Shown piece after piece: positions 1-64,000 of a DNA stretch of 64,000 bases. Position numbers and translations under genes: made by a program. A model generated the notes under the pieces. The model saw only the letters and a program-made list of their open reading frames with translations. It was not told where the DNA came from and did not search any database. The DNA lies in contig NZ_BMNZ01000003.1 of assembly GCF_014646815.1 (NCBI RefSeq), forward strand, positions 62,001-126,000, read 5' to 3'. The stretch's first letter is position 1, and every line of letters begins with the position of its first letter. The stretch is from Terrabacter tumescens (GTDB lineage Bacteria; Actinomycetota; Actinomycetes; Actinomycetales; Dermatophilaceae).

Positions 1-261
1 GCGGTCGCGCCGGGCCCAGAAGGTGCCCTTGACTGCGAGGTTGTCGGACTCGGTGCCGCCGGAGGTGAAGACGACCTCGGAGGGTCGCGCACCGAGGCAG
101 CGGGCGATCTTCTCGCGCGACTCCTCGACGGCACGGCGGGCCGCGCGGCCCGTGCGGTGCAGCGAGGAGGCGTTGCCCACGACCGCGAGCTGCTCCGTCA
201 TCGCCGCGAGGGCGGCGGGGAGCATCGGCGTCGTCGCCGCGTGGTCGAGGTAGGCAGTCAC
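1..261 (-). CDS. Cysteine desulfurase (NifS/IscS-like, class V aminotransferase), 5' part only
   Basis: The first 87 codons of a gene that runs off the left edge. The N-terminus reads [14 protein letters not shown], followed by [14 protein letters not shown] and [14 protein letters not shown]. These are hallmark segments of PLP-dependent cysteine desulfurases, which take sulfur from cysteine for Fe-S clusters or tRNA thiolation. The PLP lysine and catalytic cysteine lie outside the window. The GTG start is chosen because a TAGAAT hexamer ends 6 nt upstream, suggesting a leaderless mRNA; the overlapping ATG at 265 is in the wrong frame. The specific subtype (IscS, SufS or a MnmA partner) cannot be decided from this fragment. 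Confidence 0.9.
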
Positions 262-267
262 CCATCG

Positions 268-273
268 ATTCTA
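268..273 (-). promoter_or_regulatory. -10 element of the cysteine desulfurase gene
   Basis: TAGAAT on the minus strand ends 6 nt before the GTG at 261, so transcription would start at or next to the start codon. No Shine-Dalgarno sequence is visible. Confidence 0.6.
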
Positions 274-359
274 GGCCGCCACGACGTCTCTCCCGACCGC
301 CGCCGATGGGGCTGCCGGCGGCCCTTCCGGTGCTCGCCCCACGGGCGCGGCCGCGTGCC

Positions 360-365
360 TATGAT
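360..365 (+). promoter_or_regulatory. -10 element, leaderless start at 373
   Basis: TATGAT, close to the -10 consensus, ends 7 nt before ATG 373. It overlaps the earlier in-frame ATG at 361, which argues that 373 is the true start. Confidence 0.6.
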
Positions 366-372
366 CAGCCCC

Positions 373-846
373 ATGGGTGGCAGGCACGAGGGCACCGGCG
401 GGAGCCGGCTGTGCGCGCCCGCTGCCCACCGGGCCGTCGCCGGGCTCGCCTGCCCGGTCGTCGGCTACTTCGTGGCCCGCCTGCTCGTGCGGCTCGTGCC
501 GTCCCTGCCGACCGCGATGACGTATGCCGTGTGCCTGGCCGTCGCGCTCGCCCTGGGTTGGCGTGCCTGGTCGGCGCGCATCGAGCTCGGGACCCGGAGC
601 CTGCGCGTGCACAACACGCTGGCCACGACCACGGTCGACCGGCGCGACGTGCGCCGGGTGTCGGCGAACGGGCGGCTCGAGTGGCGACGTGACAGTGGCC
701 GGCCGGTGCGCCTGCCGTCGGAGGCGCTGCGCGGCGCGTGGTGGACCCTCGGCACGGGTCGCGAGGCCTACGCGTTCAACCGCGAGCGGCTCGAGAGCTG
801 GGCGCGCCTGACGGCCCGGCTCGACCTCGACACCGAGCCCGCCTGA
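373..846 (+). CDS. Small membrane protein with PH-like C-terminal half
   Basis: A protein of 157 aa. After a short polar N-terminus it has two hydrophobic segments (about residues 17-35 and 40-62). A soluble stretch follows, beginning IELGTRSLRVHNTLATTTVDRRDVRRV. That pattern, a membrane pair then a short beta-rich domain, is typical of actinobacterial bPH-like proteins of unknown function. The protein ends with acidic residues. It is monocistronic, starts at a leaderless promoter and is closed by a strong hairpin at 890-934. I do not recognise a specific function. Confidence 0.75.
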   Translation: MGGRHEGTGGSRLCAPAAHRAVAGLACPVVGYFVARLLVRLVPSLPTAMTYAVCLAVALALGWRAWSARIELGTRSLRVHNTLATTTVDRRDVRRVSANGRLEWRRDSGRPVRLPSEALRGAWWTLGTGREAYAFNRERLESWARLTARLDLDTEPA

Positions 847-889
847 CCCGCCCGAACCATGCCTGGGCCCGCCTGAGCGAGACGGACAC

Positions 890-934
890 ACGTCGAGAGG
901 CCACGAACCGGTCCGGTTCGTGGCCTCTCGACGT
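890..934. terminator. Bidirectional hairpin between the membrane-protein gene and etfA
   Basis: A perfect inverted repeat with 22-bp arms (890-911 and 913-934) around a single central base, lying between two convergent genes. There is no T-tract, as is common for high-GC actinobacterial terminators. Confidence 0.75.
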
Positions 935-987
935 TCAGAGCTGGCGCAGATCTAGCGCAGGGCCCCGCGCCGTGGCGCGGGACGCGT

Positions 988-1953
988 TCAGTCCTTGGCG
1001 GCCTTGATCGCGTCGGTGGCCTGCGGGAGCACCGCGAAGAGGTCACCCACGACGCCGAAGTCGACGAGCTCGAAGATCGGGGCCTCGTTGTCCTTGTTGA
1101 CGGCCACGATCGTCTTGGACGTCTGCATGCCGGCGCGGTGCTGGATCGCGCCGGAGATGCCGCAGGCGACGTAGAGCTGCGGGCTGACCTGCTTGCCGGT
1201 CTGGCCGACCTGCGAGGTGTGGGGGTACCACCCGGCGTCGACGGCCGCACGGCTCGCGCCGACCGCGGCGCCGAGCGAGTCGGCGAAGTCCTCGACCTTG
1301 GAGAAGTCGCCTGCGGTGCCACGACCACCCGAGACCACGATGGCGGCCTCGGTCAGCTCGGGGCGGCCGGTGGCCTGCTTCGGCTTGGACTCGGTGATGC
1401 GGGCGCCCTTGGCGGCGTCGGACGGGGTGAAGTCGAGCACCTCATCGGCGGCCGCACCCGCGAGCTCCTCGGGGGTGGCCGAGTTCGGCTTGACGGCGAC
1501 GATGGGCGTGCCCTTCGTGACCGTGGCCGACACGGTGTACGAGCCGGCGAAGACCGACTGCGTCGTGGCGACGCCACCGCTGCCATCACCAGCGGCCTGG
1601 ACGTCGACGGCGTCGGTGATCAGGCCCGACTCGGTCTTGACGGCGAGGCGCGCGGCGATCTCCTTGCCCTCCGGCGAGGACGGCACGAGGACCGCGGCCG
1701 GGGCCTTGTCGGCGACGAGCTGCGCGAGCAGCTCGGCCTGCGGCACGACGAGGTGCTCGAGCACCTCGGGCGACTCGACGCGGTAGACCTTCTCGGCGCC
1801 GAAGCGGGCGAGGGTCTCCTTGGCGGCGTCGAAGCCGGAGCCGACGAAGACGGCGGACGGCTCACCGAGACGGCGGGCGATCGTCAGCAGCTCGGACGTG
1901 GTCTTGCGGACCTTGCCGTCGACGTGGTCGACGAGCACGAGTACTTCAGCCAT
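988..1953 (-). CDS. etfA: Electron transfer flavoprotein alpha subunit
   Basis: A protein of 321 aa, usual for EtfA. With EtfB it accepts electrons from acyl-CoA dehydrogenases and passes them to ETF:quinone oxidoreductase. The N-terminus [26 protein letters not shown] is the domain I strand. The C-terminal FAD domain carries [15 protein letters not shown], then [12 protein letters not shown] and [10 protein letters not shown], the adenine- and isoalloxazine-binding segments. It follows etfB by 39 nt and has a clear AAGGAGAT ribosome site before its ATG, so etfBA forms one operon. It probably serves the acyl-CoA-degrading enzymes encoded elsewhere in this window. Confidence 0.97.
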
Positions 1954-1992
1954 GGTGCGGATCTCCTTTGCTGGCTGGGAAGTTCAGGAGGG

Positions 1993-2775
1993 TCAGACGA
2001 ACTTGCGCTCGGTGAGGAACGCCGCGAGCTTGGCTCCGCCGTCGCCCTCGTCGGGGACGATCTCGCCCTGCGTGCGCGGCGGGCGGGCGGCGAAGGACTC
2101 GACCTTCGTCCAGGCGGCGTCGAGGCCGACCTGCGCGGCGTCCACGCCGAGGTCGGCGAGGCTCCACGTCTCGACGGGCTTCTTCTTCGCGGCCATGATC
2201 CCCTTGAACGAGGGGTAGCGCGGCTCGTTGATCTGGTCGGTGACCGAGACGAGGGCCGGCAGCGTGGCCGTGATCGTCTGGGTCGAGGCGTCGCCGTCGC
2301 GGCGGATCGTCGCGACACCGCCGTCGACACTCAGCTCGGACGCGAAGGTCACGGCCGGCAGGCCGAGGCGCTCGGCGAGCATCGCGGGGACGACACCCAT
2401 GGTGCCGTCGGTGCTGGCCATGCCGGTGACCACGAGGTCGACGTCTCCGATCTTCTTCACGGCCTCGGCGAGCACGAGCGAGGTGGCGACCGCGTCGGAG
2501 CCGTGGATGGCGTCGTCGCTGACGTGCACACCCTTGTCGGCGCCCATCTGCAGGGCCTTCTTGATCGCGTCGGCGGCGGCGTCGGGGCCGACCGTCAGCA
2601 CGGTCACCTCACCCTCGCCGGCCTCGATGATCTTCAGGGCCTCCTCGACCGCGTACTCGTCGAGCTCGGACAGCAGGCCGTCCACGTTCTCGCGGTCGGT
2701 CGTGTTGTCAGATGCGTTGAACGTGCGCTCGGCCTGGGCGTCCGGCACGTACTTGACACAGACGACGATGTTCAT
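1993..2775 (-). CDS. etfB: Electron transfer flavoprotein beta subunit
   Basis: A protein of 260 aa starting MNIVVCVKYVPDAQAERTF. This start is chosen over longer in-frame options because it matches the family N-terminus and has AAGAGGAC just upstream. The segment VDLVVTGMASTDGTMGVVPAMLAERLGLP is the AMP-binding and EtfB signature region. The C-terminal part carries MAAKKKPVETW, typical of the docking arm. It is the first gene of etfBA. A palindrome at 2857-2874, about 80 bp upstream of the start, is a candidate regulator site. Confidence 0.97.
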   Translation of the reverse strand: MNIVVCVKYVPDAQAERTFNASDNTTDRENVDGLLSELDEYAVEEALKIIEAGEGEVTVLTVGPDAAADAIKKALQMGADKGVHVSDDAIHGSDAVATSLVLAEAVKKIGDVDLVVTGMASTDGTMGVVPAMLAERLGLPAVTFASELSVDGGVATIRRDGDASTQTITATLPALVSVTDQINEPRYPSFKGIMAAKKKPVETWSLADLGVDAAQVGLDAAWTKVESFAARPPRTQGEIVPDEGDGGAKLAAFLTERKFV

Positions 2776-2856
2776 GGGTGAACGTCCTCTTCCGTTGCTG
2801 GTGGTGGTGCTCATGGAGCTGCCGGAGGTCGCTCCGGCACTGCCTGCCATCCTCTC

Positions 2857-2874
2857 ACTGAGCGCTCGCTCAGT
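2857..2874. promoter_or_regulatory. Palindromic operator candidate upstream of etfBA
   Basis: ACTGAGCG-CT-CGCTCAGT is a perfect inverted repeat of 8-bp arms in the region between etfB and the divergent SDR gene. Size and symmetry fit a TetR-family operator, and many actinobacterial fatty-acid catabolic operons are under TetR repressors. The cognate regulator is not identified. Confidence 0.5.
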
Positions 2875-2917
2875 CCGCACGCGTCAGGCGTGACGCTCAC
2901 CACCAGAGCACCGAGGG

Positions 2918-2932
2918 CGTATGCCGCGTGCC
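2918..2932 (+). repeat. Extended GTATGCC motif, intergenic copy
   Basis: CGTATGCCGCGTGCC, identical to the copy at 26479-26493. It belongs to a dispersed motif described in the findings. Confidence 0.6.
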
Positions 2933-3023
2933 CCCTCGCGCGTCGACGACCGGCACCCGGGGCGGGTCCGTCAGGGCCAAAACCCTTCGTGCGCGCAGGC
3001 GCCCCATGCAGAGGATGGGCCGC

Positions 3024-3821
3024 ATGTCGCTCGCCTCCTCACCCCGTTCCGCCCCGCCGCGTGTCGCCCTCGTCACCGGCGTCGGGAGGCGCCGCTCCAT
3101 CGGGGCGGAGCTCGCCCTCGGCCTGGCCGCCGACGGCTGGGACGTCGCCCTCGGCCACTGGCAGCCCTACGACGACCGCCTCGGCTACGAGCGCGGCGCG
3201 GACGACCCCGCGGCGGTGGCCGACGAGTGCCGCGCCCTCGGCCGTCGCGTCGAGCTGCTCCCGGGCGACCTCGCCGACCCGGCCACGCCGGAGGCGCTCG
3301 TCGCCGCAGCGACCGACCGGCTGGGACCGGTGACGGGGCTCGTCATGTCGCACTGCGAGTCGGTCGACAGCGGCATCCTGTCGACCTCGCTCGAGAGCTG
3401 GGACCGGCACTACGCCGTCAACGCCCGCGCGACCTGGCTGCTCCTCAAGGCACTCGCGGACCGGCTGCCGGAGGAGCCTCCGGGAGCGCCGGCCGCAGCC
3501 CGCGTCGTCGCGCTGACGAGCGACCACACGGCCCACAACCTGCCCTACGGCTCGAGCAAGGGCGCGCTGGACCGGATCGTCATCGCGGCCGCGGTCGAGC
3601 TCGCCGACCGCGGCGTCAGGGCCAACGTCATCAACCCGGGGCCGATCGACACCGGCTGGATGGACGAGCGGATCCGCGCCCTCGGCGTGGCCGAGACACC
3701 GGCGGGACGCCTCGGCACACCGCGCGACACCGCGGACCTCGTCCGCTTCCTCTTCTCGGACGCGGGCGGCTGGATCAACGGGCAGCTGCTCCACAGCAAC
3801 GGCGGCTTCAGGCCCTCCTGA
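3024..3821 (+). CDS. SDR family oxidoreductase (3-oxoacyl-ACP reductase-like)
   Basis: A protein of 265 aa with a Rossmann fold. The cofactor loop reads TGVGRRRSIG instead of the usual TGxxxGIG, seen in the part of the SDR family that includes enoyl-ACP-reductase-like members. The catalytic Tyr-Lys pair is in YGSSKGAL, with TSDH preceding it at the serine position. The C-terminus has the substrate-loop motif NPGPIDTGWMD and ends INGQLLHSNGGF, like FabG. AGAGGA lies 8 nt before the chosen ATG; ATGs at 3006 and 3015 are alternatives. Substrate unknown. Confidence 0.88.
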   Translation: MSLASSPRSAPPRVALVTGVGRRRSIGAELALGLAADGWDVALGHWQPYDDRLGYERGADDPAAVADECRALGRRVELLPGDLADPATPEALVAAATDRLGPVTGLVMSHCESVDSGILSTSLESWDRHYAVNARATWLLLKALADRLPEEPPGAPAAARVVALTSDHTAHNLPYGSSKGALDRIVIAAAVELADRGVRANVINPGPIDTGWMDERIRALGVAETPAGRLGTPRDTADLVRFLFSDAGGWINGQLLHSNGGFRPS

Positions 3822-3874
3822 GCGCGGTCGCCCGCGGGCGGGACGGCATACGACCCTGAACGGCTCACCCGCGG

Positions 3875-4207
3875 TCAGCGGGCGTCGGGGTCGGCCGTCT
3901 CGACGACGTGGAACGCGGGCTCCTCGTAGGGGTGCGCGGCCCGGAGCGCGGCCACGACGTCGGCACGCAGGTGTCGGTCGAGGACGAGCTCGACGCGGTC
4001 CTCGGCGACGAGCGCGAGCTCGCCGACCGACCCGATCGTGGGGTTGGCGCCGGCCGTCGGGCGGAACCGGCCCCTGCCGCGGGTGACGAAGGCGCAGTCG
4101 CGGTAGTCCCCGACCGCACCCGCGCCGGCGGCGAAGACCGCCGCGAGGACGTCCTCGGTCGACTCGACGGGCGAGTAGAACACGAGGACGTCCAGCGGCT
4201 GGGTCAT
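3875..4207 (-). CDS. NIF3-like (YqfO C-terminal domain) protein
   Basis: A protein of 110 aa. The motifs GANPTIGSVGELALVAEDRVELV and AALRAAHPYEEPAFHVVE match the CutA-like domain inserted in bacterial NIF3/YqfO proteins, here standing alone. The metal-binding NIF3 core is absent, so this is a solitary domain, not a truncated full-length protein; such short versions are often misannotated. Its ATG overlaps the stop of the upstream enoyl-CoA hydratase gene by 4 nt, so it is the last gene of a three-gene operon. Function unknown. Confidence 0.85.
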   Translation of the reverse strand: MTQPLDVLVFYSPVESTEDVLAAVFAAGAGAVGDYRDCAFVTRGRGRFRPTAGANPTIGSVGELALVAEDRVELVLDRHLRADVVAALRAAHPYEEPAFHVVETADPDAR

Positions 4208-4983
4208 CGACCCTCGAACTGCGCCTTGCCCGGGCCGTGCTCGACGAAGGAGCTCATGCCGATCTCACGGTCCTTCGTAGCGAAGAGCGAGGCGAAGAGC
4301 ATCCGCTCGATCTCGAGACCGCTCTCGAGGTCGACCTCGAGACCCCGGTCGATGGCCTCCTTGGCAGCGCGGACGGCGAAGGACGCGGCACCGACGAAGG
4401 TCGAGGCCCACTCGCGCGACGCGGTGTAGACGTCGGCGGCCGGGACGACCTTGTCGGCGAGGCCGATCGCGAGCGCCTCGGAGGCGTCGACGAAGCGTCC
4501 GCTGAAGATGATCTCCTTGGCGCGCGAGGCCCCGACGAGACGCGAGAGACGCTGTGTGCCGCCGGCACCCGGGATGATCCCGAGGAGGATCTCCGGCTGG
4601 CCGAGCTTGGCGTCGTCGGCGACGACCCGGAAGTCGCAGGCGAGCGCGAGCTCGCAACCGCCGCCGAGCGCATACCCCGTGATCGCCGCGATGACCGGCT
4701 TGGGGATGCGGGCGACCGCGCTGATCGAGCTCATGAGCGGGCCGGAGCGCTCGACCATGTCGGTGTACGACATGGACTGCATCTCCTTGATGTCCGCTCC
4801 GGCCGCGAAGACGCGCTCACCGCCGTAGACGATGACCGCCTTGACGTCGGTGCGCGCCGTGGCCTCGGCGGCCGCCGCGCGGATCTCCTCCTGGACCTGG
4901 ACGTTGAGGGCGTTCATCTTCGGCCGGTCGAGGCGGATGGTGCCGATGCCGTCCTCGACCTCGAGCCGGACGAACTCGCCCAT
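4204..4983 (-). CDS. Enoyl-CoA hydratase/isomerase family protein
   Basis: A protein of 259 aa of the crotonase family. The oxyanion-hole segments FAAGADIKEM and ALGGGCELALACD are present. Both catalytic glutamates are visible, in GGGCELA and in GQPEILLGIIPGAGGTQRL, so hydration of 2-enoyl-CoA to 3-hydroxyacyl-CoA is likely. The start is coupled to the stop of the YbjN gene (TGATG overlap). In context it could act as the crotonase (3-hydroxybutyryl-CoA dehydratase) for the ethylmalonyl-CoA pathway genes downstream or in beta-oxidation; the sequence does not settle which. Confidence 0.93.
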   Translation of the reverse strand: MGEFVRLEVEDGIGTIRLDRPKMNALNVQVQEEIRAAAAEATARTDVKAVIVYGGERVFAAGADIKEMQSMSYTDMVERSGPLMSSISAVARIPKPVIAAITGYALGGGCELALACDFRVVADDAKLGQPEILLGIIPGAGGTQRLSRLVGASRAKEIIFSGRFVDASEALAIGLADKVVPAADVYTASREWASTFVGAASFAVRAAKEAIDRGLEVDLESGLEIERMLFASLFATKDREIGMSSFVEHGPGKAQFEGR

Positions 4984-5507
4984 CAGGCGTCGCCGGGGGC
5001 GCCGGCAGCTGCGTCGTCCATGGGCAGCCAGGACTGGAAGAAGAAGCCGACGCTCTGGAGGATGTGGTTGACCGACAGCGGCACGAGGATGTCGAGGTCG
5101 GCGTTCGGGGTGATGACGTGCTCGGCAGAGACGACGAGGCTCTCCTGGACGAGCGAGAGCTTGACGATGTTGAGCTGCATCGTGAGGTCGTTGCAGCGGG
5201 CGAGGCGCTCGTTGCGGTCCGGCGACACGGGGTCGGCGAGCTGCCACTGGCCGAAGAAGCGCACGAGGGCCAGGTCGCCCTCGGCGACGCGGGCGAAGAG
5301 CGTCGTGCTCGTGCCCTGGTCGTCCACGATGGCGAACTCGAGGTCGCCGTCGCCGTCGACGCTCGCCTCGATCCCGAGGCCCTTCAGGACCTCGAGGATG
5401 CGGTCGCGCACCGGGGCGTCGCTGGCAGCGGCGCCGTTGGGGCTCGGGGTGGGGCCGGCGTCGGGCGCGCTCGGCATGAAGTTGGGCAGCGAAGTCGGAT
5501 CGGTCAT
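4983..5507 (-). CDS. YbjN domain-containing protein
   Basis: A protein of 174 aa. After a Pro/Ala/Ser-rich linker of about 30 residues comes a domain beginning RILEVLKGLGIEASVDGDGDLEFAI and ending VLVPLSVNHILQSVGFFFQSWLP, in line with YbjN/type III secretion chaperone-like folds. The role of these proteins in actinobacteria is not established. It is the first gene of the operon with the enoyl-CoA hydratase and NIF3-like genes. TACGGT lies 6 nt before the ATG, so a leaderless transcript is likely. Confidence 0.85.
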   Translation of the reverse strand: MTDPTSLPNFMPSAPDAGPTPSPNGAAASDAPVRDRILEVLKGLGIEASVDGDGDLEFAIVDDQGTSTTLFARVAEGDLALVRFFGQWQLADPVSPDRNERLARCNDLTMQLNIVKLSLVQESLVVSAEHVITPNADLDILVPLSVNHILQSVGFFFQSWLPMDDAAAGAPGDA

Positions 5508-5513
5508 GCGTCA

Positions 5514-5519
5514 ACCGTA
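5514..5519 (-). promoter_or_regulatory. -10 element of the YbjN operon
   Basis: TACGGT on the minus strand ends 6 nt before ATG 5507. It sits back to back with the glgX promoter. Confidence 0.55.
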
Positions 5520-5572
5520 ACGAGCCTGCGCGGCGAGGTCGATCCGGCCCGGGCGTGCCGTGGGCCACCCCC

Positions 5573-5578
5573 TACGCT
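5573..5578 (+). promoter_or_regulatory. -10 element of glgX
   Basis: TACGCT ends 7 nt before ATG 5586, and no Shine-Dalgarno sequence is present between them. Confidence 0.55.
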
Positions 5579-5585
5579 CTGACAC

Positions 5586-7730
5586 ATGTGCCCGCCCCTG
5601 CCCGCGACGCCCGACCTGCCTCCGGAGCTCGGGGCGCGGCTGACCGCTGACGGTGCACAGTTCTGCGTCTACGCCGGTCACGCCCGCTCGGTCGAGGTGT
5701 GCCTCTTCGACGACGCCGCGGACGGGACGACGACCGAGCGGCGCATCGCGCTGCGCCACCGGGCCCACGGGACGTGGTTCGACACCGTGCCCGGGGTCGC
5801 GGCCGGGCAGCGCTACGCCTTCCGGGTCGACGGCGACTGGGACCCCGACCGCTCCCTGCTGCACAACCCCGCCAAGCTGCTGCTCGACCCCTACGCGCGC
5901 GCCGTCGAGGGCGGAGTGCACCTCGACCCGGCCCTCTACGCCCACCGGGTCGGCCCCGACCTGCGCGGCGACCTCTGGGTGCGCGACGACCGCGACTCGG
6001 CGCCCTTCATGCCGCGCTGCGTCATCGTCGAGGACGAGTTCGACTGGGGCGAGGACGAGTTCCCGCAGCACTCGCTCACCGAGTCGCTCGTCTACGAGGT
6101 GCACGTCAAGAACGCCACGAAGCTGCACCCTGGCGTGCCCGAAGAGCTGCGCGGGACGTATGCCGGTCTGGCGCACCCCGCGTTCGTCGACCACCTGCTG
6201 GGGCTGGGCGTCACGGCGGTCGAGCTGCTCCCGGTCCACACGTTCACGCACGAGCCCGACCTTGTGCTGCGCGGGCTGAGCAACCACTGGGGCTACAACA
6301 CGCTCGGCTTCTTCGCGCCGCACGCGGCGTACGCGTCGACCCGCGACCCGCAGGGCGCCCTCGACGAGTTCAAGACGATGGTCAAGGACCTCCACGCCGC
6401 GGGTATCGAGGTGCTGCTCGACGTCGTCTACAACCACACGGCCGAGAACTCGCGCGAGGGCATGACGCTCTCGTGGCGCGGGCTCGACCAGCGCGCCTAC
6501 TACCGGGTCGACGGACGCGGGCGTGACATCGACGTGACGGGGTGCGGCAACACCCTCGACCTGACCCACCCGGTCGTCGCGCGCCTGGTGCTCGACTCGC
6601 TGCGCTACTGGGTGCAGGAGTGCCACGTCGACGGCTTCCGCTTCGACCTCGCCGTGGCGCTGGGGCGGGGCAAGGACGACGGCTACGACCGCGACCACCC
6701 CTTCCTCGTCGCGCTGCGCACCGACCCGGTCCTCTCGCGCACCAAGCTCGTCGCGGAGCCGTGGGACCTCGGCCTCCACGGCTGGCGCACCGGGCAGTTC
6801 CCGCCGCCGTTCTCCGAGTGGAACGACCGCTACCGCGACGCGACCCGCACCTTCTGGCTGCGCGACCTCGCGGCGTCCGCGTCGGGCGGCGTCGGTCACG
6901 GCGTGCGCGAGCTGGCCACGCGGCTCGCCGGCTCGCAGGACCTCTTCGACCGGCACGACCGCGGCACCATCGCCTCGGTCAACTTCGTCACGGCCCACGA
7001 CGGCTTCACCCTGGCCGACCTCACGACTTACGACACCAAGCACAACGGCGCCAACGGCCACAGCGGCACCGACGGGTCCAACGACAACCGGTCGTGGAAC
7101 CACGGCGTCGAGGGCCGCACCGACGACCCCGACATCGCCGACGCCCGGCGGCGGTCCATGCGCAACCTGCTCGGCACGCTGCTGCTGTCGACCGGCGTGC
7201 CGATGCTCAACGCCGGCGACGAGCTGGGACGCAGCCAGCGGGGGAACAACAACCCGTACTCGCAGGACAACGAGATCAGCTGGATGTCGTGGGACCTCGC
7301 GGCGTGGCAGGAAGACCTGCTCGAGACCAGCCGGCACCTCGTGCGGCTGCGCCGCGACCACCCGGTCCTGCGGCAGCGGACCTTCTTCTCCGGCAGGCAG
7401 GTCCACGCCGACGGCTCCACCGACCTCGCCTGGTTCGGCGCCGACGGCCAGCCCATGGGCGAGCGCTGGGACGGCCCTGCCGTCGCCGTGCTCCAAGGCC
7501 TCTACAACGGCGCCGCGATCTCGGAGCGCTCCGTGCTCCTCGTGGTCAACGGCTCGGCAGGGGCGGTGGACGTGACGCTCCCGACGGCCCCCGGCGCGGC
7601 GGCCTACGAGAAGCTCTGGGACAGCGCCGACGAGCGGCCCACTCCCCCGGGCCCGCCCGTGGCCGCCGGTGACTTCGTCACGATGCGCGCGGCCTCGATG
7701 CACGTGTGGCGTCCGGTCGAGAGGGCCTGA
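5586..7730 (+). CDS. glgX: Glycogen debranching enzyme GlgX
   Basis: A protein of 714 aa of the GH13 isoamylase/GlgX subfamily, which cleaves alpha-1,6 branches of glycogen trimmed by phosphorylase. It has an N-terminal CBM48-like domain (to about residue 150). The (beta/alpha)8 barrel carries DVVYNHTAE, the nucleophile segment DGFRFDLAVALGR, the acid/base segment LVAEPWDLG and the third acid in NFVTAHDGFTLADL. A C-terminal beta domain follows. Length and motif order are complete. It is transcribed alone from a leaderless promoter and complements GlgP (9603-12191) in glycogen breakdown. Confidence 0.96.
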   Translation: MCPPLPATPDLPPELGARLTADGAQFCVYAGHARSVEVCLFDDAADGTTTERRIALRHRAHGTWFDTVPGVAAGQRYAFRVDGDWDPDRSLLHNPAKLLLDPYARAVEGGVHLDPALYAHRVGPDLRGDLWVRDDRDSAPFMPRCVIVEDEFDWGEDEFPQHSLTESLVYEVHVKNATKLHPGVPEELRGTYAGLAHPAFVDHLLGLGVTAVELLPVHTFTHEPDLVLRGLSNHWGYNTLGFFAPHAAYASTRDPQGALDEFKTMVKDLHAAGIEVLLDVVYNHTAENSREGMTLSWRGLDQRAYYRVDGRGRDIDVTGCGNTLDLTHPVVARLVLDSLRYWVQECHVDGFRFDLAVALGRGKDDGYDRDHPFLVALRTDPVLSRTKLVAEPWDLGLHGWRTGQFPPPFSEWNDRYRDATRTFWLRDLAASASGGVGHGVRELATRLAGSQDLFDRHDRGTIASVNFVTAHDGFTLADLTTYDTKHNGANGHSGTDGSNDNRSWNHGVEGRTDDPDIADARRRSMRNLLGTLLLSTGVPMLNAGDELGRSQRGNNNPYSQDNEISWMSWDLAAWQEDLLETSRHLVRLRRDHPVLRQRTFFSGRQVHADGSTDLAWFGADGQPMGERWDGPAVAVLQGLYNGAAISERSVLLVVNGSAGAVDVTLPTAPGAAAYEKLWDSADERPTPPGPPVAAGDFVTMRAASMHVWRPVERA

Positions 7731-7745
7731 ACCCCAGGCCGTCGG

Positions 7746-8324
7746 CTACCGCCTGCGGAGCCCCTCGATGACCAGGCCCACCATGTGCCGGGCGTCGTAG
7801 CGCGGGTTGCCACCGCCGATGCACAGGTTGCCGATGCCGCGCATCAGCTCGTAGGCATCCTGCCCGGAGGTGATCTCGCCGGCCTCGGCGGCGGCCCTCA
7901 GCAGCTTGTCGCACACCGGCACGAGCCGGTCGACGAAGTAGCTGTGCAGCGTCGCGAACGCGGCGTCGTCGGACTGCAGCGCCTCGGCCAGACCGCGCTT
8001 GGTCACGAGGAAGTCGACGAACAGGTCGACCCAGCGGGCGAGGGCGGCGTGCGGCGAGGCCGACTCCGCCAGCAGGCGTGGGCCGGCCTCGGCACAGGCC
8101 AGCACCTGGTGCCGGTAGACCGCGACGATGAGGTCGGCGCGGGTCGGGAAGTGCCGGTAGATCGTGGCCACACCCACCCCCGCCCGCCCGGCGATGTCGC
8201 GCACCGGCACGTCGACCCCGGACTCCACGAAGGCCGCGGCCGCAGCGTCGAGCAGCGCCTCCTCGTTGCGACGCGCGTCGGCGCGCTTGCGGGGCCCGGC
8301 GGTCTGGGCAGGGGTCTCGGCCAC
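7746..8324 (-). CDS. TetR/AcrR family transcriptional regulator
   Basis: A protein of about 192 aa. The N-terminal helix-turn-helix reads EALLDAAAAAFVESGVDVPVRDIAGRAGVGVATIYRHFPTRADL, a textbook TetR DNA-binding domain. The C-terminal ligand domain resembles those of TetR proteins with SbtR-like tails. I place the start at GTG 8324 because AGGAGA precedes it; ATG 8339 in the same frame is the alternative but would translate that AGGAGA as two rare Arg codons. It diverges from the aldo-keto reductase gene, and two matching inverted repeats lie between them, so it probably represses itself and that gene. Confidence 0.93.
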   Translation of the reverse strand: MAETPAQTAGPRKRADARRNEEALLDAAAAAFVESGVDVPVRDIAGRAGVGVATIYRHFPTRADLIVAVYRHQVLACAEAGPRLLAESASPHAALARWVDLFVDFLVTKRGLAEALQSDDAAFATLHSYFVDRLVPVCDKLLRAAAEAGEITSGQDAYELMRGIGNLCIGGGNPRYDARHMVGLVIEGLRRR

Positions 8325-8350
8325 GGTTCTCCTCGACATGGGTTGGCAAA

Positions 8351-8367
8351 ACGGAACGGCGTTCCGT
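8351..8367. promoter_or_regulatory. TetR operator candidate, site 1
   Basis: ACGGA-N7-TCCGT inverted repeat, here with arms extended to 7 bp (ACGGAAC-GGC-GTTCCGT). It lies between the divergent TetR and aldo-keto reductase genes. Confidence 0.7.
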
Positions 8368-8376
8368 ATCGTGTGA

Positions 8377-8393
8377 ACGGAACATCGATCCGT
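8377..8393. promoter_or_regulatory. TetR operator candidate, site 2
   Basis: A second ACGGA-N7-TCCGT inverted repeat with the same 17-bp frame as site 1. The two centres are 26 bp apart, the same face of the helix give or take half a turn. Confidence 0.7.
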
Positions 8394-8468
8394 TTCAGGA
8401 TGCCAGAGGGTGCGGAAGGACGTCCACGCACCCGGCTCCCACCCCTTCCCCGACCACGGAGGTCACCC

Positions 8469-9488
8469 ATGCAGTACCGCACCCTCGGACGCACCGGCGT
8501 CCGGATCAGCACTCTCTCCCTCGGCGCGATGAACTTCGGCCGGCTCGGCCGCACGAGCCAGGAGGAGGTGACCGCCCTCGTCGACACCGCGCTCGAGGGC
8601 GGCATCAACCTCATCGACACGGCCGACGCGTACGGCCGGGGCGAGTCCGAGGAGATGGTGGGCCGCGCGATCGCCGGCCGTCGCGACGACGTCGTGCTGG
8701 CCACCAAGGCCACCCTGCCCATGGGCGAGGGGACCAACCACCGCGGCAGCTCCCGGCACTGGCTCATGACCGCGGTCGAGCACAGTCTCGAGCGGCTCGG
8801 CGTCGAGCACATCGACCTCTACCAGATGCACCGGTGGGACCCCGCGACGAGCGACGAGGAGACCCTCTCGGCCCTGACCGACCTCCAGCGCGCCGGCAAG
8901 ATCCGCTACTTCGGCTCGTCCACCTTCCCCGCCCACCGGATCGTCGCCGCCCAGTGGGCCGCCCGGAAGCACCACCTCGGTCGCTACGTGACGGAGCAGC
9001 CGAGCTACTCCGCGCTCCAGCGTGGCGCCGAGACGCACGTGCTGCCCGTGGCCCAGGAGCACGGGCTCGGCGTGCTCGTCTGGAGCCCGCTCGCCTCGGG
9101 CTGGCTCTCCGGTGCGGTGCGCGAGGGACGCGAGATCGCCACGAGCCGCTCGAGCCTCATGCCCCAGCGCTTCGACACCACCGTGCCGGCCAACCGGGCG
9201 CGCCTGGAGGCCGTCGAGCGGCTCGCCGCCGTGGCGGACGAGGCCGGGCTCACCCTGGTCCAGCTCGCGCTCGGCTTCGTCACCGCGCACCCGGCCGTCA
9301 CGAGCGCCCTCGTCGGGCCGCGCACCCCGGAGCACCTGGACTCCCAGCTCGCCGCCGCGGACACCGTGCTGGGTCACGACGTGCTCGACGCGGTGGACGC
9401 GATCGTCGCGCCGGGCCTCGACCTCGCGCCGGACGAGAAGTCCGACGCTCCGCCGGCCCTGCTCGACGCGTCGCTGCGTCGTCGGTGA
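8469..9488 (+). CDS. Aldo/keto reductase
   Basis: A protein of 339 aa of the AKR superfamily (Kv-beta-like/YhdN-type). It opens [24 protein letters not shown] and carries [19 protein letters not shown] with the catalytic Asp and Tyr. The catalytic Lys is in [10 protein letters not shown] and the family His in YQMHRWD. The NADPH-binding end is [23 protein letters not shown] ribosome site precedes the ATG. Divergence from a TetR gene with two operators suggests induction by a small toxic or aromatic aldehyde/ketone; the actual substrate is unknown. Confidence 0.95.
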
Positions 9489-9526
9489 GCCCGCGCCCGT
9501 CGGCCGCGACGAGACACCGCGACCCG

Positions 9527-9541
9527 GGCACACGGCATACG
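9527..9541 (-). repeat. Extended GTATGCC motif, intergenic copy
   Basis: On the minus strand this reads CGTATGCCGTGTGCC. It lies just downstream of the aldo-keto reductase stop and upstream of the hairpin at 9551-9583. Confidence 0.6.
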
Positions 9542-9550
9542 CGAAAGCCT

Positions 9551-9583
9551 GAGAGCCCGGACCCACGAGGGGTCCGGGCTCTC
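9551..9583. terminator. Bidirectional hairpin between the aldo-keto reductase gene and glgP
   Basis: GAGAGCCCGGACCC pairs perfectly with its complement at 9570-9583 around a 5-nt loop, between two convergent genes. Confidence 0.8.
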
Positions 9584-9602
9584 CGGTCGGTTCGAGGTGA
9601 CG

Positions 9603-12191
9603 TCAGGCGTTGCGCGCGAGTCCGAGCTCGGCCGGGCCGGCGAGGCCCGCGTGCTTGGGCACGACGCGCACGCTGTAGCCGAACGAGCCCGTGCGGCGCA
9701 GCGGCTGCGAGCCGGCGAACTGGTGGCGGCCGTCCTCGTAGGACTCGACGAGGGCGAGCGGGGCGACCTCCATGCCCCACAGCTCGTCGGTGTCGTTGAC
9801 GTGCCCGTGGACGAGCTGCACCTCGACGTCGTCAGGCGTCAGGCCGTCGAGCGTGACGTAGGCCCGCAGGTCCAGCACGTCGCCGATCTGCGGCGAGTCC
9901 GACAGGCCCGAGGGCTCGACGTGCTCGACCCTGACCTTCGGCCACGCAGCGCGGATCTTCGTCTTGTAGGCCGCGAGGTCCTTGGCCCCCGCGAAGTCGG
10001 AACCGCCGACCGAGCGGCCGGCACCGGCAGCGGGGCTGTAGAGCTGCTCGGTGTAGTCCTGCACCATGCGGCTCGCCAGGACCTTCGGGCCGAGCGTCTT
10101 GAGGGTGTGGGTCATCATGTCGATCCACCCCTGCGGCAGGCCCGCCGCGTCGCGGTCGTAGAACTTCGCGGCGACGTCGTGCTCGATGAGGTCGTAGAGC
10201 GCCGAGGCCTCGATGTCGTCACGACGGTCGGCGTCCTCGACACCGTCGGCGGTCGGGATGGCCCAGCCGTTGCGGCCGTCGAACCACTCGTCCCACCAGC
10301 CGTCGAGGATGGAGAGGTTGAGGCCGCCGTTGAGGGCTGCCTTCATGCCCGACGTGCCGCACGCCTCGAAGGGACGCAGCGGGTTGTTGAGCCAGACGTC
10401 GCAGCCCGGGTAGAGGTGCTGGGCCATGGCGATGTCGTAGTTGGGCAGGAAGACGATGCGGTGGCGCACCTCGGGGTCGTCGGCGAAGCGGACCATCTCC
10501 TGGATGAGGCGCTTGCCGGTCTCGTCGGCGGGGTGGGACTTGCCGGCGATGACGAGCTGGACCGGGCGCTCCGGGTGGAGCAGCAGGCGCTTGAGCCGCT
10601 CGGGGTCGCGGAGCATCAGCGTGAGGCGCTTGTAGGTCGGCACGCGACGGGCGAAGCCGATCGTCAGCACGTCGGGGTCGAGGATGTCCTCGACCCAGCC
10701 GAGCTCCGCATCGCTCGCACCACGCTTCTGCCACGAGGAGCGCACGCGACGACGGACGTCGGCGACGAGCTTCTCGCGCATGACGCGCTTGGTCGACCAG
10801 ACCGCGTCGGCCGGCACCTCGTCGATGCGACCCCAGGCGTCCTCGCCGGCGATGTCGGCGGTGCCGAGGTACTTGCGGGCGACGTCGTAGACCGCCCGGT
10901 CGACCCACGTCGGGGCGTGGACTCCGTTGGTGATGCTGGAGATCGGGACCTCGACGTCGTCGAAGCCCGGCCACAGGCCGTCGAACATCTCGCGGCTGAC
11001 GACGCCGTGCAGCTGGGACACGCCGTTGGCGCGCTGCGCGAGGCGCAGGCCCATGACGGCCATGTTGAAGATGCCCGGCTGGCCACCCTCGTAGTCCTCG
11101 GCCCCGAGGGCCAGCAGGCGCTCGACCGGCACGCCGGGGATGGCGTTGGGCCCGCCGAAGAAGAGGTTGATCTTGGCCGCGTCGAAGCGGTCGATGCCTG
11201 CGGGCACCGGCGTGTGCGTCGTGAAGACCGTTGCGGCGCGGACGGCCTCGAGGGCGTCGTCGAAGGTGAGGCCGTGGTCGCGGACGAGCTCGGTGATGCG
11301 CTCGACGCCGAGGAAGCCGGCGTGGCCCTCGTTGGTGTGGTAGACCTCCGGCGTCGGCGCGCCCGAGAGGCGCGACCACAGGCGAAGCGCGCGCACGCCG
11401 CCGATGCCGAGCAGCAGCTCCTGCTCGAGGCGCGTGTCGCCGCCACCGCCGTAGAGCGACTCGGTGACCCGGCGGGTCTGCTCGTCGTTGCCGGCGACGT
11501 CGGAGTCGAGCAGCAGCAGGGGCACGCGGCCGACCTGCGCCTTCCAGACGTGGGCGTGCAGCTCACGGCCGGCCGGCAGGCTCACGGTGACGACGGCGGG
11601 GGTGCCGTCCTCCTCGCGCAGCAGCGAGAGCGGCAGTCCGTCGGGGTCGAGCACGGGGTAGGTCTCGACCTGCCAGCCGTCGCGGTTGAGCGACTGCTTG
11701 AAGTAGCCGGTCTTGTAGAAGAGGCCGACACCGACGATCGGCACGCCGAGGTCCGAGGCGGACTTCAGGTGGTCGCCGGCGAGGATGCCGAGGCCGCCGG
11801 AGTACTGCGGCAGCACGGACGTGATGCCGAACTCGGGGCTGAAGTAGGCGATCGCGGCGGGCGCGGCCTTGCCGGCGGCCTCCTGCTCACGGCTCCACGA
11901 CTGGTACCACCGCTCGTCGGTGAGGTAGTGGTGCAGGTCCTCGTTGGCGACCACGACGCGACCGACGAAGTCGTCGTCGGCGGCGAGCGCCGCGAGCTCG
12001 TCGGCGGAGAGGCGCGAGAGCAGCTTGACGGGATCCTCACCCGCCTGCGCCCACTTGCGCGGGCTGATGCTCTCGAACAGGTCGCGGGTGGGCGGGTGCC
12101 AGGACCAGCGGAGGTTGCTCGCGAGGACGCCGAGACCCTCGATGCGGCTCGGCAGGACGGTACGGACGCTGAAGCGACGGATGGCCTTCAC
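9603..12191 (-). CDS. glgP: Alpha-glucan phosphorylase
   Basis: A protein of 862 aa of family GT35, the bacterial branch with an N-terminal DUF3417 domain (MKAIRRFSVRTVLPSRIEGLGVLASNLRWSW). It releases glucose-1-phosphate from alpha-1,4-glucan ends. The PLP lysine is in GTSGMKAALNGGLNLSILDG, and phosphate and sugar loops such as FTTHTPVPAGIDRF are present. The start is GTG 12191, not the longer open frame upstream, because TATGCT lies 8 nt before it. It diverges from glgE across 122 bp, so breakdown and synthesis genes share one promoter region. Confidence 0.95.
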   Translation of the reverse strand: MKAIRRFSVRTVLPSRIEGLGVLASNLRWSWHPPTRDLFESISPRKWAQAGEDPVKLLSRLSADELAALAADDDFVGRVVVANEDLHHYLTDERWYQSWSREQEAAGKAAPAAIAYFSPEFGITSVLPQYSGGLGILAGDHLKSASDLGVPIVGVGLFYKTGYFKQSLNRDGWQVETYPVLDPDGLPLSLLREEDGTPAVVTVSLPAGRELHAHVWKAQVGRVPLLLLDSDVAGNDEQTRRVTESLYGGGGDTRLEQELLLGIGGVRALRLWSRLSGAPTPEVYHTNEGHAGFLGVERITELVRDHGLTFDDALEAVRAATVFTTHTPVPAGIDRFDAAKINLFFGGPNAIPGVPVERLLALGAEDYEGGQPGIFNMAVMGLRLAQRANGVSQLHGVVSREMFDGLWPGFDDVEVPISSITNGVHAPTWVDRAVYDVARKYLGTADIAGEDAWGRIDEVPADAVWSTKRVMREKLVADVRRRVRSSWQKRGASDAELGWVEDILDPDVLTIGFARRVPTYKRLTLMLRDPERLKRLLLHPERPVQLVIAGKSHPADETGKRLIQEMVRFADDPEVRHRIVFLPNYDIAMAQHLYPGCDVWLNNPLRPFEACGTSGMKAALNGGLNLSILDGWWDEWFDGRNGWAIPTADGVEDADRRDDIEASALYDLIEHDVAAKFYDRDAAGLPQGWIDMMTHTLKTLGPKVLASRMVQDYTEQLYSPAAGAGRSVGGSDFAGAKDLAAYKTKIRAAWPKVRVEHVEPSGLSDSPQIGDVLDLRAYVTLDGLTPDDVEVQLVHGHVNDTDELWGMEVAPLALVESYEDGRHQFAGSQPLRRTGSFGYSVRVVPKHAGLAGPAELGLARNA

Positions 12192-12199
12192 AAGGGGAC

Positions 12200-12205
12200 A
12201 GCATA
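12200..12205 (-). promoter_or_regulatory. -10 element of glgP
   Basis: TATGCT on the minus strand, 8 nt before GTG 12191, fits a leaderless transcript. Confidence 0.6.
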
Positions 12206-12300
12206 GGGGTCGCCATGTCGGGTTTTTGCAACCCTTGCAGCGGGGTTTCACCCACTGGACCGACCCGCACCGCCTCATGGGCCAAACGCTGCAACTTCGA

Positions 12301-12306
12301 TACGGT
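12301..12306 (+). promoter_or_regulatory. -10 element of the glgE operon
   Basis: TACGGT ends 7 nt before GTG 12314. The divergent glgP and glgE -10 elements are about 100 bp apart. Confidence 0.55.
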
Positions 12307-12313
12307 CGAACAC

Positions 12314-14593
12314 GTGACTGGCTCAGCGAAGAAGTCCCGTTCCGGCAAGCCGAACCGCGTGCGCAGCGCCGCTCCCCCTGCGACTCCCCCAGCTCCTCCT
12401 GTTGATCCCGTTGCTCCCGCCGCTCCCGCCGCTCCCGCTGTGGCGACTCCCCCAGCCCCTCGGCGCGACGACTCCACACCGACCGCGGACTCCGCCTTCG
12501 TCGACGACACCGCGGCCGGTGCCGTCCACCTCGCTCCCGACCACGCCGTGAGCACTCCGCCGAGCGTGGAGGGTATGCCGGGTGGCGCGCTCCCCATGGG
12601 ACGCATCCCCGTGAGCGACGTCCGTCCGCTCGTCGACGGCGGCACGCGCCCCGCGAAGTCGGTCGTCGGCGAGGAGTTCACCGTCCGGGCCAAGGTCTTC
12701 CGCGAGGGCCACGACGCGGTCAACGCCACCGCGGTCCTCACCGACCCCGACGGCCACGAGCACTACTTCGCCATGCACAGCGACAACCCCGGCCTGTCCG
12801 AGTGGTCCACGAGCGTCGTCGCAGACCGCGAGGGCTGGTGGACCTACCGCGTCGAGGGCTGGTCCGACCCCTACGCGACGTGGGTGCACGACGCCGGCAT
12901 CAAGATCGACGCCGGGGTCGACGAGGACCTCATGTGCGCCGAGGGCGTCCGCGTGCTCCAGCGCTTCGCCGAGTCCGTCCGCGGCCTGGGCGTCGACGCG
13001 TCCGAGATCGACAAGGGCGTGCTCGCCCTCGGCGACACCCGCTCGCCCGCCGCCCACCGCTTCGGCGCGGCGACCTCGCCCGAGATCACGGGACTGGCCG
13101 CGCTCGTGCCGCTGCGTGAGTTCGTGTCGAGCTCACCGGCATACTCCCTGCTCGTCGAGCGCGAGCGCGCGCTCTACGGCGCGTGGTACGAGATCTTCCC
13201 CCGGTCCGAGGGCGCGCACCGCGACGAGACGACGGGTGAGTGGGTCTCCGGCACCTTCCGCTCCGCCGCCGAGCGGCTGCCCGCCATCGCCGACATGGGC
13301 TTCGACGTCGTCTACCTCACCCCGATCCACCCCATCGGCACGACGGCTCGCAAGGGGCGCAACAACTCCCTCAGCGCGCAGCCCGGCGACCCCGGATCCC
13401 CTTACGCCATCGGCTCCCCCGACGGCGGGCACGACGCCATCCATCCCGACCTCGGCACCTTCGAGGACTTCGACCACTTCGTCGCCGAGGCCGGTCGCGT
13501 CGGGCTCGAGGTCGCGCTCGACATCGCGCTACAGGCCTCCCCCGACCACCCGTGGGTGCAGACGCACCCGTCGCTCTTCACGACGCGCGCCGACGGCAGC
13601 ATCGCCTACGCCGAGAACCCGCCCAAGAAGTACCAGGACATCTTCCCGCTCAACTTCGACAACGACCCCGCCGAGGCCTACGCCGAGGTGCGCCGGGTCA
13701 TCCAGGTGTGGCTCGACCACGGGGTGCGCATCTTCCGCGTCGACAACCCCCACACCAAGCCGGTCGCCTTCTGGCAGTGGCTGATCGCCGACGTCGCCCT
13801 GCAGCACCCCGAGACCGTCTGGCTCTCCGAGGCGTTCACCAAGCCGGCGATGATGCACGAGCTCGCCAAGGCCGGCTTCCAGCAGAGCTACACCTACTAC
13901 GCGTGGCGCAACGCCAAGTGGGAGCTCGAGGAGTACGGCCGCGAGCTCGCGGGCGAGACGACCGGGTCGGCCTACATGCGCCCGTCGTTCTGGCCCACGA
14001 CGCACGACATCCTCACGCCCTACATGCAGTACGGCGGACCCACCGCGTGGAAGCTGCGAGCCGCGGTCGCGGCGACGATGTCACCGACCTACGGCATCTA
14101 CGCCGGCTACGAGCTGATGGAGCACGTGGCGCGCCCCGGCGCCGAGGAGCAGATCGACAACGAGAAGTACGAGTACAAGGACCGCCAGTGGTACCTCTAC
14201 GAGCCCGGCGGTCCGCTCGAGAGTCGTTCTCTCGCCTGGTATCTCAAGCGGCTCAACGACATCCGCGGCTGGCACCCGGCCCTGCGCTGGCTGCGCAACC
14301 TGCGCTTCCACGCCGCCGACGACGAGAACGTCCTCGTCTTCAGCAAGTCCCGCGTCGTCGACCGGGACACGGGTGAGCGGGACACGGTGCTCGTCATCGC
14401 CAACCTCGACCCGCACGCGACCCGTGAGACGTGGGTGCACCTCGACATGGAGGCTCTGGGTATGGCCACGTGGTCGACCTTCGAGGCGCACGACCACATC
14501 ACGAACCAGACGTGGGAATGGCGCCAGGACAACTTCGTCCGTCTGGGGCCCGACTCCGAGCCCGTCCACATCATCCACGTGAGGAGCCACTGA
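12314..14593 (+). CDS. glgE: Alpha-1,4-glucan:maltose-1-phosphate maltosyltransferase GlgE
   Basis: A protein of 759 aa, family GH13_3. It transfers maltosyl units from maltose-1-phosphate to alpha-1,4-glucan. A roughly 60-residue Ala/Pro-rich extension precedes the beta-sandwich domain, longer than in most homologues. The barrel shows ADMGFDVVYLTPIHPIG, the nucleophile in GVRIFRVDNPHTKP, the acid/base Glu in VWLSEAFTKP and EQIDNEKYEYKDR, a GlgE signature. The start is GTG 12314 because of the -10 hexamer spacing. First gene of glgE-treS-mak-glgB-pgm; treS begins 3 nt after its stop. Confidence 0.96.
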   Translation: MTGSAKKSRSGKPNRVRSAAPPATPPAPPVDPVAPAAPAAPAVATPPAPRRDDSTPTADSAFVDDTAAGAVHLAPDHAVSTPPSVEGMPGGALPMGRIPVSDVRPLVDGGTRPAKSVVGEEFTVRAKVFREGHDAVNATAVLTDPDGHEHYFAMHSDNPGLSEWSTSVVADREGWWTYRVEGWSDPYATWVHDAGIKIDAGVDEDLMCAEGVRVLQRFAESVRGLGVDASEIDKGVLALGDTRSPAAHRFGAATSPEITGLAALVPLREFVSSSPAYSLLVERERALYGAWYEIFPRSEGAHRDETTGEWVSGTFRSAAERLPAIADMGFDVVYLTPIHPIGTTARKGRNNSLSAQPGDPGSPYAIGSPDGGHDAIHPDLGTFEDFDHFVAEAGRVGLEVALDIALQASPDHPWVQTHPSLFTTRADGSIAYAENPPKKYQDIFPLNFDNDPAEAYAEVRRVIQVWLDHGVRIFRVDNPHTKPVAFWQWLIADVALQHPETVWLSEAFTKPAMMHELAKAGFQQSYTYYAWRNAKWELEEYGRELAGETTGSAYMRPSFWPTTHDILTPYMQYGGPTAWKLRAAVAATMSPTYGIYAGYELMEHVARPGAEEQIDNEKYEYKDRQWYLYEPGGPLESRSLAWYLKRLNDIRGWHPALRWLRNLRFHAADDENVLVFSKSRVVDRDTGERDTVLVIANLDPHATRETWVHLDMEALGMATWSTFEAHDHITNQTWEWRQDNFVRLGPDSEPVHIIHVRSH

Positions 14594-14596
14594 CGC

Positions 14597-16302
<1,706 letters not shown>

Positions 16303-16303
<1 letters not shown>

Positions 16304-17730
16304 TGGCGATCGTGCACAAGGGCGCGAGCATCGTGCCGACCAAGACCGAGATGGTCACCGAGTGGATGCCGCGCCAGCGGTGGTACCACGGCAAGGGTCA
16401 CGTGCCGCAGCTGCGGCGCGTCGGCGGCTTCCGCTTCGAGGACCCCGACGGCGAGGTCGGCTGCGAGACGCTGCTGCTCGCCGACGAGGCCGTGACGCCC
16501 GCCGTCGTCTACCAGGTCCCGCTCACCTACCGGGCCGCGCCGCTCGAGGGCGCCGAGCACGCCCTGCTCGGCACGATGGAGCACAGCGTCCTCGGCACCC
16601 GCTGGGTCTACGACGCCCCGCACGACCCGGTCTACGTCGGCCAGCTCATGGCGACGATCCTCGGGGCCGGCGTCTCCGACGAGGCCCAGGCCTCGGTCGG
16701 CAGCAACGCCCTCGCGACGGGCTCCTCGACGGGTCGCGCCCACGGGTCCGTGTCGTCGGCCACCGTGCTGAGCGGCGAGCAGTCCAACACCTCGATCATC
16801 TGCCGCATGACGGCGCCGGGCGGCGGTCCCGCCGAGCCCGTCATCGTCAAGGTGTTCCGCACCCTCCAGGACGGCGACAACCCCGACGTCGTCGTGCAGT
16901 CCGCTCTGACCGCCGAGGGTTCCGACCGGGTCCCGATGGCGATCGGGCACCTCTCCGGCGCCTGGGACTCCCCCGCCGACGGGTCGCCCCTGCACGGGCA
17001 CCTCGCCTTCGCGCAGGAGTTCATCCCGGGAGTCGAGGACGCCTGGCGCGTCGCCCTCGTCGCCGCGGCGTCGGGCACGGACTTCACGGCCCGGGCGCGC
17101 GACCTCGGAGTCGTGACCGCCGAGATCCATGGCGCGCTCGCCTACTCCCTCGGCACCCACGAGGTGACCCCGGAGGCCCGCGAGGCCGTCGTCGCGTCGA
17201 TGCGACAGCGGTATGCCGCGGCCGTGGCCCTCGTGCCCGACCTCGCCTCCCGCTCGGCCGCCGTCGACCGCGTCGTGGAGTCGGTCCGCGACGTGCACTG
17301 GCCGCCGCTGCAGCGCATCCACGGCGACTACCACCTCGGACAGGTGCTCGACGTGCCCGAGCGGGGTTGGGTGGCCCTCGACTTCGAGGGCGAGCCGCTG
17401 CGCCCGCTCGCCGAACGCGTACTCCCCGACCTCACGGCGCGCGACGTCGCCGGGATGCTGCGCTCGTTCGACTACGCCGCCGGCTCCGTGGCGCTGGCCG
17501 AGTCCCCCGTCGACGCCACGGCCTGGGCCGCCGCCTGCCGGGCGGCGTTCCTCGACGGCTACGCCTCCGTCGCGGGCGCACCCGACGCCGACGCCCAGGC
17601 GCTGATCCGCGCGCTCGAGCTCGACAAGGCGCTCTACGAGGTCGTCTACGAGGCGCGCAACCGGCCCACGTGGCTGCCGATCCCGCTCGGCGCCGTCGAG
17701 CGGCTCACCACCGAGGAAGGCACGCCATGA
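16303..17730 (+). CDS. mak: Maltokinase
   Basis: A protein of 475 aa, also known as Pep2. It phosphorylates maltose to maltose-1-phosphate, the GlgE donor. The N-terminal cap domain (WMPRQRWYHGKG, RVGGFRFEDP) is characteristic. The aminoglycoside-phosphotransferase-like catalytic loop is HGDYHLGQVLD and the metal Asp follows in WVALDFEGEPLRPLAER. The segment LSGEQSNTSIICR stands at the nucleotide-binding loop. It overlaps treS by one base and glgB by 4 nt. The order treS-mak is what the GlgE pathway requires. Confidence 0.95.
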
Positions 17731-20065
17731 CCACCGACACCACCCGGGGCCCTTCCCTGGACGACGCGGCCATCACCGCCTTCCTCCAGGGCCGCAACGG
17801 ACAGCCGCACGACCTGCTCGGCCACCACGTCGGCCCGGGCGGCCTGACCATCACGGCCTACCGCCCGTACGCGACCCGCGTCGGCGCCCGGCTCGACTCC
17901 GGCGAGCGCGTCGAGCTGCAGCACGTCCGGGACGGCATCTGGTCGATGACGTCTCCCGACTTCGGCACGACGCACGACTACCGCCTCCTCGTCGAGTACG
18001 GCGACGGCGTCGAGCACGAGCAGGACGACCCGTACCGCTTCGCGCCGACCCTCGGCGAGATCGACCGGCACCTCATCAACGAGGGACGCCACGAGCAGCT
18101 GTGGACCGTCCTCGGCGCCCACGTGCGCCACTACCCCGGACCCCTCGGCGACGTCTGGGGCGTGTCCTTCGCCGTCTGGGCGCCCCGCGCCAAGGCCGTC
18201 CACGTCATCGGCGACTTCAACGACTGGGACCGTCGCTCGCACCCCATGCGCGCCCTCGGCGAGAGCGGCATCTGGGAGCTGTTCCTGCCCGGTGCCCAGG
18301 AGGGGATGAACTACCAGTTCGCCGTGCGCGGGCCCGACGAGCTCGTCCGGCTCAAGAGCGACCCGATGGCGCGCATGACGGAGGTCGCCCCCAAGCAGGC
18401 TGCCATCGTCACCGAGACCCACTACGACTGGCGCGACGACGACTGGATGGAGCGTCGCCGCACGAGCAACGCGCACCAGGGGCCCATGAGCATCTACGAG
18501 GTGCACCTCGGCTCGTGGCGCCAGGAGCTGGGCTACCGCGGTCTCGCCGAGCACCTCGTCAACTACGTGCGCGACCTCGGCTTCACCCACGTCGAGTTCC
18601 TCCCCGTCATGGAGCACCCCTACGTGCCCTCGTGGGGTTACCACGTCACCGGCTACTACGCCCCGAGCTCGCGCTGGGGCCGCCCTGACGACTTCCGCTA
18701 CCTCGTCGACGAGCTCCACCGTGCCGGCATCGGTGTGCTGCTCGACTGGGTGCCGGGCCACTTCGCCACCGACGAGTGGGCCCTCGCCCGCTTCGACGGG
18801 CTGCCGCTCTACGAGCACCCGGACCCGCGCAAGGGATGGCACCCCGAGTGGGGCTCGAACATCTTCGACTACGGCCGCCCCGAGGTGCGCAACTTCCTCG
18901 TCGCCAACGCGCTCTACTGGCTGGAGGAGTACCACATCGACGGTCTCCGGGTCGACGGCGTCGCCTCCATGCTCTACCTAGACTACGCCCGCAACCCGGG
19001 CGAGTGGATCCCCAACAAGGACGGGGGCCGGGAGAACCTCGAGGCCGTCGAGCTGCTCAAGGAGACCAACGGCACCGCCTACAAGCGGGTCGGCGGCATC
19101 GTCACGATCGCCGAGGAGTCGACGACGTGGCCCGGCGTCACGAGGCCCACCGACCAGGGCGGCCTCGGCTTCGGCTTCAAGTGGAACATGGGGTGGATGA
19201 ACGACTCGCTGAAGTACCTCGGCGAGGAGCCCATCTACCGCAGCTACCACCACGGTAAGCTGACGTTCTCGCTCATGTACGCGTTCGACGAGAACTTCGT
19301 CCTGCCGATCAGCCACGACGAGGTCGTCCACGGCAAGGGCTCGCTCCTGCGCAAGTCGCGCGGCCCGCGCGAGGAGCAGGTGGCGACGCTCCGCGCCTTC
19401 CTCGCCTACCTCTGGTGCCACCCCGGCAAGCAGCTGCTCTTCATGGGCTGCGAGTTCGGCCAGGAGTCCGAGTGGTCCGAGGGCCGCAGCCTCGACTGGT
19501 GGCTGCTCGAGCAGCCGCTGCACTACCGCGTCCACAACCTCGTCAAGGACCTCAACGGGATCTACCGCAGCCACCGCGCGCTGTGGGAGCTCGACGCCGA
19601 CCCCTCGGGATTCGAGTGGCTCGAGGCCGACGACGCCGCCCACAACACGTTCTCGTGGCTTCGCTTCGGCACCGGCGACCGCGCGACGGACGCCCCCGTC
19701 GTCGCGTGCGTCATGAACTTCAGCGGCGAGACGCAGCAGTCCTACCGGATCGGCGTGCCGCGGGGCGGGAGGTGGACGGTCGTGCTCGACACCGCCGGCT
19801 ACCACCCCGACGCGCCGAGCAGCACCGGTCTCGTCGTCGAGGCGCGCCAGGAGGCGTGGCACGACCAGCCGTATGCCGTCGACGTCACGGTGCCGCGCCT
19901 GTCGACCGTGTGGCTCGTCCCCGTCGACGAGCCCACGACCTCGGCGGTCGCAGGTGCCTCGGGGAGCTCGGCGGTCACCGCGACGGTCGACGGGGCTGCC
20001 ACCGGTTCCGCATCCAGCGCCGTCGCCCCAGCACCTGCCGCCACGACCACGAACGGAGACCCCTC

Positions 20066-20069
<4 letters not shown>
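17727..20069 (+). CDS. glgB: 1,4-alpha-glucan branching enzyme
   Basis: A protein of 780 aa, family GH13_9. It introduces alpha-1,6 branches. It has an N1 domain ([27 protein letters not shown]), a CBM48 ([24 protein letters not shown]) and a barrel with the nucleophile in [15 protein letters not shown], Glu in [15 protein letters not shown] and [15 protein letters not shown]. Odd: the last 44 residues are an Ala/Ser/Thr/Pro-rich tail beyond the normal C-terminal beta domain (ending [12 protein letters not shown]), unlike standard GlgB. It overlaps mak and pgm by 4 nt each (ATGA). Confidence 0.96.
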
Positions 20070-21708
<1,639 letters not shown>

Positions 21709-21712
<4 letters not shown>

Positions 21713-22239
21713 GCGACCCCGACGAGACCGGTCCGCGCGGCCGGCTCCTGCTCGTGACGGCGGCCCGGGCCTCGGCCCGGGCCGCTCTCGCATCCGCCGT
21801 AGCCGCACGGCTCGAGCGCGCCGTCGTCGTGGACGGGGCGGTGCTCGAGCAGGCGCTCACCGCCGGCGACGTGCCCGGCTGGGACGAGCCTCCGACGCCC
21901 GAGCAGCTGCGGCTGCGGCTGCTGCGCTGGTCGGCGGCCCTCGCCGTCGCCGAGACCTACCAGCTCGAGGGGTTCGACGCCGTCGTCGCCGAGGACGCGC
22001 TCGGCGACCGCCTCGAGGACTTCCTCGACCTCGTCGAGCCCGAGCCCGTGCACGTCGTCGTCGTGCGCGACGGGGCCGACCCGCGCACCCCGCACTGGGG
22101 GCTCTGGGTCGACACCGAAGGGGCCGAAGGGGCCGAAGGGGCCGAAGGGGCCGAAGGGGCCGAAGGCACGGACGGCACCGCCGACGACGTGGTGGCGCGC
22201 CTGTCGGACGCCCTCGTCCTCACCGCCGAGACCGACTGA
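21709..22239 (+). CDS. Degenerate P-loop kinase-like protein at the end of the glg operon
   Basis: A protein of 176 aa. The overall pattern resembles the AAA_33/chloramphenicol-phosphotransferase-like P-loop family: a hydrophobic strand, a helix, [12 protein letters not shown], then [47 protein letters not shown] and [10 protein letters not shown]. However, the Walker A position reads [11 protein letters not shown] where a GxxxxGKS/T loop is expected, so ATP binding in the usual way looks lost. Residues 137-152 are a (GAE)n run from a 9-bp tandem repeat. It overlaps pgm by 4 nt, so it is translated with the glucan genes. Family match is by pattern; function unknown. Confidence 0.75.
22117..22161 (+). 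repeat. 9-bp tandem repeat, five perfect copies, in frame
   Basis: The unit GAAGGGGCC is repeated five times without change and encodes repeating Glu-Gly-Ala. A change in copy number would keep the reading frame. Confidence 0.95.
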
Positions 22240-22271
22240 CGTCGCCGACGCGCCCTGGCGCCACCGACCCG

Positions 22272-22304
22272 CTCTGTCGGCACCGAGCCACTCTGTCGGC
22301 ACCG
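22272..22304 (+). repeat. 14-bp direct repeat
   Basis: CTCTGTCGGCACCG occurs at 22272-22285 and again at 22291-22304, just before the hairpin at 22313. Role unknown. Confidence 0.8.
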
Positions 22305-22312
22305 CGGTGGCA

Positions 22313-22356
22313 CGACAGCGCCGAGCCACCCCTACCCGGGTGGCTCGGCGCTGTCG
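22313..22356. terminator. Bidirectional hairpin ending the glg operon
   Basis: Perfect 19-bp arms (22313-22331 and 22338-22356) with a 6-nt loop between the convergent glg operon and the thioredoxin/TPR gene. Confidence 0.85.
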
Positions 22357-22373
22357 GCGTGGCTCGGAAGCCT

Positions 22374-23321
22374 CTAGAAGAGGGCGCTCATGAGGGACTT
22401 GCGGGCCCTGGCGACCCGCTCGTCGGTGACCCCGACGACCTCGAAGAGCTCGACGAGGTGCTCACGGGCCTTGTTGCGGTCGGCGTCGGCCGTGACCCGC
22501 ACCGTGTCGATGAGGCGCAGGAACGCGTCCTCGACGTGGCCACCGAGCAGGTCGAGGTCGGCGACGAGGATCTGCGCGTCGACGTCGGTCGGCGCGGCGG
22601 CCGCGGCGGCGCGAGCGGCCTGGAGGTCGGCGCCCTGGGTGCGCTGCATGAGGCCCACCTGGGCGAGGCCGAGCTTGGCGTCGGTGTCGGCCGGGCTCTG
22701 CGCGAGGGCCTCGCGGTAGGCCGCGGCGGCGGTGTCGAGGTCCCCGGCCTCGATGGCGTCGAAAGCCTTCTGGTGGAGCGGCGGCAGGGGCTGCTCCGGC
22801 TCGGGCTCACCGGCCTCGGCAGCGGCGCCGTCGCCCCCCGGGACGGTGCCCGTGACGCCGTGCTGGGCCGCGAGCTGCAGGACCTGGTCGATGACGGCCG
22901 CGACCTGCGCCTCGGGCTGCACGCCCTCGAAGAGGGGGACGGGCTGGCTCTGGACGAAAGCGAAGCTCACGGGGACGGCCTGGACCTGGAAGGCCTGCAG
23001 GATCGTCGGGTTGGCGTCGACGTCGACGGTCACGAGCTGGAAGCGGCCGCCGTAGCGGCGCGCGACCGAGCCGAGGGTCGTGACGAAGTCGGCCGACTCC
23101 TGGAGCCGCGGTGACCACAGCACCATGACCACGGGGTGCCGGTCCGAGGCCGCGATGACCTCGCGGATCGAGGCGTCAGTGCCCTCGATGACGAGGCCAG
23201 CACCGTCCGCGGAGGTGGAGGCCGCGCCGGATGCGGGGCCAGCCGGCGGGGCCGGACGCTTGAGCGATGACAGGTCGACGGCACCGCGAAGTGCTGCTGC
23301 GGTGAATGGCTGGTGACTCAT
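22374..23321 (-). CDS. Thioredoxin-fold/TPR co-chaperone (YbbN/CnoX-like)
   Basis: A protein of 315 aa. Residues about 45-150 form a thioredoxin fold in which the CxxC site is replaced (VVMVLWSPRLQESADF), with the cis-Pro region VQAVPVSFAF intact. The C-terminal 130 residues are TPR-like helices beginning LHQKAFDAIEAGDLDTAAAAYREAL. This layout is that of YbbN/CnoX, a chaperone-assisting protein; loss of the cysteines is common in the family, so a thiol-disulfide role is unlikely. It is transcribed with or just before the lipoprotein gene's divergent neighbourhood and ends at the hairpin at 22313. Confidence 0.9.
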   Translation of the reverse strand: MSHQPFTAAALRGAVDLSSLKRPAPPAGPASGAASTSADGAGLVIEGTDASIREVIAASDRHPVVMVLWSPRLQESADFVTTLGSVARRYGGRFQLVTVDVDANPTILQAFQVQAVPVSFAFVQSQPVPLFEGVQPEAQVAAVIDQVLQLAAQHGVTGTVPGGDGAAAEAGEPEPEQPLPPLHQKAFDAIEAGDLDTAAAAYREALAQSPADTDAKLGLAQVGLMQRTQGADLQAARAAAAAAPTDVDAQILVADLDLLGGHVEDAFLRLIDTVRVTADADRNKAREHLVELFEVVGVTDERVARARKSLMSALF

Positions 23322-23335
23322 AGATCAATCCTGCC

Positions 23336-24322
23336 TCACCGACCCGAGCCGGCGACGAGCTGGTCGGACGCGGCGACGATGCGCGCCTGTCCCGACGCGG
23401 GGATGACGACGGCGATGATCTCGTTCGAGGTCAGGTTGGCCTCGGTCGTGATCTGCTTGATGCCGGTCAGGAGCGTGAGGTCCTTGGCCGGGGTGAGCTT
23501 GACGGGAGTCCGCATGGCGATCGCGTCGTTGCGCACGAGGTGGGCGAAGACGATGGCGCCCTTGCCGTCTTTGAGCCGCAGACCGCCGATGATGCCCTTG
23601 GGCTCGTGCTCCTGGGTGAAGGCGCCCTGGTTGTTGAGGGCCTGCGACTGGGCGCGGGCCGACTGGCGCAGCTGCTCCGAGAGGGGGTCGGCGGCGAGCA
23701 CCTTCGTGGCCGTCGGCTCCGGGAACTTCACCGAGGCGGCGAAGGCCGCGACGACGTCGTCGGGCTTGGCGCTGAGGCCCGAGCCGTCCCCGACGGCTGC
23801 CGAGCCGTCGGTCGTCGGGTCGAGCGCGTCGAGCTTGGCGTCGGGGAGCATCGGCGTCACGGCCGCCGCCTTGAACGGCGCGCCGGACTGACCGCCGACG
23901 AGCAGCACGAGGACCGCGGCGCCCGTCTTCTTGAGGGTCGTCTGCGCGAGCACCTGCTGGGGGGTGTCACCACTGCGGGAGATCGCAAGCACCTTGACGC
24001 CGGTGGTCGCGAGCTCGGCGTCCGCCTTCTCTGCCGCCGTGCGGCCGGGGAGCGTCTTGGCGTACGCGTTGGCCGACTCGAGGGCCGCGCCGACGAACGC
24101 CTTGTCCCGGGCTGCCGCGCCGGCAGCCGTCCCGTCGAGGGACGACGTCGCCGCTGCACTCACGGCCGAGGCGGCCGTGGTCTGGGCCGAGTCCGGGGCG
24201 ACGGCAGGGGTGCCCGCGGCGCTGCTGGTGCCGTCATCGGAGTTGCCGGTGCAGGCGGAGAGCATGGCAGCACAGGCGAGCGCGGCGGCCAGAGCACGTC
24301 GACGGGTCGCGGTGCGGGGCAT
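23336..24322 (-). CDS. Putative lipoprotein
   Basis: A protein of 328 aa. The start MPRTATRRR is chosen over longer options because it gives a proper signal peptide with GAAAGG upstream. A basic N-terminus and hydrophobic core end in the lipobox LSAC, with the lipid-carrying Cys at residue 24. An Ala/Ser/Thr-rich linker follows, then a soluble domain. No catalytic motif is recognised; segments such as TGVKVLAISRSGDTPQQVLAQTTLKKTGAAVLVLLV suggest an extracytoplasmic alpha/beta or NTF2-like domain, which is inference only. A short hairpin lies in the 5' leader at 24353-24370. Confidence 0.8.
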   Translation of the reverse strand: MPRTATRRRALAAALACAAMLSACTGNSDDGTSSAAGTPAVAPDSAQTTAASAVSAAATSSLDGTAAGAAARDKAFVGAALESANAYAKTLPGRTAAEKADAELATTGVKVLAISRSGDTPQQVLAQTTLKKTGAAVLVLLVGGQSGAPFKAAAVTPMLPDAKLDALDPTTDGSAAVGDGSGLSAKPDDVVAAFAASVKFPEPTATKVLAADPLSEQLRQSARAQSQALNNQGAFTQEHEPKGIIGGLRLKDGKGAIVFAHLVRNDAIAMRTPVKLTPAKDLTLLTGIKQITTEANLTSNEIIAVVIPASGQARIVAASDQLVAGSGR

Positions 24323-24352
24323 GGAAAAGCCTTTCGGTGACACAGGAGGACA

Positions 24353-24370
24353 GGCCGAGCACGCTCGGCC
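24353..24370 (-). promoter_or_regulatory. Hairpin in the leader of the lipoprotein gene
   Basis: GGCCGAGC-AC-GCTCGGCC is a perfect 8-bp stem about 30 nt upstream of the ATG. A TATCGT hexamer on the minus strand just upstream could be the -10 element, placing this stem in the 5' untranslated region. Confidence 0.4.
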
Positions 24371-24545
24371 GCGACCCACGATACGCAGGCACCGTGCTGG
24401 ATCCCCAATCCGTCGAAGCGGCTCGCCGGGGACATTTCCGGACGGTCCGGGCGCGGATCGTGCGCAGGAGACGGATCGGTGTCAGGCCGGTCACGCCGCG
24501 CCCGATGCGCCTGATGACCGATATGCGCATTTCGTCCTGCACGCT

Positions 24546-25049
24546 TCAGGCGCGCCGGATCATCCTCACCTCGGGCGTCCCGGTGGCCGGGTGCACGTCA
24601 CGCCCGCCCTCGAGGGCGAAACCGCGGCGGGAGTAGAAGGCCCTCGCCCGGGCGTTGCCGTCGACGACCCACAGCGTCGCGTCCCTGGCGCCGAGCAGCT
24701 CGTCGAGGAGCCGGTCCGCGACACCCGTGCCGCGGGCCGGTGCGGCCAGGTTCACGGCATACAGCTCCCACTCGGTGGGCGCGTCCTCGTCACGGCTCGG
24801 CCCGGCGCTGCCGAAGCCCGCGAGCTGGCCGTCGGGACCGACGACGACGAGCGTGCCGCCGGGCTCGTCCGCCGGGCGCGCCGCGATCCGACGCCAGTTG
24901 TCGGCGCAGCGTTCGTCACTGAGCCCCGCGAGGTAGTCCGCGGGCATGAGGCCGGCGTACGCGTCCCGCCAGACGGCCATGTGGACGCGACCCAGCTCGT
25001 CGCAGTCCTCGATCGCGAGCGGCCGCAGCTGCCAGTCCGGCTCAGTCAT
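24546..25049 (-). CDS. GNAT family N-acetyltransferase
   Basis: A protein of 167 aa. GNAT motif A is ELYAVNLAAPARGTGVADRLLDELL with the acetyl-CoA pyrophosphate loop (ARGTGVA). Motif B is VDGNARARAFYSRRGFALEGG. The start overlaps the stop of the preceding UPF0045 gene by 8 nt, so the two are translationally coupled. The substrate cannot be inferred. Confidence 0.92.
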   Translation of the reverse strand: MTEPDWQLRPLAIEDCDELGRVHMAVWRDAYAGLMPADYLAGLSDERCADNWRRIAARPADEPGGTLVVVGPDGQLAGFGSAGPSRDEDAPTEWELYAVNLAAPARGTGVADRLLDELLGARDATLWVVDGNARARAFYSRRGFALEGGRDVHPATGTPEVRMIRRA

Positions 25050-25356
25050 CCTGCTGACGACCGAGGGCATCCTCGAGACGCTCGAGCTTGCCGTCCAGCT
25101 CGCCGGTCCACCCGGGCCGGATGTCCGCCTTGAGCACGAGCCCCACCCGCGGCGAGGTCTCGGCGAGCACGTCGCAGCACTGCTTGACGACAGCCATGCA
25201 CTCGTCCCACTCCCCCTCGATCGTCGTGAACATCGCATCGGTGCGGTGCGGCAGGCCCGAGTCGCGCACGACGCGGATGGCTCGGGCGACGGCGTCGGAC
25301 ACCGATCCGGTGTCGTCGGCCGCGACGGTGGGGGCGACGGAGAAGGCGATCAGCAT
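25042..25356 (-). CDS. Thiamine-binding/UPF0045 (MTH1187 family) protein
   Basis: A protein of 104 aa starting MLIAFSVAPTVA. It has GSVSDAVARAIRVVRDSGLPHRTDAMFTTIEGEWDECMAVVKQCCDVL, the two-strand/helix pattern of UPF0045/YqgV proteins. Structural members bind thiamine or related compounds; that is family knowledge, not shown here. TACGGT 6 nt before the ATG gives a leaderless start, and the GGCATAC motif supplies part of that -10 element. Confidence 0.88.
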   Translation of the reverse strand: MLIAFSVAPTVAADDTGSVSDAVARAIRVVRDSGLPHRTDAMFTTIEGEWDECMAVVKQCCDVLAETSPRVGLVLKADIRPGWTGELDGKLERLEDALGRQQDD

Positions 25357-25362
25357 GCGATC

Positions 25363-25368
25363 ACCGTA
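25363..25368 (-). promoter_or_regulatory. -10 element of the UPF0045 gene
   Basis: TACGGT on the minus strand is embedded in GGCATACGGT and ends 6 nt before ATG 25356. Confidence 0.5.
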
Positions 25369-25426
25369 TGCCGCCGGCGGACCTGTCGCACGGCCACCCC
25401 CAGCCCTGCCTCGACCACGCGCCGGC

Positions 25427-26434
25427 TCAGAAGGCCTTCCTCATCGTCAGTGCCTCCTCGATGATCTCGAAGCCGAGGTCCTGGTTGATGCGGACCATCC
25501 AGGGGTTCTGCTCGTCGTTCATCGTCTGGACCGAGCGTCGTTCCGGCGCAAGGCGGCCCAGCTCCCTGAGGTTGGCCGCCTTGACGGCCATGCCGAGGCG
25601 GTGACCCCGGTGCTCCGGCAGCACGAGGGTGCCCCACTGGAAGACGACATCAGGGTCTCCGGACGGGACGGCGAGGTCGGTGTAGGCCGCGACGACCCCC
25701 GTCTCGCGGTGCACCGCGACCGCCGTGACCATCGTGCGACCGGTGTCGCGCAGGTGGGCGAGCAGCGTCTCGTAGTCCTCCACTGTCATGGACTCCGGCT
25801 CGAACTCGACGTCGCCGGTGGGTGCGTCAAGGATGAGCCGGTTCGAGGCGTCGCAGACGCCCTGGCGGAGCTCGTCCGGCACGCCGTCGACGTGGACGGT
25901 GAGCTCGAACAGGTCGCCCATGGCCTCGGCGGCCCGGGACTCGTGACCGGCCAGGACGTCCGAGTCGACAGGTAGCGGCAGCGAGCGCACGATCTCGACG
26001 CTCGACACGGCATACCCACGCTTCAGGGCGAACTCGCGGTCCGCGTGGGACTCACGGTCGCCGACGGGGACGAAGACCTCGGTGAGCAGCATGTGCCGAC
26101 CCGCCGTCTCCGCGCGCTGCTCCGCCCACTCCGCGAGCGCCGAGCCCACGCCCTGACGGCGGTGCTCGGGGTCGACCTCGAGCTGCGACCAGGACTTGTC
26201 GAGGTTGTCGCGCTCCGGGAGGAAGAGCCGGACCCACCCGACAGGCGCGCCGTCGACGACCGCCACCGCGGTCTCCTCTCGCTCGCCCGGGAACGAGAAG
26301 CGCGCCATCTTGAGGAACTCCTCCTCGGTGCGCTGGATGGGCTGCACGCGCGAGACCGCCTCGCTGCGCGTGGCCACGCCGTGGAGCGCCTTGAGCATGA
26401 CGTCGTCGTCACGGTCGAGCGGGATGATGTCCAT
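25427..26434 (-). CDS. Tandem GNAT-domain acetyltransferase
   Basis: A protein of 335 aa with two GNAT domains. The first has SQLEVDPEHRRQGVGSALAEWAEQRA (about residues 80-110) and the second has GTLVLPEHRGHRLGMAVKAANLREL (about 270-295) plus MNDEQNPWMVRINQDLGFEI. Both acetyl-CoA loops look intact. Double-GNAT proteins of this length are common in actinobacteria (for example relatives of mycothiol synthase), but the residues do not identify it as MshD. Monocistronic. Confidence 0.88.
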   Translation of the reverse strand: MDIIPLDRDDDVMLKALHGVATRSEAVSRVQPIQRTEEEFLKMARFSFPGEREETAVAVVDGAPVGWVRLFLPERDNLDKSWSQLEVDPEHRRQGVGSALAEWAEQRAETAGRHMLLTEVFVPVGDRESHADREFALKRGYAVSSVEIVRSLPLPVDSDVLAGHESRAAEAMGDLFELTVHVDGVPDELRQGVCDASNRLILDAPTGDVEFEPESMTVEDYETLLAHLRDTGRTMVTAVAVHRETGVVAAYTDLAVPSGDPDVVFQWGTLVLPEHRGHRLGMAVKAANLRELGRLAPERRSVQTMNDEQNPWMVRINQDLGFEIIEEALTMRKAF

Positions 26435-26478
26435 CCCTCGACGGTGACACCGGGGGCCGTTGCCGCGCCAACGAATTA

Positions 26479-26493
26479 CGTATGCCGCGTGCC
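26479..26493 (+). repeat. Extended GTATGCC motif, intergenic copy
   Basis: CGTATGCCGCGTGCC, 45 bp upstream of the GNAT gene start. The 209-bp region between that gene and meaB otherwise holds a GATCGGGCGC block at 26547 and a block at 26582-26601 that recurs at 46425. Confidence 0.6.
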
Positions 26494-26643
26494 CCGCACA
26501 CGGCTGAGCCTCGCTCCCCGACGGGGCCCCTCCTGGTCGTGCATGAGATCGGGCGCCAGGTGCGTCATGACGACATCAGCTGCGCGACCACGCGCACGAC
26601 CTCGCGCCGCACTCAGCGTGGACGGTGTGGCGGCGCGACTCCG

Positions 26644-27609
26644 TCAGGTGCCGAGCTGCTCGAGGAGGCGGTCGGCGGCGGCATACGGGTCGATGCGTCC
26701 CGCGACGACGTCGCGGGCCAGAGCGGTCACGCCCTCGCGGCCACCGAGGTGACCGAGCCGGGTGCGCAGGGTGGCTAGCGCGATCGTCTCGATCTCGTCG
26801 GCGACCCGGCGCTCACGGCGCCGGTCGAGCTCGCCGTCCTCCTCGATGAAGGCCCGGTGCTTGTCGAGCGCCTCCATGACCTCGTCGATGCCGATCTTCT
26901 GTGCCGCAACGGTTTTCACGACCGGCGGACGCCACAGGCCCGGCTCGGTGCGGTCGCCGAGCGAGATCATGTGGCGCAGGTCGCGCACCGTCGCGTCGGC
27001 GCCCTCGCGGTCGGCCTTGTTGACGACGAAGACGTCGCCGATCTCGAGGATGCCGGCCTTGGCGGCCTGGATGCCGTCGCCCATGCCCGGCGCGAGGAGC
27101 ACGACGGAGGTGTCGGCCAGACCGGCGATCTCCACCTCGGACTGCCCGACCCCGACGGTCTCGACGAGCACGACGTCGCAGCCCGCGGCGTCGAGCACGC
27201 GGATGGCCTGCGGCGTCGTGAAGGACAGCCCGCCGAGGTGCCCGCGCGAGGCCATCGAGCGGATGTAGACCTCGGGGTCGAGCGCATGGTCCTGCATGCG
27301 GATGCGGTCGCCGAGCAGGGCGCCGCCGGAGAAGGGCGAGCTCGGGTCGACCGCGAGCACCCCCACCCGCAGGCCCCGCTCGCGGAACGCGCCCACGAGC
27401 GCCGTGGTCGTCGTGGACTTGCCGACACCGGGCGAGCCGGTGATGCCGATGACCCACGCGTTGCCGGCGTGCGGCGCCAGCGCGGCCATGACCTCACGCA
27501 GCGAGCCGTGGCCGTCCTCGACGAGCGAGATGAGCCGGGCCACGGCGCGCGGAGAACCCGCCCTGGCCGACTCGACCAGGGCGGGGACGTCGACGGATCG
27601 GCGTGCCAC
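26644..27609 (-). CDS. meaB: Methylmalonyl-CoA mutase-associated GTPase MeaB
   Basis: A protein of 321 aa. Walker A is GSPGVGKST (about residues 58-66); the Mg-binding Asp is in VLAVDPSSPFSGGALLGDRIRM, the G3-like loop VLVETVGVGQSEVEIA and NKAD gives guanine specificity. MeaB-type GTPases load or protect the adenosylcobalamin of acyl-CoA mutases. Here the likely client is the ethylmalonyl-CoA mutase at 41648-43729 and/or a methylmalonyl-CoA mutase outside the window. The GTG start lies 17 nt after the thiolase stop, so the two form an operon. Confidence 0.95.
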   Translation of the reverse strand: MARRSVDVPALVESARAGSPRAVARLISLVEDGHGSLREVMAALAPHAGNAWVIGITGSPGVGKSTTTTALVGAFRERGLRVGVLAVDPSSPFSGGALLGDRIRMQDHALDPEVYIRSMASRGHLGGLSFTTPQAIRVLDAAGCDVVLVETVGVGQSEVEIAGLADTSVVLLAPGMGDGIQAAKAGILEIGDVFVVNKADREGADATVRDLRHMISLGDRTEPGLWRPPVVKTVAAQKIGIDEVMEALDKHRAFIEEDGELDRRRERRVADEIETIALATLRTRLGHLGGREGVTALARDVVAGRIDPYAAADRLLEQLGT

Positions 27610-27626
27610 GAAAGAGGATTCGACCG

Positions 27627-28832
27627 TCAGGCGCTCTTGGGCACGCGGACGATGAGGGCATCGCCCTGGCCACCGCCACCGCAGAGCGCGGCCGCACCGA
27701 CACCGCCACCGCGACGCTTGAGCTCGAGCGCGAGGTGCAGCGCGATGCGGGCGCCGGACATGCCGATCGGGTGGCCGAGCGCGATGGCGCCGCCGTTGAC
27801 GTTGACCTTGTCGACGTCGATGCCGAGCTCCTTGGCCGAGGCGAGGCCCACGGCCGCGAAGGCCTCGTTGATCTCGACGAGGTCCAGGTCGGCGGGCGTG
27901 ATGCCCTCCTTCTCGCAGGCGCGCGCGATGGCACGGGCCGGCTGCTGCTGGAGGGTCGAGTCCGGTCCGGCCACCATGCCGTGCGCACCGATCTCGGCGA
28001 GCCACGTCAGGCCCAGCTCCTCGGCCTTGGCCCGGCTCATGACGACGACCGCGGCGGCGCCGTCGGAGATCTGCGAGGCGGAGCCGGCCGTGATCGTGCC
28101 GTCCTTGCTGAAGGCCGGGCGCAGGCCCCCGAGTGACGCGGTCGTCGTGTCGGCGCGGATGCCCTCGTCGCTCTTGAAGACGACCGGGTCGCCCTTGCGC
28201 TGCGGGATGTTCACCGGGACGACCTCGTCGTCGAAGAGCCCGTCCTTCCACGCCTTGGCGGCGAGCTGGTGGCTGCGCGCCGAGAACTCGTCCTGCTCCT
28301 CGCGGGTGAAGGCCTGCGAGCCGGTGTTGGCCTGCTCGGTCAGCAGCCCCATGGCCTGGTCCGTGAAGGCATCCCACAGCCCGTCGTAGGCCATGTGGTC
28401 GCGCATCGTCACGTCGCCGTACTTGTAGCCCTCGCGCGACTTCGTCATGAGGTGTGGAGCGTTCGTCATCGACTCCTGGCCGCCGGCCACGACGACGTCG
28501 ACCTCGCCGGCGCGGATCAGCTGGTCGGCCATGGCGATGGCGTTGATGCCGGAGAGGCAGACCTTGTTGATCGTCAGCGCGGGAACCGTCATCGGGATGC
28601 CTGCGGCGTGCGCGGCCTGACGGGCCGGGATCTGGCCGGCGCCGGCCTGCAGCACCTGGCCCATGATGACGTACTCGACCTGCTCCGGGGCGACGCCCGC
28701 CTTCTCGAGAGCGCCCTTGATGGCAACGCCACCGAGGTCCGATCCGGAGAAGTCCTTGAGCGAGCCGAGCAGGCGCCCCATGGGGGTCCGGGCACCGGCG
28801 ACGATCACGGAGGTGGGACGGTCAGCAGTCAT
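27627..28832 (-). CDS. Acetyl-CoA C-acetyltransferase (thiolase)
   Basis: A protein of 401 aa, condensing two acetyl-CoA to acetoacetyl-CoA or the reverse. The nucleophilic Cys is C92 in [12 protein letters not shown]. The thiolase signatures [19 protein letters not shown] (His) and [12 protein letters not shown] (second Cys) are present, as is NEAFAA. The upstream reading frame is longer, but [19 protein letters not shown] is the family start. Co-transcription with meaB and divergence from the epimerase gene point to a role at the entry of the ethylmalonyl-CoA pathway (acetoacetyl-CoA formation). Confidence 0.95.
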
Positions 28833-28956
28833 GGGTGAAGCCTCTTCCGACGTCTTTGGGGGTGTCCGGACAACTGTAGTCGGGGCGCCTGCGAGGCTCC
28901 CGACGAGCATGACCAAGCGCACACGTCATACGCGGGTCATATGCCGTCACGCCCCC

Positions 28957-28962
28957 TACGTT
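28957..28962 (+). promoter_or_regulatory. -10 element of the epimerase gene
   Basis: TACGTT ends 7 nt before ATG 28970. An in-frame TTG at 28961 lies inside this hexamer and is therefore an unlikely start. Confidence 0.6.
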
Positions 28963-28969
28963 GGGAACC

Positions 28970-29410
28970 ATGAGCGCCACTCCCGACCCCCTCTTCACCC
29001 ACATCGACCACGTCGGCATCGCCGTGCCCGACCTCGACGCGGCCATCGCGTTCTACGAGGAGAAGTACGGCATGACGATGCTGCACGAGGAGACCAACGC
29101 GGAGCAGGGCGTGCGTGAGGCGATGATGGGCGTCGGTGCCTCCGGGTCGTGCATCCAGCTGCTCGCACCGCTCTCCCCCGAGTCGACGATCGCGAAGTTC
29201 CTGGACCGCAGCGGCCCAGGCATCCAGCAGCTGGCCTACCGCGTCAGCGACATCGACGCCGTGTGCGCGACGCTGCGCGAGCGCGGGCTGCGGCTGCTCT
29301 ACGACACCCCGAAGCGCGGTACGAGCGACAGCCGGGTCAACTTCATCCACCCCAAGGACGCCGGCGGCGTCCTCGTCGAGCTCGTCGAGCCCTCAGCCCA
29401 GGCCCACTGA
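28970..29410 (+). CDS. mce: Methylmalonyl-CoA/ethylmalonyl-CoA epimerase
   Basis: A protein of 146 aa of the vicinal oxygen chelate fold. It shows IDHVGIAVPDLDAAIAFYEEKYGM with the metal His, GSCIQLLAPLSPESTIAKFLDRSGPGIQQLAYRV with the second His-equivalent Gln-His region, and DAGGVLVELVEP with the terminal Glu. It interconverts R and S epimers of methylmalonyl-CoA, and in this family also ethylmalonyl-CoA, which fits its place beside the thiolase and meaB and near ccr and the mutase. Its 3' end overlaps the convergent GH15-like gene by 18 nt. Confidence 0.94.
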   Translation: MSATPDPLFTHIDHVGIAVPDLDAAIAFYEEKYGMTMLHEETNAEQGVREAMMGVGASGSCIQLLAPLSPESTIAKFLDRSGPGIQQLAYRVSDIDAVCATLRERGLRLLYDTPKRGTSDSRVNFIHPKDAGGVLVELVEPSAQAH

Positions 29411-30640
29411 CGCGTCGACGCCGGCCTGCCGGGCGGCGAGCTCGCTCTCGGTCAGCACGACGAGTGCGGCCGTCCACGCGAGCGGCGCCGGCCCGGCGGG
29501 GCTGCCGTCGGGCAGGACCTTCTCGGGCAGGCTCCCCCAGCTCGTGCAGTGGCGCTCGAGCCAGGTCATCCAGTGCTCGGCGACGAGCGGGTGCCCGGAC
29601 GCCGCGGCGGTGTAGGCGACCATCGCCGTCTCGGGGGTCCAGGACACGCCGTCACTCTTCCAGTCGACGCCCGGCGCCAGCCCGCCCGCTCCCCGCAGCG
29701 CGAGGACCGGGTAGCGGGCCCAGGCCCGCTCGGCCGCACCGTCCCCGAGGTCGGCGAAGGGCGGCATGAGCATCGCCACGGCGGCGTCGAGCCCGCCGGT
29801 GTGGCCGTGCCGCTCGTAGTCGGGCCCGAACTCCGAGCGGATCAGGGCCCGCAGGCCGCTCGCGGCGTGCGCGGCTCGACCAGCCCGTCCGCCGTCGCCC
29901 TCCGCGGCGAACGTCCGGGACGCCGCCTCGAGTCCGGCCGCCAGCGGTGCGGCCGTGCCCAGGGTGACCCGCCGCTCGGAGACCTCCCAGTAGTCGGGAG
30001 ACACCTCCGGCAGCCGCCTGCCACCGTCGGTCTGCGCCATGGAGAAGGCGAACGCGCGGTCGCGCAGGCGCCGGAGCGCCGGCGGCAGCACCCGGTCGGC
30101 GCTCACCGCCCGGACCCTCTCGAGCGACCAGAGGACCCACCCGGCGCCGTCGGTCTGACGTGGACGGTCGTCCGGCGGCCCCGACCCGTCGAGCCGGTAG
30201 CGGGCCTCGAAGCCGCCGTCCGGGAGCTGGACCCGCGCGAGGAAGTCCAGCACCCGGCGGGCGTCGGCCTCGTGGCCCGTCTCGGCATAGGCGACGGCCA
30301 CGAACGCGGAGTCCCGCGGCCAGGCATACGCCCACGGCCCGTCGGGCCCGGCCGCGACGGCGCCGTTCGGGCGGGTCAGGGCGTGGAGGTCCCGCAGCGC
30401 CTGCGCGGTGACGTCCGTGCGCGGTCCGGCCACGGGGACCGTCCCGTCGGCGACCCAGACCGCCTCTGCCACCGGGTCGACCAGCCGCGCGCCGAGCGTC
30501 GTCGGGGCGAGCACGGACCGCGCCCGCCAGCCGGCGTCGTTGCGCAGGACCGGCAGGGGCTCCTCGTGCGTGAGCCGCGGCACGAGGCCGCAGCCGGCCA
30601 CGACCACCGCGGCCAGGGCGCCCAGCACGGCACGTCGCAC
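29393..30640 (-). CDS. GH15-like (glucoamylase-type) lipoprotein
   Basis: A protein of 415 aa. The GTG start at 30640 follows GGGGAGG and gives a short signal peptide with lipobox VAGC (Cys at residue 17). The body resembles an (alpha/alpha)6-barrel GH15 enzyme: WAYAWPRDSAFVAVAYAETGH, GGFEARYRLDGS, QTDGAGWVLWSL, and near the end WGSLPEKVLPDGSPAGPAPLAWTAALVVL, where GH15 enzymes place catalytic and binding acids. An extracellular exo-acting alpha-glucosidase or trehalase is plausible; the exact activity cannot be read from sequence. Confidence 0.82.
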   Translation of the reverse strand: MRRAVLGALAAVVVAGCGLVPRLTHEEPLPVLRNDAGWRARSVLAPTTLGARLVDPVAEAVWVADGTVPVAGPRTDVTAQALRDLHALTRPNGAVAAGPDGPWAYAWPRDSAFVAVAYAETGHEADARRVLDFLARVQLPDGGFEARYRLDGSGPPDDRPRQTDGAGWVLWSLERVRAVSADRVLPPALRRLRDRAFAFSMAQTDGGRRLPEVSPDYWEVSERRVTLGTAAPLAAGLEAASRTFAAEGDGGRAGRAAHAASGLRALIRSEFGPDYERHGHTGGLDAAVAMLMPPFADLGDGAAERAWARYPVLALRGAGGLAPGVDWKSDGVSWTPETAMVAYTAAASGHPLVAEHWMTWLERHCTSWGSLPEKVLPDGSPAGPAPLAWTAALVVLTESELAARQAGVDASVGLG

Positions 30641-30738
30641 GCGCACCTCCCCTCGATCCCGGTCCGAGCTCCCCGTGGACCGGGCGCCAGTGTGGCACGC
30701 GACGGGCCGAGCCGCCTGAGGATCGGCCGGGCGGCCCG

Positions 30739-30744
30739 TAGCAT
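30739..30744 (+). promoter_or_regulatory. -10 element of the polysaccharide deacetylase gene
   Basis: TAGCAT ends 8 nt before ATG 30753; no Shine-Dalgarno sequence is visible. Confidence 0.5.
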
Positions 30745-30752
30745 CGGCTGCC

Positions 30753-31565
30753 ATGGAGGTGACACGCCGGCAGGCCCTGACCGCGGCGGCCGGGGCGGCC
30801 GTCGGTGCGGCGGGCGCAGTGGGCGCCCTCCGGCTCGAGGAGCACCTCGACCAGGACACGCCACTGCCCTTCTACGGCAGCCCCGTCAGCGCGATCCGAC
30901 CGGACCGGTCCGCGCCGGCAGCGGCGGCGGGATCGGTCGTGTGGGCGGGCTCGGGCACCGAGCGTCACGTCGCGCTGACCTTCGACGACGGTCCCCACCC
31001 GGACTGGACGCCGCGCGTGCTCGCGGCGCTCGCGGCCGAGGACGTGCCGGCCACGTTCTTCTGCCTCGGCCGCGACGTGCGCGACCACGGCGACCTGCAC
31101 CGCGAGAGCGTCGGACGCCACGAGCTGGCCAACCACACCTTCGAGCACCCCGACCTGGGGCGGCACGACTGGGCCGAGTGCCGCGACGAGATCGAGCGCA
31201 CCAGCCGCCTCATGAAGGACACGTACGGCGTCGCCCCCACGCTCTTCCGACCGCCGTACGGGCACGTCGGCGGTGCCGCCCTGCTCGCTGCCGCGGAGGC
31301 ACGCCTGACGACCGTCCTGTGGTCCGCCCAGGCGCGCGAGGACCTCGTCGCGGACCGTCCGGACGGCATCGTCGAGGACATCGCGGGGCAGGTGCGGCCC
31401 GGCTCCATCGTGCTCGCTCACGACACGGGGTCGCAGGACCGCCTCGTCACCATCGACCGGCTGCCCGCGATCATCCGCCGGCTCCGCGACGACGGCTACA
31501 CCTTCGTCACGGTCTCCGCCCTGCTGGCCGCCAGCGCGAGCGCCACGACCGCGAGCCACGGGTAG
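30753..31565 (+). CDS. Polysaccharide deacetylase family protein (exported)
   Basis: A protein of 270 aa. The N-terminus MEVTRRQALTAAAGAAVGAAG is a Tat-like signal with a twin Arg before a hydrophobic stretch. The NodB domain has motif 1 ALTFDDGPHPDWT (catalytic base and metal Asp), motif 2 HELANHTFEHPDL (metal His pair) and motif 3 FRPPYGHVG. Motif 5 includes IVLAHDTG. All zinc ligands appear intact, so deacetylation of N-acetylated cell-wall or extracellular glycans is likely. Its 3' end overlaps the opposite-strand DUF998 gene by 70 bp. Confidence 0.93.
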   Translation: MEVTRRQALTAAAGAAVGAAGAVGALRLEEHLDQDTPLPFYGSPVSAIRPDRSAPAAAAGSVVWAGSGTERHVALTFDDGPHPDWTPRVLAALAAEDVPATFFCLGRDVRDHGDLHRESVGRHELANHTFEHPDLGRHDWAECRDEIERTSRLMKDTYGVAPTLFRPPYGHVGGAALLAAAEARLTTVLWSAQAREDLVADRPDGIVEDIAGQVRPGSIVLAHDTGSQDRLVTIDRLPAIIRRLRDDGYTFVTVSALLAASASATTASHG

Positions 31566-32146
31566 GCGGGCCACAGGGCCAGACGCTCCAGGCCACCCAC
31601 CCACGTCGCGCCACCGAGGCGCAGGCCGAAACCGGCGGCCGCAGCGAGCGTCACCGCACCGACGACGAGCCCCGAGCCCGACACTGCGCGGCCCACGACC
31701 CGTGACCGCCGCAGCGCCACGGCCGTCACGAGGACGGCGAGCGGCTGCAGCACGAAGACGGGCAGCGCGGCGACGACGTGCCAACTGGGCTGCTGGTCCA
31801 CCGGCACCAGACCGACCGCAGCGGCCGCGAGCGCCGAGACGACCCACAGCACGACCGCCGCCGTCGCCCACCGCCCGGCACCGAGGGCGGGCCGCAGGAG
31901 CACCGCACCCGCCGCCCTGAGCAGCCCGAAGACGACGAAGGCCGCGTTCATCCCGACGTGCCACGGCGAGCACACGTCGACGAGCGACCCCGCGTGGCCC
32001 GGCGAGCAGGTCAGCATCCCGAGCGCACTGATCGTGTCGTCCCGCAGTGAGTAGGCCGCCGAGGCGCCGGCCGCGACGAGGAGCTCGGTGAGCAGGTAGG
32101 CCGGCTGCGCGAGCCAGCACGCCACTCCCGCGATCTGTCGTCGCAC
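31496..32146 (-). CDS. DUF998 membrane protein
   Basis: A protein of 216 aa with about six transmembrane helices. It shows the DUF998 landmarks SLRDDTISALGMLTC after the first helix and VCSPWHVGMNAAFVVFGLL between helices 2 and 3. Function unknown. GTG 32146 is chosen because TACGGT precedes it by 6 nt. The last 23 codons are antisense to the 3' end of the polysaccharide deacetylase gene. Confidence 0.88.
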   Translation of the reverse strand: MRRQIAGVACWLAQPAYLLTELLVAAGASAAYSLRDDTISALGMLTCSPGHAGSLVDVCSPWHVGMNAAFVVFGLLRAAGAVLLRPALGAGRWATAAVVLWVVSALAAAAVGLVPVDQQPSWHVVAALPVFVLQPLAVLVTAVALRRSRVVGRAVSGSGLVVGAVTLAAAAGFGLRLGGATWVGGLERLALWPAYPWLAVVALALAASRAETVTKV

Positions 32147-32152
32147 GCGCTG

Positions 32153-32158
32153 ACCGTA
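32153..32158 (-). promoter_or_regulatory. -10 element of the DUF998 gene
   Basis: TACGGT on the minus strand, 6 nt before GTG 32146. Confidence 0.5.
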
Positions 32159-32231
32159 CCCCGTCGACGGATGCGTCCGACCGGACCGACGGACCGCCAG
32201 AGCACGGCGGCACGGCGGTGACCAGGTGGGG

Positions 32232-32248
32232 CGACCACACGGCATACG
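32232..32248 (-). repeat. Extended GTATGCC motif, intergenic copy (variant)
   Basis: Minus strand CGTATGCCGTGTGGTCG, a 17-bp match to the copy at 35996-36012. It lies in the 284-bp region between the DUF998 gene and ccr. Confidence 0.6.
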
Positions 32249-32296
32249 ACCTCGTGGCGGTCCTGCGGACCACCTGCCCGACCCGGGCCGGGGCTC

Positions 32297-32310
32297 GTGA
32301 CCCAGGTCAC
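32297..32310. promoter_or_regulatory. Palindrome upstream of ccr
   Basis: GTGACC-CA-GGTCAC is a perfect inverted repeat 120 bp before the ccr start. Further GTGACC/GGTCAC half-sites occur at 32218 and 32344. It may be a regulator site; a candidate ccr -10 element (TACGTT, 32357-32362) lies downstream of it. Confidence 0.45.
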
Positions 32311-32430
32311 CTGTGGTGGCCGTCTCAGAACGGGCTACCCGCGGGTCACGTCTCGCTACGTTCGGTGGCACCACGCACTGGCTCGACACTGCCTCGACCC
32401 ACCAATGACGCTGCGACGTAAGGACCTTCA

Positions 32431-33771
32431 ATGCAGGCCATCCGCGACGCCATCCTCTCCGGCGACCGCACCCAGGAGACCTACGCGAACATCGAGATCC
32501 CCGCGACCTATCGCGGGGCCACCGTCCACAAGGACGAGGTCGGCATGTTCGAGGGGCTCGCCACGCGCGACAAGGACCCCCGGAAGTCCCTGCACATCGA
32601 CGAGGTACCCGTCCCCGAGCTCGCGCCGGGCGAGGCGCTCGTCGCCGTGATGGCGAGCGCCATCAACTACAACACCGTGTGGACCTCGATCTTCGAGCCG
32701 GTCTCGACGTTCGGCTTCCTCGAGCGCTACGGCCGCATGTCGGAGTTCTCCAAGCGCCACGACCTGCCCTACCACGTCGTCGGCTCCGACCTCGCGGGCG
32801 TCATCCTGCGCACCGGACCCGGCGTCACCAAGTGGAAGCCGGGCACCGAGGTCGTCGCGCACTGCCTGTCGGTCGAGCTCGAGGACGCCGAGGGCCACAA
32901 CGACACGATGATGGACCCGCAGCAGCGGATCTGGGGCTTCGAGACGAACTTCGGCGGCCTCGCCGAGCTGGCGGTCGTCAAGGCCAACCAGCTGATGCCC
33001 AAGCCCGCCCACCTGACGTGGGAGGAGGCGGCCTCGCCCGGGCTCGTCAACAGCACCGCCTACCGCCAGCTCGTCTCCAAGAACGGCGCCGCGATGAAGC
33101 TCGGCGACCGGGTCCTCATCTGGGGCGCATCGGGCGGCCTCGGCTCCTACGCCACCCAGATGGCCCTCGCCGGCGGCGCCACCCCGATCTGCGTCGTCTC
33201 CTCGCCCGAGAAGGCCGAGATCTGCCGCTCCATGGGCGCCGAGCTCATCATCGACCGCAACGCCGAGGGCTACCGCTTCTGGAACGACGAGGGCACCGAG
33301 CAGGACCCGCGCGAGTGGCAGCGGCTCGGCAAGAAGATCCGCGAGCTCACCGGGGGCTACGACGTCGACATCGTCTTCGAGCACCCGGGCCGCGAGACCT
33401 TCGGCGCCAGCGTCTACGTCGCGCGCAAGGGCGGCACCATCGTCACGTGCGCCTCGACGTCGGGCTACATGCACGAGTACGACAACCGCTACCTCTGGAT
33501 GAACCTCAAGCGGATCGTCAGCTCGCACTTCGCCAACTACCGCGAGGCGTGGGAGGCCAACGAGCTGATCAACCGCGGCCTCATCCACCCGACGCTGAGC
33601 AAGACCTACACGCTCGACGAGGTCGGCCAGGCGGCGCTCGACGTCCACCGCAACGCCCACCAGGGCAAGGTCGGCGTGCTGACGCTCTCCCCCGAGCCGG
33701 GCCTGGGCGTCACCGACCCGGACAAGCGCGCGGGCTTCGCGGCGGCGATCAACCGGTTCGCCGACCAGTAG
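32431..33771 (+). CDS. ccrA: Crotonyl-CoA carboxylase/reductase
   Basis: A protein of 446 aa, the usual Ccr length. This MDR-family enzyme reductively carboxylates crotonyl-CoA to ethylmalonyl-CoA with NADPH. It shows INYNTVWTSIFEPVSTFGFLERYGR, HVVGSDLAGVILRTGPGVTKWKPGTEVVAHC, the nucleotide loop LIWGASGGLGSYATQMALAGGA and VFEHPGRETFGASVYVARKGGTIVTCASTSGYMHEYDNRYLWMNLKRIVSSHFANY, all specific to Ccr rather than ordinary quinone reductases. AAGGAC precedes the ATG. It is the committed step of the ethylmalonyl-CoA pathway; the mutase (41648) and epimerase (28970) are in the same window. Confidence 0.97.
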   Translation: MQAIRDAILSGDRTQETYANIEIPATYRGATVHKDEVGMFEGLATRDKDPRKSLHIDEVPVPELAPGEALVAVMASAINYNTVWTSIFEPVSTFGFLERYGRMSEFSKRHDLPYHVVGSDLAGVILRTGPGVTKWKPGTEVVAHCLSVELEDAEGHNDTMMDPQQRIWGFETNFGGLAELAVVKANQLMPKPAHLTWEEAASPGLVNSTAYRQLVSKNGAAMKLGDRVLIWGASGGLGSYATQMALAGGATPICVVSSPEKAEICRSMGAELIIDRNAEGYRFWNDEGTEQDPREWQRLGKKIRELTGGYDVDIVFEHPGRETFGASVYVARKGGTIVTCASTSGYMHEYDNRYLWMNLKRIVSSHFANYREAWEANELINRGLIHPTLSKTYTLDEVGQAALDVHRNAHQGKVGVLTLSPEPGLGVTDPDKRAGFAAAINRFADQ

Positions 33772-33805
33772 GCCGCGCGACCCGAGCGACCCGAGCGACC
33801 CGTCA

Positions 33806-33848
33806 CGACGAGGGCCGGCCCACCGTCACGGTGGACCGGCCCTCGTCG
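33806..33848. terminator. Bidirectional hairpin after ccr
   Basis: Arms of 21 bases with one mismatch, closing on CCACCGT-C-ACGGTGG, between ccr and the convergent SRPBCC gene. Confidence 0.8.
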
Positions 33849-33875
33849 CGTGCGCTAGTCGTGGTGACCAGGGCG

Positions 33876-34307
33876 TCAGCGCGCGTCGAGCACCCGCGTC
33901 AGCTGCTCCTCGGTGTCGTTCGCCAGCTTCTCGAAGACGAGCTTCATCGCGGGCGCCGCGAGGTTGGCGAGGCCGTGCATGTCGAGGTCGGCGTGGTAGG
34001 TGATCTCGCTGCCCTCGCCGGACGGCAGCACGGTGATCGTGTCGGTCGAGGTGGCGCTGTCGTTGCGGCCGACCAGCACGACCCGCGAGTCGGTGAGCTC
34101 GGTCAGCTCGTAGTCAAGCTCGGTCGTCACGCCGGCGATCTTGGAGACGTTGTGCCACCGCGAGCCGACCGCGACGGGTCCGTCGCCGACGCGGGTGCAC
34201 GACTCCGTGCCCGGGTCCCACTCCTCGGCGTTCGCGAAGTCCTTGAGGTAGTCGATGACGGCCGCCGGTGCGGGTCGGACGGTGAAGCTGCGGGTGACGC
34301 TGGGCAT
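33876..34307 (-). CDS. SRPBCC (polyketide cyclase/START-like) family protein
   Basis: A protein of 143 aa. The fold pattern is clear: SVTRSFTVRPAPAAVIDYLKDFANAEEWDPGTESCTRVG at the start, VGSRWHNVSKIAG, a strand series, and a long C-terminal helix APAMKLVFEKLANDTEEQLTRVL. Such proteins bind hydrophobic ligands or act in aromatic/lipid metabolism; the ligand here is unknown. GAGGAG precedes the ATG. Monocistronic. Confidence 0.88.
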   Translation of the reverse strand: MPSVTRSFTVRPAPAAVIDYLKDFANAEEWDPGTESCTRVGDGPVAVGSRWHNVSKIAGVTTELDYELTELTDSRVVLVGRNDSATSTDTITVLPSGEGSEITYHADLDMHGLANLAAPAMKLVFEKLANDTEEQLTRVLDAR

Positions 34308-34391
34308 GGGTGCTCCTCGTGCTGGGCTGGGTGCGTGGCGGTCGGGTGGCGCTCGGGGCGTCACGGAGTTCTCATTCACCCCTGCCGTACC

Positions 34392-34406
34392 CGTATGCCG
34401 GGTGCC
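34392..34406 (+). repeat. Extended GTATGCC motif, intergenic copy
   Basis: CGTATGCCGGGTGCC, in the divergent region between the SRPBCC gene and the AI-2E transporter gene. Confidence 0.55.
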
Positions 34407-34498
34407 TCGGATCGCCGGCGCACCCGGCCCCGCCGTGGCGGGTCCGGAACCGGGCTGACACGCCTCGGTCATCCCGGGCTCGCGCGAGGCGCCTGACG

Positions 34499-34504
34499 TA
34501 GGCT
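34499..34504 (+). promoter_or_regulatory. -10 element of the AI-2E transporter gene
   Basis: TAGGCT ends 7 nt before GTG 34512. Confidence 0.55.
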
Positions 34505-34511
34505 CGCGACC

Positions 34512-35963
34512 GTGAGCATCTGGGGACGGTGGACGCGCTACCGCCGCGCCCAGCGCGCCCGGATGGACGAGTTCCGGGCCCGCGACCTCGGCTTCGACGA
34601 GAACGCCTCGCACGCGGCCTACGGCGCCCCCGCGGCGCCGGGAGATTCACAGGACGCACGCCCCGACACCGGTCCGTCGGCGGCGCGGTCGCCCGAGCCT
34701 GACCTCCTGGCCGACGCGCTCCCCCTCGACACCACCGAGGCCGACACCACGGGCGCCGACAGCACGGGCGTCGACACCGGTACCAGGGGCGCCGGCACCG
34801 AGCCGACGCCGCCGGGCGTGGCCGCCCCGCCCGCCCTGTCCGCCCCGTCCGCCCCGTCCGACGCACCCGGCGACGGCAAGCGGGGCAAGGGACCGCGCAA
34901 GGACTTCGGCCAGAGTGGCACACCCTTCAACCGGCAGTCGCCCTTCTACATCGGGTTCGTGGGCGCCATCGGTGTGCTCACGGCCTACGCCGTCGTGCAG
35001 GCCGTCGGTCGTCTCGGCACGGTCATCACGCTGCTCGTCATCTCCTTCTTCCTGACGCTGGCGCTCAACCCGCTCGTCGAGGCGCTGACCCGCCGCAGCG
35101 TGCGTCGCGGCTGGGCCGTGACCATCGTCTTCCTCGGTGTCCTGGCGGTCTTCACGCTCGTCGGGTGGGTCGTCATCCCACCGGTCGCCCAGCAGGGCAG
35201 CGAGCTCGCGACCAACGCGCCGCGGATGTTCGACAACCTGCTCGCCAACCCATGGGTGCAGGACGTCGATCACCGATACCAGCTCGTCCAGCGCATCCAG
35301 GAGGAGGTCAACAAGCGGGTCGCCGACGGCAACCTCTGGGCGGGCGTCTTCGGCGGGGTCCTCGACGCCGGCAAGGTCATCGCGTCCGGCGTCTTCAGCG
35401 GCCTGACCGTCCTCGTCCTCACCCTCTACTTCCTGGCCTCGCTCCCGGCGGTCAAGCAGGCGGCATACGCCCTCGTCCCGGCCAGTCGCCGGCCGCGCAC
35501 CGTGTCGCTGGCCGAGGAGGTCATGCGGCGCGTCGGGTCCTACGCCATCGGCCAGGTGGCGGTCGCCGCGATCAACGCGTTCTTCGCCTGGATCATGATG
35601 AGCCTCATCGGCCTGAAGTTCGCGGCCGTGCTCGCCGTGGCGGTCGGCTTCCTCGGCCTCGTGCCGATGATCGGCGCCACGCTCGGCGCGTCGGTCGTGG
35701 CCATCGTCGCGTTCTTCGACGAGCCCAAGAAGGCGCTCATCGTCATCATCTACTTCATCGTCTACCAGCAGATCGAGAACTACGCCGTCATGCCGCGCAT
35801 CATGCAGCGGACCGTGGCGGTGCCGGGGGCGGTGACCGTCGTCGCCGCGCTCGCCGGGGGCGCGCTGCTCGGCATCCTCGGCGCGCTTCTGGCGATCCCC
35901 TTCGCCGCGGGCGCGCTGCTGCTCTACGAGGAGGTCCTCGTTCCCCGGCAGCGTCGGCACTAG
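34512..35963 (+). CDS. AI-2E family transporter
   Basis: A protein of 483 aa. The first 135 residues are a polar, Pro/Ala/Thr/Asp-rich cytoplasmic extension ending KDFGQSGTPFNRQSPFYIGF. Then come seven to eight membrane helices typical of the AI-2E (YdiK/PerM) family, with LALNPLVEALTRRSVRRGWAV, the periplasmic helical domain, YAIGQVAVAAINAFFAWIMM and YQQIENYAVMPRIMQRTVAVPGAVTVVAALAGGALLGILGALLAIP. Members export AI-2, Na+/H+ or other solutes; this one's substrate is unknown. The long N-terminal tail is unusual for the family. Confidence 0.92.
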   Translation: MSIWGRWTRYRRAQRARMDEFRARDLGFDENASHAAYGAPAAPGDSQDARPDTGPSAARSPEPDLLADALPLDTTEADTTGADSTGVDTGTRGAGTEPTPPGVAAPPALSAPSAPSDAPGDGKRGKGPRKDFGQSGTPFNRQSPFYIGFVGAIGVLTAYAVVQAVGRLGTVITLLVISFFLTLALNPLVEALTRRSVRRGWAVTIVFLGVLAVFTLVGWVVIPPVAQQGSELATNAPRMFDNLLANPWVQDVDHRYQLVQRIQEEVNKRVADGNLWAGVFGGVLDAGKVIASGVFSGLTVLVLTLYFLASLPAVKQAAYALVPASRRPRTVSLAEEVMRRVGSYAIGQVAVAAINAFFAWIMMSLIGLKFAAVLAVAVGFLGLVPMIGATLGASVVAIVAFFDEPKKALIVIIYFIVYQQIENYAVMPRIMQRTVAVPGAVTVVAALAGGALLGILGALLAIPFAAGALLLYEEVLVPRQRRH

Positions 35964-35971
35964 CGGCGGCC

Positions 35972-36919
35972 CTAGGCTTCGGCGCCCACCGATGGCGTAT
36001 GCCGTGTGGTCGGCGAGGGCACGGCCGGTGCCGTCGCGGAGGGGTCCGTGTCGCGCTGCTCCAGCGCGCTGACGACGGCGGCCATGTCGAGGCCACCCAG
36101 CCCGGCAGCCTCCGTGGCACGGAACAGCTCCCGGGTCGCGTCGAGCAGGGGGCTCGCGGCCCCGACGCCACGGGCCGCATCGGCGATGAGGCGCGTGTTG
36201 GTGTGCACGTCCTTGACGGCCGCCTGGGGCTCGAAGTCTCCGGCCACCAGCTTGGCCAGCTTCACGCAGGACACCGCGCTGGCCATGGGTCCGGAGTCGA
36301 GTGCCCTCCGGAACAGCTCGAGGTCGAGGCCGAGTCGGTCGGCGAGGTGGTAGGCCTCGGCCAGCCCGGCGACCATGGTGCAGAGGTAGAGGTTGACCGC
36401 CAGCTTGGTGCCGGTTCCGGCGGGCACGGCGCCGCAGCGCAGGACCTCGCGACACATCGGCGCGAGCAGGGGCTCGACCCGGTCCAGCACGGCCTCCCGG
36501 CCGGCCACGAGCGCGACGAGCTCGCCGCGCTCGGCAGGGATCCGCGAGCCCGAGACCGGCGCCTCGACGTAGTCACCGCCGGCCGCCTCGACGTCGCGCC
36601 CGAGCCCGGCCGAGTATCCCGGCGACGTCGTGCCGAGGTGCACGACCGTGCGACCCGAGACCATCGCGTCGAAGGCGTCGGTGGCGCGCTCGAGGACCGC
36701 GTCGATCGCAGCCTCGTGGGCCAACATGAGGAACACGACGTCGCTCGACGCGAGGACGGCGGCCGGCGAGGGCTGCGCCGTTGCCCCGAGCGCCACGAGC
36801 GCCTCGACCGCCTCCGGCGACCGGTTCCACACGGACAGAGGCGTGCCCGAGCGACGGAGGTTCGAGGCCATGGGGCGGCCCATGATGCCCAGACCGATGA
36901 ATCCGACCCTGACGTCCAC
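35972..36919 (-). CDS. 3-hydroxyisobutyrate dehydrogenase family oxidoreductase
   Basis: A protein of 315 aa of the beta-hydroxyacid dehydrogenase family. It starts VDVRVGFIGLGIMGRPMASNLRRSG with the GxGxxG NAD(P) loop. The substrate motif is EAPVSGSRIPAERGELVALVAG, the catalytic Lys is in GTGTKLAVNLYLCTM and DVHTNTRLI lies in the C-terminal helical domain. GTG 36919 has GGAGG upstream. It diverges from a TetR gene with two operators between them, so it is likely induced by that regulator's ligand. The C-terminus is polar and unstructured. Confidence 0.9.
   Translation of the reverse strand: MDVRVGFIGLGIMGRPMASNLRRSGTPLSVWNRSPEAVEALVALGATAQPSPAAVLASSDVVFLMLAHEAAIDAVLERATDAFDAMVSGRTVVHLGTTSPGYSAGLGRDVEAAGGDYVEAPVSGSRIPAERGELVALVAGREAVLDRVEPLLAPMCREVLRCGAVPAGTGTKLAVNLYLCTMVAGLAEAYHLADRLGLDLELFRRALDSGPMASAVSCVKLAKLVAGDFEPQAAVKDVHTNTRLIADAARGVGAASPLLDATRELFRATEAAGLGGLDMAAVVSALEQRDTDPSATAPAVPSPTTRHTPSVGAEA
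35996..36012 (+). repeat. Extended GTATGCC motif (variant), inside the 3' end of the dehydrogenase gene
   Basis: CGTATGCCGTGTGGTCG, same 17 bases as the minus-strand copy at 32232-32248. It lies in the codons for the unstructured C-terminus of the minus-strand gene. Confidence 0.55.
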
Positions 36920-36944
36920 GACGACCTCCACCCACGCCCAACTC

Positions 36945-36964
36945 ACTATGACAGTCGTCATAGT
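36945..36964. promoter_or_regulatory. TetR operator candidate, site 1
   Basis: ACTATGAC-AGTC-GTCATAGT inverted repeat, core ATGAC-N4-GTCAT, between the divergent dehydrogenase and TetR genes. Confidence 0.75.
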
Positions 36965-36976
36965 AGCGCCGTAGTC

Positions 36977-36990
36977 ATGACAGGTGTCAT
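36977..36990. promoter_or_regulatory. TetR operator candidate, site 2
   Basis: ATGAC-AGGT-GTCAT repeats the core of site 1 with centres 29 bp apart. Confidence 0.7.
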
Positions 36991-37021
36991 AGTCGGACCA
37001 GCATCGAGCACCGGAGGGCAG

Positions 37022-37600
37022 ATGGCAGCCACCAGCCGCGGGCACCGCGAGCGCATCGTCTACGAGACCGCCCAGCACCTGCGCCGGTCCGGGGTCGGGG
37101 GCACGGGCCTCCGGCAGGTGGTCGCCGATGCCGGGGCGCCGCGCGGCTCCCTCCAGCACTACTTCCCGGGCGGCAAGGACCAGCTCGTCGGCGAGGCGCT
37201 CGACTGGGCCGGCACGTGGGCGGCTCAGCGGGTCGAGGAGCACGTCGCCCGGATGAGGCGTCCGACGCCCGCACGGCTCTTCACGGCGATGACCCAGGAC
37301 TGGGCGCGCGACCTCGAGGCCCGGGACCACGCACGCGGCTGCCCCGTCGCAGCGGCGGTCGTCGACTGCGCCGACACCAACCCAGCGGTGCGGGAGGCCG
37401 CTGCGTCGGCCCTCGAGACGTGGCGGCGGCCCATCACCGCTGCACTGGTGTCCATGGGACGCCCCCGGCGCCGGGCCGACGCGCTGTCGACCCTCATGCT
37501 GTGCGCCCTCGAGGGCGCCATCGTGCTGGCGCGCGCCCAGCGCGACACGGCCCCCCTTCGCCTCGTGGCCCGAGAGCTCGCACCGGTCCTCGACGCCTGA
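37022..37600 (+). CDS. TetR family regulator (LmrA/YxaF type)
   Basis: A protein of 192 aa. The DNA-binding domain reads RIVYETAQHLRRSGVGGTGLRQVVADAGAPRGSLQHYFPGGKDQLVGEAL, whose GAPRGSLQHYFPGGK recognition segment is typical of the LmrA/YxaF branch. The C-terminal domain has RGCPVAAAVVDCAD, also typical. A GGAGGG ribosome site precedes the ATG. It diverges from the dehydrogenase gene, with two matching operators between, indicating autoregulation and control of that gene. Confidence 0.93.
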   Translation: MAATSRGHRERIVYETAQHLRRSGVGGTGLRQVVADAGAPRGSLQHYFPGGKDQLVGEALDWAGTWAAQRVEEHVARMRRPTPARLFTAMTQDWARDLEARDHARGCPVAAAVVDCADTNPAVREAAASALETWRRPITAALVSMGRPRRRADALSTLMLCALEGAIVLARAQRDTAPLRLVARELAPVLDA

Positions 37601-37605
37601 CTGCG

Positions 37606-37634
37606 TCGACCCGGCCCCACGGGCTCCGGGTCGA
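37606..37634. terminator. Hairpin between the TetR gene and the zinc-ribbon-like gene
   Basis: TCGACCCGG pairs with CCGGGTCGA around an 11-nt loop between two convergent genes. Confidence 0.6.
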
Positions 37635-37642
37635 GAGGGACG

Positions 37643-37951
37643 TCAGCGGTAGGAGTTGCCGGGCGGCCGGGCGTCACGGCGCTGCCAGCACCCGGTGTGC
37701 CAGTGCCGCCGGTCGCCGAGACCGCCGACGCCCTCCGCCGGCCACACGACGACGTGCGGCACGCCGGGCGGGATGTCCTGCTGGCAGCCGGGGCACAGGT
37801 AGTCGCGGGTGGCGGTCGCCCCGCTCACGGAGCGCACGGTCCAGCGCGTGCCGGCATACGACTCCTCGCGGGTCGATCCGCCCTGGATCCGCGTCACGTC
37901 CAGCGGCACGTGCTCGCGCGCGTGCTTGCTGGGACGACGGCGCGAGGGCAT
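37643..37951 (-). CDS. Small conserved zinc-ribbon-like protein
   Basis: A protein of 102 aa. The central part YLCPGCQQDIPPGVPHVVVWPAEG and GDRRHWHTGCWQRRD supply a C-x2-C and an H-x3-C pair that could bind zinc. Short proteins of this pattern are widespread in actinobacteria without assigned function. TACGCT lies 6 nt before the ATG, giving a leaderless start. The 3-hydroxyacyl-CoA dehydrogenase gene ends 16 nt upstream. Confidence 0.8.
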   Translation of the reverse strand: MPSRRRPSKHAREHVPLDVTRIQGGSTREESYAGTRWTVRSVSGATATRDYLCPGCQQDIPPGVPHVVVWPAEGVGGLGDRRHWHTGCWQRRDARPPGNSYR

Positions 37952-37957
37952 GGACCC

Positions 37958-37963
37958 AGCGTA
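37958..37963 (-). promoter_or_regulatory. -10 element of the zinc-ribbon-like gene
   Basis: TACGCT on the minus strand, 6 nt before ATG 37951; it overlaps the gap after the upstream dehydrogenase gene. Confidence 0.5.
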
Positions 37964-37967
37964 GGTG

Positions 37968-39746
37968 TCAGGCGTAGGTGCGGAAGCCGCGCCCCGTCTT
38001 GCGCCCGAGGTAGCCGGCCGTCACGAGGTGCTCGAGCAGCGGCGCGGGCGCGTAGCCGCGCTCGCGGAACTCGAGGTAGAGCTCGCGCTCGATGGCGAGC
38101 GACACGTCGAGGCCGACGACGTCGAGCAGCTCGAAGGGGCCCATCGGCAGGCCGCAGCCGGTCTTCATCGCTGTGTCGATGTCGTCGGCCGTCGAGTAGT
38201 TGGCCTCGAGCATCTTCACGGCGTCGTTGAGGTAGGGGAAGAGCAGCGCGTTGACGATGAAGCCGGCGCGGTCGCCGCACGTGACGGCGTGCTTGCCGAC
38301 CGTCGCGCAGAGCGCCTGGACGGTGGCCACGACGTCGTCGGCGGTCGAGACGGTGTGCACGACCTCGACGAGCTTCATGACCTGCGCCGGGTTGAAGAAG
38401 TGCATGCCGATGACGTCCTGCGGACGCTTCGTCGCGGCCGCGCACTCGACGACGGGCAGCGAGCTCGTCGTCGTGGCGAGGATCGCACCGGGCCGGCAGA
38501 TCTCGTCGAGGTTCTCGAAGAGGGCACGCTTGACCGAGAGGTCCTCGACGACGGCCTCGACGACGAGGTCGACCTGGGCGAGGTCCTCGAGCCGCGTCGT
38601 GCCGCGGACGAGGGCGAGCGCCGCGTCGCGCTCCGCCTCGGTGGCCTTGCCGCGCTGGACGGCCTTCTCGAGGCTCTTGGCGAGGGCGGCGCGCACGGCC
38701 TCGACCTTGGCGTCGCTGCGCGCCACGAAGGTCACGTCGAGTCCGGCCTTGGCGAAGACCTCGACCATGCCGGTCGCCATGGTGCCCGAGCCGACGACGC
38801 CGACGGTCCGGACGGGACGGGTGCCCGCGACCGTGCCGTCGACACCCTGGGGCGTCAGGGAGTCCTCGACGACCTGCGAGCTGCCCGGAGCGGCGTACGT
38901 GTAGAAGCCCCGGCCGCTCTTGCGGCCCTTGAGCCCGGCGCTGACCATCTGCTTGATGATCGGGCTGGGGGCGTGCAGGCGGTCGCGGCCCTGCTTGTAC
39001 ATCGTGTCGAGGATCTCGTAGGCCGTGTCGAGGCCGATGAGGTCCATGAGGGCGAGCGGACCCATCGGGTAGCCACAGCCGAGCTTCATCGCGGCGTCGA
39101 TGTCCTCGCGCGTGGCGTACTTGCTCTCGAACATCGCGACGGCGTGGTTGAGGTAGCCGAAGAGCAGCGCGTTGGCGATGAAGCCGGCCTTGTCGCCGAC
39201 GATCACGGGCTTCTTGCCGAGTCGCTCGGCGAGCCCCTTGACGTCCTCGAAGATCTCGTCGCTCGTGATGACGGTCTTGATGACCTCGACGAACTGGAGC
39301 ACCGGGGCGGGGTTGAAGAAGTGCATGCCCACGACGCGCTTGGGGTTGATCGTCGCGACGGCGATCTCGGTGACGGGCAGCGAGCTCGTGTTGGTCGCGA
39401 GGATCGCGTCGTCCGAGACGATGGCGTCGAGCTTGGCGAAGATGTCCTTCTTGAGGTCGAGGTGCTCGGGCACGGCCTCGACGACGAGCTGGCACTCCTT
39501 GAGGTCGGCCATGTCGCTCGTGAACTGCACCCGGGCGTGCAGCGCTGCCTGGTCCTGCTCGCTCAGCTTGCCGCGCGACACGGCGCGGTCGGTCGAGTGC
39601 TGCAGGACTCCCCTGCCCTTCTCGACCGCCTCGTCGGTGACCTCGACCGCGACGACGTCGATGCCGTTGCGGGCGAAGACCTCCACGATGCCGGCACCCA
39701 TGGTGCCGAGTCCGATGACGCCGACCTTGGTGAACTCACGAGCCAT
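37968..39746 (-). CDS. Double-domain 3-hydroxyacyl-CoA (3-hydroxybutyryl-CoA) dehydrogenase
   Basis: A protein of 592 aa, two full 3HCDH enzymes in tandem. Copy 1 (about residues 1-290) has GLGTMGAG, TNTSSLPVTEIA, GMHFFNPAPVLQFVEV and ends RKSGRGFYTY. Copy 2 (about 307-592) has GSGTMATG, TTTSSLPVVECA, GMHFFNPAQVMKLVEV and ends RKTGRGFRTYA. Both keep the catalytic His, but the third Gly of the Rossmann loop is Ala in copy 2, so cofactor use may differ. It would convert acetoacetyl-CoA and 3-hydroxybutyryl-CoA. A weak GAGACT element 7 nt before the ATG is the only promoter hint. Confidence 0.94.
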   Translation of the reverse strand: MAREFTKVGVIGLGTMGAGIVEVFARNGIDVVAVEVTDEAVEKGRGVLQHSTDRAVSRGKLSEQDQAALHARVQFTSDMADLKECQLVVEAVPEHLDLKKDIFAKLDAIVSDDAILATNTSSLPVTEIAVATINPKRVVGMHFFNPAPVLQFVEVIKTVITSDEIFEDVKGLAERLGKKPVIVGDKAGFIANALLFGYLNHAVAMFESKYATREDIDAAMKLGCGYPMGPLALMDLIGLDTAYEILDTMYKQGRDRLHAPSPIIKQMVSAGLKGRKSGRGFYTYAAPGSSQVVEDSLTPQGVDGTVAGTRPVRTVGVVGSGTMATGMVEVFAKAGLDVTFVARSDAKVEAVRAALAKSLEKAVQRGKATEAERDAALALVRGTTRLEDLAQVDLVVEAVVEDLSVKRALFENLDEICRPGAILATTTSSLPVVECAAATKRPQDVIGMHFFNPAQVMKLVEVVHTVSTADDVVATVQALCATVGKHAVTCGDRAGFIVNALLFPYLNDAVKMLEANYSTADDIDTAMKTGCGLPMGPFELLDVVGLDVSLAIERELYLEFRERGYAPAPLLEHLVTAGYLGRKTGRGFRTYA

Positions 39747-39819
39747 GGGCGAGAGTCTCGCAGAGGGGCCGCCCCGGCCACACCCGTCCGGGGCGTGACG
39801 CTTCCCACGCGCCCTCCCT

Positions 39820-39825
39820 TAGGGT
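39820..39825 (+). promoter_or_regulatory. -10 element of nucS
   Basis: TAGGGT ends 6 nt before GTG 39832. Confidence 0.5.
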
Positions 39826-39831
39826 GGTCCG

Positions 39832-40527
39832 GTGCGTCTCGTCATAGCCCGGTGCAGCGTCGACTACGACGGTCGTCTCACCGCCCACCTCCCGCTCGCG
39901 ACCCGGCTGCTCGTCGTCAAGGCCGACGGCTCGGTCCTCGTCCACAGCGACGGCGGCTCCTACAAGCCGCTCAACTGGATGTCGCCGCCCTGCACGATGG
40001 CCGAGGTCGACCCCGACGAGGGACAGACGGGCGAGGGGGTCGTCGCCGTGTGGCGCGTCCAGCACGCGAAGAGCGAGGACCGCCTCACCGTCCTCATCCA
40101 CGAGGTGCTGCACGACTCCGACCACGAGCTCGGCGTCGACCCCGGCCTCGTCAAGGACGGCGTGGAGGCGCACCTGCAGAGGCTGCTCGCCGAGCACATC
40201 CACACCCTCGGCCACGGCTGGTCGCTCGTGCGCCGCGAGTACATGACGGCCATCGGGCCCGTCGACATCCTCGCCAAGGACTCGACCGGCACGAGCGTCG
40301 CCGTCGAGATCAAGCGACGCGGCGAGATCGACGGCGTCGAGCAGCTGACCCGCTACCTCGAGCTGATGAACCGCGACCCGCACCTCGCGCCCGTCACCGG
40401 CGTCTTCGCCGCGCAGCAGATCAAGCCGCAGGCGCGCACGCTCGCCGAGGACCGCGGCATCCGCTGCGTCGTGCTCGACTACGACGCCCTCAAGGGCATC
40501 GACGACGCGGAGTCGCGCCTCTTCTGA
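39832..40527 (+). CDS. nucS: Mismatch-specific endonuclease NucS (EndoMS)
   Basis: A protein of 231 aa. The N-terminal half is the beta-rich DNA-binding/dimer domain ([15 protein letters not shown]). The C-terminal half is a RecB-like nuclease with [33 protein letters not shown] (Asp, ExK, Gln). The extreme C-terminus ESRLF resembles the beta-clamp-binding peptide known for actinobacterial NucS. It carries out non-canonical mismatch repair in bacteria lacking MutS/MutL. GTG start set by the -10 spacing. Confidence 0.96.
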
Positions 40528-40561
40528 CCGACCGACGGCGTATGCCGTGCGGCCGGCTTAG

Positions 40562-40579
40562 CGCGACCACGGGGTCGCG
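40562..40579. terminator. Hairpin between nucS and the AlkD-like gene
   Basis: CGCGACC-ACGG-GGTCGCG, 7-bp arms with a 4-nt loop, between convergent genes. A GTATGCC motif lies just before it at 40540. Confidence 0.5.
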
Positions 40580-40590
40580 GCTTCGCAGGG

Positions 40591-41253
40591 TCACACCCAG
40601 CGGGACCGCACCTCGGGCGCCAGCTTCTCGACGGCCAGCCGGACCGCCGGTCGCGACATGTCGGCGACGTGCTCGTCGAGGAACGCCACGAGACTGTCCT
40701 GGTCCCGGACTCCCGCGTGCTTGAGGAAGATGCCGACAGGCTTGTGCACCAACGGATCCCGGTCGGCCGCCAGCAGTCCGGCGAGCTCCCAGCCGACCTC
40801 GACGTCGGGGGTGTCGAGCAGCCCGAGCGGGGCCGTCATGGCGGTCCGTCGACGCAACGGCTCGCGCGAGCCGGCGAGGTCACGCAGGACCTGCTTGTCG
40901 CGGCCGACCAGCCACAGCCCGATGACCCGCGGCGCCGCACGGTCGACCATGTCCCACGTCGTGATGCGGTGGTGGTGGGCGAGGTAGGTGCGGGCGAGCG
41001 TGCCGCGCCCGTGGCCGTCGATGCGCTTGCGACGTGCCTTGAAGTCGAGGATGCAGAGGGCCGCCAGCCGGGGCTCGTACGCCGGGTGCGCGAGCAGCCG
41101 CTCGACCTCCGAGAGGGGTAGGCGCGTGTGCCGTTTCGCGACGGCGAAGAGCGTGCCCATCCGCACCCCGATCGCCTCCTCGTCCGGGGCCAGCCGCCGG
41201 CGCACCGCGGCGAGCGCCTCGTCACTGCGCTCCGCCTCGAGCTCGGCGACCAC
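40591..41253 (-). CDS. DNA alkylation repair (AlkD-like HEAT repeat) protein
   Basis: A protein of 220 aa. It is almost wholly helical with AlkD-family landmarks: RMGTLFAVAKRHTRLPLSEVERLLAHPAYEPRLAALCIL, TWDMVDRAAPRVIGLWLV and HKPVGIFLKHAGVRDQDSLVAFLDEH. AlkD enzymes excise cationic alkylated bases using an Asp and aromatic residues on the concave face; the WDMVDRA segment is at the expected position. It follows the histidine-phosphatase-like gene by 26 nt in the same direction, so the two are probably co-transcribed. Confidence 0.85.
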   Translation of the reverse strand: MVAELEAERSDEALAAVRRRLAPDEEAIGVRMGTLFAVAKRHTRLPLSEVERLLAHPAYEPRLAALCILDFKARRKRIDGHGRGTLARTYLAHHHRITTWDMVDRAAPRVIGLWLVGRDKQVLRDLAGSREPLRRRTAMTAPLGLLDTPDVEVGWELAGLLAADRDPLVHKPVGIFLKHAGVRDQDSLVAFLDEHVADMSRPAVRLAVEKLAPEVRSRWV

Positions 41254-41279
41254 CGCGTCGGCGGACGTCGGCGCGGGAC

Positions 41280-41627
41280 TCAGGACAGTCCCTCGAGCGG
41301 CGCTCGCGTGGTGCCGTCGGCGTCGACGAGGAGCAGCACCGGCTCTGAGGCGTCGCCACCCCGCACGACGACGACCGTCTCGCCCCGGTGCCGGTCGACG
41401 AGCTCCTCGAGACCCGAGGACCCGTCGTGCAGGTCACCGTGGCCGAGGTGCGACGGGACCCCGAGGTCGTCGGCCAAGGACTCGACGGGACCCGTGTCGG
41501 GGACGTCGTCGGCGGCATACACCGCCTGGACCTTCTCGAGGTGGACGGCCGACGCCAGCCACGGGACGTCCGCCAGCCCCGGCGGGTTGACGACGATGAT
41601 GCGCGCGGCGCACTGCAGGTCGCTCAT
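41280..41627 (-). CDS. Short histidine-phosphatase-like protein lacking catalytic residues
   Basis: A protein of 115 aa. Strand and helix order echo the SixA-type histidine phosphatases: ARIIVVNPPG at the place of the catalytic LVRHGE strand, VQAVYAADDVPDTGPVESLADDLGVP at the place of the SSDLxRAxETAxxLAExLG segment, and LEELVDRHRGETVVVVRGGD at the place of the GxTVLLVSHG strand. Both catalytic His and the key Arg are missing. If this reading is right it is a pseudoenzyme. The match is by eye and could be wrong. Leaderless start (TAGCGT). Confidence 0.6.
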   Translation of the reverse strand: MSDLQCAARIIVVNPPGLADVPWLASAVHLEKVQAVYAADDVPDTGPVESLADDLGVPSHLGHGDLHDGSSGLEELVDRHRGETVVVVRGGDASEPVLLLVDADGTTRAPLEGLS

Positions 41628-41634
41628 GCCTGCG

Positions 41635-41640
41635 ACGCTA
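41635..41640 (-). promoter_or_regulatory. -10 element of the histidine-phosphatase-like gene
   Basis: TAGCGT on the minus strand, 7 nt before ATG 41627; it overlaps the end of the mutase region. Confidence 0.5.
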
Positions 41641-41647
41641 CGCCTGC

Positions 41648-43729
41648 TCAGACCGGCGCGGACTCGAGTGGCGCGAGACCGCGTGCGGCACGGATCACAC
41701 CGACCATCTCGCCCATGATGTCGTTGAGCCCGAAGTCCTTCGGCGTGAAGACCATGGCGACCCCGGCCTCGCGCAGCGCGGCGGCGTCGGACTCGGGGAT
41801 GATCCCGCCGACGACGACCGGCACGTCGCCCGCCCCCGCCTCGCGCAGGCCGCGCAGCACCTCGGGGACGAGCTCCATGTGCGAGCCGCTGAGGATCGAG
41901 ATGCCGACGAGGTGCACGTCCTCGGCCACGGCGGCCGCGACGATCTGGTCCGGCGTCAGGCGGATGCCCTGGTAGACCACCTCGAAGCCGGCGTCGCGGG
42001 CCCGGACGGCCACCTGCTCGGCGCCGTTGCTGTGACCGTCGAGTCCCGGCTTGCCGACGAGGATGCGCAGCTTCTCGCCGAGCTCCTCGCCGGTGCGTGC
42101 GACGAGGTCGCGCACGCGGGACAGGGCGTCTCCCGGCTCGCTCGAGGAGACACCCACCGAGCCGGAGACCCCGGTGGGAGCGCGGTACTCGCCGAACTGC
42201 TCGCGCAGTGCCGCAGCCCACTCCCCCGTCGTGACCTCGGCGCGAGCGCACTCGAGGGAGGCCTGCATGAGGTTGGCTCCCGACGCGGCGTCGGCGCGCA
42301 GCCGCTCCACGGCAGCAGCTGCACGGGCTCGACGCTCGGGGTCGGCGTCACGGCTCTCGCGCCACTCGCGCACGGCCTCGGACGCGTGGCGCTCGACGTC
42401 GGCGTCGACCGTCTGGATGGCCGCGTCGAGGTCGGCCGTCAGCGGGTTGGGCTCGGTCGTCCCGAACTTGTTGAGACCGACGACGACGGACTCGCCCGCC
42501 TCGATGCGGCGGCGGCGCTCGGCGTGGGAGGCGACGAGGGCGGACTTCATGTAGCCGGACTCGACGGCGGCCACGGCCCCGCCCATCTCCTCGACGCGCG
42601 CCATCTCGGCCTTGGCGCCGGCGACGAGCTCGGCGACCTTGGCCTCGACGACGACGGAGCCGGTGAAGAGGTCGTCGTACTCCAGCAGGTCGGACTCGTA
42701 GGCGAGCACCTGCTGCATGCGCAGGCTCCACTGCTGGTCCCAGGGCCGCGGCAGGCCGAGCGCCTCGTTCCAGGCCGGCAGCTGGATGGCACGGGCGCGG
42801 GCGTCCTTGGACAGGGTCACCCCGAGCATCTCGAGGACGATGCGCTGGACGTTGTTCTCGGGCTGGGCCTCGGTCAGGCCGAGGCTGTTGACCTGGACGC
42901 CGTAGCGGAAGCGGCGTGCCTTGGCGTCGGTGACGCCGTAGCGCTCGCGGGTCAGCTCGTCCCAGAGCTCGACGAAGGCCCGCATCTTGCACATCTCCTC
43001 GACGAACCGCACACCGGCGTTGACGAAGAAGGAGATCCGGGCGACGACGCTGGCGAACTCCTCGGCGGGCACCTGTCCCGAGTCGCGCACGGCGTCGAGG
43101 ACCGCGACCGCGGTCGACATGGCGTACGCGATCTCCTGCACCGGCGTGGCCCCGGCCTCCTGCAGGTGGTAGCTGCAGATGTTGATGGGGTTCCACTTCG
43201 GGATCTCGCGGACCGTGTAGGCCACGAGGTCGGTGATGAGCCGCAGCGACGGGCCGGGCGGGAAGACGTAGGTCCCTCGCGAGAGGTACTCCTTGATGAT
43301 GTCGTTCTGCGTCGTCCCCGCCAGGGCGTGCACCCACTCGGCGGGGTCCTCGCCCGCGGCTTCCGCCTGGCGCTCGGCCGCGACCTGGTAGAGCGCGAGC
43401 AGCCACATCGCCGTCGCGTTGATGGTCATCGAGGTGTTCATCTCGCGCAGCGGGATGTCGGCGAAGAGCGCCGCCATGTCGCCGATGTGGCTGATCGGCA
43501 CGCCGACCTTGCCGACCTCGCCGCGCGCCAGCACGTGGTCCGGGTCGTAGCCCGTCTGGGTCGGCAGGTCGAAGGCGACGGACAGGCCCGTCTGACCCTT
43601 CGCGAGGTTGCGGCGGTAGAGCGCGTTGCTCGCAGCGGCACTCGAGTGGCCGGCGTACGTGCGCATGACCCACGGGCGGTCGGGCGTCACCCGGGCCGCC
43701 GGGTGCGGTGTGCTCTCCGTCGAAGACAT
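41648..43729 (-). CDS. ecm: Ethylmalonyl-CoA mutase (MeaA-type, B12-dependent)
   Basis: A protein of 693 aa. The N-terminal TIM-barrel begins PWVMRTYAGHSSAAASNALYRRNLAKGQTGLSVAFDLPTQTGYDPDH. The C-terminal B12 domain has KPGLDGHSNGAEQVAVRARDAGFEVVYQG with the cobalt-ligating DxHxxG variant DGHSNG, then GISILSGSHMELVPEVL and VVGGIIPESDAAAL. Length and sequence style fit MeaA/Ecm rather than the longer methylmalonyl-CoA mutase large subunit. It converts ethylmalonyl-CoA to methylsuccinyl-CoA. Partners in the window: ccrA, mce, meaB, and the adenosyltransferase. Confidence 0.93.
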   Translation of the reverse strand: MSSTESTPHPAARVTPDRPWVMRTYAGHSSAAASNALYRRNLAKGQTGLSVAFDLPTQTGYDPDHVLARGEVGKVGVPISHIGDMAALFADIPLREMNTSMTINATAMWLLALYQVAAERQAEAAGEDPAEWVHALAGTTQNDIIKEYLSRGTYVFPPGPSLRLITDLVAYTVREIPKWNPINICSYHLQEAGATPVQEIAYAMSTAVAVLDAVRDSGQVPAEEFASVVARISFFVNAGVRFVEEMCKMRAFVELWDELTRERYGVTDAKARRFRYGVQVNSLGLTEAQPENNVQRIVLEMLGVTLSKDARARAIQLPAWNEALGLPRPWDQQWSLRMQQVLAYESDLLEYDDLFTGSVVVEAKVAELVAGAKAEMARVEEMGGAVAAVESGYMKSALVASHAERRRRIEAGESVVVGLNKFGTTEPNPLTADLDAAIQTVDADVERHASEAVREWRESRDADPERRARAAAAVERLRADAASGANLMQASLECARAEVTTGEWAAALREQFGEYRAPTGVSGSVGVSSSEPGDALSRVRDLVARTGEELGEKLRILVGKPGLDGHSNGAEQVAVRARDAGFEVVYQGIRLTPDQIVAAAVAEDVHLVGISILSGSHMELVPEVLRGLREAGAGDVPVVVGGIIPESDAAALREAGVAMVFTPKDFGLNDIMGEMVGVIRAARGLAPLESAPV

Positions 43730-43735
43730 GGCTCG

Positions 43736-43741
43736 ACGGTA
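43736..43741 (-). promoter_or_regulatory. -10 element of ecm
   Basis: TACCGT on the minus strand, 6 nt before ATG 43729. Confidence 0.5.
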
Positions 43742-43769
43742 GCGGCGGGGTCGCGCGGTGGGCAGGCGC

Positions 43770-44150
43770 TCAGGCGGTGAGAGGCGCCACAGTCACGCCG
43801 GCCGGCGTGGGACCCCCGGAGCTGTGCCGGGGGGCGAGGATGCGCTCGAGCCGGCAGCCGCGCAGCAGCCGCGTCGTGCGGTCGCTCGCGTCGACGAGCA
43901 GCAGCCGGCGCTCGGCGCGGGTGGCCCGCCGGTGGAGGTGGACGATCACCCCGAGACCGGTGGCGTCACCGATCTCGGCGCTGCCGAGGTGCAGGCGCAG
44001 CTCGCCGGGCCCCTCGTTGATGACCGCGTGGATCGCATCGCGGATGTCCGGGACCGTGTGGACGTCGAGACGGCCCTCGATGATGACATCGTGGCCGTCA
44101 GGCGCGTCGAGCACTCGGACCGGACCCCTGCGGTGGGTGTTCAGCGTCAT
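43770..44150 (-). CDS. STAS domain protein (anti-sigma factor antagonist-like)
   Basis: A protein of 126 aa. The STAS pattern is VIIEGRLDVHTVPDIRDAIHAVINEGPGELRLHLGSAEIGDATGLGVIVHLHRRA, with DATGLGV at the position where anti-anti-sigma factors carry the phosphorylatable D-S/T-S/T-G-LGV loop. The Thr could be a phosphorylation site. No kinase partner is adjacent. GAGAGGGG precedes the ATG. It may belong to a sigma-B-like or chemosensory partner switch; that is inference from the fold. Confidence 0.88.
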   Translation of the reverse strand: MTLNTHRRGPVRVLDAPDGHDVIIEGRLDVHTVPDIRDAIHAVINEGPGELRLHLGSAEIGDATGLGVIVHLHRRATRAERRLLLVDASDRTTRLLRGCRLERILAPRHSSGGPTPAGVTVAPLTA

Positions 44151-44334
44151 GTAGACCCCTCTCAACGCTGTGCCGTCACCATGATGACGCCTCAGCCGAC
44201 GAAAACGTTGCCCCTAGGAGTCAAGAAGTGGTCAAGAAATACGACCTCGGGGCCAACGCGTGACGCGGCACCATGACCCGGTCGGAGCACATCCGACAAA
44301 GCAGGACGAACCGCCGACGGGCGGCGCCGGCGCG

Positions 44335-45621
44335 CTAGTCGAAGGTCGGCTCGTCGTCGGGCTCGCGGGTGACGTCGGCCCCGAGGGCACGCAGCGCCTG
44401 CTCGAACCGCGGGTAGCCGCGGTCGATGTGGTGGACGCCGCTGACGAGGGTCTCGCCCTCGGCCACGAGGCCCGCGATGACGAGGGCGGCGCCCGACCGG
44501 ATGTCGCTGCTCTCGACGGGAGCGCCCGAGAGGATCGGGACGCCGTGCGTCATGACGTGGTGGCCGTCGACCTGGGCGTCGGCGCCGAGGCGGGCGAGCT
44601 CCTGGACGGTGCGGAAGCGCGCCTCGAAGAGGTTCTCCGTCACCATGGCCGAGCCGTCGGCGACGGCGTTGTAGGTCAGGGCGAAGGGCTGCAGGTCGGT
44701 CGGGAAGCCGGGGTAGGGCAGCGTCGCGACGTCGAAGGCGCGGGGGCGCCGCTCACGCGCCGAGACCCGGAAGCCGCGGGCGGTCGTCTCGACGTGGCAG
44801 CCTGCTGCCTCGAGGGCTCCCAGCGGAGCGCGCAGGTGGTCCGCGACCCCACCGACCACCTCGATGTCGCCACGGGTCGTCGCCGCCGCGAAGGCCCACG
44901 TGCCGGCCGCGATGCGGTCGGAGACGACCGCGTGCTCGGTCGGCTGCAGCGACTCGACGCCGTGCACCGTGATGCGGGACGTGCCGGCACCCTCGACGCG
45001 GGCGCCCATCGAGACGAGCATCTCGGCGATGTCGACGATCTCGGGCTCCTTGGCCACGTTGTCGATCGTCGTCGTGCCGCGAGCGAGGACCGCTGCGGTA
45101 AGGATGTTCTCGGTCGCGCCGACGCTCGGGAAGTCCAGTCGGATGTCGGCGCCCGTCAGCCCGCGCGGTGCGGTGGCGACGAGGTAGCCGTGGGTCACGT
45201 GGACCTCGGCGCCGAGCGCCTCGAGCCCCGCCGCGTGCAGGTCGAGCCCTCGGGAGCCGATCGCGTCCCCGCCGGGGACGGCGACGTCGGCCTCCCCCAC
45301 GCGGGCCACGAGTGGACCGAGCACCGAGATCGAGGCCCGCAGGGCGCGGACGAGCTCGTAGTCGGCGCGGTGACCGATGCGCTCGGGCACGTCGAGCACG
45401 ACGACGCCGGCCGCCGCGTCGTAGTCGACGCCGACCCCGAGGCGCCGCAGCAGCTCGGCCATGATCGTCACGTCGGCGATCGCCGGGACGTTCGTCAGGG
45501 TGCTGCGGCCGACCCCCAGCAGGGCCACGGCCATCAGCTTGAGGGCGCTGTTCTTGGCGCCCACGACGGACACCTCACCCATGAGGTGTGCGCCACCGAC
45601 GACGCGAAATCGCTCTCTCAC
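44335..45621 (-). CDS. murA: UDP-N-acetylglucosamine 1-carboxyvinyltransferase
   Basis: A protein of 428 aa. It makes the first committed peptidoglycan precursor by adding enolpyruvate to UDP-GlcNAc. It has [22 protein letters not shown] with the PEP-binding Lys and later [30 protein letters not shown]. At the catalytic position, where most bacteria have Cys in GGCAIG, it reads GGDAIGSR, with Asp at residue 119. In mycobacteria the same Asp makes MurA insensitive to fosfomycin, so intrinsic resistance is likely. The GTG start has TAGGGT 7 nt upstream. Confidence 0.97.
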
Positions 45622-45628
45622 CCACCGA

Positions 45629-45634
45629 ACCCTA
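45629..45634 (-). promoter_or_regulatory. -10 element of murA
   Basis: TAGGGT on the minus strand, 7 nt before GTG 45621. The region between murA and the divergent adenosyltransferase gene is only 66 bp. Confidence 0.55.
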
Positions 45635-45687
45635 GCGGGGACGTGGGCGCTCGCCGGACGACGAGGGGCGGGTGAGAGAGTGGCCCC

Positions 45688-46329
45688 ATGGTCAACCTGA
45701 CGCGGATCTACACGCGCACCGGCGACGACGGCACCACGAGCCTCGGCGACTTCTCACGGGTGAGCAAGAACGACGCCCGGCTGCACGCCTACGCGGACTC
45801 CAACGAGGCCAACGCGGCGATCGGCATCGCGGTCGCGTGCGGCGGGCTGACCGACGAGGTGACGGCCACCCTGCAGCGCGTGCAGAACGAGCTGTTCGAC
45901 GTCGGCGCCGACCTGTCGACGCCGCTGCGCGAGCGCTACGACTACCCGCCCCTGCGCGTCGAGCAGCCGTGGGTCGACGACCTCGAGAAGGACTGCGACC
46001 ACTACCTCGAGCAGGTCGAGAAGCTGCGCTCGTTCATCCTGCCCGGAGGCACGCCCGGCTCTGCGTACCTCCACCTCGCGACGACGATCGTGCGGCGGGC
46101 CGAGCGGTCCGCGTGGGCGGCCGTCGACCAGCACGGCACCGAGCCGGCGGCCGAAGGCACCGATGCCCGCGGTGTCGGCGGTGTCAACGTGCTGACGGCG
46201 AAGTACCTCAACCGCCTCTCCGACCTGCTCTTCATCCTGGCCCGCATCGCCAACAAGCCCATCGGCGGCGACGTGCTGTGGCAGCCCGGCGGCGGCAGGG
46301 TCGACAAGCCCGAGCGCAAGCGGCACTGA
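45688..46329 (+). CDS. Cob(I)yrinic acid a,c-diamide adenosyltransferase (PduO type)
   Basis: A protein of 213 aa. It shows the PduO signature [42 protein letters not shown], the ATP-binding helix region [28 protein letters not shown] and [16 protein letters not shown]. It makes adenosylcobalamin, the cofactor for the ethylmalonyl-CoA mutase at 41648. It is divergent from murA. The sequence after its stop holds the tandem GGCATAC pair. Confidence 0.96.
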
Positions 46330-46351
46330 CCCGCGCGGGACCCGCCCACGC

Positions 46352-46365
46352 GGCATACGGCATAC
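46352..46365 (+). repeat. Tandem pair of the GGCATAC motif
   Basis: GGCATAC occurs twice head to tail, 23 bp after the adenosyltransferase stop. The rest of the 221-bp region to the next gene holds a GATCGGGCGC block (46378) and a block at 46425-46444 that matches 26582-26601 in 19 of 20 positions. Confidence 0.9.
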
Positions 46366-46550
46366 GGTAGCGCGCCTGATCGGGCGCGAGATCGTGCAGC
46401 CCGTGTCTCCAGACCGCAGCACCGGCGCGATCACGCGCACGACCAGACGCCGGATCTCGCGCATCCACACCCTCTCGGCCCGGACACTGCCCGTCCACAG
46501 CGGTGGCCCAGCCGCTGGTCGTGGGTGCGGGCGCTGAGCACAGTGGCCGC

Positions 46551-47576
46551 ATGGACCGCACCCTCTCCCCGTTGCTGCGAGACATCGCGCAGCACCAGCA
46601 CGGCGTCCTGACGCGGCGCCAGCTGCTCGACGGGGGCGTCACGCCCGCACAGCTGCGCACCCGCCTCGGCCGGGAGTGGCGGCTCGTCCTGCGCGGGGTC
46701 GTCCTGCTCTCCAACGGCACGCCGAACGAGCAGCAACGCCTCATGGCCGCCCAGCTCTTCGCGGGACCACGCAGCTGGCTCGCAGGTCCCACCGCGGCAG
46801 CGCTGCACGGCATCGGTGACCTGACGGTCACCAACCCCGTCCACGTGCTCGTCCCGGCACCGCTCCGGTCACGCACCCACGCCTGGGTCGTCGTGCGCAA
46901 CACGACCCTGCTCGACGAGCCGCTGCACCGGCGCGGACCGCTGCGGCTCTCCTGCCCCGCCCGCGCCGCCGTCGACGCCGCGGCAGCCGCCCCGTCCGAC
47001 GAGCTGGCCCGGGCCGTCCTCGTCTCGGCGGCGCGCTCACGGACGGCGCGGATGGGCGACCTGCTGCACTGGGTGCTCGCCGGGGGTCAGGTCGGCTCGC
47101 ACCGCCTCCACGCCGGCCTGTCCCTGGCGGCCACGGGTGCCTGGTCGCTGCCCGAGGCGGAGCTGCTCGCCCTGCTGTCCACCTCGAGCGTCCTGCCGCC
47201 GCTGCTCGCCAACCCCGAGCTGCGCGACGGCGAGGGGGGCCGGCTCACCACCCCCGACGTCTGGGTCGACGACGTGGCGATGGCGGTCATGGTGCACAGC
47301 CGGAAGTGGCACGCGGGCGAGCGCGAGTGGGAGTCGACCATCGAGCAGGACACCGACCTCCAGGCCGCACGCGTCGTCGTCGTCGGGGTGACCCCCCACT
47401 CGATCCGCGCCCGACCCCGCTGGGTGCTGGAACGCGTCGAGGCGGCATACCTTCGTGCGAGGACGGCGGGCGTGCGCGCGGACGTGGTCGCGACGCCGCG
47501 GGACCCGTGGCAGGGCGGGCTGCTCCAGCCGCCCGGCCCGGTGCCTGAGTCCGGAAGGGTCCGAACCCGTTCCTGA
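46551..47576 (+). CDS. AbiEi-like N-terminal domain protein with nuclease-like C-terminus
   Basis: A protein of 341 aa. Residues about 5-55 (LLRDIAQHQHGVLTRRQLLDGGVTPAQLRTRLGREWRLVLRGVVLL) form the winged-helix/AbiEi_4 domain of type IV antitoxins. The C-terminal part, PDVWVDDVAMAVMVHSRKWHAGEREWESTIEQDTDLQAARVVVVGVTPHSIRARP, follows the Vsr/DUF559-like nuclease pattern, but the usual acidic residue in the second strand is not evident. No AbiEii-type toxin gene is adjacent, so it does not look like a toxin-antitoxin pair. Such orphan proteins are numerous in actinobacteria; function unknown. Confidence 0.75.
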   Translation: MDRTLSPLLRDIAQHQHGVLTRRQLLDGGVTPAQLRTRLGREWRLVLRGVVLLSNGTPNEQQRLMAAQLFAGPRSWLAGPTAAALHGIGDLTVTNPVHVLVPAPLRSRTHAWVVVRNTTLLDEPLHRRGPLRLSCPARAAVDAAAAAPSDELARAVLVSAARSRTARMGDLLHWVLAGGQVGSHRLHAGLSLAATGAWSLPEAELLALLSTSSVLPPLLANPELRDGEGGRLTTPDVWVDDVAMAVMVHSRKWHAGEREWESTIEQDTDLQAARVVVVGVTPHSIRARPRWVLERVEAAYLRARTAGVRADVVATPRDPWQGGLLQPPGPVPESGRVRTRS

Positions 47577-47625
47577 TGGTGCGGCTGGTCGCGCAGGCGC
47601 TGTCGCCAAGGCGCACCAGCGGCGC

Positions 47626-47673
47626 GATCTCGTGCCCGATCTCGCGCCTGATCTCGTGTCTGATCTCGAGGCT
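47626..47673 (+). repeat. 12-bp tandem repeat, four copies, intergenic
   Basis: Units GATCTCGTGCCC, GATCTCGCGCCT, GATCTCGTGTCT and GATCTCGAGGCT run without gaps in the 125-bp region between the AbiEi-like gene and the convergent DUF2550 gene. The first seven positions hardly vary. Confidence 0.9.
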
Positions 47674-47701
47674 CAGCCGCCCCCGTCGAGGCGTCGAGGC
47701 G

Positions 47702-48139
47702 TCAGGCGACGTTGACGTTGTAGCCGGGCGGAGCGGCCTCCTGCCACGACCGCAGCGCGGTGTAGGCAGGTCCCTGCAGGGCGAGCTCGAAGTCGTTGTC
47801 GCCGTCGCTGCACGGCACCCGGCTCGCGCCCGGCAGCAGCGGGATCGAGTCGCTGCCCCGGAGCAGCTCCGGCACGTCGAGCAGAAGTCGCTGGCGCAGC
47901 CAGCGGTGCCTCGGGCGCACGGAGACGCCCCCGAGGGTGTACCACTCGAGGGCGTTGTCGCCGAACCTGATCAGGCCCAGGCGCCAGCGGTCGGACGACG
48001 ACCGGCGCATGCCGCACAGCGTCAGCGGCAGTCCCTTGGCGATGTAGCGGCGGCGCAGGAAGGTCGTCGCGAGGACGACCACGGCGATCACCAGCAGCGT
48101 GCCGATCACGATCTCGGTGGAGACGAGAACGGACGGCAC
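47702..48139 (-). CDS. DUF2550 domain-containing protein
   Basis: A protein of 145 aa. One N-terminal membrane helix (VLVSTEIVIGTLLVIAVVVLATTFLRRR) is followed by a cytoplasmic domain with GDNALEWYTLGGVSVRPRHRWLR and DNDFELALQGPAYTALRSWQEAAPPG. This is the protein usually found right after atpC in actinobacteria. It lies 8 nt downstream of atpC, so the pair is co-transcribed. No molecular function is established. Confidence 0.9.
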   Translation of the reverse strand: MPSVLVSTEIVIGTLLVIAVVVLATTFLRRRYIAKGLPLTLCGMRRSSSDRWRLGLIRFGDNALEWYTLGGVSVRPRHRWLRQRLLLDVPELLRGSDSIPLLPGASRVPCSDGDNDFELALQGPAYTALRSWQEAAPPGYNVNVA

Positions 48140-48147
48140 GCGCGGCC

Positions 48148-48423
48148 TCAGTTCGTCTGCAGCGACGAGGCGTCGACGTGCTCGGCGACGATCGTCACCA
48201 CGTCGGAGTCGACGGAGAGGAACCCGCCGTCGACCATCACGGTGCGGCGCTCGCCCTCGAGGGACTCGATGGCCACCTCGCCCTCGACGAGGACACCGAG
48301 CAACGGGGTGTGGCCCGGCAGGATGCCCAGCTCGCCCGAGATGGACCGAGCGCGTACGAACTTGGCCTCGCCCTCCCAGACCTTCCGGTCGGCGGCAACC
48401 ATCTCTACCTTGAGCGAACTCAC
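48148..48423 (-). CDS. atpC: ATP synthase F1 epsilon subunit
   Basis: A protein of 91 aa, short but complete for the actinobacterial form that lacks most of the C-terminal helical hairpin. It has KVEMVAADRKVWEGEAKFVRARSISGELGILPGHTPLLGVLVEGEVAIE, the beta-sandwich that contacts gamma and the c-ring. GTG 48423 has GGAGGAAAC upstream. Unusually, it is separated from atpD by 4.1 kb holding three unrelated genes, one on the other strand, so it must have its own promoter; TAAACT at 48455-48460 is a candidate. Confidence 0.96.
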   Translation of the reverse strand: MSSLKVEMVAADRKVWEGEAKFVRARSISGELGILPGHTPLLGVLVEGEVAIESLEGERRTVMVDGGFLSVDSDVVTIVAEHVDASSLQTN

Positions 48424-48454
48424 GTTTCCTCCGGATCGTGGGGTTGTGATCTGC

Positions 48455-48460
48455 AGTTTA
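48455..48460 (-). promoter_or_regulatory. Candidate -10 element of atpC
   Basis: TAAACT on the minus strand, 31 nt before GTG 48423, would give a short leader containing the Shine-Dalgarno sequence. No clear -35 is visible. Confidence 0.4.
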
Positions 48461-48541
48461 GTGCCTCTGCGAGGATGCTCCGTACGCGAGGTGGCGCAGG
48501 CCGCCCGCTCCGATCCCCAACCCTCCACAGGAGTCCTGTCC

Positions 48542-48979
48542 ATGAGCACAGCCGTGTCCGACGCCCTTCTCGAGCCGGCCCGCCGACCCGTGGCCGTCGC
48601 CACCCTGACCGACGTCATCGACGCCGAGGTGGCCGACAAGTCCGGCTTCGGCGGCGCCGCCGTCAAGGCCGGCTACGCCGCCGCCAAGAAGCTCGGCGGC
48701 AATTTCGTCACGAGCGCCACCGACCGCCTGCTCCCCCAGTTCGCGACCGCGCTCGACCCGTTCTGGGCCACGAAGGGCGAGCAGCCCTTCGGTGCGCACC
48801 TCGCGGCGCAGCCCGACGCCGCCGCCGACGCCCTGCTGGCGGTGACCGACGCCAAGGCCGCGACGACCTCGCACGGCTCCGCGGCCAAGGTCTACGGTTC
48901 GCTGCGCGGCAAGGCCAAGGAGCACGTCGTCGCCGCCCTCCCGCGTCTCGGCGCGGCGGTGGAGCGTCTCGTCCCCTGA
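48542..48979 (+). CDS. Conserved actinobacterial protein of unknown function
   Basis: A protein of 145 aa. AGGAG precedes the ATG. The sequence LTDVIDAEVADKSGFGGAAVKAGYAAAKKLGGNFVTSATDRLLPQFATALDPFW is typical of the DUF6918 family, soluble helical proteins of unknown role. It lies on the opposite strand between atpC and ndh, so it interrupts the ATP synthase cluster. A strong hairpin at 49023 ends the gene. Confidence 0.8.
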   Translation: MSTAVSDALLEPARRPVAVATLTDVIDAEVADKSGFGGAAVKAGYAAAKKLGGNFVTSATDRLLPQFATALDPFWATKGEQPFGAHLAAQPDAAADALLAVTDAKAATTSHGSAAKVYGSLRGKAKEHVVAALPRLGAAVERLVP

Positions 48980-49022
48980 CGTGGCTCCGGCTCCGGCGGG
49001 TTCACCGAGCAGGTATGCCGTC

Positions 49023-49049
49023 GGGCCGGCTCCCATGGGGAGCCGGCCC
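49023..49049. terminator. Bidirectional hairpin between the DUF6918-like gene and ndh
   Basis: GGGCCGGCTCCC-ATG-GGGAGCCGGCCC followed by TTCG, between convergent genes. A GTATGCC motif lies just before it at 49013. Confidence 0.85.
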
Positions 49050-49069
49050 TTCGTGCGTCCGCCGGTGGG

Positions 49070-50569
49070 TCAGTCGACCCGCGCGTCCGTGGCGGCCCGG
49101 CCGTCGGACGGCGCTTCGCGCAGGGCGTCGGGCGTGGCCTCGTGCGGGGCCTCGTTCTGGGCCTGGTTCTGGCCCTCGTGCTGAGCCTCGTGCTGAGCCT
49201 CGTGCGGGCGGTCCTCGGCGACGCGCGGCAGCTCGGGACTGAACTCCGACCCGAGGTCGGAGATGGCCTGCCTGGCGAACACCTGCTGCTCGGTCACCAC
49301 CCGCTCGGACCGGCCGCGGCCGATGAAGGTGACGACCCAGTGCAGCAGCGTCGTGATGCGGTGCTTGAAGCCGATGATGTAGACGAGGTGGACGGCGAGC
49401 CACAGCAGCCAGGCGAAGAACCCGCTGAACTGCGCCTTGCCCACCGACGCGACGGCCGAGAAGCGCGAGATCGTGGCCATCGACCCCTTGTCGAAGTACT
49501 CGAACGGCCCCTTGGGCTCCTGGCCAGCGAGCCGGCGCATGATCTGCTCCGCCGCGTAGCGCCCGCCCTGGATCGCGACCTGGGCCACGCCGGGCAGGTT
49601 CTTCAGGGCCATCATGTCGCCGACGACGAAGACCTCGGGGTGGCCGGGCAGCGTGAGGTCGTCCTGGACCTCGATACGGCCGGCCCGGTCGAGCGACGCG
49701 CCGGTCTGGTCGGCGAGCTGGCGCCCGAGCGGTGAGGCGCTGACGCCGGCCGCCCAGACCTTGCAGACCGACTCGATGCGCTCGCGGCTGCCGTCGCCGT
49801 GCTCGACCTCGATGCCGGTCGAGTCGACGTCGACGACCTTGGCGCCGAGGCGCACCTCGACCCCCATCTCCGTGAGGCGGTTGACGGCGCGGTCACCGAG
49901 CTTCTCGCCGAAGGAGCCGAGCACCGCCGGGGCGGCGTCGAGCAGGATGACCCTGGCCTTGGTGGGGTCGATGCGCCGGAAGTCGCGCTTGAGGGTGCGT
50001 CGGGCGAGCTCGGAGATCTGTCCGGCCATCTCGACACCGGTCGGACCGGCGCCGACGACGACGAAGGTCATGAGCCGGTCGATCTCGGCCGGCGTGGTCG
50101 CGAGCTCGGCGAGCTCGAACGAGCCGAAGATGCGGCCACGCAGCTCGAGCGCGTCGTCGATGGACTTCATGCCGGGGGCGTGCCGGGCGAACTGGTCGTT
50201 GCCGAACCATGACTGTCCCGCGCCGGCAGCGACGATGAGCGAGTCGTAGGGGGTGACGGTCTCGCGGCCGACGGCCGTGTGGGTCACGGTGCGCGCCTCG
50301 AGGTCGATGTCGGTCACGTCGCCGAGCAGCACCTTGGCGTTGTCCTGACGGTGCAGCACCTCGCGCGTCGACGGCGCGATCTCGCCCTCGGACAGGATGC
50401 CGGTGGCGACCTGGTAGAGGAGCGGCTGGAAGAGGTGGTGGGTCGTGCGCGCGATGAGGGTGACGTCGACGTCGGCGCGCTTCAGCTTCTGCGTGCTGAA
50501 CAGGCCGCCGAAGCCCGATCCGATGACGACGACCCGGTGGCGCGTGGCCTGCTGGGTGGAGCTGCTCAC
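49070..50569 (-). CDS. ndh: Type II NADH dehydrogenase (NDH-2)
   Basis: A protein of 499 aa. It has the FAD loop VVVIGSGFGGLFSTQKL, the NAD loop FVVVGAGPTGVEMAGQISELARR, VCKVWAAGVSASPLG and the second FAD contact EVFVVGDMMALKNLPGVAQVAIQGGRYAA. A hydrophobic anchor FSGFFAWLLWLAVHLVYIIGF holds it to the membrane, where it passes NADH electrons to menaquinone without pumping protons. After that comes a roughly 90-residue polar tail with His-Glu-Ala-Gln-like repeats. GTG start with GAGGAG upstream. Location inside the split ATP synthase cluster is notable. Confidence 0.95.
   Translation of the reverse strand: MSSSTQQATRHRVVVIGSGFGGLFSTQKLKRADVDVTLIARTTHHLFQPLLYQVATGILSEGEIAPSTREVLHRQDNAKVLLGDVTDIDLEARTVTHTAVGRETVTPYDSLIVAAGAGQSWFGNDQFARHAPGMKSIDDALELRGRIFGSFELAELATTPAEIDRLMTFVVVGAGPTGVEMAGQISELARRTLKRDFRRIDPTKARVILLDAAPAVLGSFGEKLGDRAVNRLTEMGVEVRLGAKVVDVDSTGIEVEHGDGSRERIESVCKVWAAGVSASPLGRQLADQTGASLDRAGRIEVQDDLTLPGHPEVFVVGDMMALKNLPGVAQVAIQGGRYAAEQIMRRLAGQEPKGPFEYFDKGSMATISRFSAVASVGKAQFSGFFAWLLWLAVHLVYIIGFKHRITTLLHWVVTFIGRGRSERVVTEQQVFARQAISDLGSEFSPELPRVAEDRPHEAQHEAQHEGQNQAQNEAPHEATPDALREAPSDGRAATDARVD
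49133..49204 (-). repeat. 12-bp imperfect tandem repeat in the ndh C-terminal tail
   Basis: Six in-frame 12-bp units encode HEAQ, HEAQ, HEGQ, NQAQ, NEAP and HEAT. Two units are identical. Confidence 0.9.
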
Positions 50570-50675
50570 GATTCTCCTCGTGCTGCGGTGGGTGCTGGCT
50601 CGTCGGCGCTGACGTGTCTCACAGGGTGCAACACCGGGCGTCGTCGGCACATGCCCACGATGCACGGCTCCGGGC

Positions 50676-50708
50676 GTGTGCTGGCGCACACCTCTGCCAG
50701 TCTGGCAG
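50676..50708. other. Two adjacent inverted repeats upstream of ndh
   Basis: GTGTGC-TGGC-GCACAC (50676-50691) and CTGCCAG-T-CTGGCAG (50694-50708) lie in the 148-bp region between the GT-C-like gene and ndh. They may be a weak terminator and an operator; I cannot tell which. Confidence 0.45.
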
Positions 50709-50717
50709 GGACGGTCG

Positions 50718-52487
50718 TCATCCGGCGTTCCTGCGCAGGACCACGAGCTCCGACGTCGAGCCGACCGGGTGGTAGCCCGCCTCGACCCTGGCCCGCAGCG
50801 GGTCCGCAGCCGCTCCCCCGGCAGGTTCGGGGCCCCACCACCGGGTCGGGTGGACCACGCAGTCGGGGGTCACGCCCCGGGTGTCGAGCCACCGCACGAC
50901 GTGCGAGGTGCTGGGGCCGAAGTCCCCGAGCCAGGTCACCGGGCTCGCGACGTGCACGTCACCGAGGAGGTATGCCGCGGGGTAGCCGATCGCGAGCACG
51001 CTCGACCCGGGTCGCGCGCAGGTCCGGAGGGCGGCCTGGGCGCTCGCGACCTCGTCAGCCCTTCGCTGGCTGGTCAGCAGGCCGGCGTACGCGCCCGCCG
51101 GCGCCGCCACGTCGAGGCGCGCCAGAGGTGCGTCCCGGAAGCTCGTGGCCGTGTGGGCGGCGACGAGGGAGCCGAGCACGAGCACCCCGACCGCACCTGC
51201 CATGGCCGCCGCGAACGGTCGTCGCGGCGTGGGCGCAGGCTCGGGAGAGTCTGGATGCCGGTTCAGGGATTGCAGCCGGACCAGGCCGAGGAGCGCGCAG
51301 GCCGTCACGGCGAGGACGGCCGGTGCGAGACACGCCCCGACCGCGCCCCACCGCGGTGACGAGGCGGTGAAGGCCGCGACGGTCGGCGCCCCGACGAGCG
51401 CGGGTGCCAGGCCGATCACGAGCAGCCGCGCGGGCATCCCCCGCAGGCGGAGTGCCGTGACGACGGCGGCGGGCAGCAGGACGAGGCACAGCACGAGGGC
51501 GAGGACCGGACTCAGCCACGACCCGATGGAGTAGGTCGCCGTGACCGCGTCACGGGTCAGGCCCTGCACGGCCGTGAGGACCACCGCCGCGAGCAGGAGG
51601 GGCGCGGCGAACCGACTGCGGCGGGCGAGCGCCACGGCCGCGACGACCGCGAGGACGAGGGCGAACGCGACGGCGGGCTGGGCCAGCTCTCCCCCGAGGT
51701 AGGCCAGCCACGCCCGCAGACGGCCGAGCCGGTCGACGCCGCCGCCCTGGTAGTCGCTGGTGAAGGCGAGGGTCTCCCGCACGTGGTCGATGCCCCAGAC
51801 CGCAACCGCGAGACCGACGACGACCGCGGCGGCCCCGGCGGCCCCGGCGACGAGCCCGATGCGTACGCGTCCCCTGGCGCAGGCGAGGCCGACGAGCAGC
51901 ACTGCGGCCGCGGCCGGTGTCGTCACCGGGTGGCTCACGGCCCCGAGGGCGGCGGCGGACCCGCCGAGCACCGCCCAGCCGAGCGAGCCACGGGCGATGG
52001 CACCCGCCGCGCTGCTCGCGCCGACGAGGTAGAGCAGCGCCGGCGTCGTGTTGTAGCCGACGAGCTGCAGGTTGTACGCCGTCGGCACGACGGCCGTGAC
52101 GGCCGAGAACCCCGCGACCACCCGGCCGGTGAAGCCCCGGACGGCCCACCAGGTCAGGGCCGCGACCCCGATCGACAGCGCGACGAAGTAGATCCGGGAC
52201 GCGAGGACGATGCCGTCGAGACCCACGAGGTGCGACCAGACCCAGACGAACGGCACCGCGGGCCAGGCCCCGAGCACCTGCAGGTTCATCTCGTCGCGGA
52301 ACGGCAGGTCACCCCGGGCCAGCCGCAGGGCCAGCTCGACGGCGTGCGTGCCGTCGCCGAGGTCGAGCCCCAGACGGGCTCGCGCACCGAGGGCCAGGCC
52401 CACGGCCAGCATGAGAAGGGGCGTCGCGACACGACGAACGGGGAGGGCCGCAAGGGCACCTCCCCGTCGTCGGGTGAGACCGGTCAT
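50718..52487 (-). CDS. Multi-spanning membrane protein, GT-C glycosyltransferase-like
   Basis: A protein of 589 aa with about 11 membrane helices and a C-terminal soluble part of about 130 residues. The first loop after helix 1 reads LDLGDGTHAVELALRLARGDLPFRDEMNLQVLG, where the acidic residues and the P-F-x-D-E pattern recall the catalytic loop of GT-C (family 39/PMT-like) enzymes using polyprenyl-phosphate sugars. No firm family assignment is possible by eye. It starts 18 nt after the atpD stop on the same strand and so is likely read through from the atp operon. Confidence 0.75.
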   Translation of the reverse strand: MTGLTRRRGGALAALPVRRVATPLLMLAVGLALGARARLGLDLGDGTHAVELALRLARGDLPFRDEMNLQVLGAWPAVPFVWVWSHLVGLDGIVLASRIYFVALSIGVAALTWWAVRGFTGRVVAGFSAVTAVVPTAYNLQLVGYNTTPALLYLVGASSAAGAIARGSLGWAVLGGSAAALGAVSHPVTTPAAAAVLLVGLACARGRVRIGLVAGAAGAAAVVVGLAVAVWGIDHVRETLAFTSDYQGGGVDRLGRLRAWLAYLGGELAQPAVAFALVLAVVAAVALARRSRFAAPLLLAAVVLTAVQGLTRDAVTATYSIGSWLSPVLALVLCLVLLPAAVVTALRLRGMPARLLVIGLAPALVGAPTVAAFTASSPRWGAVGACLAPAVLAVTACALLGLVRLQSLNRHPDSPEPAPTPRRPFAAAMAGAVGVLVLGSLVAAHTATSFRDAPLARLDVAAPAGAYAGLLTSQRRADEVASAQAALRTCARPGSSVLAIGYPAAYLLGDVHVASPVTWLGDFGPSTSHVVRWLDTRGVTPDCVVHPTRWWGPEPAGGAAADPLRARVEAGYHPVGSTSELVVLRRNAG

Positions 52488-52505
52488 TCCGGCTGTGGCG
52501 TGGTC

Positions 52506-53993
<1,488 letters not shown>

Positions 53994-54932
53994 TTACTTC
54001 TGGGCGTCGGCGAGGGCGTTGGCGCCGCCCACGATTTCGCTGATCTCTTGGGTGATGCCGGCCTGACGGGCCTGGTTGGCGAGGCGCTGGTAGGTCTTGA
54101 TCAGCTCCGTCGCGTTGTCGGTGGCCGACTTCATCGCCCGCTGGCGCGCGGCGAGCTCGGAGGCTGCCGAGCTGAGCAGCGCGGTGAAGATGCGGTTGCG
54201 GACGTACTTCGGCAGGAGCAGGTCGAGCACCTCGGAGGCGTTCGGCTCGAAGGAGTACTCCGGCGCGATCTGACCCTCCTCGTAGTGGTGCACGCTGAGG
54301 TCCAGGCTCTCGTCGTCGCGGGCCTCGTCGGCCTCGACGACCTCTAGGGGCAGCAGGCGCAGCACGTGCGGGTCCTGGCGGACCATCGAGCGGAAGCGGG
54401 TGAAGACGATGTGGATCTCGTCGTGGCCGCCCTCCTCGGTGTCCTTGAGGAAGTCGGCCGTGATGCGGTCGGCGATCTCCTTGGCGTTCTCGAACGTCGG
54501 CGCGTCCGAGAAGCCGGTCCACTCGGCGGCGTACTCGCGCTTGCGGAACTTGTAGTAGCTCACGGCCTTGCGACCCACGAGGTAGGGCACGACCTCCTTG
54601 CCCTCGGCGGTCAGCCGGGAGATGAGCTCCGCGCTCTCCTTGATCGCCGCGACGGAGTAGGCACCGGCAAGTCCGCGGTCCGCCGTGATGATGACGACAC
54701 CGGCCCGCTTGGCGGTCTCCTTCGCCGTCGTCAACGGGTGGTCCTCGTTCGTGTTGGTCGCCACCGCCGACACGGCGCGCGTCAGCGCGGTCGTGTACGG
54801 CATCGCCTCGGTCGCCCGCTGGCGAGCCTTGACGACGCGTGCGGCCGCGATCAGCTCCATCGCGTTGGTGATCTTCTTGATGGAGTTGACGGACTTGATG
54901 CGCTGGCGGTAGATCCGCATCTGCGCTCCCAT
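53994..54932 (-). CDS. atpG: ATP synthase F1 gamma subunit
   Basis: A protein of 312 aa, the rotor shaft. The N-terminal helix [32 protein letters not shown] and the C-terminal helix [57 protein letters not shown] are typical. An insert around residues 195-225 ([20 protein letters not shown]) matches the extra gamma loop of actinobacteria. A 17-bp-stem hairpin lies between it and atpA. Confidence 0.97.
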
Positions 54933-54995
54933 GTGCTCCGCCTCTCTTGGTCTCTAAAAGTCTGTGGTTGCCGGCAGGGTGGGCTCACGCCCGCT

Positions 54996-55032
54996 CCCGT
55001 GTGCCGCCCGGCTGGGCCGGGCGGCACACGGG
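54996..55032 (-). other. Strong hairpin inside the atp operon, between atpA and atpG
   Basis: Perfect 17-bp arms (54996-55012 and 55016-55032) with a 3-nt loop, beginning 6 nt after the atpA stop. There is no T-tract. It could be a partial terminator, an RNA-processing or a stability element. Confidence 0.85.
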
Positions 55033-55037
55033 ACTGG

Positions 55038-56669
55038 TCACTTCTGCTTGACGATCTGCGCCTGGGTGATCTGGTCGTCGGCGATCTCGTCGAACTGCTC
55101 GTTGCCGGCCTCGAGGCCGTCCTTGCCGGTGCCCCGGAAGGTGAACTTGACCTCGTCCACGACCTTGGACAGAGCCGTCTCGGTGTCCTCGTCGAGCTTG
55201 AGCGTCTCGCGGATCGTCTGGAGGATCTTGCCGTCGCGGCGCAGCGCCTCGAGCAGCTCGGACTCGAAGTTCCGCACGTCCTCGACGGCGATGTCGTCGA
55301 GCTTGCCGGTCGTGCCGGTCCAGATCGAGACGACCTGCTCCTCGACGGGGTACGGCGAGCTCTGCGGCTGCTTGAGCAGCTCGACGAGTCGCGCACCACG
55401 GGCGAGCTGGGCTCGCGAGGCGGGGTCGAGGTCGGAGGCGAACATCGCGAAGGCCTCCATGGCACGGAACTGCGCGAGGTCGAGCTTGAGTCGACCGGCG
55501 ACGGACTTCATCGCCTTGATCTGCGCGGCACCACCGACTCGCGAGACCGAGACACCCACGTCGATGGCCGGACGCACGTTGGCGTTGAAGAGGTCGGCCT
55601 GCAGGTAGATCTGGCCGTCGGTGATCGAGATGACGTTGGTCGGGATGTACGCCGAGACGTCACCGGCCTTGGTCTCGATGATCGGCAGGCCCGTCATGGA
55701 GCCGTGGCCGAGCTCGTCGGACAGCTTCGCGCAACGCTCGAGGAGCCGCGAGTGCAGGTAGAAGACGTCACCCGGGTAGGCCTCGCGGCCCGGCGGACGG
55801 CGCAGCAGCAGCGACACGGCGCGGTAGGCCTCGGCCTGCTTGCTCAGGTCGTCGAAGACGATGAGGACGTGCTTGCCCTGGTACATCCAGTGCTGGCCGA
55901 TGGCCGAGCCGGTGTAGGGCGCGAGGTACTTGAAGCCCGCCGAGTCCGACGCGGGGGCCGCCACGATCGTGGTGTACTCGAGCGCGCCGGCCTCCTCGAG
56001 GGTGCCGCGGACCGACGCGATGGTCGAGCCCTTCTGGCCGATGGCGACGTAGATGCAGCGGACCTGGGCGTCGGGGTCACCGGACTCCCAGTTGCGCTTC
56101 TGGTTGATGATCGTGTCGATCGCGACCGTGGTCTTGCCGGTCTGGCGGTCGCCGATGATCAGCTGGCGCTGGCCGCGGCCGATCGGCGTCATGGCATCGA
56201 TCGACTTGATGCCGGTCTGGAGGGGCTCGTGCACCGACTTGCGCTGCACGACGTTGGGGGCCTGCAGCTCGAGGGCGCGACGCTCCTCGGACTTGATGTC
56301 GCCGAGACCGTCGATCGGGTTGCCGAGCGGGTCGACGACACGGCCGAGGAAGTCGTCACCGACCGGGACCGAGAGGACCTCGCCCGTGCGCTTGACGGTC
56401 TGGCCCTCCTCGATGCCGGCGAAGTCACCGAGGACGACGACACCGATCTCGTGGACGTCGAGGTTCAGGGCGAGGCCGAGCGTGCCGTCCTCGAACTGGA
56501 GCAGCTCGTTGGTCATGGCCGAGGGAAGACCCTCGACGTGAGCGATGCCGTCACCGGCGTCGGTGACGCGGCCGACCTCTTCGCGGGAGGCCGCGCCGGG
56601 CTCGTAGGACTGGACGAACGAGTCCAGAGCGTCCCGGATCTCCTCCGGACGGATCGAAAGCTCCGTCAT
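55038..56669 (-). CDS. atpA: ATP synthase F1 alpha subunit
   Basis: A protein of 543 aa. Walker A is [13 protein letters not shown], preceded by [57 protein letters not shown] and [37 protein letters not shown] are intact. The C-terminus is extended as in actinobacteria ([14 protein letters not shown]). GAGGAGAAG precedes the ATG. Confidence 0.98.
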
Positions 56670-56738
56670 GTCAGATCTTCTCCTCGGTCTCGACCCGCAG
56701 GACGGGCCAATGGTTGTTCACAGCTGGTGGTGGGCGCC

Positions 56739-57550
56739 TCAGGCGCCCATGGCCCGGCGGGCCGCGTCGAGCTTGCGGATGACGGTGCCGTCGATGAGCT
56801 CGTCACCGATCTCGACCCTGATCCCGCCCATGACCCGAGGGTCGACGACGGTGTTGACGTGGACCGCGCCGCCGTAGATGGCGGCCAGGCCCGCGGCGAG
56901 GCGGGCCCGGTCCTCGTCGGTGAGCGGGACGGCCGAGGTGACGGTGGCCGTCTGCTGCTCGCGGCGGCTCGAGGCCGTCTCGAGGTAGTGCTCGACGACC
57001 CGGTCGAACCGACGGCCGCGCGGGGCGACGACGGCCTGGCGGGCCAGCACGAGGGTCTCCGGCGTGACCTTGTCCCGCAGGAGCGACGACACGAGGTCTG
57101 CGCGCTTGTCGGCGGGGGCCTGCGTGTCGGTCAGCGCCGCACGCAGTGCCGGGTCGGCGGCGACGATCCGCTCGAACCGGAACAGCTCGTCCTCGACCCG
57201 GTCGGCACGACCCTCGGTCTCGGCCTGCGCGATGACCGACTCGATGGCATACGCCTCGATGGCGTCGGTGAGGTCACGCTCGGAGCTCCAGCGCTGCCCG
57301 AAGGCACCCTTGAGCACGACGAGCGCCTCGGCGCTGACCTTGCCCGCGAAGAGGCGCTCGGCGAGCTGGGCCTTCTCCGCACCCTCGCGGGAGGGGTCGG
57401 CCACGGCACGGCGCAGGGTCGCGCTGCCGTCGATGACACCGACGACCGCGAAGAGCTCCTCGGCCAACCGCGAGCGGTCGGCGCCGGCAGCAAGGACGCC
57501 GGTGAACGCCTCGCGGCTCGCCGCCGCTGCTGCGCGTGAGGGTCCCTGCA

Positions 57551-57551
<1 letters not shown>
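56739..57551 (-). CDS. atpH: ATP synthase F1 delta subunit
   Basis: A protein of 270 aa, longer than the roughly 180 aa of most bacteria but normal for actinobacterial delta. The N-terminal six-helix part starts SRAAAAASREAFTGVLAAG; the C-terminal domain VVEHYLETASSRREQQTATVTSAVPLTDEDRARLAAGLAAIYGGAVHVNTVVDPRVMGGIRVEIGDELIDGTVIRKLDAARRAM is the OSCP-type signature. It is coupled to atpF by a one-base overlap (TGATG). Confidence 0.96.
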
Positions 57552-58159
<608 letters not shown>

Positions 58160-58206
58160 CTAGAGAGAAAGACGGTCGGTGCTTCGAGCTGCCCCTGGAG
58201 GGGGCG

Positions 58207-58416
58207 TCAGCCCTTGAAGACGAACGCGAGCGCGATACCGAAGATGGCGAGCGCCTCGGTGATGGCCATGCCGAGGAAGGCGATCGGCTGGAGCATGCCG
58301 CGGGCCTCGGGCTGACGGGCGACGCCGTTGATGTAGGCGGCGAAGATCAGACCGACACCGATACCGGGGCCGATGGCGGAGAGGCCGTAACCGAGGATGG
58401 CGATGTTGCCAGTCAT
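58207..58416 (-). CDS. atpE: ATP synthase F0 c subunit
   Basis: A protein of 69 aa with two membrane helices. The polar loop is ARQPEA and the proton-carrying carboxylate is E54 in [10 protein letters not shown]. The Gly-rich first helix ([21 protein letters not shown]) packs the ring. No sodium-binding Gln/Ser pattern stands out, so protons are the likely ion. Confidence 0.97.
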
Positions 58417-58564
58417 GTTTGTTCCATTCCTTCTTGTCTTGTCCGGCTGGCGGTTACCAGACGGGCTGGGGCGAAGCTGGTTCGTGGTGCTCGTGCGGTG
58501 GTGCAGTCTGAGGTGCGCGTCGGACGCGCGGGGTGGAGCGCGGTGGTGAGGCCTGGTGGGACGC

Positions 58565-59344
58565 TCAGTGCTCGTCGGCCACGGCGCCCGCGATGTAGAG
58601 CGCGGCGAGCAGCGTGAAGACGTAGGCCTGCAGGAACTCGACCAGCAGCTCGAAGAGCGTCATGACGAAGGCGAAGATCCACGTCACACCGCCGGCGACG
58701 ACGAGGATGCCGCCGGAGGTGAGCATGTACCAGCCACCGGTGATGAACAGCACCATGAGGATGTGGCCGGCGAACATGTTGCCGAAGAGTCGCAGGGCGA
58801 GCGTGACCGGGCGGGTGAAGAGGTCGGTGATGAGCTCGAGGATGAAGATCGGGACGATCATGCCCTTGGGCAGGCCCGAGGGCACGAGCGACTTCCAGTA
58901 GCCGATGAAGCCGTGCTTCTTCATGCCGACGACGTGGAAGACGACCCACACGATGAGGGCCAGCGCGATCGGGAAGCCGATGCGGCTCATCGTCGGGTAG
59001 CTCATCGGGGGGATGACGCCGAAGAGGTTGTTGACGAGGATCAGCACGAACATCGAGAAGAGCAGCGGCACGAACTTCATGAACTCGTGGCTGCCGATGA
59101 GGTCCTTGGCGACCCCGTTGCGGACCAGGCCGTAGACGGCCTCGGTGCCCATCTGGCCCTTGCTCGGGACGAGGGCCTTCTTGCGCGTGGTGGCGAGCAG
59201 CCACCACGTGATCAGGATGATCGAGAAGGCCATCAGGAACATCGGGCGCGTGATCGCCCATGCGCCGTCTCCGATGAGGGGCTGCCAGAACTCCTCGACA
59301 CCGGGGGCGGTGTAGTCCGTCGGGGCGGCGGCCACGATGCTCAC
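58565..59344 (-). CDS. atpB: ATP synthase F0 a subunit
   Basis: A protein of 259 aa. The essential Arg lies in [20 protein letters not shown], and the last helix [30 protein letters not shown] provides the Glu and Gln of the proton half-channels. The start is GTG 59344. It follows the atpZ-like gene after a 160-bp gap that shows no other gene. Confidence 0.97.
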
Positions 59345-59504
59345 GGGTTACTCCTTCGTAGGTTCTGGGCGCTTCGGCTGACGGAGGGCGTCAGCGGTGC
59401 AGGGGCGGTGCTCGGGTGCGAACTCCCGGCTGGGCCCCGGGTCTGCGGGCCGGCAGGCGACTCGCTGGCGGGCGGCACGGTGGCCGTCGGGCTCGTCTGC
59501 GGGC

Positions 59505-59771
59505 TCACTGGGTACCGTATCGGAACCAGATGAGGTAGAGCGACAGGGCCATTCCACCCACGATCCCGGCTCCGACGAGCCACGACGTGCCCAGCCAGTG
59601 GTCCGCCAGGGCACCGAGCCCGCCGTAGATCAGGGGTCCGGTCAGCAGGTAGGCGACAGCCCTCCAGGCGGAGTCCTGCTCGCGGATGTTGAACGACCGC
59701 AGCTCCTCGGCCTTGTCCTCCGCCGACGGCTCGTCGGGTGAGGTCGGCTCGGGCTGTGAGGGCGTGGACAT
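59505..59771 (-). CDS. AtpZ/AtpI-like small membrane protein
   Basis: A protein of 88 aa. After a polar N-terminus of about 35 residues come two membrane helices (VAYLLTGPLIYGGLGALADHWLG and LVGAGIVGGMALSLYLIWFRYG), the pattern of AtpZ/AtpQ-type proteins encoded before atpB. They are thought to help c-ring assembly or Mg/Ca transport. ATG 59771 is chosen over GTG 59789 because GGAGG lies just before it. Confidence 0.85.
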   Translation of the reverse strand: MSTPSQPEPTSPDEPSAEDKAEELRSFNIREQDSAWRAVAYLLTGPLIYGGLGALADHWLGTSWLVGAGIVGGMALSLYLIWFRYGTQ

Positions 59772-59785
59772 GTGCACCTCCGTGG

Positions 59786-60259
59786 TCACTGCTCATCACG
59801 CGGCTCCCGGTCGCTCGGAACCTCGAGGGAGGCCGCGCCGTCCGGGTCGTAGGCGAAGATGCGCAGCCGCTTGTAGGCGCGCATCTCGAAGAAGAGCCAG
59901 ACGACCGCGCAGATCGTGACGGTCAGCCCGATCGCGTAGCCGGAGGCCCAGGTGACGTCGCGCAGCGCGAACATGACGACGCCGAGCACCAGCACCTTGA
60001 AGGTGTAGGTGGCCATGACGATCATCATCGTCGTGGTCGGCGGCAGGTCGGCCGTGCGCTTCATGACGAGCAGCGTCAGGCTGAAGAAGAAGATGACGAT
60101 GGCGGCGCCGAGCGCGGCCGACCAGGCGGCCTTGGGGCTCGAGAAGAGGCCGACGACGACGCACACGAGACCCGCGACGGCGGTCGGCAGCAGGGAGCCC
60201 CGGAGGAGCTGCGCGAAAGCATCGGACTGTGATGCGTCGCGGGCCGGTGTGGCGCTCAA
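59786..60259 (-). CDS. ATP synthase protein I-like membrane protein
   Basis: A protein of 157 aa with four membrane helices (AVAGLVCVVVGLFSS, AAWSAALGAAIVIFFFSLTLLVM, TTTMMIVMATYTFKVLVLGVVMFAL, ASGYAIGLTVTICAVVWLFFEMRAY). Position and topology fit AtpI, an assembly factor of the c-ring. The likely start is TTG 60259, since no ATG or GTG gives the first helix; this start is uncertain. It is the first gene of the atp operon. Confidence 0.8.
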   Translation of the reverse strand: MSATPARDASQSDAFAQLLRGSLLPTAVAGLVCVVVGLFSSPKAAWSAALGAAIVIFFFSLTLLVMKRTADLPPTTTMMIVMATYTFKVLVLGVVMFALRDVTWASGYAIGLTVTICAVVWLFFEMRAYKRLRIFAYDPDGAASLEVPSDREPRDEQ

Positions 60260-60388
60260 GAAAACCTGCCTGGTGCGTCGAGAGGCGTAGTGCGGGCGGG
60301 GCTCGGGCTGATCCGGATCGTGCTCGGATCGGTCGTGCGGAGAAGCGGATCGGGCTCCTACGGCGGCCTTCTCAGACTGCCCTCAGGT

Positions 60389-60410
60389 GCTTGTGAATGC
60401 TATCACAAGC
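60389..60410. promoter_or_regulatory. CRP/GlxR-type binding site upstream of the atp operon
   Basis: TTGTGA-N6-TCACAA, a perfect palindrome of 8-bp arms counting the flanking GC. It matches the TGTGA-N6-TCACA consensus of CRP-family regulators. It overlaps the wecA stop codon and lies 130 bp upstream of the first atp gene. Confidence 0.65.
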
Positions 60411-61500
60411 GTTCCGACGGCCTCCACCGCGGAAGCCAGACAGTGAGGACGACACCCATCGCGGCGGCGGCCCCCACGACCGCCAGCGGACGGGGCCCGT
60501 CCCAGATGACGAAGGACACCGAACCCAGGGCCACGATGGCGGCCCAGAGGTAGAGGATCAGCACGGCACGGCGGTGGCCGTGGCCGATGCGCAGCATGCG
60601 GTGGTGCAGGTGCATCGCGTCCGGCTGCCACGGGCGCTGGCCCGCTCGAGTGCGCCGGACGACGGCGAGGACCATGTCGAGGAACGGCAGCAGCAGGACG
60701 GCCAACGGCACGAGGATCGGCAGGAACGCCGCCGACACCTCGTTGGCGCTGACCTGCCCGGGGTCGACGTTGCCTGTCAGGGTGATGGTCGCCGCCGACA
60801 GCAGCAGCCCCAGCGTGAGCGCGCCCGAGTCGCCCATGAAGAGCCGAGCCGGGTGGAAGTTGTGGGGCAGGAAGCCGGCACAGCACCCGACGAGGGCCGC
60901 GCTGATGAAGGTGGCGGTCGAGAACACGTTGGCCGGGGCGAACGAGCGCGAGACGAGGTAGCTGTAGATGAAGAAGGCGAAGGCCGCGATGCCGACGACG
61001 CCGGCCGCGAGCCCGTCGAGGCCGTCGATGAAGTTGACGGCGTTCGTCGACGCGATGACGACGAGCACCGTGAAGAGCACGAGCACCGGCGTGGGCAGGA
61101 TCGTCGTGCCGAAGATCGGGAGCGAGAGCAGCTGCACTCCCGTGTAGGCCATCAGCCCGGCGGCGAGCATCTGCCCGGCCAGCTTGGTCAGCCAGTCGAG
61201 CTCACGGATGTCGTCGAACGCCCCGAGCAGGCACACGATGCCGCCGGCGGCGATGACGCCGAGGATCCGACGGTCGGAGAAGAGCGTGCCGAGGTAGGGC
61301 AGCGCCCGCGCCACGAGGGCGGCCGCGACGAACCCGATGTAGATCCCCACTCCCCCGAGCCGTGGGATCGGCGTCTTGTGGACGTCCCGCTCACGGACCG
61401 CCGTGAAGGCGCCCGTCGCGACGGCGAGGCTCCGGACGAAGGGTGTGGCGAGGTACGTGACCGCAGCGGCCACGATGAGGACGAGGACGTACTCGTGCAC
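60403..61500 (-). CDS. wecA: WecA/MraY-family undecaprenyl/decaprenyl-phosphate GlcNAc-1-phosphate transferase
   Basis: A protein of 365 aa with about 11 membrane helices. Conserved cytoplasmic loops are present: VHKTPIPRLGGVGIYIGF, LLGAFDDIRELDWLTKLAGQ (DD pair), ASTNAVNFIDGLDGLAAGV (NxxNxxDGxDG) and GDSGALTLGLLL, plus HLHHRMLRIGHGHRR which marks WecA rather than MraY. It transfers GlcNAc-1-phosphate to a polyprenyl phosphate, starting arabinogalactan-like or teichoic-acid glycan synthesis. The order sua5-glyA-wecA-atp is common in actinobacteria. Confidence 0.95.
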   Translation of the reverse strand: MHEYVLVLIVAAAVTYLATPFVRSLAVATGAFTAVRERDVHKTPIPRLGGVGIYIGFVAAALVARALPYLGTLFSDRRILGVIAAGGIVCLLGAFDDIRELDWLTKLAGQMLAAGLMAYTGVQLLSLPIFGTTILPTPVLVLFTVLVVIASTNAVNFIDGLDGLAAGVVGIAAFAFFIYSYLVSRSFAPANVFSTATFISAALVGCCAGFLPHNFHPARLFMGDSGALTLGLLLSAATITLTGNVDPGQVSANEVSAAFLPILVPLAVLLLPFLDMVLAVVRRTRAGQRPWQPDAMHLHHRMLRIGHGHRRAVLILYLWAAIVALGSVSFVIWDGPRPLAVVGAAAAMGVVLTVWLPRWRPSERL

Positions 61501-61544
61501 CTACCGACCTTCGCTCGGACGCCGACGCTGGCGAGTGGGCTGAC

Positions 61545-62822
61545 TCAGCGAGGGTATGCCGGGAAGCGCGTCACGAGGTCGGTGACCTCGGCACGCACCT
61601 GCTTGCTGACCGCGTGGTCGGGGTCGGCGTCGCCCTGCGTCACGGCCTGGTGGATGAGCGAGGCGATCTGCTTCATCTCCTCCAGGCCCATGCCCTGCGT
61701 CGTCACCGACGGCGTGCCCACGCGGATGCCCGAGGCGATGTTGGGCTTCTGCGGGTCGAACGGGATGGCGTTCTTGTTGAGCACGATGCCGGCGGCGTCG
61801 GCGCGCTCCTCGGCCTCCTTGCCCGTGACGCCGACACCCTGCAGGTCGAGGAGCGACAGGTGGGTGTCGGTGCCGCCGGTCGTCGGGCGGATGCCGAGCT
61901 CGAGCAGGCTCGCGGCGAGCTGCTGGCTGTTGGCGATGACGTCCGTGGCGTACTTGGCGTACTCCGGGGTGGCGGCCTCCTTGAAGTTGACCGCCTTGGC
62001 CGCGATGGTGTGCATCTGCGGGCCGCCCTGCATCATCGGAAAGATCGCCTTGTCCATGGCGGCCGCGTGCTCGGCCTTGCAGACGAGGGCGCCGGAGCGC
62101 GGGCCGCGCAGCACCTTGTGCGTCGTGAAGGTGACGACGTCGGCGTACGGGACGGGCGACGGGATCGCCTTGCCGGCGACGAGGCCGATGAAGTGGGCGG
62201 CGTCGACCCAGAGGATCGCGCCGACCTCGTCGGCGATCGCGCGGAAGCGGGCGAAGTCGATGAGGCGCGGGATCGCGGAGCCGCCGGCGCAGATGACCTT
62301 GGGGCGGTGCTCCTTGGCGAGCGCCTCGACCTGGTCGTAGTCGATGTCCTCGGTGGTGGCGTCGACGCCGTAGTGCACGGCGTTGAACCACTTGCCGGAG
62401 AAGGACACCTTGGTGCCGTGCGTCAGGTGGCCGCCCATCGGCAGCGCCATGGCGAGGATGGTGTCACCGGGAGACATGAAGGCGCCGTAGACCGCCTGGT
62501 TGGCGCTCGCACCGGAGTGGGCCTGGACGTTGGCGTGGTCGGCGCCGAAGAGCGCCTTGGCCCGCTCGATGGCGATGGTCTCGGCCTTGTCGACCTCGGA
62601 GCAGCCGCCGTAGTAGCGCCGGCCCGGGTAGCCCTCGGCGTACTTGTTCGACAGCGTCGACCCGAGGGCGGTCAGCACCGCGGGCGAGCTGATGTTCTCG
62701 CTCGCGATGAGCTGCAGGCCACTGCGGATGCGGTCGAGCTCGGACAGCAGCACCCCCGCGATGTCGGGGTCGAAGGACTGCAGGGCGCCGAAGTCGGAGC
62801 CGTAGAACGTGTCGTCAGCCAT
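61545..62822 (-). CDS. glyA: Serine hydroxymethyltransferase
   Basis: A protein of 425 aa. PLP-dependent interconversion of serine and glycine with tetrahydrofolate. The PLP lysine is K236 in VVTFTTHKVLRGPRSG. LIASENISSPAVLTALGSTLSNKYAEGYPGRRYYGGCSEVD and VQAHSGASANQAVYGAFMSPGDTILAM are family hallmarks. GGAGAA precedes the ATG. Besides one-carbon supply, glycine/serine metabolism connects with C2 assimilation. Confidence 0.97.
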   Translation of the reverse strand: MADDTFYGSDFGALQSFDPDIAGVLLSELDRIRSGLQLIASENISSPAVLTALGSTLSNKYAEGYPGRRYYGGCSEVDKAETIAIERAKALFGADHANVQAHSGASANQAVYGAFMSPGDTILAMALPMGGHLTHGTKVSFSGKWFNAVHYGVDATTEDIDYDQVEALAKEHRPKVICAGGSAIPRLIDFARFRAIADEVGAILWVDAAHFIGLVAGKAIPSPVPYADVVTFTTHKVLRGPRSGALVCKAEHAAAMDKAIFPMMQGGPQMHTIAAKAVNFKEAATPEYAKYATDVIANSQQLAASLLELGIRPTTGGTDTHLSLLDLQGVGVTGKEAEERADAAGIVLNKNAIPFDPQKPNIASGIRVGTPSVTTQGMGLEEMKQIASLIHQAVTQGDADPDHAVSKQVRAEVTDLVTRFPAYPR

Positions 62823-62870
62823 GGGAGTTCTCCGGGTGGGTCGGGAGTGGGGCGCGAGCGCGAGCCAACT

Positions 62871-63704
62871 CTATTGCGTCGCGCCGGAGCCGTCGGACGG
62901 GCCGTCGGCCGTGGACACGTCGGACGCCTCGTCGGACGCCTCGTCGGACGCCTCGTCGGACGCCTCGTCGGACGCCGCGTCGGAAGACTCGTCGGAAGAC
63001 ACGTCGTGCCACTCCCCCAGGGTGTCCGAGGTGCCCGCCGACGGGTCGGGCTCGGGCGCCTCGAGCTCGGGCTCCGGCTCGAGGGCCGCGTCGATGTCGA
63101 CCTGCGAGAGCGCGCCGACGCGCAGGGTCACGGGGGTCTCACCGGTGCAGTCGACGATCGTCGAGGGCTGTCCCCCTCCGGCCGGTCCCCCGTCGAGGTA
63201 GACGCCGACCGACTCGCCGAGCATGCCGACCGCCTCGTCGACGGTGCGCGCCGCGGGGTCGCCGGTGGTGTTGGCGCTCGTGACGGCCATCGGCCCGATG
63301 TCGCCGAGCAGCTCGAGGGTGATCTCGTGGTCGGGTACGCGCAGGGCGACGGTGCCGTTGGTCTCGCCGAGGTCCCAGTGCAGCGAGGTCTGGGCCTTGA
63401 GCACGAGCGTCAGCGGCCCGGGCCAGAACTTCTCCATGAGGCGCTGCGCGTAGTCGGGCACCTGCGTGGCCAGGCCCTGGGCCGTGCGCGCCGTCGGGAT
63501 GAGGACCGGGGGCGGCATGTCGCGCCCGCGGCCCTTGGCCGCGAGGACGGAGGCGACGGCGGTCGCGTCGAAGGCGTCGCAGCCGATGCCGTAGACCGTG
63601 TCGGTCGGCAGGACGACGATCTCGCCGCGTCGGACGGCCGATGCCGCGGCCGGGATGCCCTCGGCACGCCCCTCGGGGTCGGTGCAGTCGTAGCGCTCGC
63701 TCAC
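62871..63704 (-). CDS. sua5: L-threonylcarbamoyladenylate synthase
   Basis: A protein of 277 aa (TsaC/Sua5/YrdC family). It makes threonylcarbamoyl-AMP for the t6A37 modification of tRNA. It shows GEIVVLPTDTVYGIGCDAFDATAV, RGRDMPPPVLIPTA, KFWPGPLTLVLKA and GPMAVTSANTTGDPAA. The YrdC domain ends near residue 200. The remaining about 75 residues are an acidic tail with Asp-Glu-Ala-Ser repeats from a 12-bp tandem repeat, not a Sua5 domain. GTG start with TAGGCT 7 nt upstream. Confidence 0.95.
   Translation of the reverse strand: MSERYDCTDPEGRAEGIPAAASAVRRGEIVVLPTDTVYGIGCDAFDATAVASVLAAKGRGRDMPPPVLIPTARTAQGLATQVPDYAQRLMEKFWPGPLTLVLKAQTSLHWDLGETNGTVALRVPDHEITLELLGDIGPMAVTSANTTGDPAARTVDEAVGMLGESVGVYLDGGPAGGGQPSTIVDCTGETPVTLRVGALSQVDIDAALEPEPELEAPEPDPSAGTSDTLGEWHDVSSDESSDAASDEASDEASDEASDEASDVSTADGPSDGSGATQ
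62921..63004 (-). repeat. 12-bp tandem repeat in the sua5 C-terminal tail
   Basis: Seven units: four identical (CGGACGCCTCGT on the plus strand) and three diverged, all in frame, giving a run of Asp-Glu-Ala-Ser. Copy number may vary between strains. Confidence 0.95.
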
Positions 63705-63711
63705 CCGGCAG

Positions 63712-63717
63712 AGCCTA
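63712..63717 (-). promoter_or_regulatory. -10 element of sua5
   Basis: TAGGCT on the minus strand, 7 nt before GTG 63704. The 162-bp region between sua5 and prmC holds nothing else I can recognise. Confidence 0.5.
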
Positions 63718-63866
63718 CTGGGGAGCGCTGGACGGTCCCGGCCCAGGTCGGAGCGGCCGGATCGAGCCGTCCCACGTCGCTGCTGGAGCCGTTCGCCCGT
63801 TGGTTCCGGCCGCTCGGCCCGGATGGCGGGGACGGGCGGCGGGCGGGAGCACGGGTGAGGGGTGGC

Positions 63867-64000
63867 TCAGCGCGAGCGGCGCGCAGCCGTCACGCGGGGA
63901 CGACCGGAGAGGTCACGGTGGTCCGCCACCTCGAGCCACTCCCCCGTGGCCGCGAGCCGGCGCGGCAGGCTCGCGCCCTGCGAGTCCGCGTGCTCGATGA
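63867..64000 (-). CDS. prmC: Protein-(glutamine-N5) methyltransferase PrmC, 3' end only
   Basis: The last 44 codons of a gene that enters from the right edge. The sequence IEHADSQGASLPRRLAATGEWLEVADHRDLSGRPRVTAARRSR matches the C-terminus of actinobacterial PrmC (EHxDxQG and HxDLxGRPR). PrmC methylates the GGQ glutamine of release factors. The catalytic NPPY motif lies outside. Its position upstream of sua5 is the usual one. Confidence 0.85.
   Translation of the reverse strand, partial: IEHADSQGASLPRRLAATGEWLEVADHRDLSGRPRVTAARRSR

Follow-up and report, generated by a model that had tools for sequence, protein, structure and literature searches.

A dense octamer with lineage dialects in the Dermatophilaceae, a probable DNA uptake sequence read by a Tad/Flp pilus

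The octamer CGGCATAC, present at one copy per 2 kb in the genome of a Terrabacter-like member of the Dermatophilaceae (Actinomycetota), is probably a DNA uptake sequence of this family, with dialects among its lineages and a Tad/Flp competence pilus as its reader. The first-pass annotation of this DNA had left several roles side by side; among them uptake is favored because of the dialects, the hairpins of inverted pairs, the scarcity of the word in inserted elements and its co-occurrence with the competence pilus of the tad-1 type, while a dispersed repeat and a replication-linked role lost ground. Word-specific uptake, the identity of the receptor and present or recent transformability of the strains are what we infer from these genomes.

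The window, that is, the whole stretch of 64,000 nucleotides that was analyzed, holds 31 copies of the heptamer reported by the annotation, all at the exact positions given (14 GTATGCC and 17 GGCATAC). The expectation of six that accompanied them was too high, a third-order Markov model giving 3.2. The hexamer GCATAC is indeed rarely seen without a leading G (31 of 32 have it). The heptamer was, however, dropped as the unit in favor of the non-palindromic octamer CGGCATAC, which covers 29 of the 31 heptamers against 1.5 copies expected; no other 8-mer in the window is as strongly over-represented. The two heptamers outside the octamer are near-matches on the plus strand, preceded by A (30323 to 30329) and by T (57246 to 57252).

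All 29 octamers are exact matches. Twelve of them are intergenic according to approximate gene calls, on the plus strand at 3844 to 3851, 9533 to 9540, 32240 to 32247 and in an overlapping direct pair (46351 to 46358 and 46358 to 46365), and on the minus strand at 2919 to 2926, 12573 to 12580, 25366 to 25373, 26480 to 26487, 34393 to 34400, 40540 to 40547 and 49013 to 49020. The others lie on the plus strand at 13137 to 13144, 21402 to 21409, 24755 to 24762, 26008 to 26015, 26679 to 26686, 35461 to 35468, 37852 to 37859, 41513 to 41520, 47443 to 47450 and 53112 to 53119, and on the minus strand at 522 to 529, 6158 to 6165, 17211 to 17218, 19871 to 19878, 35997 to 36004, 50970 to 50977 and 61554 to 61561. 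The intergenic excess noticed earlier thus stands, with the count revised from eleven heptamers in under a tenth of the DNA to 12 of 29 octamers in about 10% of it.

Across the whole genome CGGCATAC occurs 2,358 times, compared with 199 copies of the reversed control, and the count near expectation that would have spoken against a kept word did not appear. Its spacing is only slightly even (coefficient of variation 0.863 versus 0.959 ± 0.053 simulated, P = 0.026), and the flanks of 248 copies display mild preferences only. Since flanks are not common to the copies and aligned relatives often differ at CGGCATAC sites by point substitutions, an origin as the remnant of a tiny dispersed repeat was rejected. 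Sites of the word were conserved in 510 of 787 comparisons (0.65), versus 0.52 for A+T-matched control 8-mers; this higher conservation is only suggestive, the count covering 11 of 14 aligned sequences, with each pair entered in both directions. Of the three sequences omitted, L052 has the word, and L009 and L012 are without it. The 24 one-mismatch variants of CGGCATAC, summed over 464 kb, showed no enrichment (363 versus 347 expected). Decaying uptake words might leave such variants, and the absence of an excess counts against uptake.

Counting words on 168 Dermatophilaceae genomes revealed that relatives have CGGCATAC, another word (CGGCATCC, CGGCGTAC, CGCCGTAC or, in Janibacter, CCCCTTCG) or none. 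A genome was scored as having a word at thresholds set after seeing the counts (120/Mb for CGGCATAC, 500/Mb for CGGCATCC, and 300/Mb for both CCCCTTCG and CGGCGTAC); the list of low-word genomes was transcribed by hand and the relatives' genome sizes were rounded. With g1 to g74 as working genus labels, CGGCATCC was found in g17, g27 and g66, CGGCGTAC in g62, g24, g25, most of g70, part of g3 and the genome G098, and CGCCGTAC in sampled G098, while CCCCTTCG was high only in sampled members of g59, which includes Janibacter melonis, and of g60. Two genomes of g66 have two words at once. The dialect words are more frequent in the genomes that bear them than after synonymous shuffling; a mild surplus over the shuffle was also seen for a foreign dialect, CGGCATCC in G000 (80 versus 56.9 ± 5.7). 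By inspection, none of the five words is palindromic. In 22 searched genomes from other families of the order, CGGCATAC was at or near background. Enemella and Actinopolymorpha, each sampled over 20 kb, gave weak hints of similar words, and other actinobacterial families may have such words.

A tad-1-like locus is found in the Dermatophilaceae, assigned by gene order and by the prepilin motifs printed in PMC6370729, without alignment to the Micrococcus luteus proteins, and the host genome has a tad-2-like locus too. Transformation of M. luteus requires ComEC, tad-1 (except tadB) and tad-2 (PMC4322843). All 11 genomes without tad-1 TadA, from six of six genera, are also without any word, and 123 of the remaining 155, with interrupted copies of tad-1 TadA counted in, have one. 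The other 32 of the 155 lack the four words at the thresholds used; they comprise eight whole genera, which retain tad-1 yet have no word, and single members elsewhere. Full-length tad-1 TadA was not recovered in some word-bearing genomes, with only remnants in G077 and J. melonis G067, only fragments in G121 and G025, and no TadA match above paralogue level in G116 (73% complete). The incomplete genomes G115 and G120, both word-negative and with no TadA match, were set aside from the association. With remnants and incomplete genomes scored as tad-1-absent, 12 of 15 were word-negative (P = 6e-6), and with the fragments of G121 and G025 scored likewise, 12 of 17 (P = 6e-5), so that the association is weaker and still holds, as one found after ComEC and PilM had been looked at, with post hoc thresholds and statistics that ignore phylogeny. 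Neither of these two genes was informative as a discriminator, ComEC being present in 147 of 148 good genomes (164 of 168 overall) and PilM, a type IVa pilus marker, having turned up in two of the 36 family genomes searched and in none of the other 34. A ComP-type receptor in a type IVa pilus is therefore unlikely; the Tad minor pilins that are present are putative receptors of the word.

A T2SSE family search in 34 genomes returned many paralogues and revealed split tadA genes, that of the host genome being among the interrupted ones. Four elements inserted in tadA contain 8 words, compared with 39.6 expected. The element of the host genome taken alone has 1 versus 2.7, which is not significant, and around the G161 element the flanking DNA is word-poor too.

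Close pairs of CGGCATAC are not in excess (14 versus 16.5 expected) and are skewed in orientation only, 9 of the 14 sharing one inverted arrangement (P = 0.002). Six of these nine inverted pairs were folded; every stem included both words, four had z below −3.5, and five of the six pairs lie in DNA called intergenic.

Four readings compete with uptake. Codon-pair bias or base composition with no role at the DNA level would account for the coding copies, which mostly read Tyr-Ala or Ala-Tyr, spelled, as the annotation had pointed out, with rare codons: in 522 kb sampled, CGGCATAC takes up 105 of the 225 TAT codons and 50 of the 981 GCA codons. Synonymous-codon shuffling, however, left 14.8 ± 3.8 copies where 183 are present, a 12-fold excess; the density is 1.16/kb between genes versus 0.41/kb in coding DNA (2.8-fold), numbers that are approximate because genes were called by a home-made GC-frame method; and bases outside the codon pair matter, the G_G flanks of the word being found at 105 of 129 TAT-GCC pairs but at 21 of 206 TAC-GCC pairs. 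Codon effects as the cause are thereby refuted and their chance is negligible; the suggestion that the DNA word rather than the protein is kept was borne out. A Chi-like recombination hotspot, a KOPS-like word or another replication or segregation word would likewise be short, dense, over-represented and lineage-variable. Words of the Chi and KOPS type are strand-biased along replichores. Such a bias is not seen here, in agreement with the first reading of the window, which had argued against KOPS on this ground: CGGCATAC has 1,200 forward and 1,158 reverse copies (88 and 111 for the reversed control), and the sampled arms of the one-contig genome G097 have 53/61 and 56/60 forward/reverse copies, with the origin assumed at the contig start. 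This class is disfavored and appears very improbable. Elhai (2015, PMC4390886) lists Chi among the classes of frequent oligomers.

The word might also be bound by a protein with a nucleoid-associated, partition or regulatory function, or be a transcription terminator that has spread. Such a role would agree with the intergenic excess and with the mostly intergenic hairpin pairs, and mobile elements would again be expected to lack the word. This reading is nonetheless improbable, given that two thirds of the copies (183 of 273) are within genes, that most copies are single, and that the association with tad-1 is left unexplained. Doubtful too, if less remote, is an iterated word of the HIP1 kind, for which maintenance through an orphan DNA methyltransferase together with methyl-dependent mismatch repair has been proposed in cyanobacteria. 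HIP1 too is an octamer at high density, and some lineages have alternate versions of it, each matched by a methyltransferase of its own (PMC4390886). HIPs are palindromic, whereas the five octamers here are not, and the HIP1 model predicts neither absence of the word with loss of tad-1 nor hairpin-forming inverted pairs.

In the uptake reading, a surface component of the Tad/Flp pilus of the tad-1-type locus would bind double-stranded DNA bearing the word, the pilus would carry it through the cell wall, ComEA/ComEC would import one strand, and the homologous chromosomal stretch would be replaced by recombination. Biased uptake would retain word-bearing alleles, so that the word multiplies, and an altered receptor preference would move a lineage to a new dialect. 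Traits of the DUS/USS class found here are the excess of copies, their presence on both strands without replichore bias (origin assumed), the intergenic excess with inverted hairpin pairs, lineage dialects, scarcity in foreign DNA and competence machinery, with the tadA exceptions; the one-mismatch excess, which accompanies the class rather than defining it, was not seen in the 464 kb.

Descriptions of uptake words concern species in two Gram-negative families (PMC7811141). Our literature search returned no report of a dialect-bearing uptake sequence from a Gram-positive lineage with a Tad/Flp pilus as its reader, the term "uptake sequence" is absent from the main text of the M. luteus paper (PMC4322843), and among the matches listed for the octamer itself none, judged by title or abstract, dealt with words of bacterial genomes. 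It seems fairly likely that self-recognition for transformation arose in this family separately from Neisseriaceae and Pasteurellaceae, with five words or more and with a Tad/Flp pilus, not one of type IVa, as reader, and that elements repeatedly inserted in the pilus ATPase gene. If so, self-recognition in bacterial sex evolved repeatedly, the family provides a series, made by nature, of receptor shifts whose DNA targets are known, and donor DNA that carries the word could render these bacteria genetically tractable. Comparing changes of receptor with changes of dialect would be a direct way to seek the DNA-binding component of the Flp pilus.

The word resembles the DUS of Neisseriaceae, as described by Frye et al. 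(2013, PMC3630211), in being short and present in thousands of copies, in having lineage dialects, those of DUS differing by few bases, and in the occurrence of two dialects in one genome and of members without an obvious word. It differs in that the bearers are Gram-positive actinobacteria, mostly without PilM, the word is an octamer and not a 10-mer, one-mismatch variants of CGGCATAC are not in excess, the Janibacter word CCCCTTCG is no near variant of the others, and uptake is deduced from genomes. The USS of Pasteurellaceae, in the account of Mora et al. (2020, PMC7811141), is comparable in density (about 1 per kb), forms hairpins from oppositely oriented close pairs, said to be terminators at gene ends, and evolves by point mutation of its sites, although word and phylum are unrelated. 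Cyanobacterial HIP1 (Elhai 2015, PMC4390886) is also an octamer in very many copies, for which relatives have alternates; it is unlike the present words in its palindromy and its link to methyltransferases. The machinery, in turn, is like that of Flp-pilus transformation in M. luteus (Angelov et al. 2015, PMC4322843), where ComEA/ComEC occur together with tad-1 and tad-2 loci.

All 31 copies of the heptamer GGCATAC/GTATGCC listed for the window in the first-pass annotation are present at their positions, and 29 of them carry a one-base extension to the non-palindromic octamer CGGCATAC. No other 8-mer of the window is as strongly over-represented (29 observed versus 1.5 expected from a third-order Markov model). 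The sole GCATAC without a leading G lies at 4668-4677 of the window, within GCGCATACCC. Genome-wide (G000; 4.71 Mb, 23 contigs), CGGCATAC occurs 1,200 times on the forward and 1,158 times on the reverse strand, so that strand bias is absent, as had been claimed; its mirror image, used as a control, occurs 88 and 111 times. Sampled arms of the one-contig relative G097 gave strand counts of 53/61 and 56/60, with the origin assumed at the contig start and GC skew uninformative.

Codon use was examined in 522 kb of G000 holding 273 word sites, using home-made gene calls. Coding copies numbered 183 versus 14.8 ± 3.8 after synonymous codon shuffling within genes, and the word contained 105 of the 225 TAT codons and 13 of the 30 ATA codons. 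The G_G flanks of the word were found on 105/129 TAT-GCC codon pairs versus 21/206 TAC-GCC pairs, and the CG_ flank on 50/53 GCA-TAC pairs. The shuffling and the flanks agree with the earlier proposal: what is kept is the DNA word, not the protein. The intergenic excess noted in the window also extends to the 522 kb (1.16/kb between genes versus 0.41/kb within, by these calls). Preferences around the octamer are mild (in 248 copies the preceding base is A or G in 81% and the following base G or C in 89%), and its 24 single-mismatch variants showed no summed enrichment (363 observed versus 347 expected, second-order model).

Neighbouring words less than 120 bp apart were not in excess (14 versus 16.5 expected), and 9 of these 14 pairs have the inverted orientation GTATGCCG...CGGCATAC (P=0.002). 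All six of the inverted pairs that were folded gave stems containing both words, with z below -3.5 in four and of -2.7 and -1.4 in the remaining two; five of the six are intergenic by the home-made calls. One inverted pair lies in the ATP-synthase region of the window, where aligned DNA is 92% identical to T. aerolatus and a protein that we take to be ATP-synthase gamma shares 97-98% identity with records from Terrabacter and its allies; these identities place the source as a Terrabacter-like member of Dermatophilaceae/Intrasporangiaceae. The arms of this pair carry the same change between the window (both CGGCACAC) and Humibacillus sp. DSM 29435 (both CGGCATCC), and are unequal in the stretches L004 and L052.

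Among 58 relatives, CGGCATAC stayed near controls in the 22 genomes from other families of the order (2 to 167 copies), and its occurrence inside the family is patchy. Candidate replacement words (dialects) came from scanning sampled stretches for every 8-mer and were tested against synonymous shuffles. Coding copies of CGGCATCC reached 95 versus 17.6 shuffled in 140 kb of G034, where CGGCATAC numbered 0, and 19 versus 3.9 in G024. CGGCGTAC gave 82 versus 19.8 in G070, 25 versus 6.0 in G031, 21 versus 6.0 in G110 and, more weakly, 22 versus 10.5 in G032; CGCCGTAC gave 67 versus 21.8 in G098, and CCCCTTCG 32 versus 7.4 in Janibacter melonis G067 and 21 versus 4.7 in G152. As cross-controls in G000, CGGCGTAC (26 versus 55.6) and CGCCGTAC (21 versus 30.8) fell below the shuffle, and CGGCATCC was in mild excess (80 versus 56.9).

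Whole-genome counts in 168 family genomes placed 1,553-3,180 copies of CCCCTTCG in the 18 sampled genomes of genera g59 and g60; no genome elsewhere had more than 396. CGGCATCC reached 2,099-4,480 copies in g17, g27 and g66 and was more mildly raised in part of g2; CGGCGTAC exceeded 1,100 in g62, g24, g25, 2/4 g3 genomes, 2/3 g70 genomes and G098. Two g66 genomes carry both words (G074, 1,217 CGGCATAC and 2,195 CGGCATCC; G108, 1,189 and 2,099); two others have mostly CGGCATCC. The iterated word of Janibacter (G067, g60 genomes, L043) and Marihabitans L026, CCCCTTCG/CCCCCTTC, is unrelated, with 2.4/kb between genes in G067. Stretches of 20 kb each yielded further words. In Flexivirga endophytica L017 each of the three related words CGGCATAC, CGCCATAC and CGTCATAC is enriched, as though one position could vary; in Pedococcus cremeus L024 GTCATGAC is enriched beside CGGCATAC (10 versus 0.8); and, outside the family, Enemella L048, Actinopolymorpha L049 and Nesterenkonia L053 have what may be iterated words, AGGCGTAC/CGGCGTAC and the palindrome CGACGTCG.

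ComEC was found in 164/168 family genomes (147/148 good ones) and PilM in 2/36. The family has a Tad/Flp pilus locus of tad-1 type that reads tadA-tadB-tadC-small pilin-like-tadE-tadF-tadG, names that we assume from likeness. No tad-1 TadA match above paralogue level was found in 11 genomes of six genera, and all four counted words are missing from 11/11 of these versus 32 of the 155 others, a group that includes genomes whose tadA is interrupted or a remnant. Ignoring kinship, P is 1e-7 when genomes are counted and, with 14/53 genera lacking a word, 1.3e-4 when genera are counted. The association weakens but holds when G077, G067, G121, G025 and the incomplete G116, which have a word and a remnant, fragmentary or no tad-1 TadA, are counted as tad-1-absent. 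Prepilin motifs of the minor pilins match M. luteus TadE and TadF as printed in PMC6370729, and transformation in M. luteus requires ComEC, tad-1 (tadB excepted) and tad-2, according to the available text of PMC4322843.

The ATPase gene tadA of tad-1 is itself split in genomes of five genera, G000 (L177:6597-13301, C6), G015, G058, G160 and G161, with halves 5 to 79 kb apart. The split holds a gene that from its sequence we take to be serine-recombinase-like in G000, G015 and G161, and presumed transposase-like genes instead, among the genes listed, in G160. Against genome-density expectation, the four elements of G000, G015, G160 and G161 hold 1 word versus 2.7 (G000), 1 versus 12.4 (G015), 1 versus 9.5 (G160) and 5 versus 14.9 (G161), together 8 versus 39.6; that of G161 counts for less, because its own flanks are word-poor (4 in 40 kb). 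By analogy, the split tadA resembles the insertion of mobile elements in competence genes, an idea found in the available part of PMC4774983.

No single rival explains density, symmetry, hairpin skew, dialects, the two-word genus, element scarcity and the tad-1 link all together. From these we infer an uptake step and a receptor for CGGCATAC. The uptake words that the available text of PMC7811141 covers come from two Gram-negative families, and the listings and abstracts searched, outside most subscription papers and all bioRxiv preprints, gave no report of such words in actinobacteria or Gram-positives. Taken together, the same features resemble the DUS and USS uptake words of Neisseriaceae and Pasteurellaceae.
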